Assembly (NCBI GenBank): GCA_003599275.1
Contig: QZJG01000009.1
Location: 1-49,317 of the forward strand
Reading direction: 5' to 3'
DNA: 49,317 bases
Origin: Nitrospiraceae bacterium
GTDB lineage: Bacteria; Nitrospirota; Thermodesulfovibrionia; UBA6902
Below the pieces are notes generated by a model. It was not told the origin of the DNA, ran no database searches, and worked only from the letters and a program-made list of their open reading frames with translations. Below, one piece after another: positions 1-49,317 of the stretch; position 1 is the stretch's first letter; every line of letters starts with the position of its first letter. The translations under genes were made by a program, and so were the position numbers.

Positions 1-477
1 GTAGGGAGTGAGGCAGTATATCCTGTCGAGATAAAGTATGCAAACACACAGCCCTGCGGAGAGGGCGGGTCAAAGATGTGCGGGGGGCATTATGACGGTT
101 ACTACGGTTATCGCTATCAGTTGGACCCTGCCTTCAATTGCGACACCTTTTCATCTCTGCCCGGCAACCGTGTGGTATGTAAGGCGTTACAGGAATACGG
201 GATGATCTTTGTCGAGAATACGGGGCCCGGAGGCATCTCGCTTTACTTCGAGGATCTGGACAATCAGCCGGACAAATCGTGGGCGGGGCTCGTCAGCAAT
301 AAGGCGGGATCAATTCCGACGAACAGGTTCATCAGGGTGGTCGATCCTATTTATCCCGCAGGCTATCAATACAAACCCCAATGCTCCGACGGTGAAGACA
401 ATGAAGCGGACGGGCTTACGGATTATCCCGATGATCCCAAATGCCTGTCCGCTTCGGACAATGATGAATACAACTAA
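1..477 (+). CDS. C-terminal part of a secreted protein (5' end outside window)
   Basis: The reading frame is open from base 1, so the start lies upstream; the first ATG, at 76, is probably internal. The visible part is rich in Gly, Tyr and Cys. It ends with an acidic motif CSDGEDNEADGLTDYPDDP followed by KC, the pattern CxDGxDNDxDGxxDYPxDPxC that often closes secreted or surface proteins and resembles a calcium-binding loop. The upstream domain cannot be seen, so I name no function. It converges on ctpA with only three bases between the stop codons. Confidence 0.6.
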   Translation, partial: VGSEAVYPVEIKYANTQPCGEGGSKMCGGHYDGYYGYRYQLDPAFNCDTFSSLPGNRVVCKALQEYGMIFVENTGPGGISLYFEDLDNQPDKSWAGLVSNKAGSIPTNRFIRVVDPIYPAGYQYKPQCSDGEDNEADGLTDYPDDPKCLSASDNDEYN

Positions 478-480
478 TTG

Positions 481-1821
481 TTAACCCGCCTTGGGAAGCT
501 CCCTGAATATCTTCCATGTCTTGAGAAGGTCAAGCGCCCTTTGAAGCTGGATATCCTCTGCCTCGGAGATCTCCGCAGGGGTCTCCGTCATTTCCGGCTC
601 CCCGCCTTCCTCCGGCCTGATATCTTTTTCCATCTCCTTTTCTTTCTCCCTGGAGACGTCGTTTTTGAGATGCTGTTTGAGGTCCTTCTCTCTTAGCACG
701 GGATGCGCCTGGGAGTTACCTTTGATCTCTGCTTTGGCAACGATATCAGGCGTAATCCCTGTTGTCTGTATGGACCTGCCCTTTGGCGTATAGTATCTTG
801 CCGTAGTCAGCCTGAGGGCCGAACCGTCGGTCAGCGGGATTACAGTCTGCACAGAGCCCTTACCAAAAGTTTGCATTCCAAGTACCACCGCGCGTCCCCA
901 GTCCTGCAGGGCGCCTGCGACTATTTCAGATGCGCTCGCGCTGCCTTCATTTACGAGGACCACCATAGGGGAATCGAAATGCCCGTCGTTAACGGTATGG
1001 AATTCCTGCTTATCGCCGCTGCGGCCTTTAATAAAGACAACGAGTTTCCCTTCAGGAAGGAATTTGCTCGTGACCTCGACGGCCCCGTTCAGAAGTCCTC
1101 CCGGATTGTTCCTGAGGTCCAGGACCAGTGCGTTTATATTGTCTTTCTTAAGTTTTTCCAGGGCGTCTCCCAGATCGGAAGCGGTCTTTTGCTGAAACTG
1201 TGTAAGCTTTATGTAGCCTATTCTGTCATCCAGTGTCCTGGACTTCACGCTCTTCAGGAGTATAACTTCTCTTACGAGGACAAAATCCTTGGGCTGCTCC
1301 CACCCTTCCCTCAGGACCGTTATGATGACGGACGTGCCCTTGGGACCTCTTAACTTTGTCACAGCGTCCTGGAGTGTTATGTCCCTGGTGAGCTCGCCGT
1401 CAATCTTGAGTATCTTGTCACCGGCCTTGATGCCTGCCTTGTAGGCGGGTGTGTCGTCAATCGGCGCAATTACCGTAAGCATTTTATCTTTTATGCCTAT
1501 CTGAATTCCAAGCCCCGAAAATTCCCCTTTGGTATCGATCTGCATTTCCTTGAACGCCTCAGGGGGCATAAATGAAGAATGGGGATCGAGCGAATTGAGC
1601 ATGCCCTTGATCGCGCCGTAAACCAGTTCCTTTTCATTCACTTCTTCAACGTAATTCTGCTTCACTATCGACAGGGTTTCGGCAAATGTCTTTATTGTCG
1701 CGTAATGCCCGTTGTCACCGGCATCCGTCTTACCCAAAAGGCTTCCACCGCCGAGGACAAACCCGGTAAGGGCCATCACGGTAATTAATAACAAGACAAA
1801 AGTCGTTTTGCGTCTGAACAT
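481..1821 (-). CDS. ctpA: S41 family C-terminal processing peptidase
   Basis: Periplasmic serine protease that trims C-termini of envelope proteins. From the chosen start (446 aa) there is an N-terminal signal anchor (residues about 5-24), a PDZ domain (about 100-175) and the S41 core. The core shows LVLDLRNNPGGLL, the catalytic serine in GSASASE (near residue 296) and the catalytic lysine in TFGKGSVQT (near 321). I chose the ATG at 1821 because AGGAGGA lies just upstream; the ATG at 1905 would add 28 residues, has no ribosome site and overlaps the upstream gene. It is the last gene of the ftsE-ftsX-envC-like operon, which fits a role in cell-wall remodelling. Confidence 0.93.
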   Translation of the reverse strand: MFRRKTTFVLLLITVMALTGFVLGGGSLLGKTDAGDNGHYATIKTFAETLSIVKQNYVEEVNEKELVYGAIKGMLNSLDPHSSFMPPEAFKEMQIDTKGEFSGLGIQIGIKDKMLTVIAPIDDTPAYKAGIKAGDKILKIDGELTRDITLQDAVTKLRGPKGTSVIITVLREGWEQPKDFVLVREVILLKSVKSRTLDDRIGYIKLTQFQQKTASDLGDALEKLKKDNINALVLDLRNNPGGLLNGAVEVTSKFLPEGKLVVFIKGRSGDKQEFHTVNDGHFDSPMVVLVNEGSASASEIVAGALQDWGRAVVLGMQTFGKGSVQTVIPLTDGSALRLTTARYYTPKGRSIQTTGITPDIVAKAEIKGNSQAHPVLREKDLKQHLKNDVSREKEKEMEKDIRPEEGGEPEMTETPAEISEAEDIQLQRALDLLKTWKIFRELPKAG

Positions 1822-1868
1822 TCTTCCTCCTGTATCCTTTAGTCGCAGTAATCTCTTCATGTCGAATA

Positions 1869-3101
1869 TTATCTGCTCTTTATGTGATTGGTCTTTTTTA
1901 GCCATTGAACGGGATCGACAGGCTTCCCTTTATGCCTGATCTCGAAATAAAGGGTGGGCACATCCGAGAGCGCCGCTTCGCCGATTTTCCCAACAGCCGA
2001 ACCTGCCTTAATTATATCACCGGTTTTCAGAAAAATCTCCGAGAGGTGCCCGTACAGGCTGTGATAACCGCCGCCGTGGTTTATGATCAGCAGAAGCCCG
2101 TATCCCTTAAACCAGTCCGCATACACGATACTGCCTTCGGCGACCGCCTTTGGTCCGCCGCCCCTGCCGGCCTTTATCTCTATCCCGTTTTTGAAGACGG
2201 GGATGTTGTATTGCGGGTCGTTATATTTTCCGAACGGCACCAGCACCTCGCCGTAAACAGGCCATGGGAGGCGACCTTTCAGCGCCGCAAACCCCAGGTC
2301 CCCGACCTTTCCGGAGGGTCTCTCCTTCTCAAGGCTTTCGATCATCTCGCGGAGTTTTTCCGATGATTCTTCGAGCTCCTTAATCATCTTTTCGTAAGAA
2401 CTGCGTTTGCTCCTCACAGAGGCAAGGAGCTGGTCCCTCCTGTCGCGCTCCCGCTGCAGCTCTTCCGTCTTCCTGCGGACGTTTTCCTTGCCGGTTTCCA
2501 GGTCTCTTCGCAGACTCTCCAGCTCATGTTTCTTTAAGTTTGTCTCTTTGAGCTCGCTGCTGAAGGTCTTCATTAATTTATTGTCCTCACCCGCAAAAAG
2601 GCTGATGTATCTGCTTCTCCTGAGCAAGTCCTGATAATCATCCGCCGCAATGAGCATGAGTGCACGGGTATTGTATTGATGTTTGTATAGGGCCCTCAGC
2701 CGTCCCTTCAGATGGGCCCTTTTGGTTTCAAGTTTCCCGGCAAGAGACGCTATCTCATTTTCAAGTCCCTTTACGTTTGCCCGTATCTGCGATATACGGT
2801 CATCGTAGTGGCCCAGTTCTTCCTGCTTTTTTTTGACGGTTTTGTTTAGCCCCTCTATCTGGGACAAGATGGACTTTTCCTGTTCGATGACTTTTTTGAC
2901 GGCCTGCTTTTTCTTTTTGAGCTGCTCCTCGACCTCCGAGAGTTGTTTTTTGGCGTTGGCGGCGCATGCAGGAGACACGTTAAGGGGTAAAAATGAAGAA
3001 CTGAAAGTGACGAGTAAAATAGTGATGAGTAATAAGTGCCGGGCCACGATTGACCGTCCGGCCAAATTTTTTATGCTCTTGACTCTTGACCCATAACTCA
3101 T
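1869..3101 (-). CDS. EnvC-like murein hydrolase activator with degenerate LytM domain
   Basis: 410 aa. A hydrophobic signal segment (residues about 20-45) is followed by a long coiled coil (about 48-265, with many KKKQ and LEKE-type repeats) and a C-terminal M23/LytM domain (about 285-400). The zinc-binding motifs are lost: the usual HxGxD reads KNGIE and the HxH motif reads PTLYFEIR in place of PHLHFEIR. This is the pattern of EnvC, which activates amidases and does not cut peptidoglycan itself. It starts 8 bases after the ftsX stop, and FtsEX is the known partner of EnvC, so the order supports the call. The signal and coiled coil are seen; the amidase partner is inferred. Confidence 0.88.
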   Translation of the reverse strand: MSYGSRVKSIKNLAGRSIVARHLLLITILLVTFSSSFLPLNVSPACAANAKKQLSEVEEQLKKKKQAVKKVIEQEKSILSQIEGLNKTVKKKQEELGHYDDRISQIRANVKGLENEIASLAGKLETKRAHLKGRLRALYKHQYNTRALMLIAADDYQDLLRRSRYISLFAGEDNKLMKTFSSELKETNLKKHELESLRRDLETGKENVRRKTEELQRERDRRDQLLASVRSKRSSYEKMIKELEESSEKLREMIESLEKERPSGKVGDLGFAALKGRLPWPVYGEVLVPFGKYNDPQYNIPVFKNGIEIKAGRGGGPKAVAEGSIVYADWFKGYGLLLIINHGGGYHSLYGHLSEIFLKTGDIIKAGSAVGKIGEAALSDVPTLYFEIRHKGKPVDPVQWLKKTNHIKSR

Positions 3102-3109
3102 GACTTTCT

Positions 3110-4018
3110 TCAGTACCTTATCTTCCCCACCGCGATAAGACTGCCTGTAAAACTCATTACGGCCCCCGCCAAAAGGGCGGGGACATACGCAGTAAGAGGA
3201 AGCTGGACCAGAAACCCGCTGATTGAGGGCAGATATTCAGGCCCCTTATGTAATACGAGCGAGTATATACCCCATAAGGCTAAAGAGCTGACAGCCCCGC
3301 CTGATATTCCCACAAACAGGCCTTCAAGTAAAAAGGGCAGTCTTATGAAGAAGCGTGTCGCGCCAAGCAGTTTCAGTGTCTCGATCTCATCTCTTCTTCT
3401 GTAGAAAAGTATTTTGACGGTGCTGTAAGTAATGAACGCAATGGCCACGAATATGGCGCCGCCCAAAAATACGACGCCGAATTTCATTATGCCGGAAAGG
3501 GCATTGAGGGACGAAAGCCATTGCTCCCCGTACTCCACGTCTTCCACCCCTTCGAGCAGTTTAATCTGAGCGGCTTTCCTCCTTACGACAGGCGGCTCAA
3601 GAGACTTGTCCTTCAGAGACAGTTCAAATGAGGAGGGCAGCGGATTGCTCTCAAAGCCTTCAAGGACAGAGCCGTTTTTCCCAAGGATGCGGCGCAGCTC
3701 CTGCAAGGCCTCTTCTTTCGAAATGTACTTTACTCCTTCAATGTCCGGGTCTTTCAGGAAGAACACCCTCAGGTCCTCTTCCGCCTCACTGCTGAGGCCT
3801 TCCTGCAAATACACTACAAGTCCGAAATTCTTTGACCAGCGCTTCAGCGCCGAATCCATATTAAAGGCGACGGCAATAAAGACGCCCAGTATCAGGAGGC
3901 CGATGCTTATCGACAATACGCTAAGGAGGTTGATCCATCTCTCATGCCACAGGCTGCTCAGCGCGGTGCGGATTGAATAGATTAAAGTCCTCAACCTACT
4001 GTCTCCTTTTCGACGCAT
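3110..4018 (-). CDS. ftsX: Cell-division protein FtsX (ABC transporter permease-like)
   Basis: 302 aa. Inner-membrane partner of FtsE in the divisome, where it transmits ATP hydrolysis to periplasmic EnvC-type activators. A cytoplasmic N-terminus precedes TM1 (about 28-52). The periplasmic domain (about 55-170) contains VVYLQEGLSSEAEEDLR, typical of FtsX. TM2-TM4 follow in the last 130 residues with the FtsX-type RRRDEIETLKLLGAT loop. The start overlaps the end of ftsE by 28 bases, which suggests translational coupling. No anomaly was seen. Confidence 0.93.
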   Translation of the reverse strand: MRRKGDSRLRTLIYSIRTALSSLWHERWINLLSVLSISIGLLILGVFIAVAFNMDSALKRWSKNFGLVVYLQEGLSSEAEEDLRVFFLKDPDIEGVKYISKEEALQELRRILGKNGSVLEGFESNPLPSSFELSLKDKSLEPPVVRRKAAQIKLLEGVEDVEYGEQWLSSLNALSGIMKFGVVFLGGAIFVAIAFITYSTVKILFYRRRDEIETLKLLGATRFFIRLPFLLEGLFVGISGGAVSSLALWGIYSLVLHKGPEYLPSISGFLVQLPLTAYVPALLAGAVMSFTGSLIAVGKIRY

Positions 4019-4653
4019 GTGTCTTTCAGATGTATCACCCTTCGGCCAGTGCCGTGGAAGAGGGAATCGTTGTGGGTCGCGATGAGCACTGTAGTGCCCC
4101 TTGCGTTTATCGCCCTGAAAAGGTCCGTAATTGTCCCCGATGTTTCTGCGTCGAGATTGCCGGTAGGCTCATCCGCCAGCAGGACGGTCGGCTTTGCAAC
4201 CATCGCCCGCGCGATTACCACGCGCTGCTGCTCCCCGCCGGAAAGGTGCGAGGGGAAGACGTCCGCTTTATGCATCAACCTTATTTCCTTCAGCACCCCT
4301 GTTACTTTTTCCTTGATCTCATGCGGATGCGCGTCGCGGACCCTCAGCGCCAGCGCCACGTTTTCGAAAACGGTTTTATTGAACAGCAATCTGAAGTCCT
4401 GGAACACTATGCCGACATTGCGTCTTAAATAGGGGATGGTGCCCTGTTTTAATTTCTGAAGGTCCCAGCCCGCCACAACGATCCGTCCCTTATCGGGGCG
4501 TTCCGCACAGTAGATGAGTTTAAGGAGGGTTGTCTTCCCTGATCCGCTTGGGCCTGTTATGTAGGCAAGCTCTCCTTTTGCAACAGTCAGGGAGACGTCT
4601 TTGAGTACCGTATCACTGTCATAAAACTTTGAGACGTTTAAGAACTGGATCAT
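3991..4653 (-). CDS. ftsE: Cell-division ATP-binding protein FtsE
   Basis: 220 aa ABC ATPase of the divisome. It shows Walker A GPSGSGKTT (about 35-43), the Q-loop GIVFQDFRLL, the signature LSGGEQQR (about 137-144), Walker B VLLADEPTGNLD and the H-loop ATHN. Its length and motifs are those of FtsE rather than of a LolD transporter, and ftsX follows directly. The start overlaps the stop of the transketolase C-half in an ATGA arrangement. Confidence 0.95.
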   Translation of the reverse strand: MIQFLNVSKFYDSDTVLKDVSLTVAKGELAYITGPSGSGKTTLLKLIYCAERPDKGRIVVAGWDLQKLKQGTIPYLRRNVGIVFQDFRLLFNKTVFENVALALRVRDAHPHEIKEKVTGVLKEIRLMHKADVFPSHLSGGEQQRVVIARAMVAKPTVLLADEPTGNLDAETSGTITDLFRAINARGTTVLIATHNDSLFHGTGRRVIHLKDTCVEKETVG

Positions 4654-5630
4654 TTATCCAATGATGATTTGACCGTTTTGACTATTTCCCCGGCAGTCAG
4701 CCCGTGATATTTCAACAGTTCATCCGGGTTGCCCGAACAGCCGAAGGTATCTCTTATCCCTATGCGCTTCACCGGCACAGGAAAGTTCTCCGAAACAAAC
4801 TCACACACCGCGCTCCCAAGCCCGCCGATAATAGAGTGCTCCTCAGCCGTTATAATGAGTTTTGAGCTCCGTGCGACTGTCAGGAGTGTTTCTTCATCAA
4901 GAGGTTTTATCGTGGACATATTGATGACGCCCGTATCGATACCGTCTTTAGCCAGCATGTCTGCGGCTTTTTTTGCAATGGCGACCATAAGTCCTGAGGC
5001 CACTATGTTGACGTCCTTTCCAAGGTTGAATACAAATGCCTTTCCGATCCGGAACCTGTAATCATCCGGCATAACGTACGGGACCTTTGCCCTGCCGAGT
5101 CTCACATATACGGGGCCTTTATAATCAGCTACGGTATTGATTACCGAGGCCGTCTCGGCGGCATCCGCAGGGATTATAACCGTCATATTCGGCAACGCCC
5201 TCATCAGTGCGACGTCTTCGAGGGCCTGATGCGAGGCGCCGTCTTCACCGACGGTTATACCGCCGTGCGTCGCGACGAGTTTGACATTTGTGTTTGAATA
5301 ACAGACCGTCAATCTTATCTGGTCCCATGCACGGCCTGTCTCAAATACCGCAAAGGTAGATGCAAAAGGGACCTTCCCTGTCAGCGAAAGACCCGCCGCA
5401 GTCCCTACCATGTCCTGCTCCGCGATCCCCATATTGAAAAATCTTTCTGGAAACGCCTTCGCAAATTTACCTGTCTTGGTTGACGCCGACAGGTCCGCGT
5501 CAAGAACTACGATATCCGGCCGTTTCCCGCCGAGCTCAAGCAGGGTATCACCGTATTCATCTCTTGTGGCTTTAGGTTTCTTGTCTGTGATCTGTGTTCT
5601 ATCTTCTATGTTCTGTGTATTCTCACCCAT
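4650..5630 (-). CDS. Transketolase, C-terminal subunit
   Basis: 326 aa. It carries the pyrimidine-binding and C-terminal domains of a transketolase split into two polypeptides. It matches the family pattern TRDEYGDTLLELG, VVLDADLS, FFNMGIAEQDMVGTAAGLS (the catalytic Glu for thiamine-diphosphate activation is in GIAEQ), THGGITVGEDGASHQ and the C-terminal domain from about residue 195. The N-half lies immediately upstream with an 8-base overlap, so the two should form one enzyme of the non-oxidative pentose phosphate pathway. It overlaps ftsE by 4 bases and so shares an mRNA with the divisome genes. Confidence 0.93.
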   Translation of the reverse strand: MGENTQNIEDRTQITDKKPKATRDEYGDTLLELGGKRPDIVVLDADLSASTKTGKFAKAFPERFFNMGIAEQDMVGTAAGLSLTGKVPFASTFAVFETGRAWDQIRLTVCYSNTNVKLVATHGGITVGEDGASHQALEDVALMRALPNMTVIIPADAAETASVINTVADYKGPVYVRLGRAKVPYVMPDDYRFRIGKAFVFNLGKDVNIVASGLMVAIAKKAADMLAKDGIDTGVINMSTIKPLDEETLLTVARSSKLIITAEEHSIIGGLGSAVCEFVSENFPVPVKRIGIRDTFGCSGNPDELLKYHGLTAGEIVKTVKSSLDK

Positions 5631-6465
5631 TGTTGATCTCCTTTACCGCCTTCTCATATTCTTCCGGTGAAGGTGCAATTCCATGATATTCTACTTTATC
5701 TTCAAAGAAAGATACACCTTTTCCCTTTGTGGTTTTGGCAATGATTACCGAGGGCTTTCCCTTGACGTTTTCCGCTTCTGCAAGGGCCTTGAGGATCTCC
5801 TCCATGTCGTGGCCGTCGATATCTATGACATGCCAGCCGAAGGCCTCCCATTTGTCGTGTATGGGGTCAATCCCCATGACTTTTTCTACAGGCCCGTCTA
5901 TCTGAAGCTCGTTATTGTCCACTACGGCGCAGAGGTTGTCGATCTTATAATGGGCCGCGGACATGGCGGCCTCCCATACCTGTCCTTCCTGGGTCTCTCC
6001 ATCACCCATAATACAGTAGACCCTTGCAGGATTTTTATCGAGTCTCAGACCCAATGCCATTCCGTTTGCAACGGAGAGTCCCTGTCCGAGCGAGCCGGTC
6101 GAAACCTCGATCCCGGGAAGGCTCTTGCAGCAGGGATGTCCCTGAAGCGGAGACTCGACCCTCCTCAGCGTTTCAACCGTTTCCATGGGGAAATAACCTG
6201 CCTCCGCCATTATTGCGTAAAGCAGAGGCGCCGCATGTCCCTTTGAAAGAATAAACCGGTCCCTGTCTTTCAGGAAAGGGTCTTTGGGGTCAAATTTCAT
6301 CTTTGAAAAATATATGGCCACCGCCACATCAGCGGCAGACAGCGAACCGCCTGTGTGTCCGGAGCCTGCCGTGGTCAGCATCCTCAGTATGTGAATACGG
6401 ACCCTTCTGGCAACGTCTTTCAGTTCCCGGACATCGGTTATTTTTCCCTTCGTCGCTTCGGTCAT
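5623..6465 (-). CDS. Transketolase, N-terminal subunit
   Basis: About 280 aa. Thiamine-diphosphate domain of the two-subunit transketolase. Motifs are HTGGSLSAADVAVAIY, FILSKGHAAPLLYA, GSLGQGLSVANGMAL and the cofactor motif GDGETQEG with the downstream NN that ligates magnesium. Two in-frame ATGs are close together. AAGGAG sits only one base from the ATG at 6471 but seven from the ATG at 6465, so I chose 6465 (MTEATKG). It is the first gene of the six-gene minus-strand operon; a TATAAT-like -10 lies about 100 bases upstream at 6562-6567. Confidence 0.93.
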   Translation of the reverse strand: MTEATKGKITDVRELKDVARRVRIHILRMLTTAGSGHTGGSLSAADVAVAIYFSKMKFDPKDPFLKDRDRFILSKGHAAPLLYAIMAEAGYFPMETVETLRRVESPLQGHPCCKSLPGIEVSTGSLGQGLSVANGMALGLRLDKNPARVYCIMGDGETQEGQVWEAAMSAAHYKIDNLCAVVDNNELQIDGPVEKVMGIDPIHDKWEAFGWHVIDIDGHDMEEILKALAEAENVKGKPSVIIAKTTKGKGVSFFEDKVEYHGIAPSPEEYEKAVKEINNG

Positions 6466-6471
6466 AAACAT

Positions 6472-6801
6472 TCTCCTTGTCTTTTATGCTGGATATTGAA
6501 ATGTGAAAATAATTAACCCACGGTCCGCCGGAATCGGTTCTACAGGAATTCAATCCCGTCCATTATAAAATTTCGGGGTACTGAGAAGCAAGGTAACGGG
6601 GCAGGCCACCGAAAACCCTGATTTTCATTTCATTGCAAGAAACGTAGTGACGAAGCAATCTAAAACTTATTGATAAATATAAAAGCGAGATTGCTTCGCT
6701 TCGCTCGCAAAGACAGCAAACAAACTTTTCAGCAACCATATAAAAGGTTAAAGTAGCAAGTCCGCATATCCGATAAGTATACAAATCTCAAAGGAACATA
6801 G
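6472..6801. other. Divergent intergenic region with imperfect palindrome
   Basis: 330 bases between two divergent operons. On the minus strand a TATAAT is seen at 6562-6567 with no convincing -35. The main structure is the inverted repeat listed separately at 6631-6714. No protein with codon support was found; the apparent frame here reads CERSEAIS, a familiar false translation of this repeat class. Confidence 0.6.
6631..6714. repeat. REP-like imperfect inverted repeat
   Basis: The left arm is CATTGCAAGAAACGTAGTGA followed by CGAAGCAATCT, and the right arm begins AGATTGCTTCGCTTCGCTCG. The inner 10 bp (GAAGCAATCT and AGATTGCTTC) pair perfectly across a 26-base AT-rich spacer; the outer parts pair partly. 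The arm TTGCGAGCGAAGCGAAGCAATC is a widespread interspersed palindrome in bacterial genomes. No transposase is nearby. Confidence 0.6.
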
Positions 6802-7788
6802 ATGGGACATCATACATCCGTCAAGAAATATACTGAAGAAGACCTGTTCCGGATGGTCCGCCTCTGGCTGCCTGAAGAAAATGTGCCGAAGCGTCTCCGC
6901 GTCAAAGACACATCCGATTTTTTCCGGGTTGATTACGACGACATAGTCATGCTCGGCGGGACCCCGTATCTGGTGAGAAACAACGAACGGGAGCGGAGAT
7001 TCGGGGTTGAAGATGAACCTAAGTTCTGGGTCAAGCGGGCCGTCAATCTTGTCACCGGCCGGGTCAAGATATTGAAATGGACCTTCCGGGAAAAATTCAG
7101 GGGCCGGGTGGGCAACCTTGTCTTCGATTGCGTGAGAAGTCCCCTTAAGGAGGCGAGGATACTGAATATCGTACAGGGCAGGCCGGACTTCATGCATGGG
7201 GAGACTGTTCAGGATTCAGCGGGCCATCTCCTGAGGATCATAGATTACATTCAGGGAAAGACGCTTCCGGAAATCGTCCGGGCAATGACGCCCAACCATG
7301 AAGATTTTTTCCGCGACCACTATCCCGGACTGCTTTCGGAGTTTATCTCAACGGTGGAAGCCATCCGTTTCCTCCATGACAAAGGCGAAAAACACGGCGA
7401 TATCCGGCGTGACCATCTCATCAGGGACTCCGAAACGGGAAGATATCGCTGGATCGATTTTGATTATAACTACCGCCACAGGGCGAGCAAGTTCGGATAT
7501 GACCTCTTCGGGTTAGGGAACGTACTCATTTTCATCACGGGAGGGGGCGATATTACAGTCCAGGCCCTCTCTATGGAGGCCCCGGAAAAACTTGCCGGGT
7601 TGTCCGGAGAAGACGTGAACATTATATTCCATAACCGCGTGGCCAATCTCAAGAAGATATATCCTTACATACCGGAATTTCTGAACAGGATACTGATGCA
7701 TTTTGCTGCGGGGGCCAAAGTGTATTATGAAAGCACCGGAGAGCTGCTCGAAGACCTGAAAAAGGCACGGGATATGTTGCCGGGATGA
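6802..7788 (+). CDS. Protein kinase-like protein
   Basis: 328 aa, cytoplasmic. It carries a recognisable kinase core: a lysine strand KILKW (residue about 90), a helix with EAR near 115, the catalytic loop HGDIRRDH (about 197, in place of HRDLKPEN) and a metal-binding IDFDYNYRH in place of DFG. The substrate cannot be deduced; protein, lipid-A sugar or small-molecule kinase all remain possible. AAAGGAACATAG precedes the ATG. A UspA protein follows 10 bases after the stop, so the two are likely co-transcribed. Confidence 0.7.
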   Translation: MGHHTSVKKYTEEDLFRMVRLWLPEENVPKRLRVKDTSDFFRVDYDDIVMLGGTPYLVRNNERERRFGVEDEPKFWVKRAVNLVTGRVKILKWTFREKFRGRVGNLVFDCVRSPLKEARILNIVQGRPDFMHGETVQDSAGHLLRIIDYIQGKTLPEIVRAMTPNHEDFFRDHYPGLLSEFISTVEAIRFLHDKGEKHGDIRRDHLIRDSETGRYRWIDFDYNYRHRASKFGYDLFGLGNVLIFITGGGDITVQALSMEAPEKLAGLSGEDVNIIFHNRVANLKKIYPYIPEFLNRILMHFAAGAKVYYESTGELLEDLKKARDMLPG

Positions 7789-7798
7789 GGAGGGTAAT

Positions 7799-8308
7799 AT
7801 GTTTGCTCTGACAGACGGGAAAGGGGCCGTAACGAATAACGGTCCAAATGCGGACGCGCGCGACAAGCATCTTTTGATAGCTATCGACCATTCCGAAGAT
7901 TCCAAACGCGCCGTGCTTTATGTCGCCGAATTCCTTGGTGGCTTCCCGGGGTTCAGTATAACGCTTTTAAGCATCATTCAGGTGCCGGAGGAGGATTTCT
8001 TCGAAAGCGGAGAAGAGAGGGCTGCATGGCTCAAGAATAAAAGTGAAGAGACCGACCTTTTGCTTTCGAACTACCGGCAGATACTGATACAGTCTGGTTT
8101 CCCTGAAGATAAAGTGCTTATCAAATCGTGCTTAGGCGATGCAGACTCCCTGTCCGGGATGATACTGTCGTTCAAGTGCGACCTGAACTGCTGCACAGTG
8201 GTGGTGGGCCGGCAGCACAAATCAAAGTCAGAGGAGTTCCTGTTCGGCAGCATCTCCAACCAGCTTATCCACGAGGCAAAAAATTGCGCCGTCTGGGTAA
8301 TAGAATAA
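7799..8308 (+). CDS. Universal stress protein (UspA family)
   Basis: 169 aa. The Usp fold begins at residue about 22 with KHLLIAIDHSEDSKRAVLY and ends with VVVGRQHKSKSEEFLFGS and NCAVWVIE. The nucleotide-binding signature G-x2-G-x9-G-S is spaced correctly, but the second glycine is His (GRQH), so ATP binding is plausible but unproven. A 20-residue non-conserved tail precedes the fold. GAGGAGGGTAAT is an ideal ribosome site. It pairs with the kinase-like gene upstream. Confidence 0.85.
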   Translation: MFALTDGKGAVTNNGPNADARDKHLLIAIDHSEDSKRAVLYVAEFLGGFPGFSITLLSIIQVPEEDFFESGEERAAWLKNKSEETDLLLSNYRQILIQSGFPEDKVLIKSCLGDADSLSGMILSFKCDLNCCTVVVGRQHKSKSEEFLFGSISNQLIHEAKNCAVWVIE

Positions 8309-8332
8309 AGAGATCTGAAGCCTGCCTCGAAA

Positions 8333-9712
8333 TCATTTACCGGTAAGCCTTAAAGGATCAAGCAGCCGGTCCGCCTCTTTTTGTTTTAACAGCCCCTTCT
8401 CAACTACAACCTGCTTAACTGATTTCCCTGTCATGTACGCCTCCTTCGAGACCCCGGCAGCATTGGAATAACCGATGACGGGGTTCAGCGCGGTTGCAAT
8501 CGCAAGTGACGTGTCCGCAAAAAATTTGCACCTCTCCGCATCAGCCTCGATACCCCAAAGACATTTTTCCGTAAAGGCATTAATGCCGTTGGCCAGTATA
8601 TCAAGAGAAGAAAGAAGATTGTAAGCTATAACAGGCATCATTACATTAAGCTCAAGCTGTGAGGCCTGTGCCGCATATGCGATGGCCGTATCGTTTCCCA
8701 TGACCTGAAAGCAGATCATATTCAGCATCTCGGCCATCACGGGATTGACCTTGCCGGGCATTATCGAAGAGCCCGGCTGCACGGCGGGAAGTTTAAGCTC
8801 CGCAAAACCCGTGCGCGGTCCTGAACTCAGCAAACGGATATCGTTGGCTATTTTTATAAGGGTCACCGACAAGCCTCTTAGCGATGCGCTCAGTTGCAGA
8901 GCGGGGTTTACATTCTGGATGCCTTCGAAAGGGTTTTCGCAACTTTCAAACCTGATACCGGTGATCTTCCTTATCTCTCTGATGACGCGACTCCTGAATC
9001 CAGGTTTGGCGTTGATTCCCGTTCCTAAGGCATTCCCTCCGACAGGCAGATACAAAAGAGAGCCGGAGGCGCCCGATATCCGCGCGATATCATTTTTGAC
9101 TGCCGAGGCATAGCCGCCGAACTCCTGACCGAGCCTCATCGGGACCGCGTCCTGCAGATGCGTTCTGCCCGCCTTGACGATCCCGTCAAATTCCACGGAT
9201 TTTTCCGCAAGCGTCTCTTTCATTCTCTCAAGGGCCGGGAGCAAACCCTCTCTGACGGCTTCAAGAGCGGAAATATATATGGAAGTCGGAATAGTATCAT
9301 TGGTAGACTGGGCCATATTCACATGGTCGTTCGGATGTACCAGACTATAATCGCCTCTTTTACCGCCCAACAGCTCAATCGCGCGGTTTGCGATTATCTC
9401 GTTGGCATTCATGTTCTGGGAAGTCCCCGCCCCCGCCTGGTAGACATCAACTACAAAATGGGCATCATGCATTCCCCTCATCACTTCCCCTGCCGCCTTC
9501 TCTATGGCCCCTGATCTTTTTCTGTCGAGAAGCCCCAGTGAGCCGTTCGCCCTCGCCGCTGCGAGTTTGACGACCCCCTGCGCCCTGATAAAACGCCTCG
9601 GAAGCTTAAGGTTGCTGATCCGGAAATTTTCCACGGCCCTTCCGGTTTGAGCGCCATAATAAACATCATCGGGAAGCTTTACTTCTCCAAGCGTGTCTTT
9701 TTCGGTCCTCAA
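8333..9712 (-). CDS. aspA: Aspartate ammonia-lyase (aspartase/fumarase family)
   Basis: 459 aa from a TTG start. Lyase that most likely interconverts aspartate with fumarate and ammonia. It shows VDVYQAGAGTSQNMNANE, HPNDHVN and the flexible active-site loop GSSIMPGKVNP. The YQAGAGTS and NDHVN variants favour aspartase over class II fumarase, but the two are hard to separate by eye. The TTG at 9712 is chosen because AAGGAG lies 7 bases upstream and the protein then begins LRTEKDTLGEV as in the family; the ATG at 9769 adds an unconserved tail without a ribosome site. Confidence 0.82.
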   Translation of the reverse strand: MRTEKDTLGEVKLPDDVYYGAQTGRAVENFRISNLKLPRRFIRAQGVVKLAAARANGSLGLLDRKRSGAIEKAAGEVMRGMHDAHFVVDVYQAGAGTSQNMNANEIIANRAIELLGGKRGDYSLVHPNDHVNMAQSTNDTIPTSIYISALEAVREGLLPALERMKETLAEKSVEFDGIVKAGRTHLQDAVPMRLGQEFGGYASAVKNDIARISGASGSLLYLPVGGNALGTGINAKPGFRSRVIREIRKITGIRFESCENPFEGIQNVNPALQLSASLRGLSVTLIKIANDIRLLSSGPRTGFAELKLPAVQPGSSIMPGKVNPVMAEMLNMICFQVMGNDTAIAYAAQASQLELNVMMPVIAYNLLSSLDILANGINAFTEKCLWGIEADAERCKFFADTSLAIATALNPVIGYSNAAGVSKEAYMTGKSVKQVVVEKGLLKQKEADRLLDPLRLTGK

Positions 9713-9745
9713 TTGTTGTCTCCTTAAATGGATAGCAAGCGTATT

Positions 9746-9828
9746 CCCTGCAGCTTGCTGCAGGGTCAAGCGAGCGAATGTAATAAAATATATTCCTTAC
9801 ATTAGATTCCCTGTAGCTTGCTACAGGG
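9746..9828. repeat. Pair of covarying hairpin repeats
   Basis: Two 20-base palindromes, CCCTGCAGCTTGCTGCAGGG at 9746-9765 and CCCTGTAGCTTGCTACAGGG at 9809-9828, lie 43 bases apart. They differ at one position in each arm, and the two changes compensate (C-G becomes T-A), so the hairpin with its CTTG loop is what is conserved. The second is extended by TT/AA to 24 bases. They lie between the lyase start and the mgtC promoter. They look like REP elements; a regulatory role is possible but not shown. Confidence 0.75.
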
Positions 9829-9858
9829 AAGATCAAAAACTTTTTCTTCGCTGAAACT

Positions 9859-9887
9859 TTGACAGCAAATCAAGGCTTAATTATAAT
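9859..9887 (+). promoter_or_regulatory. Consensus sigma-70 promoter of mgtC
   Basis: TTGACA (9859-9864) and TATAAT (9882-9887) are exact consensus boxes separated by the ideal 17 bases. The expected start site, about 7 bases after the -10 box, is 9893-9895, which coincides with the ATG of mgtC at 9894. Confidence 0.85.
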
Positions 9888-9893
9888 GATTGC

Positions 9894-10568
9894 ATGATAA
9901 CTGTTCAAGAGATGGCAATACGTTTACTTCTGGGCGCGGTCATCGGCGGGGTCATAGGCTTTGAAAGAGAGGTGCACGGGAGGGCCGCGGGATTCAGGAC
10001 ACAGTTGATCGTTTGCGTGGCTGCCGTCCTGATTATGGTTGTTTCCGAGAATTATTATTTCCGCATACATAACCTCGACGACACCCTGAGGATCGACCCG
10101 GCGCGAATTTCAGCAGGCGCTTTAATCGGCATAGGTTTTTTAGGCTCCGGGGTCATCGTAAAAAGCGGTTTCGCAATAAGGGGCCTGACCACGGCGGCAA
10201 CCATATGGATTGTCTCGGCCATCGGCCTCGCCATAGGAGGCGGCCTCTATTATGAAGGGCTTCTTACTTTTCTGGTAACCATTACCGCATTAATGGCGCT
10301 CCGGGTTGTGGAGAAGAGGATCAATTTTTTGCGATATAAAGTAATTACGGTCTCCATGCCTGTTACTGAAAAAAAAGAAGAGGCGCTTATCTCTATGCTC
10401 TCAAGCTACGGGTTCCATGTCCATTCCATTAATTATGAAAAAAATCTGCCTGCGGGCGAGATTACATATCATTTGACCGTCTCCACGAGAAACAGGCATG
10501 CGATAAGGGACATTTTCCGGGAATTAGGTTCAGCGGACTACATCAACAAAATAAAGATTGACGGCTGA
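9894..10568 (+). CDS. mgtC: MgtC/SapB family membrane protein
   Basis: 224 aa. The N-terminal membrane domain has RLLLGAVIGGVIGFERE, an ISAGALIGIGFLGSGVI segment and GLTTAATIWIVSAIGLAIG, which are the family hallmarks. The C-terminal 75 residues form a soluble ACT-like domain. MgtC proteins affect magnesium homeostasis and acid or macrophage survival in pathogens; the role in an environmental bacterium is open. There is no Shine-Dalgarno, and the promoter predicts transcription from the ATG itself, so the mRNA is probably leaderless. An alternative ATG at 9912 has a weak AAGAG in front. Confidence 0.9.
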   Translation: MITVQEMAIRLLLGAVIGGVIGFEREVHGRAAGFRTQLIVCVAAVLIMVVSENYYFRIHNLDDTLRIDPARISAGALIGIGFLGSGVIVKSGFAIRGLTTAATIWIVSAIGLAIGGGLYYEGLLTFLVTITALMALRVVEKRINFLRYKVITVSMPVTEKKEEALISMLSSYGFHVHSINYEKNLPAGEITYHLTVSTRNRHAIRDIFRELGSADYINKIKIDG

Positions 10569-10586
10569 GGATTATCGGGGGAAAGT

Positions 10587-10614
10587 TCTCAATATGTATA
10601 AAGTGTTATTGAGA
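10587..10614. terminator. Possible weak bidirectional terminator hairpin
   Basis: TCTCAATA and TATTGAGA form an 8-bp stem around a 12-base loop between the convergent mgtC and lysR genes, covering the lysR stop codon. It is AT-rich and lacks a clear U-run, so termination is only possible. Confidence 0.3.
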
Positions 10615-11520
10615 GCCTAAAAGCTTGCTATAAGGATATCTCTTCAAGAACCCTGTAAACTGTTCAACCGTATGTGAAGGCTCCTTTGATTTGCGGAATA
10701 CCAGTGAGAAATCCCTTATAAATTTATCTTCCTTGAAGACTGCCGTCTTAAGGCTTCCGTAACGGCATTCCTTACGGGCCGCCCATTTCGAGAGTATTGA
10801 AATGCCGAGTCCTTCTTCCACGGCGCTTTTTATGGATTCCGTGCTGCCCATAATGAGCGATATCTTCAGGTTCTGTTGAGTTATCCCGTGCTTTGAAAGG
10901 TACTTCTCTATCGCCTGCCTGGTCCCCGATCCTTCCTCTCTCAAAATCAAAGGCTCTTTGGCCAGTTCCATTATGGAGACGCTGGCTTTCTTTGCAAGGT
11001 GATGATAAGGCGACATTATGAGCACCATCTCGTCCGGGATGAATTTTTCCACAGTCAGTTTTTGTTTATTGACGTCGCCCTCAACAAGTCCTATATCGAC
11101 GTTGCCTGCGTTTAGAAAGTCCACAACGGACTTGCTGTTGCCCACGTAGAGGTGAACACCGACCTTCGGGAATCTTTTCCTGAAATCAGATACGACGGTA
11201 GGCAGAACATAATTGCCGATCGTGGAGCTGGCCCCGACTGTTATTACGCCCTTTACGAGCCCGGTAATTCCGCCGATCTCTTTTTCCGCGGCCTCATAGA
11301 GGTTGTTTATCTCTTTTGCGTATTTGTAAAGCAGTTCACCTGACGGGGTGAGTGTTATGACACATCCGGAGCGGTTGAATAATTTGGTGCCGTACATTTC
11401 TTCGAGGGCCTGTATCTGAAGACTAACGGCGGGTTGAGTAAGCCGGATGATTTCCGACGCCCTTGAGAAGCTTTTGGTTTCAGCAACGATACAGAATACT
11501 TTTAACTTGTGATCGTCCAT
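10606..11520 (-). CDS. LysR family transcriptional regulator
   Basis: 304 aa. The N-terminal winged helix-turn-helix (residues 1-65) reads FSRASEIIRLTQPAVSLQIQALE, typical of LysR, followed by a two-lobed periplasmic-binding-like effector domain (about 90-295). The sequence is closest in feel to the CysB/CbbR-like group, but the effector cannot be read from it. Its neighbours are mgtC (convergent) and the multihaem cytochrome (same strand, upstream, with its own terminator). No clear ribosome site precedes the ATG. Confidence 0.88.
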   Translation of the reverse strand: MDDHKLKVFCIVAETKSFSRASEIIRLTQPAVSLQIQALEEMYGTKLFNRSGCVITLTPSGELLYKYAKEINNLYEAAEKEIGGITGLVKGVITVGASSTIGNYVLPTVVSDFRKRFPKVGVHLYVGNSKSVVDFLNAGNVDIGLVEGDVNKQKLTVEKFIPDEMVLIMSPYHHLAKKASVSIMELAKEPLILREEGSGTRQAIEKYLSKHGITQQNLKISLIMGSTESIKSAVEEGLGISILSKWAARKECRYGSLKTAVFKEDKFIRDFSLVFRKSKEPSHTVEQFTGFLKRYPYSKLLGSQ

Positions 11521-11586
11521 CGGTGGTAAGTAATTCTACCTGTAACAAAACGTGAAAGTCAATTAACAGGCAACGCGGCGCGTCAT

Positions 11587-11623
11587 AAAAAAAGGCTTTG
11601 CCCGATGGTCCGGACAAAGCCTT
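11587..11623 (-). terminator. Rho-independent terminator of the multihaem cytochrome gene
   Basis: On the minus strand AAGGCTTTG and CAAAGCCTT form a perfect 9-bp stem with a 14-base loop, followed by a run of seven T. It begins about 27 bases after the second stop codon of the interrupted cytochrome gene, which suggests that the whole stretch to 11650 belongs to one transcript. Confidence 0.85.
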
Positions 11624-11649
11624 CAGGTTTTTAAAACTTTCTTAACGTA

Positions 11650-12879
11650 CTAAAACTCCACCTTCTTGCTTACTGTTTTCCAGTTCGCCGAATCGCCTTC
11701 TTCATAGGTGAATTTGTATGTGGCCTCGATGGTCGCCGACTTGGTATTCTCTTTGAGAGGCACAACGAATGTAAGAGAATCCGTCTGAAGAGGCTCAAGC
11801 CCCAGATTGATATGTGTCATGGCAGTCAGGTCCCAGTCATCAAAACCCATCCAGCCTTCTTTGTTTGAAGGGAGGTGAAGGTCGAAGACTTCATAATTCT
11901 TTGTTTCTGAAAATAATACCTTGCCGTCCTGGTCTTTTACGGTCACTTCCAGTGCCGCTTTGGGAATGAATACTCAGCCATGCGGCAAGTCATGAGGACT
12001 GTTGTTTTTCAACTTCACATTCATGACAACCGCCGGCATCATTATGTCCTTAAGATGATCAAAATGACGGGTCGGGGTCGCAGTCAATGTAAGATCAATA
12101 GCAGTCGCAGCGAACTCCTTCTCGTAGATTCCCGGGAACCTGTGGCTCGCGCCGCCTTCGCCCTTCATATGGCAATCCTGACAGGTCTGCGTGCCGCCAT
12201 GCGCTATATAATGCTCCTGGTAAACCGTCCACTGTGTCGGACAGTCTTTGGAAGTCATGCCCGGAGGGCATCCGTGGTGGCACGACATACAGAATTCGGA
12301 TTTCTTCATGGTTTCCGACTTTATGGTATTAAAGCCGATAGCGTCTTTGTGAGGGGGGTTCTTTGCGTCTCCGGGGCCGTAAATCGTATTGGGTTCCCAC
12401 GTACCCATCGGCAGGCCTCCGGGCGCTTTGTTGCCATGACATGTAATGCAGTTGATATCGAGCTTGGAAAGCTCTTTCAATGCCGCTTCTTTTTTGGCCG
12501 CGTCTTTTTCATCAGCAGCTGTCACTACTAATCCCGCGATCTGCTCCGCGAGAGCATCGGAGGCGTTCAAAAAGGCTGCCGGAGCGTGACACATAAGGCA
12601 CATATCTCTCAGCATGGTCCTCTTTACCTCAGGGTTTTTATTTTTATCTACCCCTTTTAATATAAAGGTCCTGAAGGTCCTGAGGGAACGGGGATCGGTT
12701 ACAGACTGGGCATGCCATGACTTGGACCAGTTTTCGTGAATTTCAGTATGGCATCCTACGCACTGGCTGGAATCCATTGATGCAACCAGTTCATCAATCG
12801 TGTTGGCCTTTTCCGAGAATGCCATTTGAGGGACCAACGCAGTACAAATAAACAGAATGAACACAAACAGAAATCTCAT
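11650..12879 (-). CDS. Pentahaem c-type cytochrome with in-frame TGA (candidate selenoprotein)
   Basis: A signal peptide (residues 1-22) is followed by five CxxCH haem sites at residues 40, 94, 144, 197 and 233. Codon 302 is TGA (11974-11976), but the frame continues for 108 further codons without a shift. The text after the TGA (VFIPKAALEVTVKDQDGKVL) is the usual beta-rich tail of such periplasmic cytochromes, where NxxPHxxPxG is followed by a strand LEVTVxD. No ribosome site precedes the GTG at 11946, and one terminator follows the second part. The simplest readings are Sec (or other) recoding of TGA, a nonsense mutation, or a sequence error. The start at 12879 has AAAGGAGGTAGT. Likely a periplasmic electron carrier or reductase; the partner is unknown. 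Confidence 0.8.
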
Positions 12880-12956
12880 ACTACCTCCTTTGTTTTTTAG
12901 TCACCCGATAATCCCCTAAGTAAGATTTTTAGAGGCTCCTTTGAAACGGGGTAGTT

Positions 12957-12987
12957 ATTATAAACCCAAAAATGCCCTGCATGTCAA
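12957..12987 (-). promoter_or_regulatory. Sigma-70 promoter of the pentahaem cytochrome
   Basis: On the minus strand TTGACA (12982-12987) and TATAAT (12957-12962) are exact boxes, but the spacer is 19 bases, longer than ideal. It lies about 80 bases upstream of the start codon. Confidence 0.55.
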
Positions 12988-13094
12988 GGTGGAAATTTTC
13001 ATGAGAACTATTCGTGGTGTTATATTGCAAAATAGCTGTTTGAGAATGTAGAATCTATTGTCCGGTTTAACGGACATCTCGGCAATGGAGATTT

Positions 13095-13520
13095 ATGAAA
13101 ACGATTTATTCCCTTCTTATATTGATAGCGGTAATTACCGTCGGCTGCGGAGGCAAAGACAAGATAAAACCCTCAGCCGATTCCCTGCTTGCGACAGAGG
13201 CAATCAATACGATTGATGCAATCAGGACATCCTATGAAGATAAAAATATTCAGGGATTGCAAAACCGGACGGATATTACGTCTGTTGAAAATCATCCGGA
13301 CCTCAATTTTGAAACGGCAAAGTTGACTTTTACAACGAGATTAGTGAGAATCACCGAAGAATTTGTCATAGTAAATCTCAGTTGGCAGGGGACCTGGCAC
13401 ACGTCGGGGGAGAGAAATCTTGAAAACAGGGGTGTGGCCGATTTAGTATTACAGAGAAAGACGATGAAGCTGACAGGAATAGAGGGGGACAACCCTTTTC
13501 TGGTTCCAATGGAAAAATAA
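13095..13520 (+). CDS. Hypothetical lipoprotein
   Basis: 141 aa. The lipoprotein signal ends in TVGC with Cys at residue 18, followed by GGKDK; the mature domain is about 120 residues. That domain is predicted as alpha plus beta (LLATEAINTIDAIRTSYEDK, then strands LTFTTRLVRI and FVIVNLSWQGTWH) and has the shape of a small NTF2-like or periplasmic adaptor fold. I do not recognise the family. ATGGAGATTT precedes the ATG. It ends 14 bases before the tRNA. Confidence 0.7.
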   Translation: MKTIYSLLILIAVITVGCGGKDKIKPSADSLLATEAINTIDAIRTSYEDKNIQGLQNRTDITSVENHPDLNFETAKLTFTTRLVRITEEFVIVNLSWQGTWHTSGERNLENRGVADLVLQRKTMKLTGIEGDNPFLVPMEK

Positions 13521-13534
13521 GAAGTGCATTAGTT

Positions 13535-13621
13535 GCCGAAGTGGCGGAATTGGTAGACGCGCTAGGTTCAGGGTCTAGTGGTCGCAAGGCCATGGGGGTT
13601 CGAGTCCCCCCTTCGGCACCA
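13535..13621 (+). tRNA. tRNA-Leu (anticodon CAG)
   Basis: 87 bases including an encoded CCA. The acceptor stem GCCGAAG pairs with CTTCGGC. The D-arm is GGCGGAATTGGTAGACGC. The anticodon stem CTAGG/TCTAG closes the loop TTCAGGG with anticodon CAG, the long variable arm TGGTCGCAAGGCCA is that of a class II tRNA, and the T-arm is GGGGGTTCGAGTCCCCC. The long variable arm and the D-arm identify leucine. Confidence 0.97.
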
Positions 13622-13905
13622 CCTACATATACGGACAATCCGGACTCTCATTTTCCCGTCTCTACAAACAATCCGGAAAGGAGATAATACTCTTTCCTTG
13701 TTGCTGCAAATAATCCTTCCGTTTTTACAATCCGTTTAATTCACTTTTATATGGGGTAGTCCCAATTCACAACAGAACTTTACGTTTACACCCAGACCGG
13801 ACCCGTGTCTCCTAAAATCAAGCTATAACTGCAGAATCGAAATCCATTGCATTATCTTAAAGCTAAAAGATATTGAAAGAGAGATTCGGGCCACTGATTG
13901 GATCT

Positions 13906-14853
13906 TTACTTAGGCATGGAAGGGCCTCTTACCACACGATTTCGTCCTCCCTGCTTTGCTTTATAGAGAGCCTTATCAGCTATTGATACGAACTCGTCCT
14001 TTGTATTGTCCTTATTAGGCTCAGTAGTGCAAACGCCCAGACTTATTGTTACATTCTTGCCGGCTTTAGAATCTTTATGTTCAATATTCAGATCTTCAAT
14101 CTTCTTTCGCAGAGACTCTGCAAATAAGTATGCCCCCACAGCGTTAGTATCAGGAAGGATAACTACAAATTCTTCACCTCCGTAGCGGGCCACAAAATTT
14201 CCGGCCCTCCTTAATGAGTCCCTTATCGTGTGTGCTATTTTTTGCAGGCAGGAGTCACCGGCCAGGTGACCATATACATCATTATAATTCTTGAAATAAT
14301 CAACATCGATGATAATGAGAGATAAGGGCTTTGCGCTTCGCATGGCGCGCCGCCATTCCAGATCAAGGGTATTATCAAAATGACGGCGATTGGCAATGCC
14401 GGTCAATCCATCCATGGACGCAAGAAATTTCAATTGCTCTTCAGCCTTCTTACGTTCAGTAATGTCTTCAATAGCAAGTAATATTATCTCTACATGATTC
14501 ATTTCTCTATATATCTTCCGGGCATTCAACAGCATTGTTTTCCGTCCGATCGATTTAAAATCGTGCTCCACTTCAAAATCCTCAAAGGCATTGTTCATTG
14601 GCAGGATATTCTCAAGCAGTTCCCTCAATCCGGGAATGTCCCACTGGCGGTTTCCCAGGTCATAGATCAACCGCTTCTCGGTTTCCTCCGGTTTCACCTG
14701 AAAGGTCCGGTAGAAGGAACGGTTGGCAGTAATTATTCTCAGCTCTTTATCAAGCACCAGCAAAGGCTCCCGGATCGTCGCTATAATGGCATCACTGAAT
14801 TCAAGGGCATCCTGAAGACGTTTCTCCTCATTACTGCTTTTATCTTCCACCAT
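13906..14853 (-). CDS. PAS domain diguanylate cyclase
   Basis: 315 aa, soluble. A PAS domain (residues about 15-140) ends with [17 protein letters not shown], and a GGDEF domain (about 145-312) shows DGLTGIANRR, DVDYFKNYND and the active-site motif GGEEF, so it should make cyclic di-GMP. I saw no RxxD inhibitory site immediately before GGEEF (the text is FVARYGGEEF). Its PAS domain is closely similar to the first PAS domain of the histidine kinase at 15940-17802. The ATG lacks a clear ribosome site. Confidence 0.9.
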   Translation of the reverse strand: MVEDKSSNEEKRLQDALEFSDAIIATIREPLLVLDKELRIITANRSFYRTFQVKPEETEKRLIYDLGNRQWDIPGLRELLENILPMNNAFEDFEVEHDFKSIGRKTMLLNARKIYREMNHVEIILLAIEDITERKKAEEQLKFLASMDGLTGIANRRHFDNTLDLEWRRAMRSAKPLSLIIIDVDYFKNYNDVYGHLAGDSCLQKIAHTIRDSLRRAGNFVARYGGEEFVVILPDTNAVGAYLFAESLRKKIEDLNIEHKDSKAGKNVTISLGVCTTEPNKDNTKDEFVSIADKALYKAKQGGRNRVVRGPSMPK

Positions 14854-14909
14854 GTCATAAAGTTTATCATATTAGTGGGCGATGTTCCATTCGATCCTGT
14901 TGCCGGATT

Positions 14910-15314
14910 CTATTGCGAAAAGTGCCGGCGAATTTTCGCAGAAATCTGACGGTCCGTCATCCTATCAACTGTCTCCATACCCACGATGCGTCCTTCGAGA
15001 TTGCTCTTTTTAAGACGCTTTTTCAGTTCGCCCTTTGCCTCCCCGGGGCCGAATATCAGAATAGATTCCGCGTCACGAATACACGCAATTACAGCTTCAT
15101 AATAAATGTTGAGATGCCCTGTTAACGCTCTCTGTTGTCTGTTGCTTGCCGGCACTTGCGCTGATTCATAGGGACCCTTAAGAGGTGAATCACCGGAACG
15201 GCGCGGCTGTTTTTCAACCTTCGATATAATCAGTTTTGTTTCCTCCCCTTTGTCCGTAACGAGCACGATCATGGCCTTCCTGTGGTCCATCCACAAACCC
15301 GCTTTTGTTCTCAT
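14910..15314 (-). CDS. Host-attachment/eRF1-domain-3-like protein
   Basis: 134 aa, soluble. The start GLWMDHRKAMIV and the tail ILIFGPGEAKGELKKRLK followed by LEGRIVGMETVDRMTDRQI match the small proteins annotated as host attachment or translational machinery protein, related to the eRF1 peptidyl-tRNA hydrolase domain 3. The function is unproven. AAAGGAGGGACCA is a strong ribosome site. It lies alone between signalling genes. Confidence 0.6.
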   Translation of the reverse strand: MRTKAGLWMDHRKAMIVLVTDKGEETKLIISKVEKQPRRSGDSPLKGPYESAQVPASNRQQRALTGHLNIYYEAVIACIRDAESILIFGPGEAKGELKKRLKKSNLEGRIVGMETVDRMTDRQISAKIRRHFSQ

Positions 15315-15414
15315 TGGTCCCTCCTTTGTCTGTCAACTTTAATTGGTTTTCTACATGGTTAAAATTCTATCATACTTAATTGCTTTGGACGAATACTGTT
15401 TCAGATATGCCGGT

Positions 15415-15870
15415 TCAGAAGAACACTGCGAGGCGGTCAAAGGACTTTCTTAGGCGAATCGATACTGTAAGCAGCATCCCCTTCAGGAGTTTGGCCCCCA
15501 ATTTCGGATTTGTATCGATCAGTTTATCCAGGTTCTTCTGAGTAATAATCGAAAGGGTGGCGTCTTCAAGCACCTCTGCCGTAACTGTCCTGATACTGTC
15601 GTCCAGAATACATAATGCGCCCTGGCTGTATATGCCCACAACCAATTCCCTGCCCTCGAACTCTGTCTCTTTCTTTATTTCCACCCTTCCTGACACAATG
15701 AATGCAATATAATCGTAAGGGTCGTCTTTTTTCCATAAAGTCTCGCCTGCCGGTATGTTCTTACTTTCAAAAAAAGCTGACAGGTCCCTGAGGTCTTCAT
15801 CACTCATAAAATTGAATACGCCCTTTTCCTCTTTCATGCAGGTATAAAGGTCTTTCAGTACGTCGTTCAT
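15415..15870 (-). CDS. Cyclic nucleotide-binding domain protein without DNA-binding domain
   Basis: 151 aa. The whole protein is one cNMP-binding beta-roll of the Crp type: FMSDEDLRDLSAFFESKNIPAGETLWKK (start quoted in part), FIVSGRVEIKKE and LVVGIYSQGALCILDDSIRT, ending in the C-helix. The phosphate-binding cassette is poorly conserved, and no helix-turn-helix follows, so it cannot act as a classical Crp regulator. It sits 70 bases upstream of the hybrid sensor kinase gene's 3' end; a joint role is a guess. Confidence 0.75.
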   Translation of the reverse strand: MNDVLKDLYTCMKEEKGVFNFMSDEDLRDLSAFFESKNIPAGETLWKKDDPYDYIAFIVSGRVEIKKETEFEGRELVVGIYSQGALCILDDSIRTVTAEVLEDATLSIITQKNLDKLIDTNPKLGAKLLKGMLLTVSIRLRKSFDRLAVFF

Positions 15871-15939
15871 TTCCCGCCCTTTCCTCCGGATTGCCGGAAT
15901 ATTTCCAATAACGTTAAGCCGGCCCGTCCATATTTCATT

Positions 15940-17802
15940 TCAACTGTCCAAAACCTCTCTGACTCTTATTATAAGAGCATACGGGCTGAAAGGCTTGGGA
16001 ATAAAATTAGCGTCCTTTTTGAGAATACCCCGCATTTGTAAAACGTCGTCGCTGTACCCGCTCATAAAAAGGCATTTTATGTCCGGCCTTATCATCCTTG
16101 CTCTTTCGTATACTTCATTGCCGTACATCTTCGGCATGATTATATCAGTGACAATAAGCATTATGACGGCACGGTTCTCCGAGAAGACATTTAAGGCGTC
16201 TTCGCCGTCGCTTGCTTCCAGTACTTTGTAACCATAGTTCTCAAGGTATATTTTTGAAACTTCCCTGAGAGCCTGATCGTCTTCTGCTAAAAGAATTGTC
16301 TCACTCCCTGAAGGGACGGGAGTCAATTCTGCCTTCTCGAAGATTTCCTCTTTTGCCGGCATTAAGGGCAAATATATCTTAAAGACTGCGCCCTCTCCCG
16401 GCCTGCTGTAGACATTAATGAAACCGTTGTGCTGCCTTATGATGCTATAGACCATAGCAAGACCAAGCCCTGTGCCTTTTCCGACCTCTTTTGTAGTAAA
16501 AAACGGCTCAAAAATATGCTCCGCTGTATTTTCATCCATTCCGATTCCGGAGTCGGCAACTGAAAGAACCGCATAATTGCCGGCTTCCCCGTAACTATTG
16601 GCCTGTATAAAGCCGCTGTCTATTTGTACGTGCTCCGAACTTATAGTCAACAACCCTCCATGAGGCATTGCATCCCGGGCGTTCGTTGCGAGATTCAGCA
16701 AAACCTGTTCTATCTGGCCGCTGTCAATGTTCGCAATCAGCTCCTCAGCAGCCATATGAACTTTGAATTCAATATCCTCACCAATGAGCCTGTCCAATAT
16801 CTTCTGTATGCCGGAAAGGAGATTTTTGATATCTGCCGGTTTCTTCTCCATCACCTGTTTCCTGCTGTAGGCAAGAAGACTCTGTGTCAGATTGGCAGCT
16901 CTATCGGACGCGGCGAGTATCTGTTCAACATATTCATGCAGTGGGTCAGCCGCCGCCATCTTTTTATGCAGAAGGCTCCCATAGCCGATTATTGCGGTCA
17001 GGATATTGTTGAAATCGTGCGCAATTCCACCGACAAGATGGCCTATGGCCTCCATCTTCTGGGACTGGAGCAGTTGCGCTGAGAGTTTCTTGCGTTCAGT
17101 GATATCACGCACGTTACATTGAATGAATCTCGCCCTGTCAACCAGATGTACATCAACATTGATAAGCTTCCCCTGTTTGGTTTCCACAACCACATCCTCG
17201 TAATTGACAAATCCGGCCTCAATCAATTCCCGGATAGTCTCCCTGAAATTTTCAGTGTCTTTCAGCAGACCGACATCTTTAAGCTGTTTTCCAATAAACT
17301 CCTCGCGAAAATAATCCAACATCGACATGATGGCGGGGTTAACGTTAACTATCTTCCCGTTTTGTTTATCGATCAGCAACAGGCCGTCCTTTGCGGTCTC
17401 GAACATCCGCCTGAAGCGCTCCTCATAATCCTTTATTTCATTTTCCATCAGCCTGCGTTCAGTAATGTCTTCAATAGCAAGGAGGATCATCCGGGGACCC
17501 GTTTCTTTGTGAACGATACGGCGGGCATTGAGGAGCATTATTTTGTGCCCGATGCCTGAAAAAATATGTTCAACTTCATAGTCATCGAACTTGTTGTTTT
17601 TGGGAAGAATATTCTCAAGCAGCTCCCGAAGGCTCGGAATGTCCCATTGCCCGTTTCCGAGATCATAGATAAGATTACCTATAGTTTCCTCAGGTATTAC
17701 TCTGAATGACTTATAGAAGCTGCGGTTAGCTTCAAGGACCCTCAGGTCTGCATCCAGAACGATAAGAGGTTCACGGACTGTCTCTACAATATCTTCATAC
17801 AT
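15940..17802 (-). CDS. PAS-PAS sensor histidine kinase with C-terminal receiver domain
   Basis: 620 aa, no membrane segment. The order is PAS (about 5-130), PAS (about 135-250), HisKA with phospho-accepting His in [12 protein letters not shown], HATPase ([29 protein letters not shown]) and a receiver domain (about 500-615) with Asp in IVTDIIMP and Lys in FIPKPF. This is the layout of NtrB-like sensors with a fused receiver. I chose the ATG at 17802 ([12 protein letters not shown]) although the frame is open to 18081. The upstream 93 codons overlap a csbD gene and a propeller relic, and AGGAGG lies 13 bases before 17802. Confidence 0.85.
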
Positions 17803-17818
17803 CTCAGTATAATAACCT

Positions 17819-17985
17819 CCTGCAGATATAAAGCAACTTGCTGTCCGGTGTAGCATACCGCCGGATAGGACCTGAACCATCGGGTAATGGTATTTTTGCA
17901 AAGGATGGATCTCTCTTAATTCTAAAACAGATAACCCGCTTTCATTGCGGCCGGGCCTCGGCAGATAACCTGAAAAAGCCCGACC
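17819..17985 (-). pseudogene. Relic of the YncE-like propeller gene
   Basis: The minus strand encodes KIPLPDGSGPIRRYATPDSK then LLYIC at 17819-17897, matching KIPLPEGSQGPIQLYATPDS then KLLYVC of the intact gene at 19870-20946. Directly upstream (17914-17985) the DNA resembles the region upstream of that gene's start (21042-21110, CTTAATTCTAAAACA shared). About 820 bases in between are missing, so this is a deleted, non-functional copy. Confidence 0.75.
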
Positions 17986-18025
17986 GTTTCCCAAAGGGCG
18001 TGCCGGTGCATAAGAAACCACTCGC

Positions 18026-18205
18026 CTACTGCCCGAAAACCTTCTTGACCTGTCCGATCTTTTTCTGAGCTTTGCCGGCAAGCTTTTCGACTTTGCCTTT
18101 GGCCTCCAACTTGGGATTATCGGTGATTTCCCCGGCCATTTCCCTGACCTTCCCCTTTACTTCGTGAAGCGTGCCTTTGACTTTGTCCTTCATGCTGGAT
18201 TTCAT
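18026..18205 (-). CDS. CsbD family stress protein (small)
   Basis: 59 aa. The sequence MKSSMKDKVKGTLHEVKGKV continues with REMAGEITDNPKLEAKGKVE and ends KKIGQVKKVFGQ, the lysine-rich helical pattern of CsbD/YjbJ proteins, which accumulate under general stress; their molecular role is not settled. GGAGG lies 6 bases before the ATG. It is too short for many gene callers and overlaps the spurious 5' extension of the kinase frame. A second CsbD gene is at 30942. Confidence 0.85.
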   Translation of the reverse strand: MKSSMKDKVKGTLHEVKGKVREMAGEITDNPKLEAKGKVEKLAGKAQKKIGQVKKVFGQ

Positions 18206-18340
18206 GGTATTCCTCCTTTCGGATTTCGCTTTGACTGATTGTAACCCAAGGCTACTATGTCACTTATATCACTCAAGGCCGGCACTGTCAATCAGGATTT
18301 TCCTGTGCCCATATCCTCTTACACTTCTTCATTTTATTCT

Positions 18341-19816
18341 TTATGGACCGACCTTCATGAAATCGATGTACCCCTGCTCAATGTCTACAGATATCAGCTG
18401 CACTCGAGTCCTGTTGCCGACATCAAGGCCCTCAAACCCCTTGACCACTCTCCCTTCGACAGGGACCGTCAGCAGCCTGGCCCAGGTGCCTTTTTCCGCT
18501 GCGCCGGTGACGATGGCATCGAACTGCTCCCCGATTCTGTGTTTCAGCAGCATTGCCGCCGCGGATTTTCTAACCTGTCGTTCGACTTTGTTTGCGGCGT
18601 CTTCTTCTTTAGTGCAATGTTTTGCCAGGGCCTCAAGCTCGTCATTGCTGTACGGCAAAGGACTTCCCCCTATCGCGGCCTTCAACAGGCGCTGCGTGAT
18701 AAGGTCGGTATACCGGCGATTAGGAGCAGTGGAATGGGTATAATCCCTGACCGCGAGACCAAAGTGTCCCGTTGCAGTGTCGCCCGGAAGTTCCGAAACG
18801 TATTCACCGGCCCCCATGAGCTTGATAACAGCAAGGGAGAGGTCGGGGAACCCGTCGAGATCAGCGGCTTTCTCTCTGGTCAGGAACTCCTCCAGTGCTT
18901 TTGAATCCGGTGTATCAGGGAGTTTCGACCCATGTTCGTCAGCGAGCTCGACAATCCGCTCCCATCGTTTTGGAGTGCGGACTACACGGCGGATAGAAGG
19001 GAATTTGTTTGATGAGAGATACCTGGCGGCCACGCCGTTTGCACCTATCATGAAATCCTCGATAATGTCTTTTGCCCGGTTCTTTTTTTCGACTTCAAGA
19101 TCACGAATCTCATCACCGTCAAATACCGGCCTGGCCTCAACGGTTTCAAAACTAAGCGCGCCGTTCATATGCCGGAGGTCCTTCATTCTTTGCGCTGCCC
19201 TGTCCTGCAGGCGCAGATTTTCCTCAAGTCCTCTTACCGCCGTAACTGCCTCAGGCAGACTTCCATTACGTTCAAGCCACGAGGCGACGCTGTTATAAGC
19301 GAGCTTAGCATGATTGCGGACACGTGCCCTGTATATATCAGAGCCCTCTAAAGACCCGTCAGCGGCGATCACCATTTCAACGATGATTGCCGGTCGCTCC
19401 TCATTGAAATTCAGGGATGTGAGATTCGCGGAAAGCTTTTCGGGAAGCATCGGGAATATACTGCCGGCTGTATAAATGGAGGTAGTATTATGGTGGGCGT
19501 GTCCGTCAATTGCCGAGCCGTTCTTAACGAGCGAGTCCACGTCGGCCACGGCAACAAGCAACTTGACCTTGTCTCCCGGCATCGCCTCGGCAACTGTAAG
19601 CTGGTCCAGGTCACGAGAGTCATCGTTATCGATAGACGCCCATGGCAGGTCCCTCAGGTCACGGACCTGTTCACCCTCTATTAATGCAGGGGCCTGGATA
19701 CTGCCAAGTTCAGCGAGCGCTTCACTTGAAAAGTCAGGGAGCAGTCCCCTCTGAAGCATCGCCCTGCGTGCGATTCTCTGTAATATAGCACGATGTTGCT
19801 TATTATCGGTTTGCAT
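18341..19816 (-). CDS. RNB-domain 3'-5' exoribonuclease (RNase II/R type)
   Basis: 491 aa, close to a short RNase II-like form. The catalytic metal-binding aspartates are in ASIDNDDSRDLDQLTVAE (about 61-78); YTAGSIFPMLPEKLSANLTS is the RNB substrate-channel segment, and GHFGLAVRDYTHSTAPNRRY leads to the signature RRYTDLITQRLL. The C-terminal 80 residues may form an S1-like fold (ARLLTVPVEGRVVKGFEG). It lacks the N-terminal cold-shock domains of RNase R. It degrades single-stranded RNA by homology. AAGGCAAGC precedes the ATG. Confidence 0.88.
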   Translation of the reverse strand: MQTDNKQHRAILQRIARRAMLQRGLLPDFSSEALAELGSIQAPALIEGEQVRDLRDLPWASIDNDDSRDLDQLTVAEAMPGDKVKLLVAVADVDSLVKNGSAIDGHAHHNTTSIYTAGSIFPMLPEKLSANLTSLNFNEERPAIIVEMVIAADGSLEGSDIYRARVRNHAKLAYNSVASWLERNGSLPEAVTAVRGLEENLRLQDRAAQRMKDLRHMNGALSFETVEARPVFDGDEIRDLEVEKKNRAKDIIEDFMIGANGVAARYLSSNKFPSIRRVVRTPKRWERIVELADEHGSKLPDTPDSKALEEFLTREKAADLDGFPDLSLAVIKLMGAGEYVSELPGDTATGHFGLAVRDYTHSTAPNRRYTDLITQRLLKAAIGGSPLPYSNDELEALAKHCTKEEDAANKVERQVRKSAAAMLLKHRIGEQFDAIVTGAAEKGTWARLLTVPVEGRVVKGFEGLDVGNRTRVQLISVDIEQGYIDFMKVGP

Positions 19817-19869
19817 AAATTGCTTGCCTTATTCTTATGTTAATAATGCCTCTGCGATTTCCTTCCTGT

Positions 19870-20946
19870 TTACGGCATGCCGCCTGTTGCAAACCAGTAG
19901 CTTATACCATTGGGGCCTTTGCCGACAGGGACCGTGCCTGTTACTTTTTGAGTTATCACATCAATTATCGAAATAGTATTGTCTGAAGTATTAGTAACGT
20001 AAGCTGCTTTGCCGTCCCTGCTGACTACTACCCCGTGTGCCTTATTTCCGACCTTGATGGTGTTGATCACTTTTGCATATGATATATCAATGACATAGAC
20101 CTTGTCGGAAACCGGTCTTTGCAGGAGTTCTCCCTGGTCGCAGACATAAAGTAACTTGCTGTCCGGCGTAGCATACAATTGGATAGGACCTTGTGAACCC
20201 TCGGGTAATGGTATTTTCGTAATTTGTCCGCGCAGCAAATCATATCTTGCCACCTCTTTCGTATCATATAAGGAAACGAAAACAAATTTACCATCTTGCG
20301 TAACGCCAGTTTGCACAGCCATGCCCTGCAGTGGAATGTCTCTTATCTGACCATCTGCTACATTTACAATTGATAAACTCTTTGATCCCATGCTGGCTAC
20401 ATACAATTTGCCGTTAAAATATCTCATCCCATGCGGAGCGTTATCTTTGCCTAAATCAAATCGACGCACCACCTCATAGGTCGCTGCATTTACTTGAAAA
20501 ACCTGGCTGCTGTCTTTAGTGGTTACGAATGCGTTTTTTGACTCATTGTCTAAAACCACATGGGCCACATGCAAATGTTTGCCAAGTTGAATTCGCTTTT
20601 TGATTGTGCCGGTATCAGAACCAATAACTACTAACTGTTCTGCCTTACTGCTATCCATGGGTACGGCCGTTACCCAAACTGATTTACCGTCAGGAGCTGT
20701 TTGCACATTATGCGCCATATACATTTCACCCTGGCTATCTGTTAAATCAATAATAGTATTTTTGCGACTGTTCTGAAGATCAATAACTGAAACACTACCT
20801 CCATCTTCATTGGCTACATAAAGCTTTGCCGGTTGCAACGTATATAATTTATTAAAGTTAGCGCAACCGATTTTCATGACGGCCAACATTAACATTACCA
20901 AAAACACCAGAGTCGGATTTATGATGGATTGTTTTAATTTATTCAT
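19870..20946 (-). CDS. YncE-like beta-propeller lipoprotein
   Basis: 358 aa. An N-terminal hydrophobic segment ends with MKIGC (Cys about residue 28), which suggests a lipoprotein. The rest is seven-bladed propeller repeats with YVTN-type motifs: AKLYVANEDGGSVSVIDL, KNAFVTTKDSSQVFQVN, KLYVASMGSKSLSIVNV and AAYVTNTSDNTISIIDV. Such proteins are extracytoplasmic scaffolds of unknown ligand. I prefer the ATG at 20946 to a GTG at 20985 because the signal then starts normally. A partly deleted copy of this gene lies at 17819-17985. Confidence 0.85.
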   Translation of the reverse strand: MNKLKQSIINPTLVFLVMLMLAVMKIGCANFNKLYTLQPAKLYVANEDGGSVSVIDLQNSRKNTIIDLTDSQGEMYMAHNVQTAPDGKSVWVTAVPMDSSKAEQLVVIGSDTGTIKKRIQLGKHLHVAHVVLDNESKNAFVTTKDSSQVFQVNAATYEVVRRFDLGKDNAPHGMRYFNGKLYVASMGSKSLSIVNVADGQIRDIPLQGMAVQTGVTQDGKFVFVSLYDTKEVARYDLLRGQITKIPLPEGSQGPIQLYATPDSKLLYVCDQGELLQRPVSDKVYVIDISYAKVINTIKVGNKAHGVVVSRDGKAAYVTNTSDNTISIIDVITQKVTGTVPVGKGPNGISYWFATGGMP

Positions 20947-21129
20947 TTTGATTGAGATGATTACGCTGATGGGGCCTTTTGTCACAGATTTCTATGTGTT
21001 CATCTAAACGGCTGAGAGCAAACAAAGCCGATAGAAGAGTCCCTTAATTCTAAAACATATCAACGGCTTTCATTCCGGCCTCGCTGCTGGAAATGCCCTC
21101 CGGTTTTTTCCTCCTGTCTGAATGAGTGT

Positions 21130-21213
21130 CTAACGGCGCCTCGTCCAGTAGAAGCCACCACCACCGAAGATCACAATCAAAACAATGATTAGAAGGATGA
21201 GTTCAATTGACAT
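21130..21213 (-). CDS. Tiny GGGGFY-type membrane protein
   Basis: 27 aa. A single hydrophobic helix MSIELILLIIVLIVIFGGGG is followed by FYWTRRR, a form common among very small stress-associated membrane proteins. AAAGGAGATAAGTT is a strong ribosome site. It is the first gene after one of the four sigma-54 modules, with a predicted leader of about 35 bases. Its function is unknown. Confidence 0.7.
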   Translation of the reverse strand: MSIELILLIIVLIVIFGGGGFYWTRRR

Positions 21214-21258
21214 AACTTATCTCCTTTCTCTTTGAACGTTTACTACATACTGTTTACC

Positions 21259-21274
21259 TGCATAAGTAGTGCCA
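21259..21274 (-). promoter_or_regulatory. Sigma-54 promoter A
   Basis: On the minus strand TGGCACTACTTATGCA has GG and GC at the required spacing of the TGGCAC-N5-TTGCA consensus; the only deviation in the -12 box is ATGCA. It precedes the 27-aa membrane protein. Confidence 0.85.
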
Positions 21275-21374
21275 ATACCTCTGTTGAAAGAACGATGCTC
21301 TCTAATACTTTGAAATCATTGGAACTTCAACGAATGCTGCGATGGGGGAATGATACTGTAAAAGGCGACGCCTT

Positions 21375-21405
21375 CTGATATATCAGGACTCTCCTGATAT
21401 ATCAG
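21375..21405. promoter_or_regulatory. Enhancer palindrome A of the sigma-54 regulon
   Basis: The arms CTGATATATCAGGA and TCCTGATATATCAG are a perfect 14-bp inverted repeat around CTC. The centre is 116 bp from the first base of promoter A. The near-identical sites at 31372, 36972 and 46520 share the spacing, which marks it as an activator binding site rather than a terminator. Confidence 0.85.
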
Positions 21406-21527
21406 TTATTTTTTTGTTTCCGGACGACGCGGGCAGAAGAATTGATACCGTGCAAGTGATAGGTTTGCGGCACGCAGTATGAGATGCACCTCCCCCCGTT
21501 AACAAAGTCACATGTATACGATTAACC

Positions 21528-22169
21528 TTAACCTCCAAGGGTGACATCCTGCTCATTGTACCAATGCAATGCTTTATAGAAATGCTCGGGGTTAAAATCC
21601 GGCCAATAGTTATCCAACACATAGAAATCCGCATAAATAGATTGAACGGGGAGGAAGCCGCTTAAACGTCTTCTGCCACCCCACCGTATAATCAGATCTA
21701 TTTTGGAAACATCAAAAGATTTAATATGACTCGTGATATTTTTCTTAGTTGAGTCAGCTGATTTCAAATTGTTTAAGTCCCACTCCCAGCCGTAATTAAC
21801 CAAAAAATTGACTTTAATTCCTCCTCTGCCAAAGATCTGCCTCGTCGTATATTTATATAATTCTTTTGGAAACATGGGAGATTCGAAATCGCCAATAACC
21901 AACAATTCTGCTTCTTCTTTAGATAAGGTATTTACCGCACTTATGCAGGCGTTAGTGAAGGCTTTTCTTTGTTCTGTCGGTCTTTTGGTATTATCAGTAG
22001 TAAAGCCGTAATACGTTAATTCCTTAATTCCTGCCTCTTTGCATAATTTAAAAAGTATCAGGCCCGGACTTATGCCACATTCATAACCTTTTTCTTTTGT
22101 CATTTTATTGGCTTCCGCCCATCTTCTGTTTCCATCAGGAATTATTCCAATATGTTTCGGTACTCTCAT
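21528..22169 (-). CDS. Divergent cis-prenyltransferase (undecaprenyl diphosphate synthase family)
   Basis: 213 aa, shorter than the usual 240-250. It condenses isopentenyl diphosphate into cis-polyprenyl diphosphates by homology. The start PKHIGIIPDGNRRWA keeps the metal-binding Asp, but the substrate segment is unusual: the canonical RTSGExRxSNFL reads RWGGRRRLSGFL, and the GHxxG region reads KGYECGISPG. The later Glu in YAEL is Asp (YADF). The ATG at 22169 follows GAGGT by 7 bases; the GTG at 22178 overlaps that site. It is probably a second, specialised enzyme rather than the housekeeping UppS. Confidence 0.75.
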   Translation of the reverse strand: MRVPKHIGIIPDGNRRWAEANKMTKEKGYECGISPGLILFKLCKEAGIKELTYYGFTTDNTKRPTEQRKAFTNACISAVNTLSKEEAELLVIGDFESPMFPKELYKYTTRQIFGRGGIKVNFLVNYGWEWDLNNLKSADSTKKNITSHIKSFDVSKIDLIIRWGGRRRLSGFLPVQSIYADFYVLDNYWPDFNPEHFYKALHWYNEQDVTLGG

Positions 22170-22422
22170 CTCTGTCACCTCACGTATATTTTATCAAATA
22201 ATAAAATTTAATCTAATACTTTTTTTTCAGACAGAACTGCTGTTGAGAACACCAGAGACACTGAGTAAGCCCCGTCAACGACCGCCGGCTATTGCCGTAT
22301 GCTGATGGTTGACATCTTTTTATATGGCTTTTAGGAGCATGTTTGTCATCCCACTGTTTTTGTTAATAAATTAAAGGGAGGGAAAAGATGCCCTGACAAA
22401 CCTCCTCGGGCCGCTTTCCTGG

Positions 22423-22874
22423 TTACTTCAAAGTCTTTTTGATTTTTTGCTTTTCCTGGTCAAACTTTTTCATGATGTTTTGAATCTCGTCGTGGTCCAA
22501 TGCCTTTTCCGCGCTCTTGAATACCTTGCTCTCCTCATCCTTGATATGGTGCTCCACGAGCTCCTTGAATACGCTCATCTTGGCTCCCCATTTCTCACCC
22601 TTTTGCATCTTCTCCAGCTCTTTTAAAACCACCTCGGCTACATGATGCTCCTCCATCGCCTCCATGGTATCCTCGCGAGCCTCTTTCTTTGCCATCAGGG
22701 GTTGATAGAAGGTTTTCTCCTCTGCCTTCATATGAGGCACCAGCTCTTCTCTGAGCTTTTGGAACAATTCTTCACGTTTCTTTAATGGACTCTCTTTGGA
22801 CTCTTTAAGCTCACCGAGAATTCCTTCACCTGCTGATGGTCTTGTTTGAGTTTCTGAAAAAATTCATTTTGCAT
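22423..22874 (-). pseudogene. Hemerythrin-domain protein, frameshifted copy
   Basis: The reading starts well (AAGGAGGAGAAA, then MQNEFFQKLKQDHQQVKE) but shifts after 17 codons: AAGGAATTC here corresponds to AAGGGAATTC in the intact paralogue at 26791-27246. One G is missing. After correction the rest (22423-22790) continues as LGELKESKESPLKKREELFQ and carries the haemerythrin histidines PHMKAEEKTFY, EEHHVAEVV and VEHHIKDEES. The ORF from the internal ATG at 22767 lacks the first His helix. Either a young pseudogene or a homopolymer error. Confidence 0.8.
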
Positions 22875-22929
22875 TTTCTCCTCCTTTTATGCCTGTGTTC
22901 CTGCGCCACTGAAACTTTCCCGGGACTGC

Positions 22930-23329
22930 TTAATCAAAACGGTCCGAGGCCATCCCGCGCTCTGCCAGGGCCATCGAGAGAGATCGGGTGAAGGAAGCCC
23001 GGCCTCCCAATATCTCCCCGAATGAGCAGGCAATCCTGTCCTTCGGCTTCCACCAAGCCGCGCGTGGTCTGCGCGTCTTCAGTTTCTTCCAGATAGACGA
23101 TAGCAACATCGGCGCCTTCCTTGGCAAAGCCGATCGCTACCGCACGGCCGATGCCGCTGTCTCCACCGGTAATGAGAGCAGTTTTTCCTTCGAGTTTGCC
23201 TGCGGCTTTATATCTTCTCATTTCCGCTTCAGGCACCGGGCGCATCAATGATTCCCGTCCCGGCTGACGCTTCTGCTGTTGCGCCGGTTGCTTTGATTTT
23301 GAGCCCCCTTTTTCTGTCCTGCGAGCCAT
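22930..23329 (-). pseudogene. Short-chain dehydrogenase fragment with internal deletion
   Basis: The 5' part is a normal SDR: SD GGAGGTCAGG, a basic tail, then GKTALITGGDSGIGRAVAIG (the NAD(P)-binding TGxxxGIG) and ADVAIVYL. The frame then runs into unrelated sequence at RGDIG. In another frame the following bases encode FTRSLSMALAERG, a segment found about 80 residues later in intact SDRs, after the catalytic YxxxK. The Ser-Tyr-Lys region is lost, so the enzyme cannot work. Confidence 0.75.
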
Positions 23330-23452
23330 CCTGACCTCCTCTTCTCACAAGTTATGTTTTTATTGCCGAGAGTAAAACACTCTCTGGTCGTAAATGCTAC
23401 GATCAGATTTTTCTCTTGCGCGCTGGCGGAGGAATGCCCATGTCATTCTGTG

Positions 23453-24373
23453 CTATTCGGCGCCTGCGCCGTGTTGTGCCCTTTTCGAACCATATACGTG
23501 CGAGTAGACCCAAGTAAACTCGGCGCCAAGCAGGAAGATTTGGGCGGCAAAATAAACCCACACCAAAAGGACGACCAGCGAAGCTGCGACGCCGAAGCCG
23601 GATGCAATGCCGGCTTTGCCCAGATAAAGGCCGATAAGGATTTTGCCGACTTCGAACAAGAGCGAGGTTGCTGCCGCGCCGACCCACACATCCCGCCAGG
23701 CGATTTTAGCCCGCGGCATAAGTTTGTAGATCATCGTAAAAAATAAAGTCGTAACAGCGAAAGAGATGCTGAAATCGAGCGCATGAAGAAAAGCTTCCCA
23801 GCCTTCAAGAAATCCGCTCCACCATTTGCCCAATGCAGCGATAGCGGCGCTGACTACCAGCGAAACCAGCAGAAGAAATCCCATGCCGAGCACGAGGCCG
23901 AAAGAAATCAGCCGCTTGCGCAGCAGTTTCCATATGCCGCTCTCTTTCACTGGGATAGGAACGCGCCAGATGCGATCAAGATCGCTTTGCAATTCCGCGA
24001 ACACCGTCGTTGCCCCAATGATAAGCATAATGCTGCTTACCACCATCGCAACTATGTCCCCAGCGGGCTCTTTGGCGCTTTTCAGCAGGTCTTGTACTGC
24101 GATTGCACCTTCCCACCCAATGAGGCCTTGTATCTGAGCGACAATTTCTCCCCGGGCTGCTTCCCGGCCAAAAACAAGACCGGACACCGCGATCACGATT
24201 ATGAGCAGAGGGGCAATTGAGAACAGTGTGTAATATGCAAGCGCTGCGCCCATGCTCGGTGCGTAATCAGCCACCCACGACTCTACGGATTTCCTCATCA
24301 GGTCCCAGATACTTCTGGAGTGAAACAAAAGCGGGGACAAACTGATTTTCTCTTGTCTGTTACATGCTTTCAT
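23453..24373 (-). CDS. YihY/BrkB family inner-membrane protein
   Basis: 306 aa. After a 30-residue cytoplasmic tail come six membrane segments. The family motif is visible in MGAALAYYTLFSIAPLLIIV (about 42-61), with LIIGATTVFAELQSDLDRIW and the last helices VLLVWVYFAAQIFLLGAEFT. YihY/BrkB proteins were once called ribonuclease BN; the real function is unknown. It lies between the SDR relic and the catalase gene in the stress island. No clear ribosome site was seen. Confidence 0.88.
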   Translation of the reverse strand: MKACNRQEKISLSPLLFHSRSIWDLMRKSVESWVADYAPSMGAALAYYTLFSIAPLLIIVIAVSGLVFGREAARGEIVAQIQGLIGWEGAIAVQDLLKSAKEPAGDIVAMVVSSIMLIIGATTVFAELQSDLDRIWRVPIPVKESGIWKLLRKRLISFGLVLGMGFLLLVSLVVSAAIAALGKWWSGFLEGWEAFLHALDFSISFAVTTLFFTMIYKLMPRAKIAWRDVWVGAAATSLLFEVGKILIGLYLGKAGIASGFGVAASLVVLLVWVYFAAQIFLLGAEFTWVYSHVYGSKRAQHGAGAE

Positions 24374-24433
24374 AATATTGACTTTTCATCTCTTAATTGA
24401 GTCTGACATATCCGCCCTGTTTGTTCTTTCCTC

Positions 24434-26551
24434 TCATGCCAGCGTTCGCACGGACTTTTCCCGGTCCCACTGGCGTTTTTTTGCTGCGGCAATAAATGCG
24501 TTTTTGTCGAGGGCATCCAGTACACCCGCATCTTTTCCGATGTTCGCTGTCTTCAACAGCTCCTCGCCGCCTTTATCAACAGCGATTGCCTTGAGATGAC
24601 CAAAGGCATCGCGTACGAAATCGATCGCCGCGCTTTCCATCGATAATGTCTTTGCACCTTCGTCGGAGAGAATGACGGCGACTGCGTCGAACAGCACAGA
24701 AGGCGTTCCAGCCAGTTGTCCGTCAGCCGCCAGTGTCGAACCATCGGCAAGTATAGCGCCGCCCACTTTGGGAGCTACGATCTTCACGGTAGCACCCGCT
24801 TGTGTCGCGGCCGTTTTAATTTTCTTGATAACAGCGCCGTCAGAGCCATCGGCGATAAGAATGCCGATCGCGCGCCCCATGAGCGTGTCTTTCATCTTAC
24901 CGATGATTTGCAATGCCGGCGAAGGATCCAGTTCCTGTACTGGCGCTGCGGCCGTCGGCGCATAAGGCATCTTGTCGAGCGCAAGACCCTCGGCGACTCG
25001 TTTGGCGAGGTCTTCCTCGATATGTCGCAGGTGACCGACCATCGCCTCACGCACGTGCACATGTTCGACCTTCGAAAGCTCAAATACCAAGGCCGAGGCG
25101 ATGTGCGCCTGCTCATACGAGGTTTGGCTGAGATAGAACTGCCGCGCCTGACTGTAGTGGTCGGCGAAGCTCTCGGCACGGATGCGACCTTTATTGCCGG
25201 TTTCAGTTATTGCAGCGCTATGAAAGCCCTTAGCCGGTGTTTCGCGTGGCGAGTTTTCAGACAGGGAGTTGGGCTCATACGCCACACGGCCCGTCGGCTG
25301 CGCCATCTGCATGTGTCCGTCGCGTTGAAGGTTGCCAAACGGGCACTTGGGCGCGTTAATCGGTATCTGGTGAAAATTGGGTGAACCCAGGCGCGAAAGC
25401 TGCGTGTCGAGATAGGAAAATAAACGGCCTTGCAACAATGGATCATTCGAGAAATCGATGCCAGGCACAATGTTGGCGGGACAATACGCAACCTGTTCGG
25501 TTTCAGCGAAAAAATTGTTTGGCCAGCGATCCAGCACCATGCGGCCGATCACTTTCAAGGGCACCAGTTCTTCCGGAATCAGCTTGGTCGCATCCAGGTG
25601 ATCAAACGGAAGTCTGTCAGCTTCCTTCTGGGTAAAAAGCTGGACTGCGAATTCCCACTCGGGGAAATTGCCGGCTTTGATGGCCTCGAACATATCACGG
25701 CGGTGGTAGTCCGGATCCGCGCCGCAAATCTTGACGGTCTCATCCCAGATGGTGGACTGCAAGCCCAGTTTGGGACGCCAGTGGAATTTGACGAAGGTTG
25801 ATTCTCCGGCAGCGTTGATCAGCCGGAAACTATGCACTCCAAAGCCTTCAATCATCCGGAGCGAACGCGGTATCGTGCGATCAGACATGATCCACATCAC
25901 CATATGCATGGATTCAGGTGTGAGCGAAATGAAATCCCAGAATGTGTCGTGCGCGGTAGCCGATTGCGGAAAGCCGCGATCAGGTTCCATTTTTACAGAG
26001 TGGATGAGGTCAGGAAACTTTATGGCGTCCTGGATAAAGAAAACCGGGATGTTGTTGCCGACCAGGTCCCAATTGCCCTCCTTGGTGTAAAACTTGACGG
26101 CAAATCCTCGTACGTCACGCGGAGTATCTACCGAACCCGCGCCGCCCGCAACGGTCGATAGACGGGTAAACACAGGTGTCATCTCGCCGACTTGGGTGAG
26201 TATCCTGGCGGTGGTATATTGTTTCAACGAGGCGGTCAGCTCGAAAAACCCATGTACGCCCGTCGCCCGCGCGTGAACGATACGCTCGGGAATGCGCTCG
26301 TGATCGAAATGCGTGATTTTTTCACGGAGGATGAAATCCTCAAGAAGCGTAGGGCCGTGCGGATTGGCGCTGAGCGAGTTTTGATTGTCGGAAAGCGCGA
26401 CGCCCTGGTTCGTGGTTAGCGCGGGATGCTCTCCACCAGCGATCTGGTGCATCTCGCCGCCTGCTGCCTGCTGTGAATCTGCGTTGTGAACAGGGCCTTT
26501 TTCCTGTCTGCGTTTTCCAGAATTGCTCGTTGTTTTTTTTTTGTTCATCAT
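24434..26551 (-). CDS. katE: Large-subunit catalase (HPII/KatE type)
   Basis: 705 aa. It degrades hydrogen peroxide in the cytoplasm. The N-terminal extension is followed by the catalase barrel with catalytic His in [11 protein letters not shown], Asn in [11 protein letters not shown] and the haem-ligand Tyr in [14 protein letters not shown]. The C-terminal 150 residues form the flavodoxin or class I amidotransferase-like domain of large catalases ([14 protein letters not shown]). Its length is right for clade 2. Neighbouring haemerythrins, relics of SOD and SDR, and a chloroperoxidase-like hydrolase give an oxidative-stress setting. The codon composition looks more GC-rich than its neighbours, compatible with transfer. 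Confidence 0.96.
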
Positions 26552-26590
26552 CGATCTCCTTAGTAAGTAACGCCAGCCTGCTGGCTATTT

Positions 26591-26719
26591 TCAACTGCTG
26601 TCAATTTCGACGGGCCGCTTCTCCTCCAGGATCATTCCGGTCCGGTGAAGCCACCGGGCCAAATCCTTGATCTTTCCGGGGAGGGCGTTGTCCCTTTGTA
26701 ACAGTTCGGTGCAGGTCAT
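26591..26719 (-). CDS. Small hypothetical ORF, possibly a fragment
   Basis: 42 aa from the ATG at 26719 (MTCTELLQRDNALPGKIKDL ...), but the frame is open upstream to about 26788 without a start, and the peptide KLVGEGAAKWRLTQVRAE reads like coding sequence. This looks like the 3' end of a lost gene between the catalase and haemerythrin genes. The family is not recognised. Confidence 0.35.
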   Translation of the reverse strand: MTCTELLQRDNALPGKIKDLARWLHRTGMILEEKRPVEIDSS

Positions 26720-26790
26720 TTCGGCCCGCACCTGAGTTAGTCGCCATTTCGCCGCGCCTTCTCCGACAAGCTTCTTCTCCTGATTCCTGA

Positions 26791-27246
26791 TTATTTCAAA
26801 TTATTTTTGATTTTCTCCTTTTCCTGCTCAAACTGTTTCATAATGTTTTGCATCTCGTCGTGGCCCAACGCCTCTTCTGCACTCTCGAATATCGTGCTCT
26901 CCTCTTCTTCAATATGATGCTCCACGAGCTCCTTGAACACGCTCAGCTTGGCCCCCCATTGCTCCTCACCCTTCTGCATCTTCTGCAGCTCTTTAAAAAC
27001 TACCTCGGCTACATGATGCTCCTCCAACGCTTCCATAGCATCCTCGCGAGCCTCTTTCTTCGCCAGCAAGGGCTGATAGAAGGTTTTTTCCTCGGCCTTC
27101 ATGTGCGGCACCAGCTCTTCTGTGAGCTTTTGGAACAACGTTTCACGCTTCTTCGAGGCATTCTGTTTAGTCTCTTTAAGCTGTTCGAGAATTCCCTTCA
27201 CGCCCTGATGGTCTTTTTTAAGTATCTCAAAAAATTCGTTATGCAT
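26791..27246 (-). CDS. Hemerythrin-domain protein
   Basis: 151 aa. Four-helix di-iron protein for oxygen or nitric-oxide binding or iron handling. Ligand candidates are the His in KKDHQGV (residue about 13), PHMKAEEKTFYQ (about 46), EEHHVAEVV and VEHHIEEEES. A long charged C-terminal helix follows. I chose the ATG at 27246 because AAAGGAGAAGAAA lies directly before it; the longer frame to 27309 starts inside the upstream small gene. Paralogue of the frameshifted copy at 22423; the two bracket the SDR relic, YihY and katE. Confidence 0.88.
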   Translation of the reverse strand: MHNEFFEILKKDHQGVKGILEQLKETKQNASKKRETLFQKLTEELVPHMKAEEKTFYQPLLAKKEAREDAMEALEEHHVAEVVFKELQKMQKGEEQWGAKLSVFKELVEHHIEEEESTIFESAEEALGHDEMQNIMKQFEQEKEKIKNNLK

Positions 27247-27295
27247 TTTCTTCTCCTTTTTTGTGAGTTTAAAGGTTCGACACTGCGTGGGTAGC

Positions 27296-27400
27296 TCAGG
27301 TGCACCCACGCAGCAGAAACAGCACTACTAAGATCGGAATCGGGATTCCCAAGGCCCAAAGTAAAATCCACCCGACCTTGCCTTCTTCATCGTTAATCAT
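27296..27400 (-). CDS. Tiny single-pass membrane protein
   Basis: 34 aa: MINDEEGKVGWILLWALGIP then IPILVVLFLLRGCT. A short acidic head precedes one hydrophobic helix with a conserved IPIPI hinge, a form recurrent in Gram-negative stress clusters. GGAGG abuts an ATG at 27406 but is 6 bases from the ATG at 27400, so the latter is preferred. It probably shares an mRNA with the downstream haemerythrin gene 49 bases away. Confidence 0.7.
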   Translation of the reverse strand: MINDEEGKVGWILLWALGIPIPILVVLFLLRGCT

Positions 27401-27691
27401 AGCCATCCTCCTTATCCTTCACACCTGGAACTTTTCTAATATTTTGGATGCTTTTTCCGGTAACAGTACGGTTTAACGGAAAAACTCATGAGCAATGTCG
27501 GATAGCGCGTTGACCACGGGTTGCGCAATCCTGCTGGTACGCGATTGACGAGAGCTTGCACCCAGGAGAAGACACCTCCTGAAAAGTTAAAGCGCGACGA
27601 ATGCTGTCAATGACGAGACAGGCTGAAAACCGATCTGGTCACGACTTTGCCCTTCTCCACTTTGCACATCCTTAAGCGGATCGCCGTATCC

Positions 27692-28378
27692 TTAGGGTAA
27701 GGTCTTTCGTCTGTCGCTTTCATAATAGGCTCCGCCGGCCATATATTCAGGGCTTATGCGTTTTCGTCTGTCGCTTTTATCATAGTATGCGCCGGCTTTT
27801 CCTTTAGTCCCTATATATTCAGCGCCTGAGCGTTGTGGTCTGTCGCTTTTATCGTAGTCAGCACTAGCCTCTCCTTTAGTTCCTATATCTTCAGCGCCTG
27901 TGCGTTTCAGTATTTCCTTACCTTTATTTTTCCAATCGCTATCGTCGGCGTGGACAGAAAGCAGAATTCCCCCTTCCTTGACACGACCTTCATATCGGTT
28001 AGCTTCATACTCGGGAATACCCATGCCAATCAGCACCCCGGCGATCCAGCCGACCGCTCCTCCAGCTCCGGCTCCGGCAAGAGCAGCCATGATGGGCCCC
28101 GCCGCAATGAAAGGCCCAAGACCCGGAATTGCCAATGAGCCAATACCCACCAGCCACCCTAAGGCGCCGCCAACGACCGCACCGGTTGCGCCTCCTGTCG
28201 CTCCCCCTTCAGGTGCCTTAGTTTCCTTCTCCACCGCGAATTCTTTGGTTCCTCCACCCTCAGGGAACAGTACAGAGATGTCCTCGTTGCGGAACCCCGC
28301 ATCTTTCAATGCATCGACCGCCTCTTCAACCATCAAACGACTCGTGTAGATTCCATAAACTGCTATGTTTTTAGCCAT
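27692..28378 (-). CDS. General stress protein, YflT-like domain with glycine-zipper and C-terminal repeats
   Basis: 228 aa. Residues 1-50 (IAVYGIYTSRLMVEEAVDAL, EDISVLFPE) match the N-terminal domain of YflT-type general stress proteins. Residues 60-125 are a Gly/Ala-rich membrane-inserting hairpin (GGATGGATGAVVGGALGW, AALAGAGAGGAVGW). From about 160 come three imperfect repeats of about 23 residues around GAEDIGTKG, YDKSDR and RRKR. The function is unknown; it is often found with BON and CsbD genes. Confidence 0.7.
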   Translation of the reverse strand: MAKNIAVYGIYTSRLMVEEAVDALKDAGFRNEDISVLFPEGGGTKEFAVEKETKAPEGGATGGATGAVVGGALGWLVGIGSLAIPGLGPFIAAGPIMAALAGAGAGGAVGWIAGVLIGMGIPEYEANRYEGRVKEGGILLSVHADDSDWKNKGKEILKRTGAEDIGTKGEASADYDKSDRPQRSGAEYIGTKGKAGAYYDKSDRRKRISPEYMAGGAYYESDRRKTLP

Positions 28379-28408
28379 GACTTTTTCTCCTTTTTTATTT
28401 ACATGTCT

Positions 28409-28786
28409 TTAAGGAGCGATGTCCATTTCGCTCGTAATCTTTCCGTTTCCGGCTATCCGCGCCGCCTTCTCTTCGATAGACCTTTTTTCTTCCTCAGATC
28501 TGACCGGGCCTTTCAATGTAACCATTCCGCCAACCGTAATGATCTTCACATTGTGAGCGTAAGTTGAAAGTGATTTGTCATCGACGACGGCTTGACGGAT
28601 TTTTTGAGTGATCTCGCGATCCTCTTTTGTTTCTCCTTGTTGGTCCGCTGTGATTTCTTTTTCGGACCGATCTCTTTTGTTGATTTCCGTATTGTCGCCA
28701 GACTCTGCCAAACAGGCTCCCGGGATGTTAACAAGGAATGCGACTGAAGCGAACAATACCAGAAAAAGTAGTGAATTCTTAGCCAT
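28409..28786 (-). CDS. Periplasmic BON-domain protein
   Basis: 125 aa. The signal peptide (1-27, ending ACLAES) is followed by a charged linker and one BON domain (about 55-123) with TQKIRQAVVDDKSLSTYAHN and VKIITVGGMVTLKGPVRSEE. BON domains bind phospholipid surfaces and help envelopes withstand osmotic stress. AAAGGAGGGTTGT is the ribosome site. The next 299 bases upstream to 29085 contain no gene. Confidence 0.85.
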   Translation of the reverse strand: MAKNSLLFLVLFASVAFLVNIPGACLAESGDNTEINKRDRSEKEITADQQGETKEDREITQKIRQAVVDDKSLSTYAHNVKIITVGGMVTLKGPVRSEEEKRSIEEKAARIAGNGKITSEMDIAP

Positions 28787-29085
28787 ACAACCCTCCTTTT
28801 TTTATTTATGTTAGTGTTGAGTGCCCTTTTACAGATTGAACGATACCTCCTTTCCTTACGTTGATTCAATGCCTCCGCATCATTGCTTCTGGGGCTCTAC
28901 CTTTGTCCTTATTTTGCTCTTGATCTTCCTTCCCGTTGAGCTATTGAGTGTGACATTTTCTACCGCGCGCATGATCTTTCTTTAAATCCTTATATTGCTA
29001 CGTCATTTTGTTCCGTAGTGGCCATGCGTCTGTTCAACTTTCATCGAATGACGATTATTCATGCTCATCTTTCACCGTAGTCAAT

Positions 29086-30630
29086 TTATTGCTCTTCAAC
29101 CTCAAGGTCACTGTTGGCCGGTCCCTTTATTATCCCGCCATATCGATTGAAGCTTGAACCGTGGCACGGACAATCCCAAGTCTTCTCAAGCTTATTCCAA
29201 CTTACGATGCACCCAAGGTGTGGACATAATGCTGAACGTTCATGAAGTATTCCCTGTCGGTCGCGATAAACAGCGAGCTTCGTAGTGCCGCGTCGAATGA
29301 TAGCGCCTTCTCCCTTTGCCACCTTTTCGGGAGAGTCAACGTCACCACCGGTCAAATAATCCACATACTGCGCGACCACATTGAGGTTCTCTTCAGCGAA
29401 CTTACCGAGAGCACGAATCGTTTTTCGCGACGGGTCGTAGAGCGGCACCCATGGATTCTTGCGCCCCATAATGAGGTCTGTGATAAGAATTCCTGCGATA
29501 GTACCATGCGTCAGCCCCATTCCGGAATCACCCGTTGCAATATAAACGTTTTTCGGGTCTCCAGGATTACAGCCGATGAAGGCTACAGAGTCAACGGGCT
29601 CCATAACCTGACCAGACCAATGAAATTCCATTTTCTCAATCATCGTGAATCGCTCTCGTGCCCATGTCTCAAGCTGTGAGTGCCGTCGAGCGCCATCGTC
29701 TGCCTGACCGGACTTATGGTCTTCGCCCCCGACCATAAGCATATCATAGTCACGAGATACGCTATGAAGTCTGATGTAGTGATATGGATCTAACGTATCC
29801 CAATACAATGCCCTTGTGACTGAACCACGAGGAATCCGTGCACCGACGACATAGGTAGAATAAGCGGCCTGCTTGGTATGAATTGTAACGATGTTGTTAA
29901 TTGGAGTGTTTGTTGCTATCACAATCGCATCAGCGGTCACTACATATCCATTGCTCGTCTCTACACGTGCAGATGTGCCGCCCTCCATAGAGCTTACGTG
30001 CGTTCCTGTGAAGATTCGTCCACCATCTCGCTCAATAGCACGGGTGAGGCCCGTGAGATACTTTAACGGATGGAACTGCGCCTGTCGCGGAAAGTGTAAA
30101 CATATGCCTGAATCGAAAGAATCGATAGGTGCACGCTCTACCTGCTTAACTTCCGTAAGTCCAGCACGATGAGCTGCTGTGAGTTCATGCCGAAGTATCT
30201 CTATTGAGTCACCAGGCGGGACAAAAAGAAAACCCGAAAGTCGTTCAAAATCACAATCAATTCTTTCTTCAGTAACTATTGCCTCAATACGATCGATAGC
30301 TGTTGTGTGACTCTCAGCGGCGAGTCTGGCGCCTTTTTCTCCGTGCAGACGTTCGATCTCAAAGTAACGGTCATCAATAGCGTTGGAAAGATGTGCCGTC
30401 GTCCGTTCGGTCATTCCTCCGCCAATACGTCCATCGTCCAGAATAATTACTGACTTGCCTTCACGAGCAAGGAGATACGCAGTCGTCATCCCGGCTATCC
30501 CTGCGCCGACAATGCACACGTCTGCATGCGTGTTCTCGGTAAGCGTTGCGTGTCCCGGCACTTCCGTCGTTGCCATCCAAAGCGATATGGTTTTCCCGGA
30601 TTTGCTCTTCATTGCTTTATCACTGGTCAT
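29086..30630 (-). CDS. FAD-dependent oxidoreductase fused to a Rieske [2Fe-2S] domain
   Basis: 514 aa. A DAO-type FAD domain occupies residues 35-400, with the dinucleotide motif VCIVGAGIAGMTTAYLLA, the GGGMTERTTAHLS loop and a late FAD motif NVYIATGDSGMGLTHGTIAG. The last 90 residues are a Rieske domain with ligands CPHLGC and CPCHGSSF, 18 residues apart. Fusions of this type are cytoplasmic and of unknown substrate, and are often found in stress islands. No signal peptide and no clear ribosome site. Confidence 0.9.
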   Translation of the reverse strand: MTSDKAMKSKSGKTISLWMATTEVPGHATLTENTHADVCIVGAGIAGMTTAYLLAREGKSVIILDDGRIGGGMTERTTAHLSNAIDDRYFEIERLHGEKGARLAAESHTTAIDRIEAIVTEERIDCDFERLSGFLFVPPGDSIEILRHELTAAHRAGLTEVKQVERAPIDSFDSGICLHFPRQAQFHPLKYLTGLTRAIERDGGRIFTGTHVSSMEGGTSARVETSNGYVVTADAIVIATNTPINNIVTIHTKQAAYSTYVVGARIPRGSVTRALYWDTLDPYHYIRLHSVSRDYDMLMVGGEDHKSGQADDGARRHSQLETWARERFTMIEKMEFHWSGQVMEPVDSVAFIGCNPGDPKNVYIATGDSGMGLTHGTIAGILITDLIMGRKNPWVPLYDPSRKTIRALGKFAEENLNVVAQYVDYLTGGDVDSPEKVAKGEGAIIRRGTTKLAVYRDRQGILHERSALCPHLGCIVSWNKLEKTWDCPCHGSSFNRYGGIIKGPANSDLEVEEQ

Positions 30631-30677
30631 TACAGCACCATCCCGTCAATCCCGTCCCATCCTCATAAAAAACCGCT

Positions 30678-30830
30678 TCAGATCCTTCCCATGAGCATCA
30701 GGATTATCAGAATCAGAAGAATCAATCCGAGTCCGCCGCTCGGATAGTATCCCCAGCCCGAACTGTAGGGCCAGGTGGGCAGTGAGCCGATAAGCACGAG
30801 GATCAAAATGATGATCAGTATGGTTCCCAT
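30678..30830 (-). CDS. DUF3309 small membrane protein
   Basis: 50 aa: a hydrophobic helix, the hallmark LPTWPYSSGWGYYPSGGLG and a second helix LILLILIILMLMGRI. This is the DUF3309 pattern. The ATG at 30830 has AAGGAGGAAAGTC; an upstream ATG at 30863 adds an unconserved basic tail. Function unknown. Confidence 0.85.
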   Translation of the reverse strand: MGTILIIILILVLIGSLPTWPYSSGWGYYPSGGLGLILLILIILMLMGRI

Positions 30831-30941
30831 GACTTTCCTCCTTTCCTTATTTTTACGAGACACAGGACCTTCTTCTTCGCCTGCGAACCTGGTTCTGTGA
30901 CAGACATCATGCCACTTTCCTTATCCGGTTGTCTGACTCGC

Positions 30942-31163
30942 TTATCTCTTGGTTGAATCAGTCTTCACGTAGCGGTCCATGAATTCCTTATAGTCCTGCT
31001 CCGCTTTGTCCCTGGCATACCCATATCGTTGTTGCAAAAGTCCCAGGAGTTTTTCTTCGTTTCCTTCGACAGTGGTGAGGTCGTCATCCGTCAGTTTGCC
31101 CCACTTCGTTTTGACCTCTCCTTTGATTTCCTTCCACTTTCCTTTCAGTATTTCAGCATTCAT
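30942..31163 (-). CDS. CsbD family stress protein
   Basis: 73 aa. It has the canonical layout MNAEILKGKWKEIKGEVKTK, WGKLTDDDLTTVEGNEEKLL and RYGYARDKAEQDYKEF, as in E. coli YjbJ. Such proteins are abundant in stationary phase or under osmotic stress. GAAAGGAGGAAAC lies before the ATG. A sigma-54 promoter with enhancer palindrome lies 94-240 bases upstream, so this gene is a predicted member of the sigma-54 regulon. Confidence 0.92.
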   Translation of the reverse strand: MNAEILKGKWKEIKGEVKTKWGKLTDDDLTTVEGNEEKLLGLLQQRYGYARDKAEQDYKEFMDRYVKTDSTKR

Positions 31164-31256
31164 GTTTCCTCCTTTCGGCTATTTTGTCGCTTGCTGGGTT
31201 AATGACCTTAATATGCATTAGTACAAGCTCCGCGCCGTGTGATAACTTAAATGGAA

Positions 31257-31272
31257 AGCAGAATGTGTGCCA
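31257..31272 (-). promoter_or_regulatory. Sigma-54 promoter B (csbD)
   Basis: On the minus strand TGGCACACATTCTGCT has the GG and GC invariants at the sigma-54 spacing, with a -12 box CTGCT in place of TTGCA. It predicts a leader of about 80 bases for the csbD gene. Confidence 0.8.
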
Positions 31273-31371
31273 GGACTATTTTGAAAGGACAATAGTTTCT
31301 ATCGTAATGAAAAAATTGAAATTTCATAGAAGACTACGATTAGAGGTTGGCGGTGCGAAAAGATGCCTCTT

Positions 31372-31402
31372 CCGATATATCAGGAGTCTCCTGACATATC
31401 AG
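31372..31402. promoter_or_regulatory. Enhancer palindrome B of the sigma-54 regulon
   Basis: The arms CCGATATATCAGGA and TCCTGACATATCAG around GTC have two mismatched pairs. The centre is 115 bp from the first base of promoter B. Confidence 0.8.
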
Positions 31403-31693
31403 CTTTTTTCTCATTCAGTTAGTCCCAGAACTGTGCTGCATTTGGAAGCGTCGACGGTTGTGTAGTCTATCGCAGACCAGTCCGAGACTCTCGAAGACGT
31501 AGAAAAACGTTCAGAAGATACGTTCCATTTCGCCTATGCGAATCCCGATTGGTCGGGACATCCCTGTCATCCATGCTACTCTGGTTTTTACCAAGAAAGG
31601 CCTGACCCAGCTCTCGCGCAATTCAACTATAATCGCTTAAAATTTCACCCTTCAAACAATCGTTCATTTTCGCAAGCTAAGATAGACGAGCCA

Positions 31694-31954
31694 TTATACA
31701 TTCTCTGCCACCTCGTGCGTTTCAGTGTCCTTTTTGCCCTTTCTCAGAGCTTCTCTGGCAAGGGCGGCAAGTTTTTCGTAATTAGCTCTGATGCGCTCAA
31801 GCTCTTTATCATCAAGTTCTTCGAGATCAAGCAGGGCATTGTGGGCGCCCTCTACAGAACGGATCAACTCGTCCAGTTTTATCTGTATAGCACCGGTATC
31901 CCTGTTTTGCGTGTTCTGAATCAGAAATACCATGAGAAACGTTACTAGAGCTTA
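31694..31954 (-). pseudogene. C-terminal fragment of a low-affinity iron permease
   Basis: The peptide ALVTFLMVFLIQNTQNRDTG followed by AIQIKLDELIRSVEGAHNAL and LLDLEELDD matches the second half of the low-affinity iron permease family. The first membrane half is absent: the frame is closed by a TAA just upstream, and the sequence joins the truncated end of the DUF748 gene. An ATG at 31933 lies within the old reading frame and has no ribosome site. Confidence 0.7.
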
Positions 31955-33330
31955 TGGAAGAGGCCCTTCTCGCTTTGCTTACGACTGTCATAAACCTTCA
32001 TATTTTTGAATAGAGGTTTGACATAGCCGTTTATCCTGCCGCCTTTTATCTCGATCTCCGAATAGAATGAGAACAGGCCCTCTTTGATATCAAAATTCCC
32101 GTAAGAACGGAACAGATCGCTCATATCGGTCATGTGCGTATCCTTAATGGCGATGTTGAGATCGAAATCCGGGTCCTTTGAATATGGCCGGAATGTGCCT
32201 TTCACGACAGTGTCGCCCGTGCCCATGAACTTCCCTTTCAATTCCAATGTTGCTACTCCCTCTTTAAGCTGACTGGTGAGATTTGTCAGAGTCAATTCGG
32301 TCTTATCGAAGAAGAGGCGGTAATTCGGATCGGTCGTTCTGTTAACATATGCGAAATTACTTTCCGAAATCCTCAGCCTGTCGACCTTGATTTTTGAAGT
32401 CGGTTCGTTGCTCAGTTTCTTTGCCGTTTTCGCCGTCTTGCTTACCCTATTCTGTTCAGCCTTAACGGTCTGGGGAAGGTGGAGATAATCTACTTTTACT
32501 CCTGTGATGTTGATATTCTTGAAATTCACCTGAGTTATTTCCGGGGCGTATTCAAAGTTTCCCTTAGCCGACAGTGTCCCGCTTTGGACGGAAAAGTTGC
32601 CACGCTTAGTGATCGGGTCGAAATAACTCAAATCCATGTTGTTCAGGTCGAGGTCCGCCTTCAGCCCTATGTGAGGCTCTTGCAAAAAATTTACCTGCCC
32701 GTCCAGCATCAACTTGCCGCTGTCAAAAATCGTTCCTTCAAGATGTATGGACGACGGATAAACGCGCTCAGGAGAACGGATGTTCCTAATATTGGAGGCC
32801 TCGAGATTAACCATGCTCATATGGAGCGGTCTATATGAGCCCTCGTCAGTATAGGTCAGTTCTCCGCCGCGTACCCTGAATAGATTGATCTTGAGGGGAG
32901 TGATCGCTTCAAGGGACTGCCGCCACCCCCTTTCATTGAAGGGAACTTTGCTCTCTGCCTCTTTGAGGATATTTTTCAAATTGACATTAACCTTCGGGCG
33001 ATCAATCAGAAAATCAGCCACAAGGCGCCCGTTGAGGAGCGCCTGCCAGTGCACACTTGCGTGCAGACGTCCGAAGTATGCCACGGGGGGGGCCGGGACG
33101 GAATCCTGTGTCAATACCAGATTGTCAAGGTCGATGGAGAAACCAACAGGGTGGAAATATGCCCGTTCTATATGGACCGTATACCCGTTCAGTTGACGGT
33201 TCATCTGACTTTCCATATACCGTCTCAGGGTGTCGCTGCTGATAAAATAGGACAGCACAACCACAATCAGTATCATTGCGGCAATGCCGCCGAGAACCCT
33301 GCCCCACCATCTGCTTAAATAAACGGTCAT
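31945..33330 (-). CDS. DUF748 domain protein, 3'-truncated
   Basis: 461 aa. An N-terminal membrane anchor (about 12-32) precedes a long AsmA-like periplasmic region (DUF748) with repeated beta strands: VHIERAYFHPVGFSIDLDNL, FLIDRPKVNVNL, LHMSMVNLEASNI and GLKADLDLNNMDLSYFDP. Family members usually continue past GLFHKL (as GLFHKLYEG...) for several dozen residues. Here the stop follows GLFHKL directly, where the iron-permease relic is fused on. The protein may still fold; its role may be envelope lipid handling. Confidence 0.75.
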   Translation of the reverse strand: MTVYLSRWWGRVLGGIAAMILIVVVLSYFISSDTLRRYMESQMNRQLNGYTVHIERAYFHPVGFSIDLDNLVLTQDSVPAPPVAYFGRLHASVHWQALLNGRLVADFLIDRPKVNVNLKNILKEAESKVPFNERGWRQSLEAITPLKINLFRVRGGELTYTDEGSYRPLHMSMVNLEASNIRNIRSPERVYPSSIHLEGTIFDSGKLMLDGQVNFLQEPHIGLKADLDLNNMDLSYFDPITKRGNFSVQSGTLSAKGNFEYAPEITQVNFKNINITGVKVDYLHLPQTVKAEQNRVSKTAKTAKKLSNEPTSKIKVDRLRISESNFAYVNRTTDPNYRLFFDKTELTLTNLTSQLKEGVATLELKGKFMGTGDTVVKGTFRPYSKDPDFDLNIAIKDTHMTDMSDLFRSYGNFDIKEGLFSFYSEIEIKGGRINGYVKPLFKNMKVYDSRKQSEKGLFHKL

Positions 33331-33718
33331 CTTGATCTCGTGTCCCGAAATATCCTCTCAATAAGCGGATTATAGCGCATAACGTCCCGCTGTCAAGGAT
33401 TTATTTTAAAGAATATAAGGGATATGTGTTTTTAAGGAACTGCTTCTGTTGTTTATTTTAATTTGGGCAAAATAACTTAGTAGCTGAAATCAGATAGATG
33501 TTCAGTAGGGGAAATCTATATTACACCCTCGTACCATTGACTGGTCGCTTGATCCGGTATGAATATGTTTCATTTTATATCCCGATACCGTGACGAGCTT
33601 CGGGACAATCCGGGAAGCGATGCGGCCCATCGACCTTATTCAGCGTAGGTTATGCAATGCTTTATACCGCTTTGGTAACCATTGTTCCTCCAAATAATTT
33701 TGTTGTACGGCCGCGCCG
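33331..33718. other. Intergenic region without a recognised gene
   Basis: 388 AT-rich bases between the hydrolase and DUF748 genes. On the minus strand GGAGGAACA is followed by ATG and only six codons (MVTKAV), which may be the start of a lost gene near 33,670-33,690. I see nothing else that can be supported. Confidence 0.5.
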
Positions 33719-34540
33719 TCACGTCTTGAAGAATTCGAGCAGATCGGCGTTGATCTGGTCTTTATTGATAGAACACATGCCGTGCGACAAGCCCGGATAG
33801 ATTTTTAACGTGGCCCCTTTGACGATCTTGGATGAGAGCATGGCCGAGGCCCCGATCGGCACTATCTGGTCGTCGTCGCCATGCATGATGAGCGTCGGGA
33901 TGTCGATCTTCCTGAGATCTTCCGTGAAGTCCGTCTCGGAAAATGCCTTGATACAATCAATGACGCCTTTGAAACCGGCGAGCATCCCTTGCAGCCAGAA
34001 GGAGTCCCGCAGGCCTTGCGAAACCTTGGCGCCGGGCCTGTTTGCTCCGTAGAATGGCGTGGTGAGGTCTTTGAAGAACTGCGAACGGTCGGCGAGCACT
34101 CCGGCGCGGATTTTGTCGAAGGCATCAATCGGCAACCCGCCGGGATTGGCGGCCGTCTTCAGCATCAGCGGCGTCACTGAGCCGATCAGCACGGCCTTGG
34201 CCACACGTTTGGTGCCATGGCGGCCGATATAGCGGGCGACTTCACCGCCTCCTGTAGAGTGGCCGATATGGATCGCGTCCCTAAGGTCGAGCTTTTCCAC
34301 AAGTGCCGCGAGGTCGTCTGCGTAGGTGTCCATTTCGTTGCCGTTCCAGGGCTGGCCTGATCGGCCATGGCCGCGGCGGTCGTGGGCAATGCAGCGGTAT
34401 CCACTGGCGCCCAGAAATACCATCTGGTCTTCCCATGCGTCCGCGCTCAGCGGCCAGCCATGACTAAAGACAACGGGCTGTCCGCTGCCCCAGTCCTTGT
34501 AATATATCTGCGTACCGTCTTTCGTTGTAATCGTGCTCAT
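33719..34540 (-). CDS. Alpha/beta hydrolase, non-haem chloroperoxidase-like
   Basis: 273 aa. It has the layout of bacterial cofactor-free haloperoxidases or arylesterases: oxyanion segment [16 protein letters not shown], nucleophile Ser in GHSTGGGE (about 96), Asp in HGDDDQIVP (about 227) and His in GLSHGM (about 256). No signal peptide. A truncated copy of its 5' end with the same upstream sequence sits at 37078-37185. A PBP relic abuts the upstream region. Confidence 0.92.
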
Positions 34541-34571
34541 TGTTTGCCTCCTTTTTTATTGGCCCGGGTCG

Positions 34572-35168
34572 TTAACCACTTATGTCCGTCCAACGATAAA
34601 GCTTGCATCTGTTCAGGCTGCCATCAGCCAAGGTTCTCTGCCGCAAAGTCCCAATCGTCGAGCCTACGAAAAGCGCATCCCTGAACTCGTTTGTCGTACC
34701 TGTCTTTCCCATCACTGCGATCGGAAAATCTCCGGAGTCAAGCGCATGAGCAGTACCGCTGGGGATTCGCACGACACCACGCAGGCCCTCCTGAATGAGA
34801 TAAAGAGAGCCGTCGAAGAAATCGACCGGCAACCGCATACCCTCTTTATCAACCGCCAACTCGCCCGAATCGCGGATAATTTTTCTGATTACATACGGCC
34901 GGGTCAGTATGCCCGAGGCCATAGCGCGGTACGCGTTGGCCAGCTCCAGCAAATTCACTTCAGAGGCGCCCAACGCAGTCGAGACATATGGCTGCAGCGG
35001 CGTGTGGATCCCCAGCCTCCGGGACGTAAGCAGCACGCTGTCAATCCCGATTTGTTCTGTAACCCAAATCGAAACGGCATTTCTGGATTCCGCAAGCGCT
35101 TCCCGGAGTGTGATAACGCCCTTGAATTGCCCATCGTAGTTTGAGATCCATTTCGTACTTTGTTCCAC
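34572..35168 (-). pseudogene. PBP1A transpeptidase fragment
   Basis: The peptide (ISNYDGQFKGVITLREALAE, SRNAVSIWVTEQIGI, GASEVNLLELANAYRAMASG, AVMGKTGTTNEFRDALFVGS) is the middle and end of a class A penicillin-binding transpeptidase, with the SxN motif in SRNA and the KTG motif in KTGTT. The glycosyltransferase domain, the active-site SxxK and the C-terminus are missing, so it cannot be catalytic. The frame remains open to about 35,195. Confidence 0.75.
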
Positions 35169-35367
35169 TTTATCAGGGACATTTCTTTCTCCCCGGCATT
35201 ACTGAAATGTTACCCTATTTCCTGCTCCAGACCCGAAGTCCATGACGTTTCCTTTCTTTTGACGTCACACAGGCCCGGTAGCATTGAAGCAGGGGATGAG
35301 GCTTCAAACAGAAGGCAAAGACTGCTTCCTCTGATGCCGCCCATTGCCTTCCGTTTGTCCGAATAAT

Positions 35368-36693
35368 TTAAATCGACTTCAGGTACTCCACAAGGTCGCT
35401 CTTTTCCTGGTCGCTCAGTCCCAGCACAAAAAAACTGTTGTAATGATCCACGACATCCATCAGGCCGGCGAAACGGCCGTCATGGTAGAAGCCGCCTTTC
35501 TGATGTGACCAGAGTCCCTTGAGCGGCGTTGTCCGGTACATCTCGTCGGGAGACCTCAGCGCCTGAAAATCGTCTATGCCGATTTCGGCAGGACTGTGCA
35601 TGTTCCATCCCGGTTCGGTAAAGAGAGGCGGCACATGGCACCGTGCACAGTCTGCTTTATTTTTGAAGATGATTTCTCCGCGCACAGCGGCGTCTTTGTC
35701 AAAACTGCCTGCAGGCGCAATAGGCGCCCCAATAGCCAGTTGATAAAAATGGAGCGCGGCAAGTTTCGCGGTAATCATATCGGGCGTAGAACGCATGTTC
35801 CAGTCGTTATTCTCAACTGCTAAAGGATATTTTACCGGATCGTTCATGCGAGGATCGTAGAACGTTCCTTTGCCGTGCATCTGTGTGTTTGCGACATATG
35901 CATTCCAGTGGGTAACCGATCCCCATCCACCATAGGTATGCAGATTCACACCGGCAAGACCAAAGGCCGCAGGCAGGAGAGTGGCCGCTGATTTACCGTC
36001 CGGCCGGAAGGCTTTGCCGTCTTCCAGGAGTTCGGCGTCGTATTTACCCGGGCCCCAGCTCGCAAAAACATTTTTCACCGTCGCCACGTCAGTATGCAAC
36101 CGCTGTGCAATAGGGTCAAGGTTGGGAGCGAGCGATACAATAGCGCCCACATTGAGATCGCGGTTTGCCCAGCCGTCCAGGCGATGACCGATTCCGGGGA
36201 TGAATGCGTCATCCACCGTGGAATGGCAGAAAGCGCAGGTGATACCCATTGACACAAGGAAGCCCTTATTGTCAAAGATTCCCTTTACTCCTACGACTGA
36301 ATTCAATTTAAGCAAGGCGAGTGTGGTTGCAGGGTCATCGAGGTCGACTTTGCCCGCTTTCAAGCTTGCGACCAGCTTTTTGGGCAGGGCGTCCATATCG
36401 ACTTTCAAGCCCACTGCCAACGCAGTATTCGGGCTGACACCTTCCCCGACTCCTCCCAGGTTGCTGCCCGCAATTGCCTGATGCAGATTGAGTGTATCAC
36501 CCCAGAACGCTTCGTCTCCGAATGTATCGAAACGAAAGGTCTGCATTCCCTGTTCTATCATCAGCAATGCATTGTCCTTCACAGAATTTCCCTTACCCTT
36601 GGCCTTTCCTTCGCGGGACCCCGCGAGTGAATAAATCGACGCAGTTGCAAACACGACTACAAAAAACAATAACACTAATGATATCCTTTTCAT
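35368..36693 (-). CDS. Dihaem cytochrome c (CCP/MauG-like)
   Basis: 441 aa, with signal peptide (1-25). Two haem c sites are CAFCH (about 151) and CARCH (about 347). The C-terminal segment GGFYHDGRFAGLMDVVDHYN is the pattern of bacterial dihaem cytochrome c peroxidases. A peroxidase or electron-transfer role in the periplasm is therefore likely. AAAGGAGACGAAA precedes the ATG. A sigma-54 promoter lies 163 bases upstream, with a 21-codon ORF between them. Confidence 0.85.
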   Translation of the reverse strand: MKRISLVLLFFVVVFATASIYSLAGSREGKAKGKGNSVKDNALLMIEQGMQTFRFDTFGDEAFWGDTLNLHQAIAGSNLGGVGEGVSPNTALAVGLKVDMDALPKKLVASLKAGKVDLDDPATTLALLKLNSVVGVKGIFDNKGFLVSMGITCAFCHSTVDDAFIPGIGHRLDGWANRDLNVGAIVSLAPNLDPIAQRLHTDVATVKNVFASWGPGKYDAELLEDGKAFRPDGKSAATLLPAAFGLAGVNLHTYGGWGSVTHWNAYVANTQMHGKGTFYDPRMNDPVKYPLAVENNDWNMRSTPDMITAKLAALHFYQLAIGAPIAPAGSFDKDAAVRGEIIFKNKADCARCHVPPLFTEPGWNMHSPAEIGIDDFQALRSPDEMYRTTPLKGLWSHQKGGFYHDGRFAGLMDVVDHYNSFFVLGLSDQEKSDLVEYLKSI

Positions 36694-36743
36694 TTTCGTC
36701 TCCTTTAATGTAATTGGTTGTTACCGTCCAATAAGACCCGTCG

Positions 36744-36809
36744 TTATAACAACCTTTGAAGGGAGGTCATTACTACAACCGTCTCTGTATTTGTCAATTT
36801 CAAATCCAT
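36744..36809 (-). CDS. Possible 21-aa leader peptide
   Basis: MDLKLTNTETVVVMTSLQRL then L and stop. The ribosome site AAAGGAGAACAAAAG is strong and stands where the 27-aa membrane gene has its own site in module A; the sequences up to the ribosome site are alike. No homology or membrane segment is seen, so it may be a decayed small gene or a leader of the cytochrome gene. Confidence 0.35.
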   Translation of the reverse strand: MDLKLTNTETVVVMTSLQRLL

Positions 36810-36855
36810 CTTTTGTTCTCCTTTCTCTTTGAACGTTTAATAGATACAGTTTAAC

Positions 36856-36871
36856 AGCATAAGTTGTGCCA
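36856..36871 (-). promoter_or_regulatory. Sigma-54 promoter C (dihaem cytochrome)
   Basis: On the minus strand TGGCACAACTTATGCT carries an exact -24 box and GC at the -12 position with correct spacing. Confidence 0.85.
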
Positions 36872-36971
36872 AGCTTTCAGTTAAAAGAAAGGGTTGTTTA
36901 ACACTTCGAAATCATTGGAGCTTTAGCGAAATCTACGATGAGGGATAGCTAATTGTGTAATATGTCGCTCT

Positions 36972-37002
36972 CTGATATATCAGGAGTCTCCTGATATATC
37001 AG
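36972..37002. promoter_or_regulatory. Enhancer palindrome C of the sigma-54 regulon
   Basis: The arms CTGATATATCAGGA and TCCTGATATATCAG are perfect around GTC. The centre is 116 bp from the first base of promoter C. Confidence 0.85.
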
Positions 37003-37077
37003 TCATTGTTCTTGTTTCTCTTGATGCCCGGTCTTTGTATCCGATGCTGACCAGTCATAGAGGGTCTGAATATTTCA

Positions 37078-37185
37078 TCATTCCATCTGCGTCCCCGTTT
37101 TTGTTGTAATCGTGCCCATTGTTTGCCTCCTTTTTATTGGCGCGGGTCGTCAACCACTTATCTCCATCCAACGACAAAACTTGCA
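37078..37185 (-). pseudogene. 5' fragment of the chloroperoxidase-like hydrolase gene
   Basis: The minus strand encodes MGTITTKTGTQME and stop, matching [18 protein letters not shown] of the intact gene. The upstream DNA (ribosome site GGAGGCAAACA, then GACCCGCGCCAATAAAAA) corresponds to that upstream of 34540 for about 65 bases. Only the start survives, fused to the activator relic. Confidence 0.75.
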
Positions 37186-37216
37186 ACTGTAGTCAATAGC
37201 GGTTTCATGCCCTTGG

Positions 37217-37450
37217 TTAACGGTAAATCCGCATTGGCTTTTTGACCACGGCGGGTGGTTCGTCGCCGCCCTTCGGCTTCAGACTGCGCCAGTAAAACAT
37301 ATGGTTCTACGCTTGTGCCGCATTATTGAAAATCGGGACCTTATCGGCCGTGCCGGTTGTCCCGGTAATGATTTCCTCCAATGTCATGTCTGCAAACTCT
37401 GTTTCTGCAATCAGCTTATTCAGGTTATCTACATACCCTTGCCGTAGCGG
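37217..37450 (-). pseudogene. Iron superoxide dismutase fragment with nonsense mutation
   Basis: The peptide QGYVDNLNKLIAETEFADMT then LEEIITGTTGTADKVPIFNN and AAQA matches the helical domain of Fe/Mn SOD. The next codon, Trp in AQxWNHTFYW of the family, is TAG (37307-37309), after which NHMFYWRSLKPKGGDEPP continues in frame to a TAA at 37217. The first ~30 residues and the catalytic C-terminal domain are missing. The 5' side joins the end of the DUF1566 gene. Confidence 0.8.
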
Positions 37451-37473
37451 AGGCCGAATGCATTCGCGGAGAT

Positions 37474-38511
37474 TCATTCCCTCGAAGGGAAATCGCACAC
37501 CGCCCAAACCGAGAAATGCGCGCCCCTTTTCTGTCCAACACCGACTGCGCCTTTGGTGAGATAGAGAGCCCACGCCCAGTCAGTTTCGAACATGCTCGTT
37601 GTTGAAGACCAGTATCCTTCCCTGACATCCGTGAAGGGATGTCCGTAAGGAAGCGCAGGGCTGTGCTCGCTGCAATCCACAAGCGATTCCAGTTCATTGA
37701 TGTTCGGAAGCCGCCATAAACAAGTCCCGCCTTGCTGTTGGTTGAGGTCTGTCACTGCTTTGAGCGCTTCCTCCCATGTCGACGGTCTTCCTGTGAGGTC
37801 CGCTGATGAGCGCCAGCAGAGGTTCGTGAGCCGGTCGATGACCATACTTCCTGTCTCCTCAAAACGTGGTTCAGGCCATCGCACCCCTGATCGAAATTCT
37901 CCGTCCTGTCCCGATCCTGCGCAGGAAATGAGTTGTCCCTTTGTCTCATAACACCGGGTTTGGCCGGTAGCAGGGAGAATTGTGTCCACCATTCCCCGAA
38001 CAGGCCATAACAGGAAAAACTGCTCCTTGCGGCCGTAAAACATTCGTGCGCCCTCCATATGTATATACCACGCATAGGCAGTGTTGATCGCCGCAGTCGT
38101 GGACGTCCAGTACCATCCGCTGAATACGTTGACAAAGGGATGCCCTTCCGGCAAAGCGGGTTTCCTGGTCTGGTAGCTCATAAGGCTTCGGAGCTCACGG
38201 CGGTTGGGAAGACGCCAGTTGGCGGAACCGGATACCTTGTCACGATTCATCGATGCGATGTAATCGAGGGCTTCCTGCCATGCCAGAGGGAATTCAGCCA
38301 TATTAGCGTTTCTTGTCCAGACGATCCCCGTCAGTAGATCTATAACCTCATCGTCAAGGACTTCGAAGCGTGGTTCAGGCCAGGACACACCGCTTCTGAA
38401 GTCCGCGTCCTGTCCGCTCCCGGTGCAATCGATCATGCTGCCCCTCTCATCGTGGCAGGTAATCTGCCCTGTCTGGAGGTACGCACTCATAACTTTATGC
38501 CGGCTCAGCAT
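37474..38511 (-). CDS. DUF1566 (Lcl-type) protein with two modules
   Basis: 345 aa, no signal peptide. Two homologous halves of about 165 residues: LQTGQITCHDERGSMIDCTG, FRSGVSWPEPRFE, GIVWTRNAN, ANWRLPNRREL, WYWTSTT in the first and TGQTRCYETKGQLISCAG, FRSGVRWPEPRFE, LCWRSSADL, CLWRLPNINELESL, YWSSTT in the second. This is the DUF1566 fold related to formylglycine-enzyme and C-type-lectin-like domains; the function is unknown. The SOD relic overlaps its 3' side, but the protein ends naturally (FSVWAVCDFPSRE). AGAGGATAAACG precedes the ATG. Confidence 0.82.
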   Translation of the reverse strand: MLSRHKVMSAYLQTGQITCHDERGSMIDCTGSGQDADFRSGVSWPEPRFEVLDDEVIDLLTGIVWTRNANMAEFPLAWQEALDYIASMNRDKVSGSANWRLPNRRELRSLMSYQTRKPALPEGHPFVNVFSGWYWTSTTAAINTAYAWYIHMEGARMFYGRKEQFFLLWPVRGMVDTILPATGQTRCYETKGQLISCAGSGQDGEFRSGVRWPEPRFEETGSMVIDRLTNLCWRSSADLTGRPSTWEEALKAVTDLNQQQGGTCLWRLPNINELESLVDCSEHSPALPYGHPFTDVREGYWSSTTSMFETDWAWALYLTKGAVGVGQKRGAHFSVWAVCDFPSRE

Positions 38512-38602
38512 CGTTTATCCTCTGCGTATCTTTCATCAACACCCCGGGTGCGCTACATTTTTACTTTCGTTTCATCTTTTGTCATAGATGTCGATGCCTT
38601 CA

Positions 38603-40678
38603 TTATTGCCCTCTTTTACTTTTACTGTCTTGTCGTTTTATTTTAAGCAACCTCGCGTTGATGGCCACAATGACCGTGCTCGCGGACATCAGCACCGCAC
38701 CCAGGGCGGGAGTGAGCAGCATGTCCCACGCGTAAAGTGCTCCGGCCGCCAGAGGAATAGCGACGACGTTGTAGCCCGTGGCCCAGAGAAGGTTCTGAAT
38801 CATCTTCCGATATGTGGCGCGAGAAAGCTGCACGATGGCCACGACATCCAGCGGATTGCTCCGTACAAGGATAACGTCGGCAGTTTCCACCGCCACATCC
38901 GAGCCGGCGCCGATGGCAATGCCCAAATCCGCCTGAGCCAGCGCCGGGGCATCGTTCACCCCATCGCCGGTCATGGCCACCATGACGCCCCGGGATTGGA
39001 CCTCTTTCACTTTGGCGGCTTTGTCCTGGGGCAGGACTTCGGCAAAGTATTCATCCAGTCCTATTTGTTCTGAAACCCATTGGGCGACTTGTTTATTGTC
39101 ACCCGTGAGCATCATGCACCGGATGTTCATTGCTTTCAGCTCGGCGATGGCCTGCTTCGACTCGGGCCGGATGATATCGGCCAGGGCGACCGCCCCCTTC
39201 AACTGCCCGTCGAGCAGGACAAATACGACCGTTTTGCCTTGCGCTTGCAGCCCCTCCACGCGCTCGTCGGCCATGGCGATGTTCTGTTCGCGCAGGAAGC
39301 CGGGGCTCACCACCTTTACCTCTTTGCCCCCGACCCTGCCTTCGGCGCCTTTGCCTGCGATACCTTTGAAGCTTTCAACGGGGAATTTCTTTTCGGAAGA
39401 AGATGCAATGGCCTTGGCGATGGGATGCTCGGAATTGGCGTCCACCGAGGCCGCATATTGAAGCAGCGATTCAGCGTTGATGTCCTGTGACAACACCAGC
39501 GTATCGGTAACGCCAAAACGGCCCTCGGTGAGCGTGCCGGTTTTATCGAAAATTATCGCCTGCAATTTCCGGGAGCCTTCGAAAGAAACGCGATTACGTA
39601 TCAGCAGTCCGTTTCTTGCTGCCAGGGCCGTGGATACGGCCACCACCAGCGGTACAGCCAGGCCGAGGGCGTGCGGACAGGCAATGACCATGACGGTCAC
39701 GCTGCGTTCGATGGCAAAAGCAAAGTCCTTGTTTATGAGGACCAGCCAGGTGAATAAGGTGATGGCGCCGCCGCCCAAAGCAATAATAGTGAGCCACATT
39801 GCGGCCGTGTTCGCCAGATCCTGTGTCTTTGATTTGCTTTCCTGGGCCTGCTTGACCAGGTCGATGACCTGCGAAAGAAACGAATCCTTGCCCGTGCCTT
39901 TGACCTCGATTGTCAGCGAACCTTCATCGTTGATGGCGCCGCCGATGACCTTACTGCCGGTCTTTTTGGTGACCGGGGTCGATTCTCCAGTGAGCATGGA
40001 TTCATTGACAGAACTCTCGCCTTCTACGACGACGCCGTCAGCGGGGATTTTCTCACCCGGTTTGACCAGTACTTTGTCATCCACCATCAGTTCGCCTAGC
40101 GGCACGTCCTTCACGTCGCCGTCGGGCATGAGTTTATGGGCGTCAGAGGGCATGAGTTTCGCCAGTTCCTCCAGGGCCTTTGATGCGCCCATCACCGACT
40201 TCATCTCGATCCAGTGCCCCAGGAGCATGATGTCGACAAGCGTGGCCAGCTCCCAAAAGAAAGGCATGCCGGTCAGGCCGAACACAACAGCGCTGCTGTA
40301 AACATAGGCTGTGGTGATGGCAACTGCAACCAGCGTCATCATTCCGGGTCGGCCGGATTTGAGCTCTTCAAACAGCCCTTTGAGAAACGGCCATCCGCCA
40401 TACCAAAAGACTGCGGAAGAAAGGCCGAATAGAACATGGATATCGCCTGGAAAACGAATGGCTTCCTGCAGGCCCACCAGCTTCTGGAGCATCGGAGAGA
40501 GGACGAGAATAGGCAGCGTAATGACCAGTGAGACCCAGAACCGCCTTCTGAAATCCGCCGCCATGCCGGCGTGGCGCCCGCTGTGGTCATTATCTTTAGA
40601 GCCAGGCTCGCGGTGTCCTTCATGCATAGCGTGCTCCATTCCGTCCTGCCGGTGTTCTGAATGGTTACTCTGTTCCAT
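38603..40678 (-). CDS. copB: CopB-type copper-translocating P-type ATPase
   Basis: 691 aa. A His/Met-rich metal-binding tail (MEQSNHSEHRQDGMEHAMHE) is followed by eight membrane helices with the intramembrane motif CPHALGLAVP; CPH rather than CPC marks the CopB subgroup that exports Cu(I/II) or Ag. Phosphorylation site DKTGTLTEG, the SEHPIAKAI nucleotide-binding motif and hinge GDGVNDAPALAQADLGIAIG are intact. The Met-rich peptide gene upstream and the Spy-like protein fit metal stress. Confidence 0.95.
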   Translation of the reverse strand: MEQSNHSEHRQDGMEHAMHEGHREPGSKDNDHSGRHAGMAADFRRRFWVSLVITLPILVLSPMLQKLVGLQEAIRFPGDIHVLFGLSSAVFWYGGWPFLKGLFEELKSGRPGMMTLVAVAITTAYVYSSAVVFGLTGMPFFWELATLVDIMLLGHWIEMKSVMGASKALEELAKLMPSDAHKLMPDGDVKDVPLGELMVDDKVLVKPGEKIPADGVVVEGESSVNESMLTGESTPVTKKTGSKVIGGAINDEGSLTIEVKGTGKDSFLSQVIDLVKQAQESKSKTQDLANTAAMWLTIIALGGGAITLFTWLVLINKDFAFAIERSVTVMVIACPHALGLAVPLVVAVSTALAARNGLLIRNRVSFEGSRKLQAIIFDKTGTLTEGRFGVTDTLVLSQDINAESLLQYAASVDANSEHPIAKAIASSSEKKFPVESFKGIAGKGAEGRVGGKEVKVVSPGFLREQNIAMADERVEGLQAQGKTVVFVLLDGQLKGAVALADIIRPESKQAIAELKAMNIRCMMLTGDNKQVAQWVSEQIGLDEYFAEVLPQDKAAKVKEVQSRGVMVAMTGDGVNDAPALAQADLGIAIGAGSDVAVETADVILVRSNPLDVVAIVQLSRATYRKMIQNLLWATGYNVVAIPLAAGALYAWDMLLTPALGAVLMSASTVIVAINARLLKIKRQDSKSKRGQ

Positions 40679-40740
40679 TAATCCTTCTCCTTGTAAGCTT
40701 CGCTATAGAACTGGCGAGTTCACAATAACCTCCTCATGTT

Positions 40741-40926
40741 CTAATGTTTATGAGGATCAGACTTGGAGGGCTCTGTTTCTTTCGGCTCTTTGCCCTCATC
40801 TCCCTTCGACTGTGAATCATCCATACCCTTCATATCCATAGGCATCGACATCATCTTCTGCATCTTCTCTTTCATCTGGGACATATCCTTCATCATCTGC
40901 ATCATGTCCTTCCTGTCGCCCATCAT
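40741..40926 (-). CDS. Met-rich small acidic/basic peptide
   Basis: 61 aa. The first 35 residues hold 15 Met in a pattern MMxxMxxMxxMxxK (MMQMMKDMSQMKEKMQKMMS), then a hydrophilic tail ends with HKH. It has no signal or membrane segment. Methionine clusters can bind Cu(I) or Ag(I), and the copB gene follows 62 bases downstream, so a metallochaperone or scavenger role is plausible but inferred. GAGGAGGT precedes; the second ATG at 40923 has the better spacing. Confidence 0.6.
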   Translation of the reverse strand: MMGDRKDMMQMMKDMSQMKEKMQKMMSMPMDMKGMDDSQSKGDEGKEPKETEPSKSDPHKH

Positions 40927-40996
40927 ACCTCCTCATCTTTCCTGATCAGACCTCGCAGAAAGAGAAGTTGTCTGGAACAGTTATCAGGCTGAGACA

Positions 40997-42130
40997 TCAG
41001 AATCCCAGGGACACTCCCAGTCCATATGACTCAACCTTGTTAATGTAAAACTGGCCGCGCGGATCATACCCCTTGTACCACTGGGCCATGAGCAGCAGAC
41101 GACGGTGCCACAGATAGGACTGACCGAACTCAAGGCCGGCCTTGACGCTGGTATCTACGGCCCACTCATGCTCATCGAAGCTCTTCATGTCAACCCCGAC
41201 AACCGGCCTGCCGTTCCACAAAAGCGGCCTGCTGCCGTAATACTCGACCCCCCAGTGGGCGCTCATAGGTTTCAGCTCTGAGGGTTCCTTTTGAAGCAGG
41301 TACTCACCGCCACCGTACACTCGCCATCCGCGCCATTCACGGGAATAGATGAAATCAACGGCTTCATAGCTGAGGTTGACCCGTTCCGGGGGATTGACAC
41401 TCTGGAGAAACTCGTCCCCAAGGTGGGAGCTTTGGTGATAAATGCGTAAACGGAGTGAATTGTCGCCGCGCCGGTAGGTGGCGGGAATGCCGATGATGTA
41501 ATCCGCGTTGATGAGGTCGGAGGAAGGGGCGTCCAGGTTGAACTGGGCGAACAGGCCGCCTTCCACGTTAAGCTGCAGGCCGTCCCCCTCACGGTTGCCG
41601 AAGAACCTGTACAAGCCGAATGTCTCTCCGAAGCCGATTGACGCCATGGCGTACTGCACCCCCGGTGATTTAAAGCTGTTGATGCTGACAAAGAACTGCA
41701 ACTGCTTCGGGTCGGCGAGGAGCGGCCGGAACAGGTTGCCCGAGGGAAATGCTTCTCCTTCGCCGGTTACACCCAGAAGCCTGCCTACAGCTCCCGGCTT
41801 GCCGGGGTCTGAAGGCTTCACTATAATCCTCATCACATGCAGTCCGTCAATAGTGCGCAGATGCGTGTCAGCCTCCTCCCGTCGTACCGGGTCATCTTTA
41901 AACAGGGTAATCACGGCAGACCCACGAAAGACCTTCAGACGATAGCTGTCTCTCTCCCAGTGCAGTTCCCGCTCAAGGATGGAGGTAATGTAACCAGTCA
42001 GAAATTCATCACTGGTCCTGTCCACAGCCATCGCCGGGGAAGCCGGGAAAAGGAGCATGAGCAATAGAAAGGCGGCGCACAGGCCGCCGGTAACATTGAA
42101 ACAGGCGTGGATACGCATCAGCATGGTCAT
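40997..42130 (-). CDS. DUF1207 outer-membrane protein with N-terminal BON-like domain
   Basis: 377 aa. The signal peptide ends at about residue 35 (SPAMA). Residues 40-105 look like a BON domain (YITSILERELHWERDSYRLK, DGLHVMRIIVKP). The rest is a DUF1207 beta-barrel with the usual FRPLLADPKQLQF, GETFGLYRF, AQFNLDAPSSDLINADYIIG and HQSSHLGDEF, ending in an aromatic residue (SLGF) as outer-membrane proteins do. Function unknown; metal- or stress-linked operons are common. Confidence 0.88.
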   Translation of the reverse strand: MTMLMRIHACFNVTGGLCAAFLLLMLLFPASPAMAVDRTSDEFLTGYITSILERELHWERDSYRLKVFRGSAVITLFKDDPVRREEADTHLRTIDGLHVMRIIVKPSDPGKPGAVGRLLGVTGEGEAFPSGNLFRPLLADPKQLQFFVSINSFKSPGVQYAMASIGFGETFGLYRFFGNREGDGLQLNVEGGLFAQFNLDAPSSDLINADYIIGIPATYRRGDNSLRLRIYHQSSHLGDEFLQSVNPPERVNLSYEAVDFIYSREWRGWRVYGGGEYLLQKEPSELKPMSAHWGVEYYGSRPLLWNGRPVVGVDMKSFDEHEWAVDTSVKAGLEFGQSYLWHRRLLLMAQWYKGYDPRGQFYINKVESYGLGVSLGF

Positions 42131-42141
42131 CTTGATTCCGA

Positions 42142-42363
42142 TCAGCCCTTTTTGTTTCCCATGACCAGCAGCACTATCCCGCCCACGAGCGCGATGCCAC
42201 CCGCGATCGGCGGCAGCGGTAGTGTTTTTGTCTTCTCAGCAGTCACCTGAAGAGGACCGAGATCAACGACTTTCTCTCTGGTCGTGTAGGTGATGCCCTG
42301 ATACGCAAAGGCCGCGACACCTATGACGATGAGTATAATGCCTAACAGTGTATTAGTTTTCAT
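42142..42363 (-). CDS. DUF3185-like two-helix membrane protein
   Basis: 73 aa: helix 1 (TLLGIILIVIGVAAFAYQGI), a periplasmic loop YTTREKVVDLGPLQVTAEKT that is characteristic of the family, helix 2 and a Lys tail. The ATG at 42363 follows AGCAGGAGC. Probably co-transcribed with the DUF1207 gene 11 bases downstream. Confidence 0.8.
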   Translation of the reverse strand: MKTNTLLGIILIVIGVAAFAYQGITYTTREKVVDLGPLQVTAEKTKTLPLPPIAGGIALVGGIVLLVMGNKKG

Positions 42364-42411
42364 TTTGCTCCTGCTTTCTGTATTCAACCTGGTTGGGTTG
42401 ATAACTTTTCT

Positions 42412-42564
42412 TTATCCAAGAGGTTTTCGCCCCTGAATGATGTTGATCACCACCACGATAACGGCAATTACCAGCAAAATATGAATGAACCCACCCATCG
42501 TGTAACTGCTCACCAATCCAAGCAGCCATAGAATTATCAGTATCACTGCAATTGTCCACAACAT
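42412..42564 (-). CDS. lmo0937 family small membrane protein
   Basis: 50 aa: MLWTIAVILIILWLLGLVSS, YTMGGFIHILLVIAVIVVVI and NIIQGRKPLG, the family pattern almost residue for residue. Two helices are linked by YTMGG. GAAAGGAGGACCAT is the ribosome site. Function unknown. Confidence 0.85.
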   Translation of the reverse strand: MLWTIAVILIILWLLGLVSSYTMGGFIHILLVIAVIVVVINIIQGRKPLG

Positions 42565-42596
42565 ATGGTCCTCCTTTCAGTTTGTTTCAGGTTTAC

Positions 42597-42628
42597 TGCC
42601 GGCTTGTGCGAGGGTGCACAAGCCGGCA
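42597..42628. terminator. Strong hairpin between small membrane protein and BON gene
   Basis: TGCCGGCTTGTGC and GCACAAGCCGGCA form a perfect 13-bp stem around GAGGGT. It follows the stop of the three-BON gene by 25 bases on the minus strand. No U-run follows, so it is a terminator or an mRNA stabiliser. Confidence 0.6.
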
Positions 42629-42652
42629 ATGGTCCGGAGTCTATTTTGACTC

Positions 42653-43411
42653 CTATTTGGTCATGTGATTCTTTACGCTTTTCACACCCTTTACGTCTTC
42701 TACGAGTTTGGTGACCAGGTCCTTTTCAGCTGCATTCCCGGCCTTGCCGCTCAACGTGACCACGCCATTGTTCGTCTCAACTTTGGTGTTGACTGCACTG
42801 GTCGAGCGGTGGAACAGCAACAACATCTTGACCTGGGCGGTGATGGACGCGTCATCAATATTTTCACCTACCGTCTCGTGGGTCTTTTTCAAAGTCTTTG
42901 ACACAGTCATCTCATTTTTGACGTCTTTGACCCCATCTACATCCTTGGCGTATTCAGTTGTCAGGTCCTTTTGTGCCTGATTATCAGCTTCACCCTTCAG
43001 TGTCACGATTCCGTCTTTGGTGGTAACCTCCGTCAAGGCGCTTACGCTCCTATGGAACAGGAGAGTTGTTTTCAATTTTGTACTGATCCACGCATCCGAC
43101 TTTTCAGCAGGGTGTTCACCTTTGACTTCCAGCCTGTTGTCCACGCTTTTGACACCGGGGAGACTCGCAACGGTCTCCTGTGCCAATGATTTGTGGGATT
43201 CTTCGGAGACAGTCCCTGTCAGGGCGACTGCGCCATCCTTAGACTGGATTTTAATATCATCACCCTTAAGGTAGGTCTTGAACACATACGACTTATGGGC
43301 AGCTGATTCGATGCGGCTATCCATCTTGGAAGCGTATACGGGCACGCTGATTACCAACAGAATGACTGAAGCCATCATCAGCACTACAGAACACATTGTT
43401 TTCAGTTTCAT
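42653..43411 (-). CDS. Periplasmic protein with three BON domains
   Basis: 252 aa from the ATG at 43411 (AAAGGAGAGATTACA upstream). The signal peptide (1-29) is followed by BON domains at about 31-97, 104-173 and 184-252. Each has the GxVxLxG strand: DGAVALTGTV, DGIVTLKGEA, NGVVTLSGKA. The second and third domains share LLFHRSxSAxxT almost identically, which suggests a recent internal duplication. It is similar to OsmY in layout and probably stabilises the envelope under stress. Confidence 0.9.
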   Translation of the reverse strand: MKLKTMCSVVLMMASVILLVISVPVYASKMDSRIESAAHKSYVFKTYLKGDDIKIQSKDGAVALTGTVSEESHKSLAQETVASLPGVKSVDNRLEVKGEHPAEKSDAWISTKLKTTLLFHRSVSALTEVTTKDGIVTLKGEADNQAQKDLTTEYAKDVDGVKDVKNEMTVSKTLKKTHETVGENIDDASITAQVKMLLLFHRSTSAVNTKVETNNGVVTLSGKAGNAAEKDLVTKLVEDVKGVKSVKNHMTK

Positions 43412-43457
43412 TGTAATCTCTCCTTTATGTTGTTTATGTTGTTGCGTTTGTTCCGGC

Positions 43458-43979
43458 TTATTCATCCTTCATGCCGCGTTTATGCTCATGCTTCATTTCC
43501 ATCTCTTCCATCATCGGCCCGTCCTCAAACATCTCTCTAAACTTCTTCCGCTGCTCAGGTGTCAGCTTAGTTTTGATATCTTCCATGCACTTTATATGAG
43601 AAAGATGCATTTCGGTCCTCATCATCTCCATCTGTTTCACCTTTGCTTCAACTGCCTTCATGTCCACTGGGTCCTTGCTGAGAAGGTCCCTGAGATCGAT
43701 GTGGACAATGCGCATATCTGCGGACTTTTTGATCGTCTCTTTCATCATTCTGCTCTTGATCTCGCCTATTAAAGTTTTTTGCTGTTCATCAAGATCAAGG
43801 CCCATAAGATGTCGCGACATGTGCTGTTCAGCCTCCATCATCTTCCCGCCCATGACGCATTCACCCATCATTCCGGGTCCCATACCACGACCGCCCATCC
43901 CGTAACCGCCCATTTGTCCATAGGCAAGGGCCGCCAACGCAACTATTGAAACTGCTGCTATAATTGATAATTTCTTCAT
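43458..43979 (-). CDS. Spy/CpxP-like periplasmic Met-rich protein
   Basis: 173 aa. The signal peptide (1-20) is followed by a GM-rich segment (GGYGMGGRGMGPGMMGE) and a helical domain with the LTxxQ-type motif KTKLTPEQRKKFREMFED near 150. It resembles metal-resistance members of the Spy/CpxP/ZraP group, chaperones of the periplasm. The Met/His content fits copper binding near copB. GAAGGAGATTTTAA is the ribosome site. Confidence 0.78.
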   Translation of the reverse strand: MKKLSIIAAVSIVALAALAYGQMGGYGMGGRGMGPGMMGECVMGGKMMEAEQHMSRHLMGLDLDEQQKTLIGEIKSRMMKETIKKSADMRIVHIDLRDLLSKDPVDMKAVEAKVKQMEMMRTEMHLSHIKCMEDIKTKLTPEQRKKFREMFEDGPMMEEMEMKHEHKRGMKDE

Positions 43980-43992
43980 TTAAAATCTCCTT

Positions 43993-44328
43993 CTACTTTT
44001 TCTCTTCCACCTTCAAGTTGCTCTGAACGGATTTTACGCCCCTGATTTGCCTGATCTTTGCTACGATCCGATCCTCGGACGTCTTGTCATTTATGAAACC
44101 CACGAGAACAACATTCCCGTCTGTAGAGGAAACATCGATTTTCAGAAACTTGGCGTCCTGGTCTTTGACTATTATCGCATTAGATTCCGTAACAATCTTC
44201 GCGTCATCGATAGTTTCGCCTGCCGTCTTGCCCGTCATAGATGCGCAGCCAGAAAACAGGGCCAATCCAAAAACCATTACTACTGTTAACAGAATAAACT
44301 TTTGGCTTAAACTCCTACTGTTTTTCAT
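43993..44328 (-). CDS. BON-domain lipoprotein
   Basis: 111 aa. The lipoprotein signal ends with LFSGC (Cys about 28), followed by a BON domain (about 38-108): IVTESNAIIVKDQDAKFLKI, DGNVVLVGFINDK, IRGVKSVQSNL. The ATG at 44328 has AAGGAGGAGTGAG; upstream residues of the longer frame are not conserved. Confidence 0.88.
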   Translation of the reverse strand: MKNSRSLSQKFILLTVVMVFGLALFSGCASMTGKTAGETIDDAKIVTESNAIIVKDQDAKFLKIDVSSTDGNVVLVGFINDKTSEDRIVAKIRQIRGVKSVQSNLKVEEKK

Positions 44329-44351
44329 CTCACTCCTCCTTTTGTTATATG

Positions 44352-44411
44352 TGCAATCATACGATTGCAGCGTTAACATCGGTAAGCAGGGGCGTATTGC
44401 GATACGCCTCT
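44352..44411. other. Two adjacent hairpins between OmpA and BON lipoprotein genes
   Basis: TGCAATC-ATAC-GATTGCA (44352-44369) and AGGGGCGTAT-TGCG-ATACGCCTCT (44388-44411, one wobble pair) follow the OmpA gene on the minus strand. No U-run follows either stem. They may attenuate read-through or stabilise the ompA transcript. Confidence 0.5.
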
Positions 44412-44422
44412 GCCTCGCGCTG

Positions 44423-45415
44423 CTATTTCACGATGATCTCAAAAAGTACCCTCATGTTGGCCTTTGCCGCTTTTGAGTAAAGGTCTTTCGGCGCTGCCTC
44501 ATGCACAGCAGGATTAGTTTCACCATATCCGATTTTGGTAAGCCTGTCAGGTGTAACGACCCCTTCTTTTATCAGGTAGTCTTTGACGGCATTGGCCCTT
44601 CTTTCGCTCAACTTTTGGTTGTAGTCTTCAGTGCCGGAAGCAGAGGTGTACCCGGCAATACGGACGTCGGCTTTAGGGTTTTCTTTCAGGACCTGGATAT
44701 TCCTTTTAAGTATCACCTGGGCTTCTTTTGTAAGTGTCGACTTATCGAAATCGAAATGCACGTCCTCAAGTGCAAAGATAATTACTTTCTCTTCAAACGC
44801 CGGTTCAGCCGCAAGGACAATTATCTTTTCCTCAACCTTTGGTTCAGACACAAGGATAATTACTTTTTCCTCAGCCTTAGGCTCAGATTTCCTCTCGGGC
44901 TTTATCTCAGGTTTGGCAGGCTCCGCATATTTCGGTGTCTTGCCTCCAAATGCAAAAACCAGCCCTGCTGTAGTTGCTATGTTGTTGTATTTCTCCTGAA
45001 TGTCCCTTATATCGACTCTGATGGCTATATTATCTGTAAGGAAATACTTAAACCCGACACCGATCTCACCCAGGATGTGGCCGTATGAGTCATCGTCAGG
45101 TCTCATGCGGGCATGCCCGACGCCTGCAAAGATAAATGGATTGAATGCTTTTTCCGGAATCAGATGATACAGCACATCTGCATGGAAAAAGCTTGCCCGA
45201 TTCCCGGCATAATCAAAGGCACCTTCAAGGCCCAAATTCTTTGTAAAATTGTATCCGGCCCGCAGACCAATGCCGGCACTGTCCCTTTCATGCGAAAAAT
45301 AGTACCCGACAAAGGGTGAAATTTCGATGCTTCCCTCCTTAATTTCGGATACCGAAATTTGAGGGAAAGATAACATAATAACTGCTGTAAGAACTGCTAA
45401 CAAAATCTTTTTCAT
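44423..45415 (-). CDS. OmpA family outer-membrane protein
   Basis: 330 aa. The signal peptide (1-23) is followed by an eight-stranded barrel (about 25-160; SPFVGYYFSHERDSAGIGLR, GEIGVGFKYFL). A linker holds three repeats of about 17 residues built on PKxEEKVIILVSEP, with a peptidoglycan-binding OmpA C-terminal domain behind it (FDFDKSTLTKEAQVIL, GYTSASGTEDYNQKLSERRA). It anchors the outer membrane to the wall. TTAGGAGGTTTAG is the ribosome site. Confidence 0.93.
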   Translation of the reverse strand: MKKILLAVLTAVIMLSFPQISVSEIKEGSIEISPFVGYYFSHERDSAGIGLRAGYNFTKNLGLEGAFDYAGNRASFFHADVLYHLIPEKAFNPFIFAGVGHARMRPDDDSYGHILGEIGVGFKYFLTDNIAIRVDIRDIQEKYNNIATTAGLVFAFGGKTPKYAEPAKPEIKPERKSEPKAEEKVIILVSEPKVEEKIIVLAAEPAFEEKVIIFALEDVHFDFDKSTLTKEAQVILKRNIQVLKENPKADVRIAGYTSASGTEDYNQKLSERRANAVKDYLIKEGVVTPDRLTKIGYGETNPAVHEAAPKDLYSKAAKANMRVLFEIIVK

Positions 45416-45489
45416 CTAAACCTCCTAAGTTTAAGTTTATGTTTGTGTTCCCTGTCCATTGAAATAAGAAGTATGGAAATTCCTGCCCT

Positions 45490-45696
45490 TCACCTCCCGC
45501 CATGCATTTTTCCAACATGCATCCCTGACAGGGGGCCTAAGACACCGAACACATTTAATAGCCATAGAATCACGACAATAACGACTACGACATTCAGAAT
45601 TTTCTTTATGGTGGCTTGCATAGGTATATAGCTATTAATCAACCATAGAATCACACCGACAACAACCAAAGTAATCACTAATTGAATCAACGGCAT
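45490..45696 (-). CDS. Thivi_2564 family small membrane protein
   Basis: 68 aa: two hydrophobic helices MPLIQLVITLVVVGVILWLI and ILNVVVVIVVILWLLNVFG, joined by NSYIPMQATIKK, match the Thivi_2564 pattern. A His/Met-containing tail (GMHVGKMHGGR) is added. AAAAGGAGGTAACCAT is the ribosome site. Confidence 0.85.
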   Translation of the reverse strand: MPLIQLVITLVVVGVILWLINSYIPMQATIKKILNVVVVIVVILWLLNVFGVLGPLSGMHVGKMHGGR

Positions 45697-45727
45697 ATGG
45701 TTACCTCCTTTTGTTTAAATCGCCCTC

Positions 45728-46066
45728 TCATTTCGAAAGGTCTGTCTTGAGTAAATCCTCTATGAGTTCCATTCCCGACGTGTGTGACACAGTGTTGAAC
45801 CGCAATTCAGGTTGCTCGCTCAGGAGATCCATGAGCGCGAGTATCCGCCGATGATTGTCTGTGCGGATGTGGCTCTCAAGATCCTTTTGTGTCTTCCATT
45901 CCTCCACCAGGATAAAGGTATTTCTGTCTTCTACGTCTTCATAGAGACAATAACTCAGGCAGCCCCTTTCGACCCGTACGGGTTCGAGCATACCCCGCAT
46001 CGTTTCTAAAAGATCACTCCGCCTTTCAGGCCGGGCAATCATTCTTAATGTCGCAAGTATCATCAT
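45728..46066 (-). CDS. Antibiotic biosynthesis monooxygenase (ABM) domain protein
   Basis: 112 aa. A single ABM ferredoxin-like domain: LATLRMIARPERRSDLLETM, VERGCLSYCLYEDVEDRNTF and LVEEWKTQKDLESHIRTDNH. Members act as small oxygenases or as dimeric binders of quinone-like compounds; the substrate is unknown. No strong ribosome site. Confidence 0.85.
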   Translation of the reverse strand: MMILATLRMIARPERRSDLLETMRGMLEPVRVERGCLSYCLYEDVEDRNTFILVEEWKTQKDLESHIRTDNHRRILALMDLLSEQPELRFNTVSHTSGMELIEDLLKTDLSK

Positions 46067-46133
46067 ACCCCCATGCTTTTACGATTCAGACATCAGCTCC
46101 CGTTCTATCCTCCACTTAATGGAGTTCTTCATG

Positions 46134-46316
46134 CTAGTTATGTTTTCCGCTGTCGTGGTCACCATGCCCTCCAAGATCATGGCCACCGGAATCTCCTCGG
46201 CTTGGGACACCGGGTAATTCGTCACCCGGTACAACCCATCCGTGACCCGGTATAAAACAGCCGTAACACGAGATAAGCAGGCCAATGACTAAAATCAATT
46301 CGAGAACTCTCTTCAT
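46134..46316 (-). CDS. Small His/Gly-rich lipoprotein
   Basis: 60 aa. The signal MKRVLELILVIGLLISC carries a lipobox LISC (Cys 17); the short mature part ends with GGHDLGGHGDHDSGKHN, which might bind metal. AAAGGAGAAAAT precedes the ATG at 46316. It is the first gene after sigma-54 module D, with a predicted leader of about 75 bases. An overlapping frame (46079-46285) is less convincing. Confidence 0.65.
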   Translation of the reverse strand: MKRVLELILVIGLLISCYGCFIPGHGWVVPGDELPGVPSRGDSGGHDLGGHGDHDSGKHN

Positions 46317-46402
46317 ATTTTCTCCTTTAAATGCCAATACGTTTATTGATGCACCTATAACATCAAAAGCAATATTCTCGAGTGGTTGCTATTGTATCCA
46401 AG

Positions 46403-46418
46403 AGCAGAATCTATGCCA
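46403..46418 (-). promoter_or_regulatory. Sigma-54 promoter D
   Basis: On the minus strand TGGCATAGATTCTGCT has GG and GC at the sigma-54 spacing (one change, T for C, in the -24 box). The gene behind it is the small lipoprotein at 46134. Confidence 0.78.
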
Positions 46419-46519
46419 GAGCTGATGTTGAGAGGCGTGGAGTCTCTATCATGTTGGAAATAATGATGTTTCAGAGAAGACCGCGATGGGGGAATAATAT
46501 TGTGAATAGATGCAGACTC

Positions 46520-46550
46520 CTGATATATCAGTAGCCTGCTGACATGTCAG
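46520..46550. promoter_or_regulatory. Enhancer palindrome D, overlapping the activator's stop codon
   Basis: The arms CTGATATATCAGTA and TGCTGACATGTCAG around GCC have three mismatched pairs. The centre is 117 bp from the first base of promoter D. The TGA stop of the sigma-54 activator (46547-46549) lies inside the right arm. Confidence 0.8.
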
Positions 46551-48178
46551 GAAATTTTCTTGCTTCTCTGGATGCCCAGCCTTTGCATCCTTGATTCGAG
46601 TGTCTTTGGATTGAGGCCTAATACTTCAGCCGCGCCGTTCTTGCCGCTTACCCGCCAGCCTGTTGTGTTCAGGGCCTCGATAATATGCCGTTTCTCTACT
46701 TCTTCGAGGGTCATGGCCCGGACTGTTTTTGACTCCGCAATCTTCGGCACATCCACATGCAGCGTCGTTCCGGTGGTTATGATCATTGCACGCTCAACAA
46801 CGTTTCTCAATTCCCTTACGTTGCCCGGCCAGGGATAGGCTTGCAGGGCCTCGACGCTCTTCTGAGGGATTGATTCGATCCGCTTGCCCATCCTCTTGCT
46901 GAAGTCCTTCACAAAAGACCATACGAGCGGCAGTATGTCCTCCTTGCGCTCACGAAGAGGCGGCACGGCGATCTGAAAAACGTTCAGGCGGTAGTAAAGG
47001 TCTTCCCGGAACCGGCCCTCAGACACGGCCTTTCCAAGATCGCAGTTCGTCGCAGAAATGATTCTGACATCGACCTTCACGGTCTGGGGGCTGCCGAGAC
47101 GCTCAAACTCTCCGCTCTCCAGCACACGAAGCATCTTGGCCTGGAGGTCCAGCGGCAGGGAGTCGATCTCATCCAGAAAAATTGTTGATCTGTCCGCAAG
47201 CTCAAAACGGCCTGCCTGCTTTGACAGCGCGCCGGTAAAAGCGCCCTTTTCGCGGCCGAACAGTTCACTTTCGATGAGGGTAGGGGGCAGGGCGGCACAG
47301 TTGACTTTGACCATGAGCCGGCCCTTGCGGGAACTCAGGTTATGGATCGAATGGGCGATCAATTCCTTGCCGGTGCCGGTCTCCCCAAAGATTAAAACCG
47401 TTGAGTCTGTTCCAGCAACCTGCTCTATTTGATGCAAAGCGGACCTGATCGCTTCACTGTTGCCTACTATGTCCTTGTGTGTGTGTAGAAGACTGATTTC
47501 TTCCTGAAGGTAGAGGTTCTCCTCCTGCAATCGCTCTTTTAAGCACCTGATTTCCGTGAGCGCTTCCCGGAGTGACTCTCCTGCCTGCCTGTGCCCCTCT
47601 ATTTCCTTTAAGAGCTGCTCGTTTACCCTGGTCAACTCTTCAGTCCGTTCTTTCACTCGCTGTTCCAGCTCGGCATGCGCCTTTTGCAGCCCCTTCTCTG
47701 CCTGTTTACGCAATGTGATGTCCCGGATGTTGCACTGAATAATTTTTTTGTTGTCAACCATGTAGACATTGCTGACAAATTCAACATCAATGAGACGGCT
47801 GTCTTTTGTTTGAAGCGGCAGATGTTCGTATCGCACATAACCTTTTGTCTGCAATTCTGAAAAGCGGAGCATGGACGCTGCAATGTCGCTGAAAGGACCG
47901 ATTTCCCAGAGTTTCTTTCCTGAAAAATCATTGTGCGTGTACCCAAGCATTTTAAGTAAGAATGGATTAACATCGAGTATCTGTCCGGTATCCGCATCAA
48001 GAAGCAATATACCATCCTGGGCAGATTCAAAGAGCCTCCGGTAACGGGTTTCTGATACCTTCAGCGCCTCATCCGCCTGCCTGCGTCCGGTCCCTCTTGG
48101 TCCCATGTCCTCGACACTCAGGGGCAGTCCTTCTATTTCGCTCGTGAATTTCACTTTTGCTCTTTCTATATATTCCAT
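46547..48178 (-). CDS. PAS-containing sigma-54-dependent transcriptional activator
   Basis: 543 aa. A short N-tail is followed by a PAS domain (about 40-160, ending NIRDITLRKQ), a coiled coil (about 160-235) and an AAA+ domain (about 240-470) with Walker A FGETGTGKEL, the sigma-54-contacting loop GAFTGA, Walker B TIFLDEIDSL and the R-finger region FREDLYYRLNVF. A Fis-type helix-turn-helix (about 500-540; GKNGAAEVLGLNPKTLESRM) closes it. No receiver domain, so the PAS domain should sense the signal. It is the natural candidate to bind the four palindromes; the fourth lies in its own 3' end. Confidence 0.93.
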   Translation of the reverse strand: MEYIERAKVKFTSEIEGLPLSVEDMGPRGTGRRQADEALKVSETRYRRLFESAQDGILLLDADTGQILDVNPFLLKMLGYTHNDFSGKKLWEIGPFSDIAASMLRFSELQTKGYVRYEHLPLQTKDSRLIDVEFVSNVYMVDNKKIIQCNIRDITLRKQAEKGLQKAHAELEQRVKERTEELTRVNEQLLKEIEGHRQAGESLREALTEIRCLKERLQEENLYLQEEISLLHTHKDIVGNSEAIRSALHQIEQVAGTDSTVLIFGETGTGKELIAHSIHNLSSRKGRLMVKVNCAALPPTLIESELFGREKGAFTGALSKQAGRFELADRSTIFLDEIDSLPLDLQAKMLRVLESGEFERLGSPQTVKVDVRIISATNCDLGKAVSEGRFREDLYYRLNVFQIAVPPLRERKEDILPLVWSFVKDFSKRMGKRIESIPQKSVEALQAYPWPGNVRELRNVVERAMIITTGTTLHVDVPKIAESKTVRAMTLEEVEKRHIIEALNTTGWRVSGKNGAAEVLGLNPKTLESRMQRLGIQRSKKIS

Positions 48179-48270
48179 ATATGTGTATTTATCAAATTAT
48201 CTGTCGTATGTCAATTGATTGCCCTTTTTATGCTGTCAAGCCAAAATAGATATGTCAGGTTTTATATTGG

Positions 48271-48867
48271 TCATGTTTTTATGTTCTCAAGCTGTCTATC
48301 GTGATAATGACTTAATAATATCAATGACAATAAAATACCTATCAATGCCCATCCCATATCCGACTGTGTGTCCCATATATATCCCTGAGTCCCTAAAAAT
48401 GCTTCTGCTGCCTCTCCACTTAATTCAGCAATCAACCACTCGATGAGTTCATAAATAGCGCTTAATGCAAGGCAAATACTGATAATAAATGTAATAAGCC
48501 AATATTTATTCTCTACTACATTGTTTCTAATCAATATCTCGCGTGCTACTATCGCAGGGACAAAGCCCTGTGCAAAGTGGCCAACCTTGTCGTAATTATT
48601 TCGTGATAAATCGAAAGCGTCCTTCAGCCAATTAAATAATGGAACTTCTGCATATGTATAATGCCCGCCAATCATCAATATTATGCAATGCGCCAAAATC
48701 AATGCATATGCCAAGTTAGTAAATCTAAATCTTCTCTGCGTGATAATCAATAATACTAAAGCAATTAATGCAGGCATTACTTCAAGTGCCCATGTGTAAT
48801 AATCCTTCGGGTCAATGCCTGACCATATTAAGACTATAAAAAATATCGAAAGCCACGTTTTAGTCAT
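48271..48867 (-). CDS. DUF2238 (YjdF-like) membrane protein
   Basis: 198 aa with about six helices. The family motifs NNYDKVGHFAQGFVPAIVAR and ALSAIYELIEWLIAELSG, with GTQGYIWDTQSDMGWALIG, identify DUF2238/YjdF. The His, Glu and Asp residues within the membrane may bind metal or lipid; function unknown. The ATG shares its A with the TAA of the histidine kinase upstream, so translation is probably coupled. It is AT-richer than its neighbours, possibly imported. Confidence 0.88.
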   Translation of the reverse strand: MTKTWLSIFFIVLIWSGIDPKDYYTWALEVMPALIALVLLIITQRRFRFTNLAYALILAHCIILMIGGHYTYAEVPLFNWLKDAFDLSRNNYDKVGHFAQGFVPAIVAREILIRNNVVENKYWLITFIISICLALSAIYELIEWLIAELSGEAAEAFLGTQGYIWDTQSDMGWALIGILLSLILLSHYHDRQLENIKT

Positions 48868-49317
48868 TAATCCTTCCCTTCCCCAACAGGGATGGTAAAG
48901 TAAAATGTTGATCCCTTCCCAAGCTCTGACTCCACCCAGATACGGCCGCCGTGACGCTCCACAATTTTTTTACAGATCGCGAGCCCAATGCCGGAACCAG
49001 GGTATTGGTCACCATGAAGGCGCTGAAATATTTCAAATATTTTTTTTTGGTGCTCCAGTGGGATGCCGATGCCGTTGTCGCGGACAGAGAATACCCATTC
49101 CTTGTCCATTTGCTTTGAGGATATGTGAATACGCGGTCTCTCTTCCCCGTGTGACTTAATGGCATTTCCGATAAGGTTTTGAAATAACTGGACCATCTGT
49201 ATAGGGTCAGCCATCACCTTCGGCAGGGGACCGCGGATTATTTCGGCTTTGCCGCTTTCTACGGCTTCCTTGAGGTTTGCAAGTGCGATGTCCAGAGCTT
49301 CAGAGCAATCAGTCGGC
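48867..49317 (-). CDS. Histidine kinase, C-terminal ATPase part (5' end outside window)
   Basis: The frame is open to the right edge of the window ([20 protein letters not shown] upstream of the first ATG), so the gene starts beyond it. The visible part is the end of the dimerisation region and a HATPase_c domain: N-box [16 protein letters not shown]1 DNGIGIP, F-box [12 protein letters not shown]2 [20 protein letters not shown]. This is close to bacteriophytochrome- or PAS-type kinases. The input domain is not visible. Confidence 0.88.

Follow-up and report, generated by a model that had tools for sequence, protein, structure and literature searches.

A putative sigma-54 regulon with an unusually rigid operator-promoter architecture in a Nitrospiraceae bacterium

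Introduction

A stretch of 49,317 nucleotides of Nitrospiraceae DNA (the window) carries, four times on its minus strand, a palindromic operator followed by a -24/-12 promoter element, and the fourth operator contains the stop codon of a gene for a sigma-54-type activator. The question raised by this locus is whether the four sites are served by that activator, and why operator and promoter keep almost the same distance, since sigma-54 enhancers are usually thought to be position-tolerant. The first-pass annotation had proposed a local stress regulon run by the neighbouring activator.

Operators and promoters of the window

21375..21405, minus strand: operator 1, perfect double palindrome
31372..31402, minus strand: operator 2, double palindrome with one mismatch
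36972..37002, minus strand: operator 3, perfect double palindrome
46520..46550, minus strand: operator 4, CTGACATGTCAG-N7-CTGATATATCAG, containing the TGA stop of the activator gene
21259..21274, minus strand: -24/-12 element TGGCACTACTTATGCA, 116 bp from the centre of operator 1
31257..31272, minus strand: -24/-12 element TGGCACACATTCTGCT, 115 bp from the centre of operator 2
36856..36871, minus strand: -24/-12 element TGGCACAACTTATGCT, 116 bp from the centre of operator 3
46403..46418, minus strand: -24/-12 element TGGCATAGATTCTGCT, 117 bp from the centre of operator 4

The operators had been described as single 31-bp palindromes. With up to three mismatches, the pattern CTGATATATCAGGA-N3-TCCTGATATATCAG matches three of the four sites and is found in none of 100 shuffles; the fourth (46520-46550) departs from this consensus, yet fits a description as a pair of 12-bp palindromes CTGAYATRTCAG spaced 19 bp centre to centre, as in all four sites. 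The palindromic sites are therefore real, but the pair is the better description and the one that the fourth site needs. Genome-wide, the double palindrome (up to three mismatches) occurs at four places in 3.05 Mb, all of them the module sites of the window, against none for the reversed control.

The exact pattern TGGCAYN6TGCW has four matches in the window, which are the four elements listed, where 0.34 are expected and none of 100 shuffles reaches four. The search pattern given earlier, TGGCAY-N7-TGC, is longer than these elements by one N; it recovers none of the four promoters and finds one unrelated site. Remeasured from the centre of the 31-bp palindrome to the first promoter base, the distances are identical to those first reported (116, 115, 116 and 117 bp).

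Modules and spacing in related genomes

The combination of palindrome and promoter recurs in relatives: of the 230 class genomes, 22 carry promoter-bearing modules, against 0/230 for the reversed control (up to two mismatches). A strict, exact search over the phylum retrieves 7 of 295 genomes, all within the class, and none of the 178 outside it. When the operator was sought more loosely, with up to three mismatches, in 120 relatives, the reversed control matched two genomes (G029 and G085), and single three-mismatch matches in G020, G022 and G097 were left out of the site counts. The regulon is local, as claimed, in this genome, but several relatives have their sites spread over more than one contig. 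A mobile origin was considered and rejected: the exact operator is absent from viral contigs and module 3 has no match in a plasmid collection.

Among 65 sites examined in class genomes, 60 are followed by a promoter at 113-118 bp, an exact one in 53 cases, and exact promoters at other distances, 40-400 bp to either side, number two. The five sites outside this count comprise one where the contig ends (L027_6210), one with a promoter only at 247 bp (L033_11409) and three without promoter (L168_5943, L038_1892 and L039_9931). Over the modules, the operator-promoter distance averages 115.43 bp with a standard deviation of 1.24, versus 56.5 for the distance to the first start codon, which ranges from 54 to 276 (54 of 60 modules with a start called). 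The spacers are 97-102 bp long and have a mean identity of 0.64, versus 0.50 for the shuffled baseline; since the modules are homologous, the constancy may be partly due to descent. The fixed spacing probably has a functional role.

An IHF-like site in the spacer

21303..21315, minus strand: IHF-like site TTTCAAAGTATTA, one mismatch to the consensus WATCAANNNNTTR

Scored against WATCAANNNNTTR, taken here as the IHF consensus, 27 of the 60 spacers contain a site with at most one mismatch (none exact), compared to a mean of 8.4 and a maximum of 15 in shuffles; the other 33 spacers have no match within one mismatch of this sequence. Of the 27 sites, 24 lie at offset 57-60, on one strand. Both IHF subunits appear to be encoded: alpha scores 123.3 against a cut-off of 111, but 110.1 against 120.25 with the himA model, and beta scores 114.4, just under its cut-off of 115. 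A bend made by IHF in the spacer is probable, at least for modules with such a site.

The activator

46547..48178, minus strand, stop included: PAS / sigma-54 AAA+ / Fis-type HTH activator (PF00158, 237.6 bits; PF02954, 37.6 bits; PF13426)

With its AAA+ domain, intact GAFTGA loop and Fis-type HTH, this protein passes as a sigma-54 enhancer-binding activator; the loop is present in all six aligned orthologues, one of which (L044) lacks the HTH, and sigma-54 itself is encoded in the genome (PF04552, 206.4 bits). Its best NCBIfam match is FhlA (NF011958; residues 182-540, including the HTH region), but its N-terminus is a PAS domain and the 399.9 bits are far below the equivalog cut-off of 830, so that identity with FhlA is rejected, as is the PEP-CTERM response regulator (TIGR02915, 312.3 against 502.6). 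The sensor varies among the activators (PAS, receiver or none) and the HTH and operator are kept; sensors have apparently been swapped around a stable HTH-operator couple.

An orthologue of the 46547 activator was detected in 16 genomes, and every one of them carries modules, versus 6 of the 214 others (7 of 214 if a promoterless two-mismatch site in G091 is included). The hypergeometric P of 4e-20 is no clean probability, because the genomes share ancestry and the cut-off for orthologues was placed at a visible gap. An activator gene directly precedes a module in 14 cases from 13 genomes, the window included, and in 10 of these 14 its stop codon lies within the operator.

It could be argued that another regulator occupies the palindromes and that the 46547 activator is a mere neighbour, as modules occur in six genomes where no orthologue was detected, and four of these (G126, G179, G181 and G211) are 97-100% complete. 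The presence of modules in every activator genome and the stop codon shared with the operator speak against this, and, judged by eye, operators seem to track the HTH helix among homologues. This last correlation is suggestive and its permutation weak (162/5000 at one threshold, 409/5000 at the other, with misfits including L073 and L210). Another regulator is, on balance, improbable. Conversely, a sigma-54 regulon run by the putative activator at 46547-48178, as first proposed, is well supported by indirect evidence: the 16/16 co-occurrence, the adjacency, coherent targets on the same strand, and the sigma-54 and IHF genes. Operator binding by this activator would then be expected.

Predicted target genes

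21130..21213, minus strand: 27-aa membrane microprotein; in relatives, the ORFs that come first after eight other modules resemble it
30942..31163, minus strand: CsbD-family protein (PF05532, 68.8 bits, cut-off 40)
30678..30830, minus strand: DUF3309 protein (PF11752, 83.5 bits)
36744..36809, minus strand: 21-codon ORF, seemingly related to a 56-aa protein but truncated
35368..36693, minus strand: two-CXXCH cytochrome-like protein
46134..46316, minus strand: putative lipoprotein of 60 aa, encoded by the first ORF downstream of module 4
45728..46066, minus strand: ABM-domain protein, a recurrent target (PF03992, 54.5 bits)

The genes assigned to the promoters in the first-pass annotation are largely recovered: the 27-aa ORF faces promoter 1, CsbD faces promoter 2, and the 21-codon ORF lies between promoter 3 and the cytochrome; the 56-aa protein to which it is likened, by eye, follows a module in a relative. 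The protein named a dihaem cytochrome does possess two CXXCH motifs, but its matches to MauG and di-haem peroxidase families are weak and far below cut-off. The small putative lipoprotein has a lipobox-like N-terminus and no Pfam family match.

Within 3.5 kb of the 60 modules, relatives of ABM are found downstream of 19, of BON lipoproteins downstream of 17, and of CsbD and OmpA downstream of 12 each, versus upstream of one module in each case; none of the four families occurs there on the opposite strand. The targets are coherent (BON, OmpA, CsbD, ABM and small membrane proteins) and share the strand of the module. Judged from these gene families, a role in stress is possible.

Fossils of the activator gene

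37003..37055, minus strand: fossil of the activator 3' end before operator 3, in frame and ending in RIQRPGIKRNKNND and a stop

This fossil obtains a Smith-Waterman score of 44, versus 27 for the best of 300 shuffles, and PWM p-values of 5e-5 (positions -60..-1) and 0.009 (-60..-31); by tblastn its E of 0.66 is below significance. The fossil is short, and operators 1 and 2 of the window have no convincing one. Several modules elsewhere carry an in-frame fossil as well: among 49 modules classed as non-activator, 15 have p<=0.001 in the vestige test; three of the 49 (L033_15581, L037_10189 and L181_5700) do stand behind an activator gene, whose stop lies at another position, and none of them is among the 15. 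In-frame fossils before other modules suggest that the regulon gained at least some of its members when the activator-gene 3' end was copied together with operator and promoter.

Distant homologues

Ten second-tier homologue genes were found and eight scanned, L216 giving no reading; L047 was missed by the filter, and L215 is cut off where its contig stops. In five of the eight, a candidate operator pair of different sequence has its promoter at 114.5-117 bp; the pairs of L048 and L212 score weakly. Near 80 cross-phylum homologues, among the matches listed, there are no group I modules, and a usable activator end is available in 49 of these loci. The best palindrome pair and the promoter are separated there by eight distances from -92.5 to 210 bp: a Nitrospira MAG (L077) has its promoter at 116 bp, and those at 86, 104 and 126.5 bp are all imperfect. 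In a Desulfobacteraceae MAG (L071), an imperfect promoter stands 117 bp from a palindrome pair that lies beyond the stretch scanned for the eight distances. Given this scatter, the 115-bp length is without demonstrated generality across phyla.

Alternative readings

The 31-bp palindrome might instead be a terminator or RNA hairpin that ends the activator mRNA, with the promoter nearby by accident. Perfect copies fold strongly as RNA (-18.9 kcal/mol, z -7.3), the site overlaps the activator stop codon in ten cases, and short T runs start some 10 bases past the palindrome in many copies. A T run directly after it is absent, however, and only 14 of 61 modules follow an activator gene. Nine of 60 sites retain both 12-bp palindromes yet weaken the hairpin, the window's fourth folding at -9.9 kcal/mol, and the promoter at one distance in 60 of 65 sites would be left to coincidence. 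The hairpin reading is accordingly very hard to sustain.

Common descent deserves more weight: the fixed spacing may mark only recent copying, with too little time for drift, and near-identical spacers do occur inside genomes (identities of 1.00 in G177, 0.96 and 0.87 in G018, and 0.88 twice in G026). Yet the window's modules are scattered, in a weakly supported module tree, among those of other genomes (stars on 6 of the 56 inner branches; bootstrap unsettled), spacers average just 0.64 identity and still measure 97-102 bp, and five of the eight scanned homologous activators with different operators hold 114.5-117 bp. Descent as the sole cause is somewhat unlikely.

Proposed mechanism and relation to known systems

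Very probably, a single composite sigma-54 control module is present here in four copies, with activator, bend and copying as the full explanation. The activator, forming a hexamer and triggered by a signal via its PAS sensor, would occupy the two 12-bp palindromes 19 bp apart; an IHF bend would let its AAA+ ring meet sigma-54 polymerase at the -24/-12 element ~115 bp downstream, a contact that would switch on the envelope and stress gene set. In its home setting the module would start where the activator gene stops, at its last codon, and the regulon would have grown, at least partly, as the gene 3' end, operator, bend site and promoter were copied before new genes. A wider proposition, to which we give even chances, is that an activator with the operator in its own stop codon is the seed of a regulon, from which segments of last codons, operator, bend and promoter are copied before new genes, and that the assembly functions only as a rigid ~115-bp complex, which keeps its length while the operator (with the HTH) and the sensor change.

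Regulatory rewiring, in which promoter regions are transferred horizontally or copied, likewise puts regulatory DNA before new genes; the difference here is that the regulator-gene tail travelled with the promoter, so that the source of the copy would be readable in some modules. The system also resembles IHF-assisted sigma-54 systems in its AAA+ activator with GAFTGA, its tandem palindromes and, in some modules, a candidate IHF site between operator and -24/-12 element. Its distinguishing features would be a spacing kept at 113-118 bp in the 60 modules of 22 genomes, an operator that often overlaps the activator stop codon, and activator-gene fossils in some copies. Earlier studies place enhancer sites ~100-150 bp upstream of the promoter (PMC7057263), call tandem duplication of palindromes in enhancers very frequent (PMC6296734) and refer to an IHF class of enhancers (PMC4740811). 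In the literature searched, neither this operator nor the regulon is described; among the papers listed, PMC13050008 contains the string CTGATATATCAG.

Taken from the sites, their geometry and conservation, the co-occurrence, the target coherence and the fossils, the locus appears to be an uncharacterised sigma-54 regulon with an unusually rigid architecture. Sixty natural modules of nearly one length may offer a test bed for enhancer, bend and promoter as a rigid machine, and the fossils would be a rare readable record of a bacterial regulon gaining members. The activator family may supply, from several phyla, HTH helices matched to their operators, and a candidate regulator can be proposed for envelope and stress genes that are widespread but little understood (BON, CsbD, DUF3309 and microproteins).

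Module architecture and spacing

The minus strand of the window carries four modules built on a common plan: a 31-bp operator, a spacer of about 100 bp and a -24/-12 sigma-54 element. The description that fits the operator best is a pair of CTGAYATRTCAG palindromes, 19 bp apart from centre to centre.

21375-21405, minus strand: operator 1
31372-31402, minus strand: operator 2
36972-37002, minus strand: operator 3
46520-46550, minus strand: operator 4
46547-48178, minus strand: predicted activator gene, encoding PAS, sigma-54 AAA+ and Fis-type HTH domains (domain search)

Operator centre and promoter are 116, 115, 116 and 117 bp apart, and the exact pattern TGGCAYN6TGCW occurs four times in the window against 0.34 expected, always as a module promoter. 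The four sigma-54 modules of fixed geometry proposed in the first-pass annotation are borne out, and its interpretation as a regulon of the activator holds in substance. Searching the entire assembly (3.05 Mb, 74 contigs, 88.6% complete) at up to three mismatches found no operator beyond these four; an exact single palindrome followed by a promoter within 85-115 bases occurs in it at three places, every one a module.

Among 230 genomes of the class, 23 possess the operator at up to two mismatches, while the same search with the reversed motif returned none; G091, among the 23, has only one site, which is poor and lacks a promoter. Surroundings were taken for 65 sites, namely all 64 from this search and one three-mismatch site (G035). 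A promoter with at most one mismatch lies at 113-118 bp in 60 of them (53 exact); elsewhere between 40 and 400 bp, on both sides, exact promoters number two. These 60 modules are spread over 22 genomes and five families (f1, f8, f9, f17, f18). Their operator-promoter distance has a mean of 115.43 and s.d. of 1.24 bp; that from the promoter to the first start codon with a Shine-Dalgarno-like sequence, called in 54 of 60, ranges from 54 to 276 bp (s.d. 56.5). Across the phylum, seven of 295 genomes searched contain the exact pattern, all within the class.

Operator and promoter both show high information content, and a T/A-rich block whose position is fixed relative to the promoter shows a moderate level. 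Taking WATCAANNNNTTR as a consensus for IHF, 27 of 60 spacers hold a site with at most one mismatch, whereas shuffles average 8.4 and never exceed 15; no spacer has an exact match, and 24 of the 27 sites lie at offset 57-60 in a single orientation. The genome encodes IHF alpha, HU and IHF beta, the latter just below its cut-off. This excess is support, not proof, because related modules are not independent.

Part of the rigid length could be due to common descent alone. Ten second-tier genes, encoding more distant activator homologues, were found, and eight were scanned without presupposing an operator. In five of these eight, the best-scoring candidate palindrome pair has a promoter (at most one mismatch) at 115.5, 114.5, 116.5, 117.0 and 115.0 bp, even though the putative operators differ (e.g., CCGATATATCGG and CCGCCATATGTGGCGG). 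The pairs of loci L212 and L048 score weakly, the latter having a second candidate at 227; L208 has a poor pair at 100 bp, no promoter was found in the palindrome-pair scan of L210, and the scan of L216 gave no reading. Among the matches listed, 49 cross-phylum activators include one Nitrospira MAG at 116, the others being different or blank; a Desulfobacteraceae MAG has 117 with an imperfect promoter. Because the second-tier homologues keep the spacing, we argue that descent would not be its whole explanation.

Among homologues, the HTH residues following TL seem to pair with the operator sequence, with misfits at L073 and L210 and a weak permutation test (162/5000 and 409/5000).

Recognition-helix residues and operator sequences
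TLESRM: CTGATATATCAG
TLQSKM: CCGAAATATCGG
TLRARM: GTCATATTTGAC
TLSSRM and TLASRM: ACGAGATCTCGT

Other double palindromes lie downstream of the activator gene at cross-phylum loci L071, L072, L074, L079, L100, L103 and L105 (among the matches listed), and their sequences seem to track the recognition helix.

The activator and its co-occurrence with modules

The nearest named family of the activator is FhlA, with a score far under the FhlA cut-off. Orthologues were found in 15 of the 230 class genomes searched, at 65-100% identity or as a fragment at 80-89%; a 16th, G199, carries a fragment of 74% identity where a contig ends. The line was set at the gap under 65%, the next homologues being at 61% and less. 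Modules are present in 16/16 genomes with an orthologue. No orthologue was detected in six genomes with promoter-bearing modules (G126, G179, G181, G206, G210, G211), four of which are 97-100% complete; no other result speaks as strongly against a strict activator-module partnership. Many assemblies being fragmented, missing contigs could possibly account for these absences. Eight genomes have homologues of 53-61% only (G027, G035, G209, G213, G216, G217, G226, G229), and the motif is absent from each at up to two mismatches; G035 holds one three-mismatch operator site, without promoter.

When L027_6210 is counted with the 60, an activator gene directly precedes 14 of 61 modules, in 13 genomes. 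In 10 of these 14, including the window, its TGA stop falls inside the first palindrome. At L021_9848 (G018), the activator stops early, without HTH, and only a tail remnant reaches the TGA; this truncated gene stands directly before a module that has a near-identical counterpart elsewhere in G018. The stop lies a few bases ahead of the palindrome at L033_15581 and L037_10189, and the reading frame continues through it at L181_5700. The activator genes of L195 and L214 end in the same CTGATA with the remainder of the operator missing: both operators break off just past CTGATA(T), about the middle of the first palindrome. Both loci are near contig ends, and the contig edge truncates the start of the L195 activator.

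Fossils and copying of modules

DNA upstream of the modules was compared with activator gene ends for remnants of the 3' end, or fossils, against 20,000 random positions in the same loci. At p<=0.001, 15 of 49 other modules match over -60 to -1 before the operator, 18 of 49 over -30 to -1 and 6 of 49 over -60 to -31, clear of the A-rich tract. The best fossils run in frame to the shared stop, ending in NTAAEVLGINPKTFELMMQRRGIQINKKKA (G177) and FPKTLESRMQRPGIQRNKKNA (G026); G177 also has a longer activator remnant with an internal stop. A tblastn search with 12 upstream regions found four fossil tails, with single-subject E values of 3e-16, 7e-8, 5e-6 and 7e-4. In G026, a segment from -54 bp to at least 500 bp past the operator start, where the compared stretch ends, recurs with 88% identity after an intact activator gene. 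The tail RIQRPGIKRNKNND before window operator 3, also ending in a stop, is significant at the DNA level and not by tblastn; operators 1 and 2 have no demonstrable fossil tail.

In ten hand-chosen module pairs, matching begins 0-76 bp before the operator and ends 146-271 bp past its start (one match exceeds the compared stretch and two are cut by contig ends); the -12 element ends near 147. The tree built from the 60 modules has little resolution (only 6 of its 56 inner branches are starred, and the bootstrap had not settled); in it, the modules of one genome are in general not grouped together, and those of the window are spread over several groups. From this tree and the matching segments, many modules seem old and common to several genomes, and some copies recent.

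The window region itself looks rearranged, because short pieces at 34572-35168 and 22934-23329 match a penicillin-binding transpeptidase domain and a short-chain dehydrogenase. At about 37119, before operator 3, the start of a short ORF (MGTITTKTGTQME, then a stop) resembles by eye that of the alpha/beta hydrolase at 33719-34540, and looks like another gene fragment adjoining a module.

The modules belong to an established class, "sigma-54 enhancer and promoter", in which three of their features are unusual: the rigid length, the operator in the regulator's stop codon, and the fossils showing growth by copying.

Predicted target genes and inputs

Relatives of 18 chosen proteins were sought within 3.5 kb downstream and upstream of the 60 modules; none was found on the opposite strand.

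Relatives of the chosen proteins around 60 modules (downstream; upstream); neighbouring modules overlap, so some genes are counted twice
ABM: 19; 1
BON lipoprotein: 17; 1
Small CsbD: 12; 1
OmpA, two types: each 12; 1
Triple BON: 11; 1
"PEVVVIPG" envelope protein: 10; 1
PRC: 5; 2
Larger CsbD of the window: 2; 1
Lcl-domain: 1; 1
Hemerythrin of the window: 0; 1

Nine modules, in seven genomes, are followed by a membrane microprotein of 25-28 amino acids as their first ORF. It carries a GG(G/S)GFYW motif, with copies in the window (21130-21213, no Pfam family) and at L029, L033, L166, L172, L175, L176 and L186. The 21-codon ORF at 36744-36809, before the cytochrome gene, resembles by eye a truncated form of a 56-amino-acid protein (L187:2010-2180), itself the first ORF after a G210 module.

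The window also encodes, at 15940-18081, a hybrid PAS histidine kinase with a receiver, whose PAS region is ~40% identical to that of the activator; it is a possible signalling partner. In G006 (L195), the activator fragment is followed by what looks, by eye, like the start of a similar kinase.

Judged from the families of the target genes only, we conclude that the regulon would have a role in envelope and general stress. Over the same AAA+ and HTH domains, the orthologues possess either a PAS domain or a receiver (five scanned proteins), and in L203 no sensor domain was detected. The regulon seems to have become wired to different inputs.
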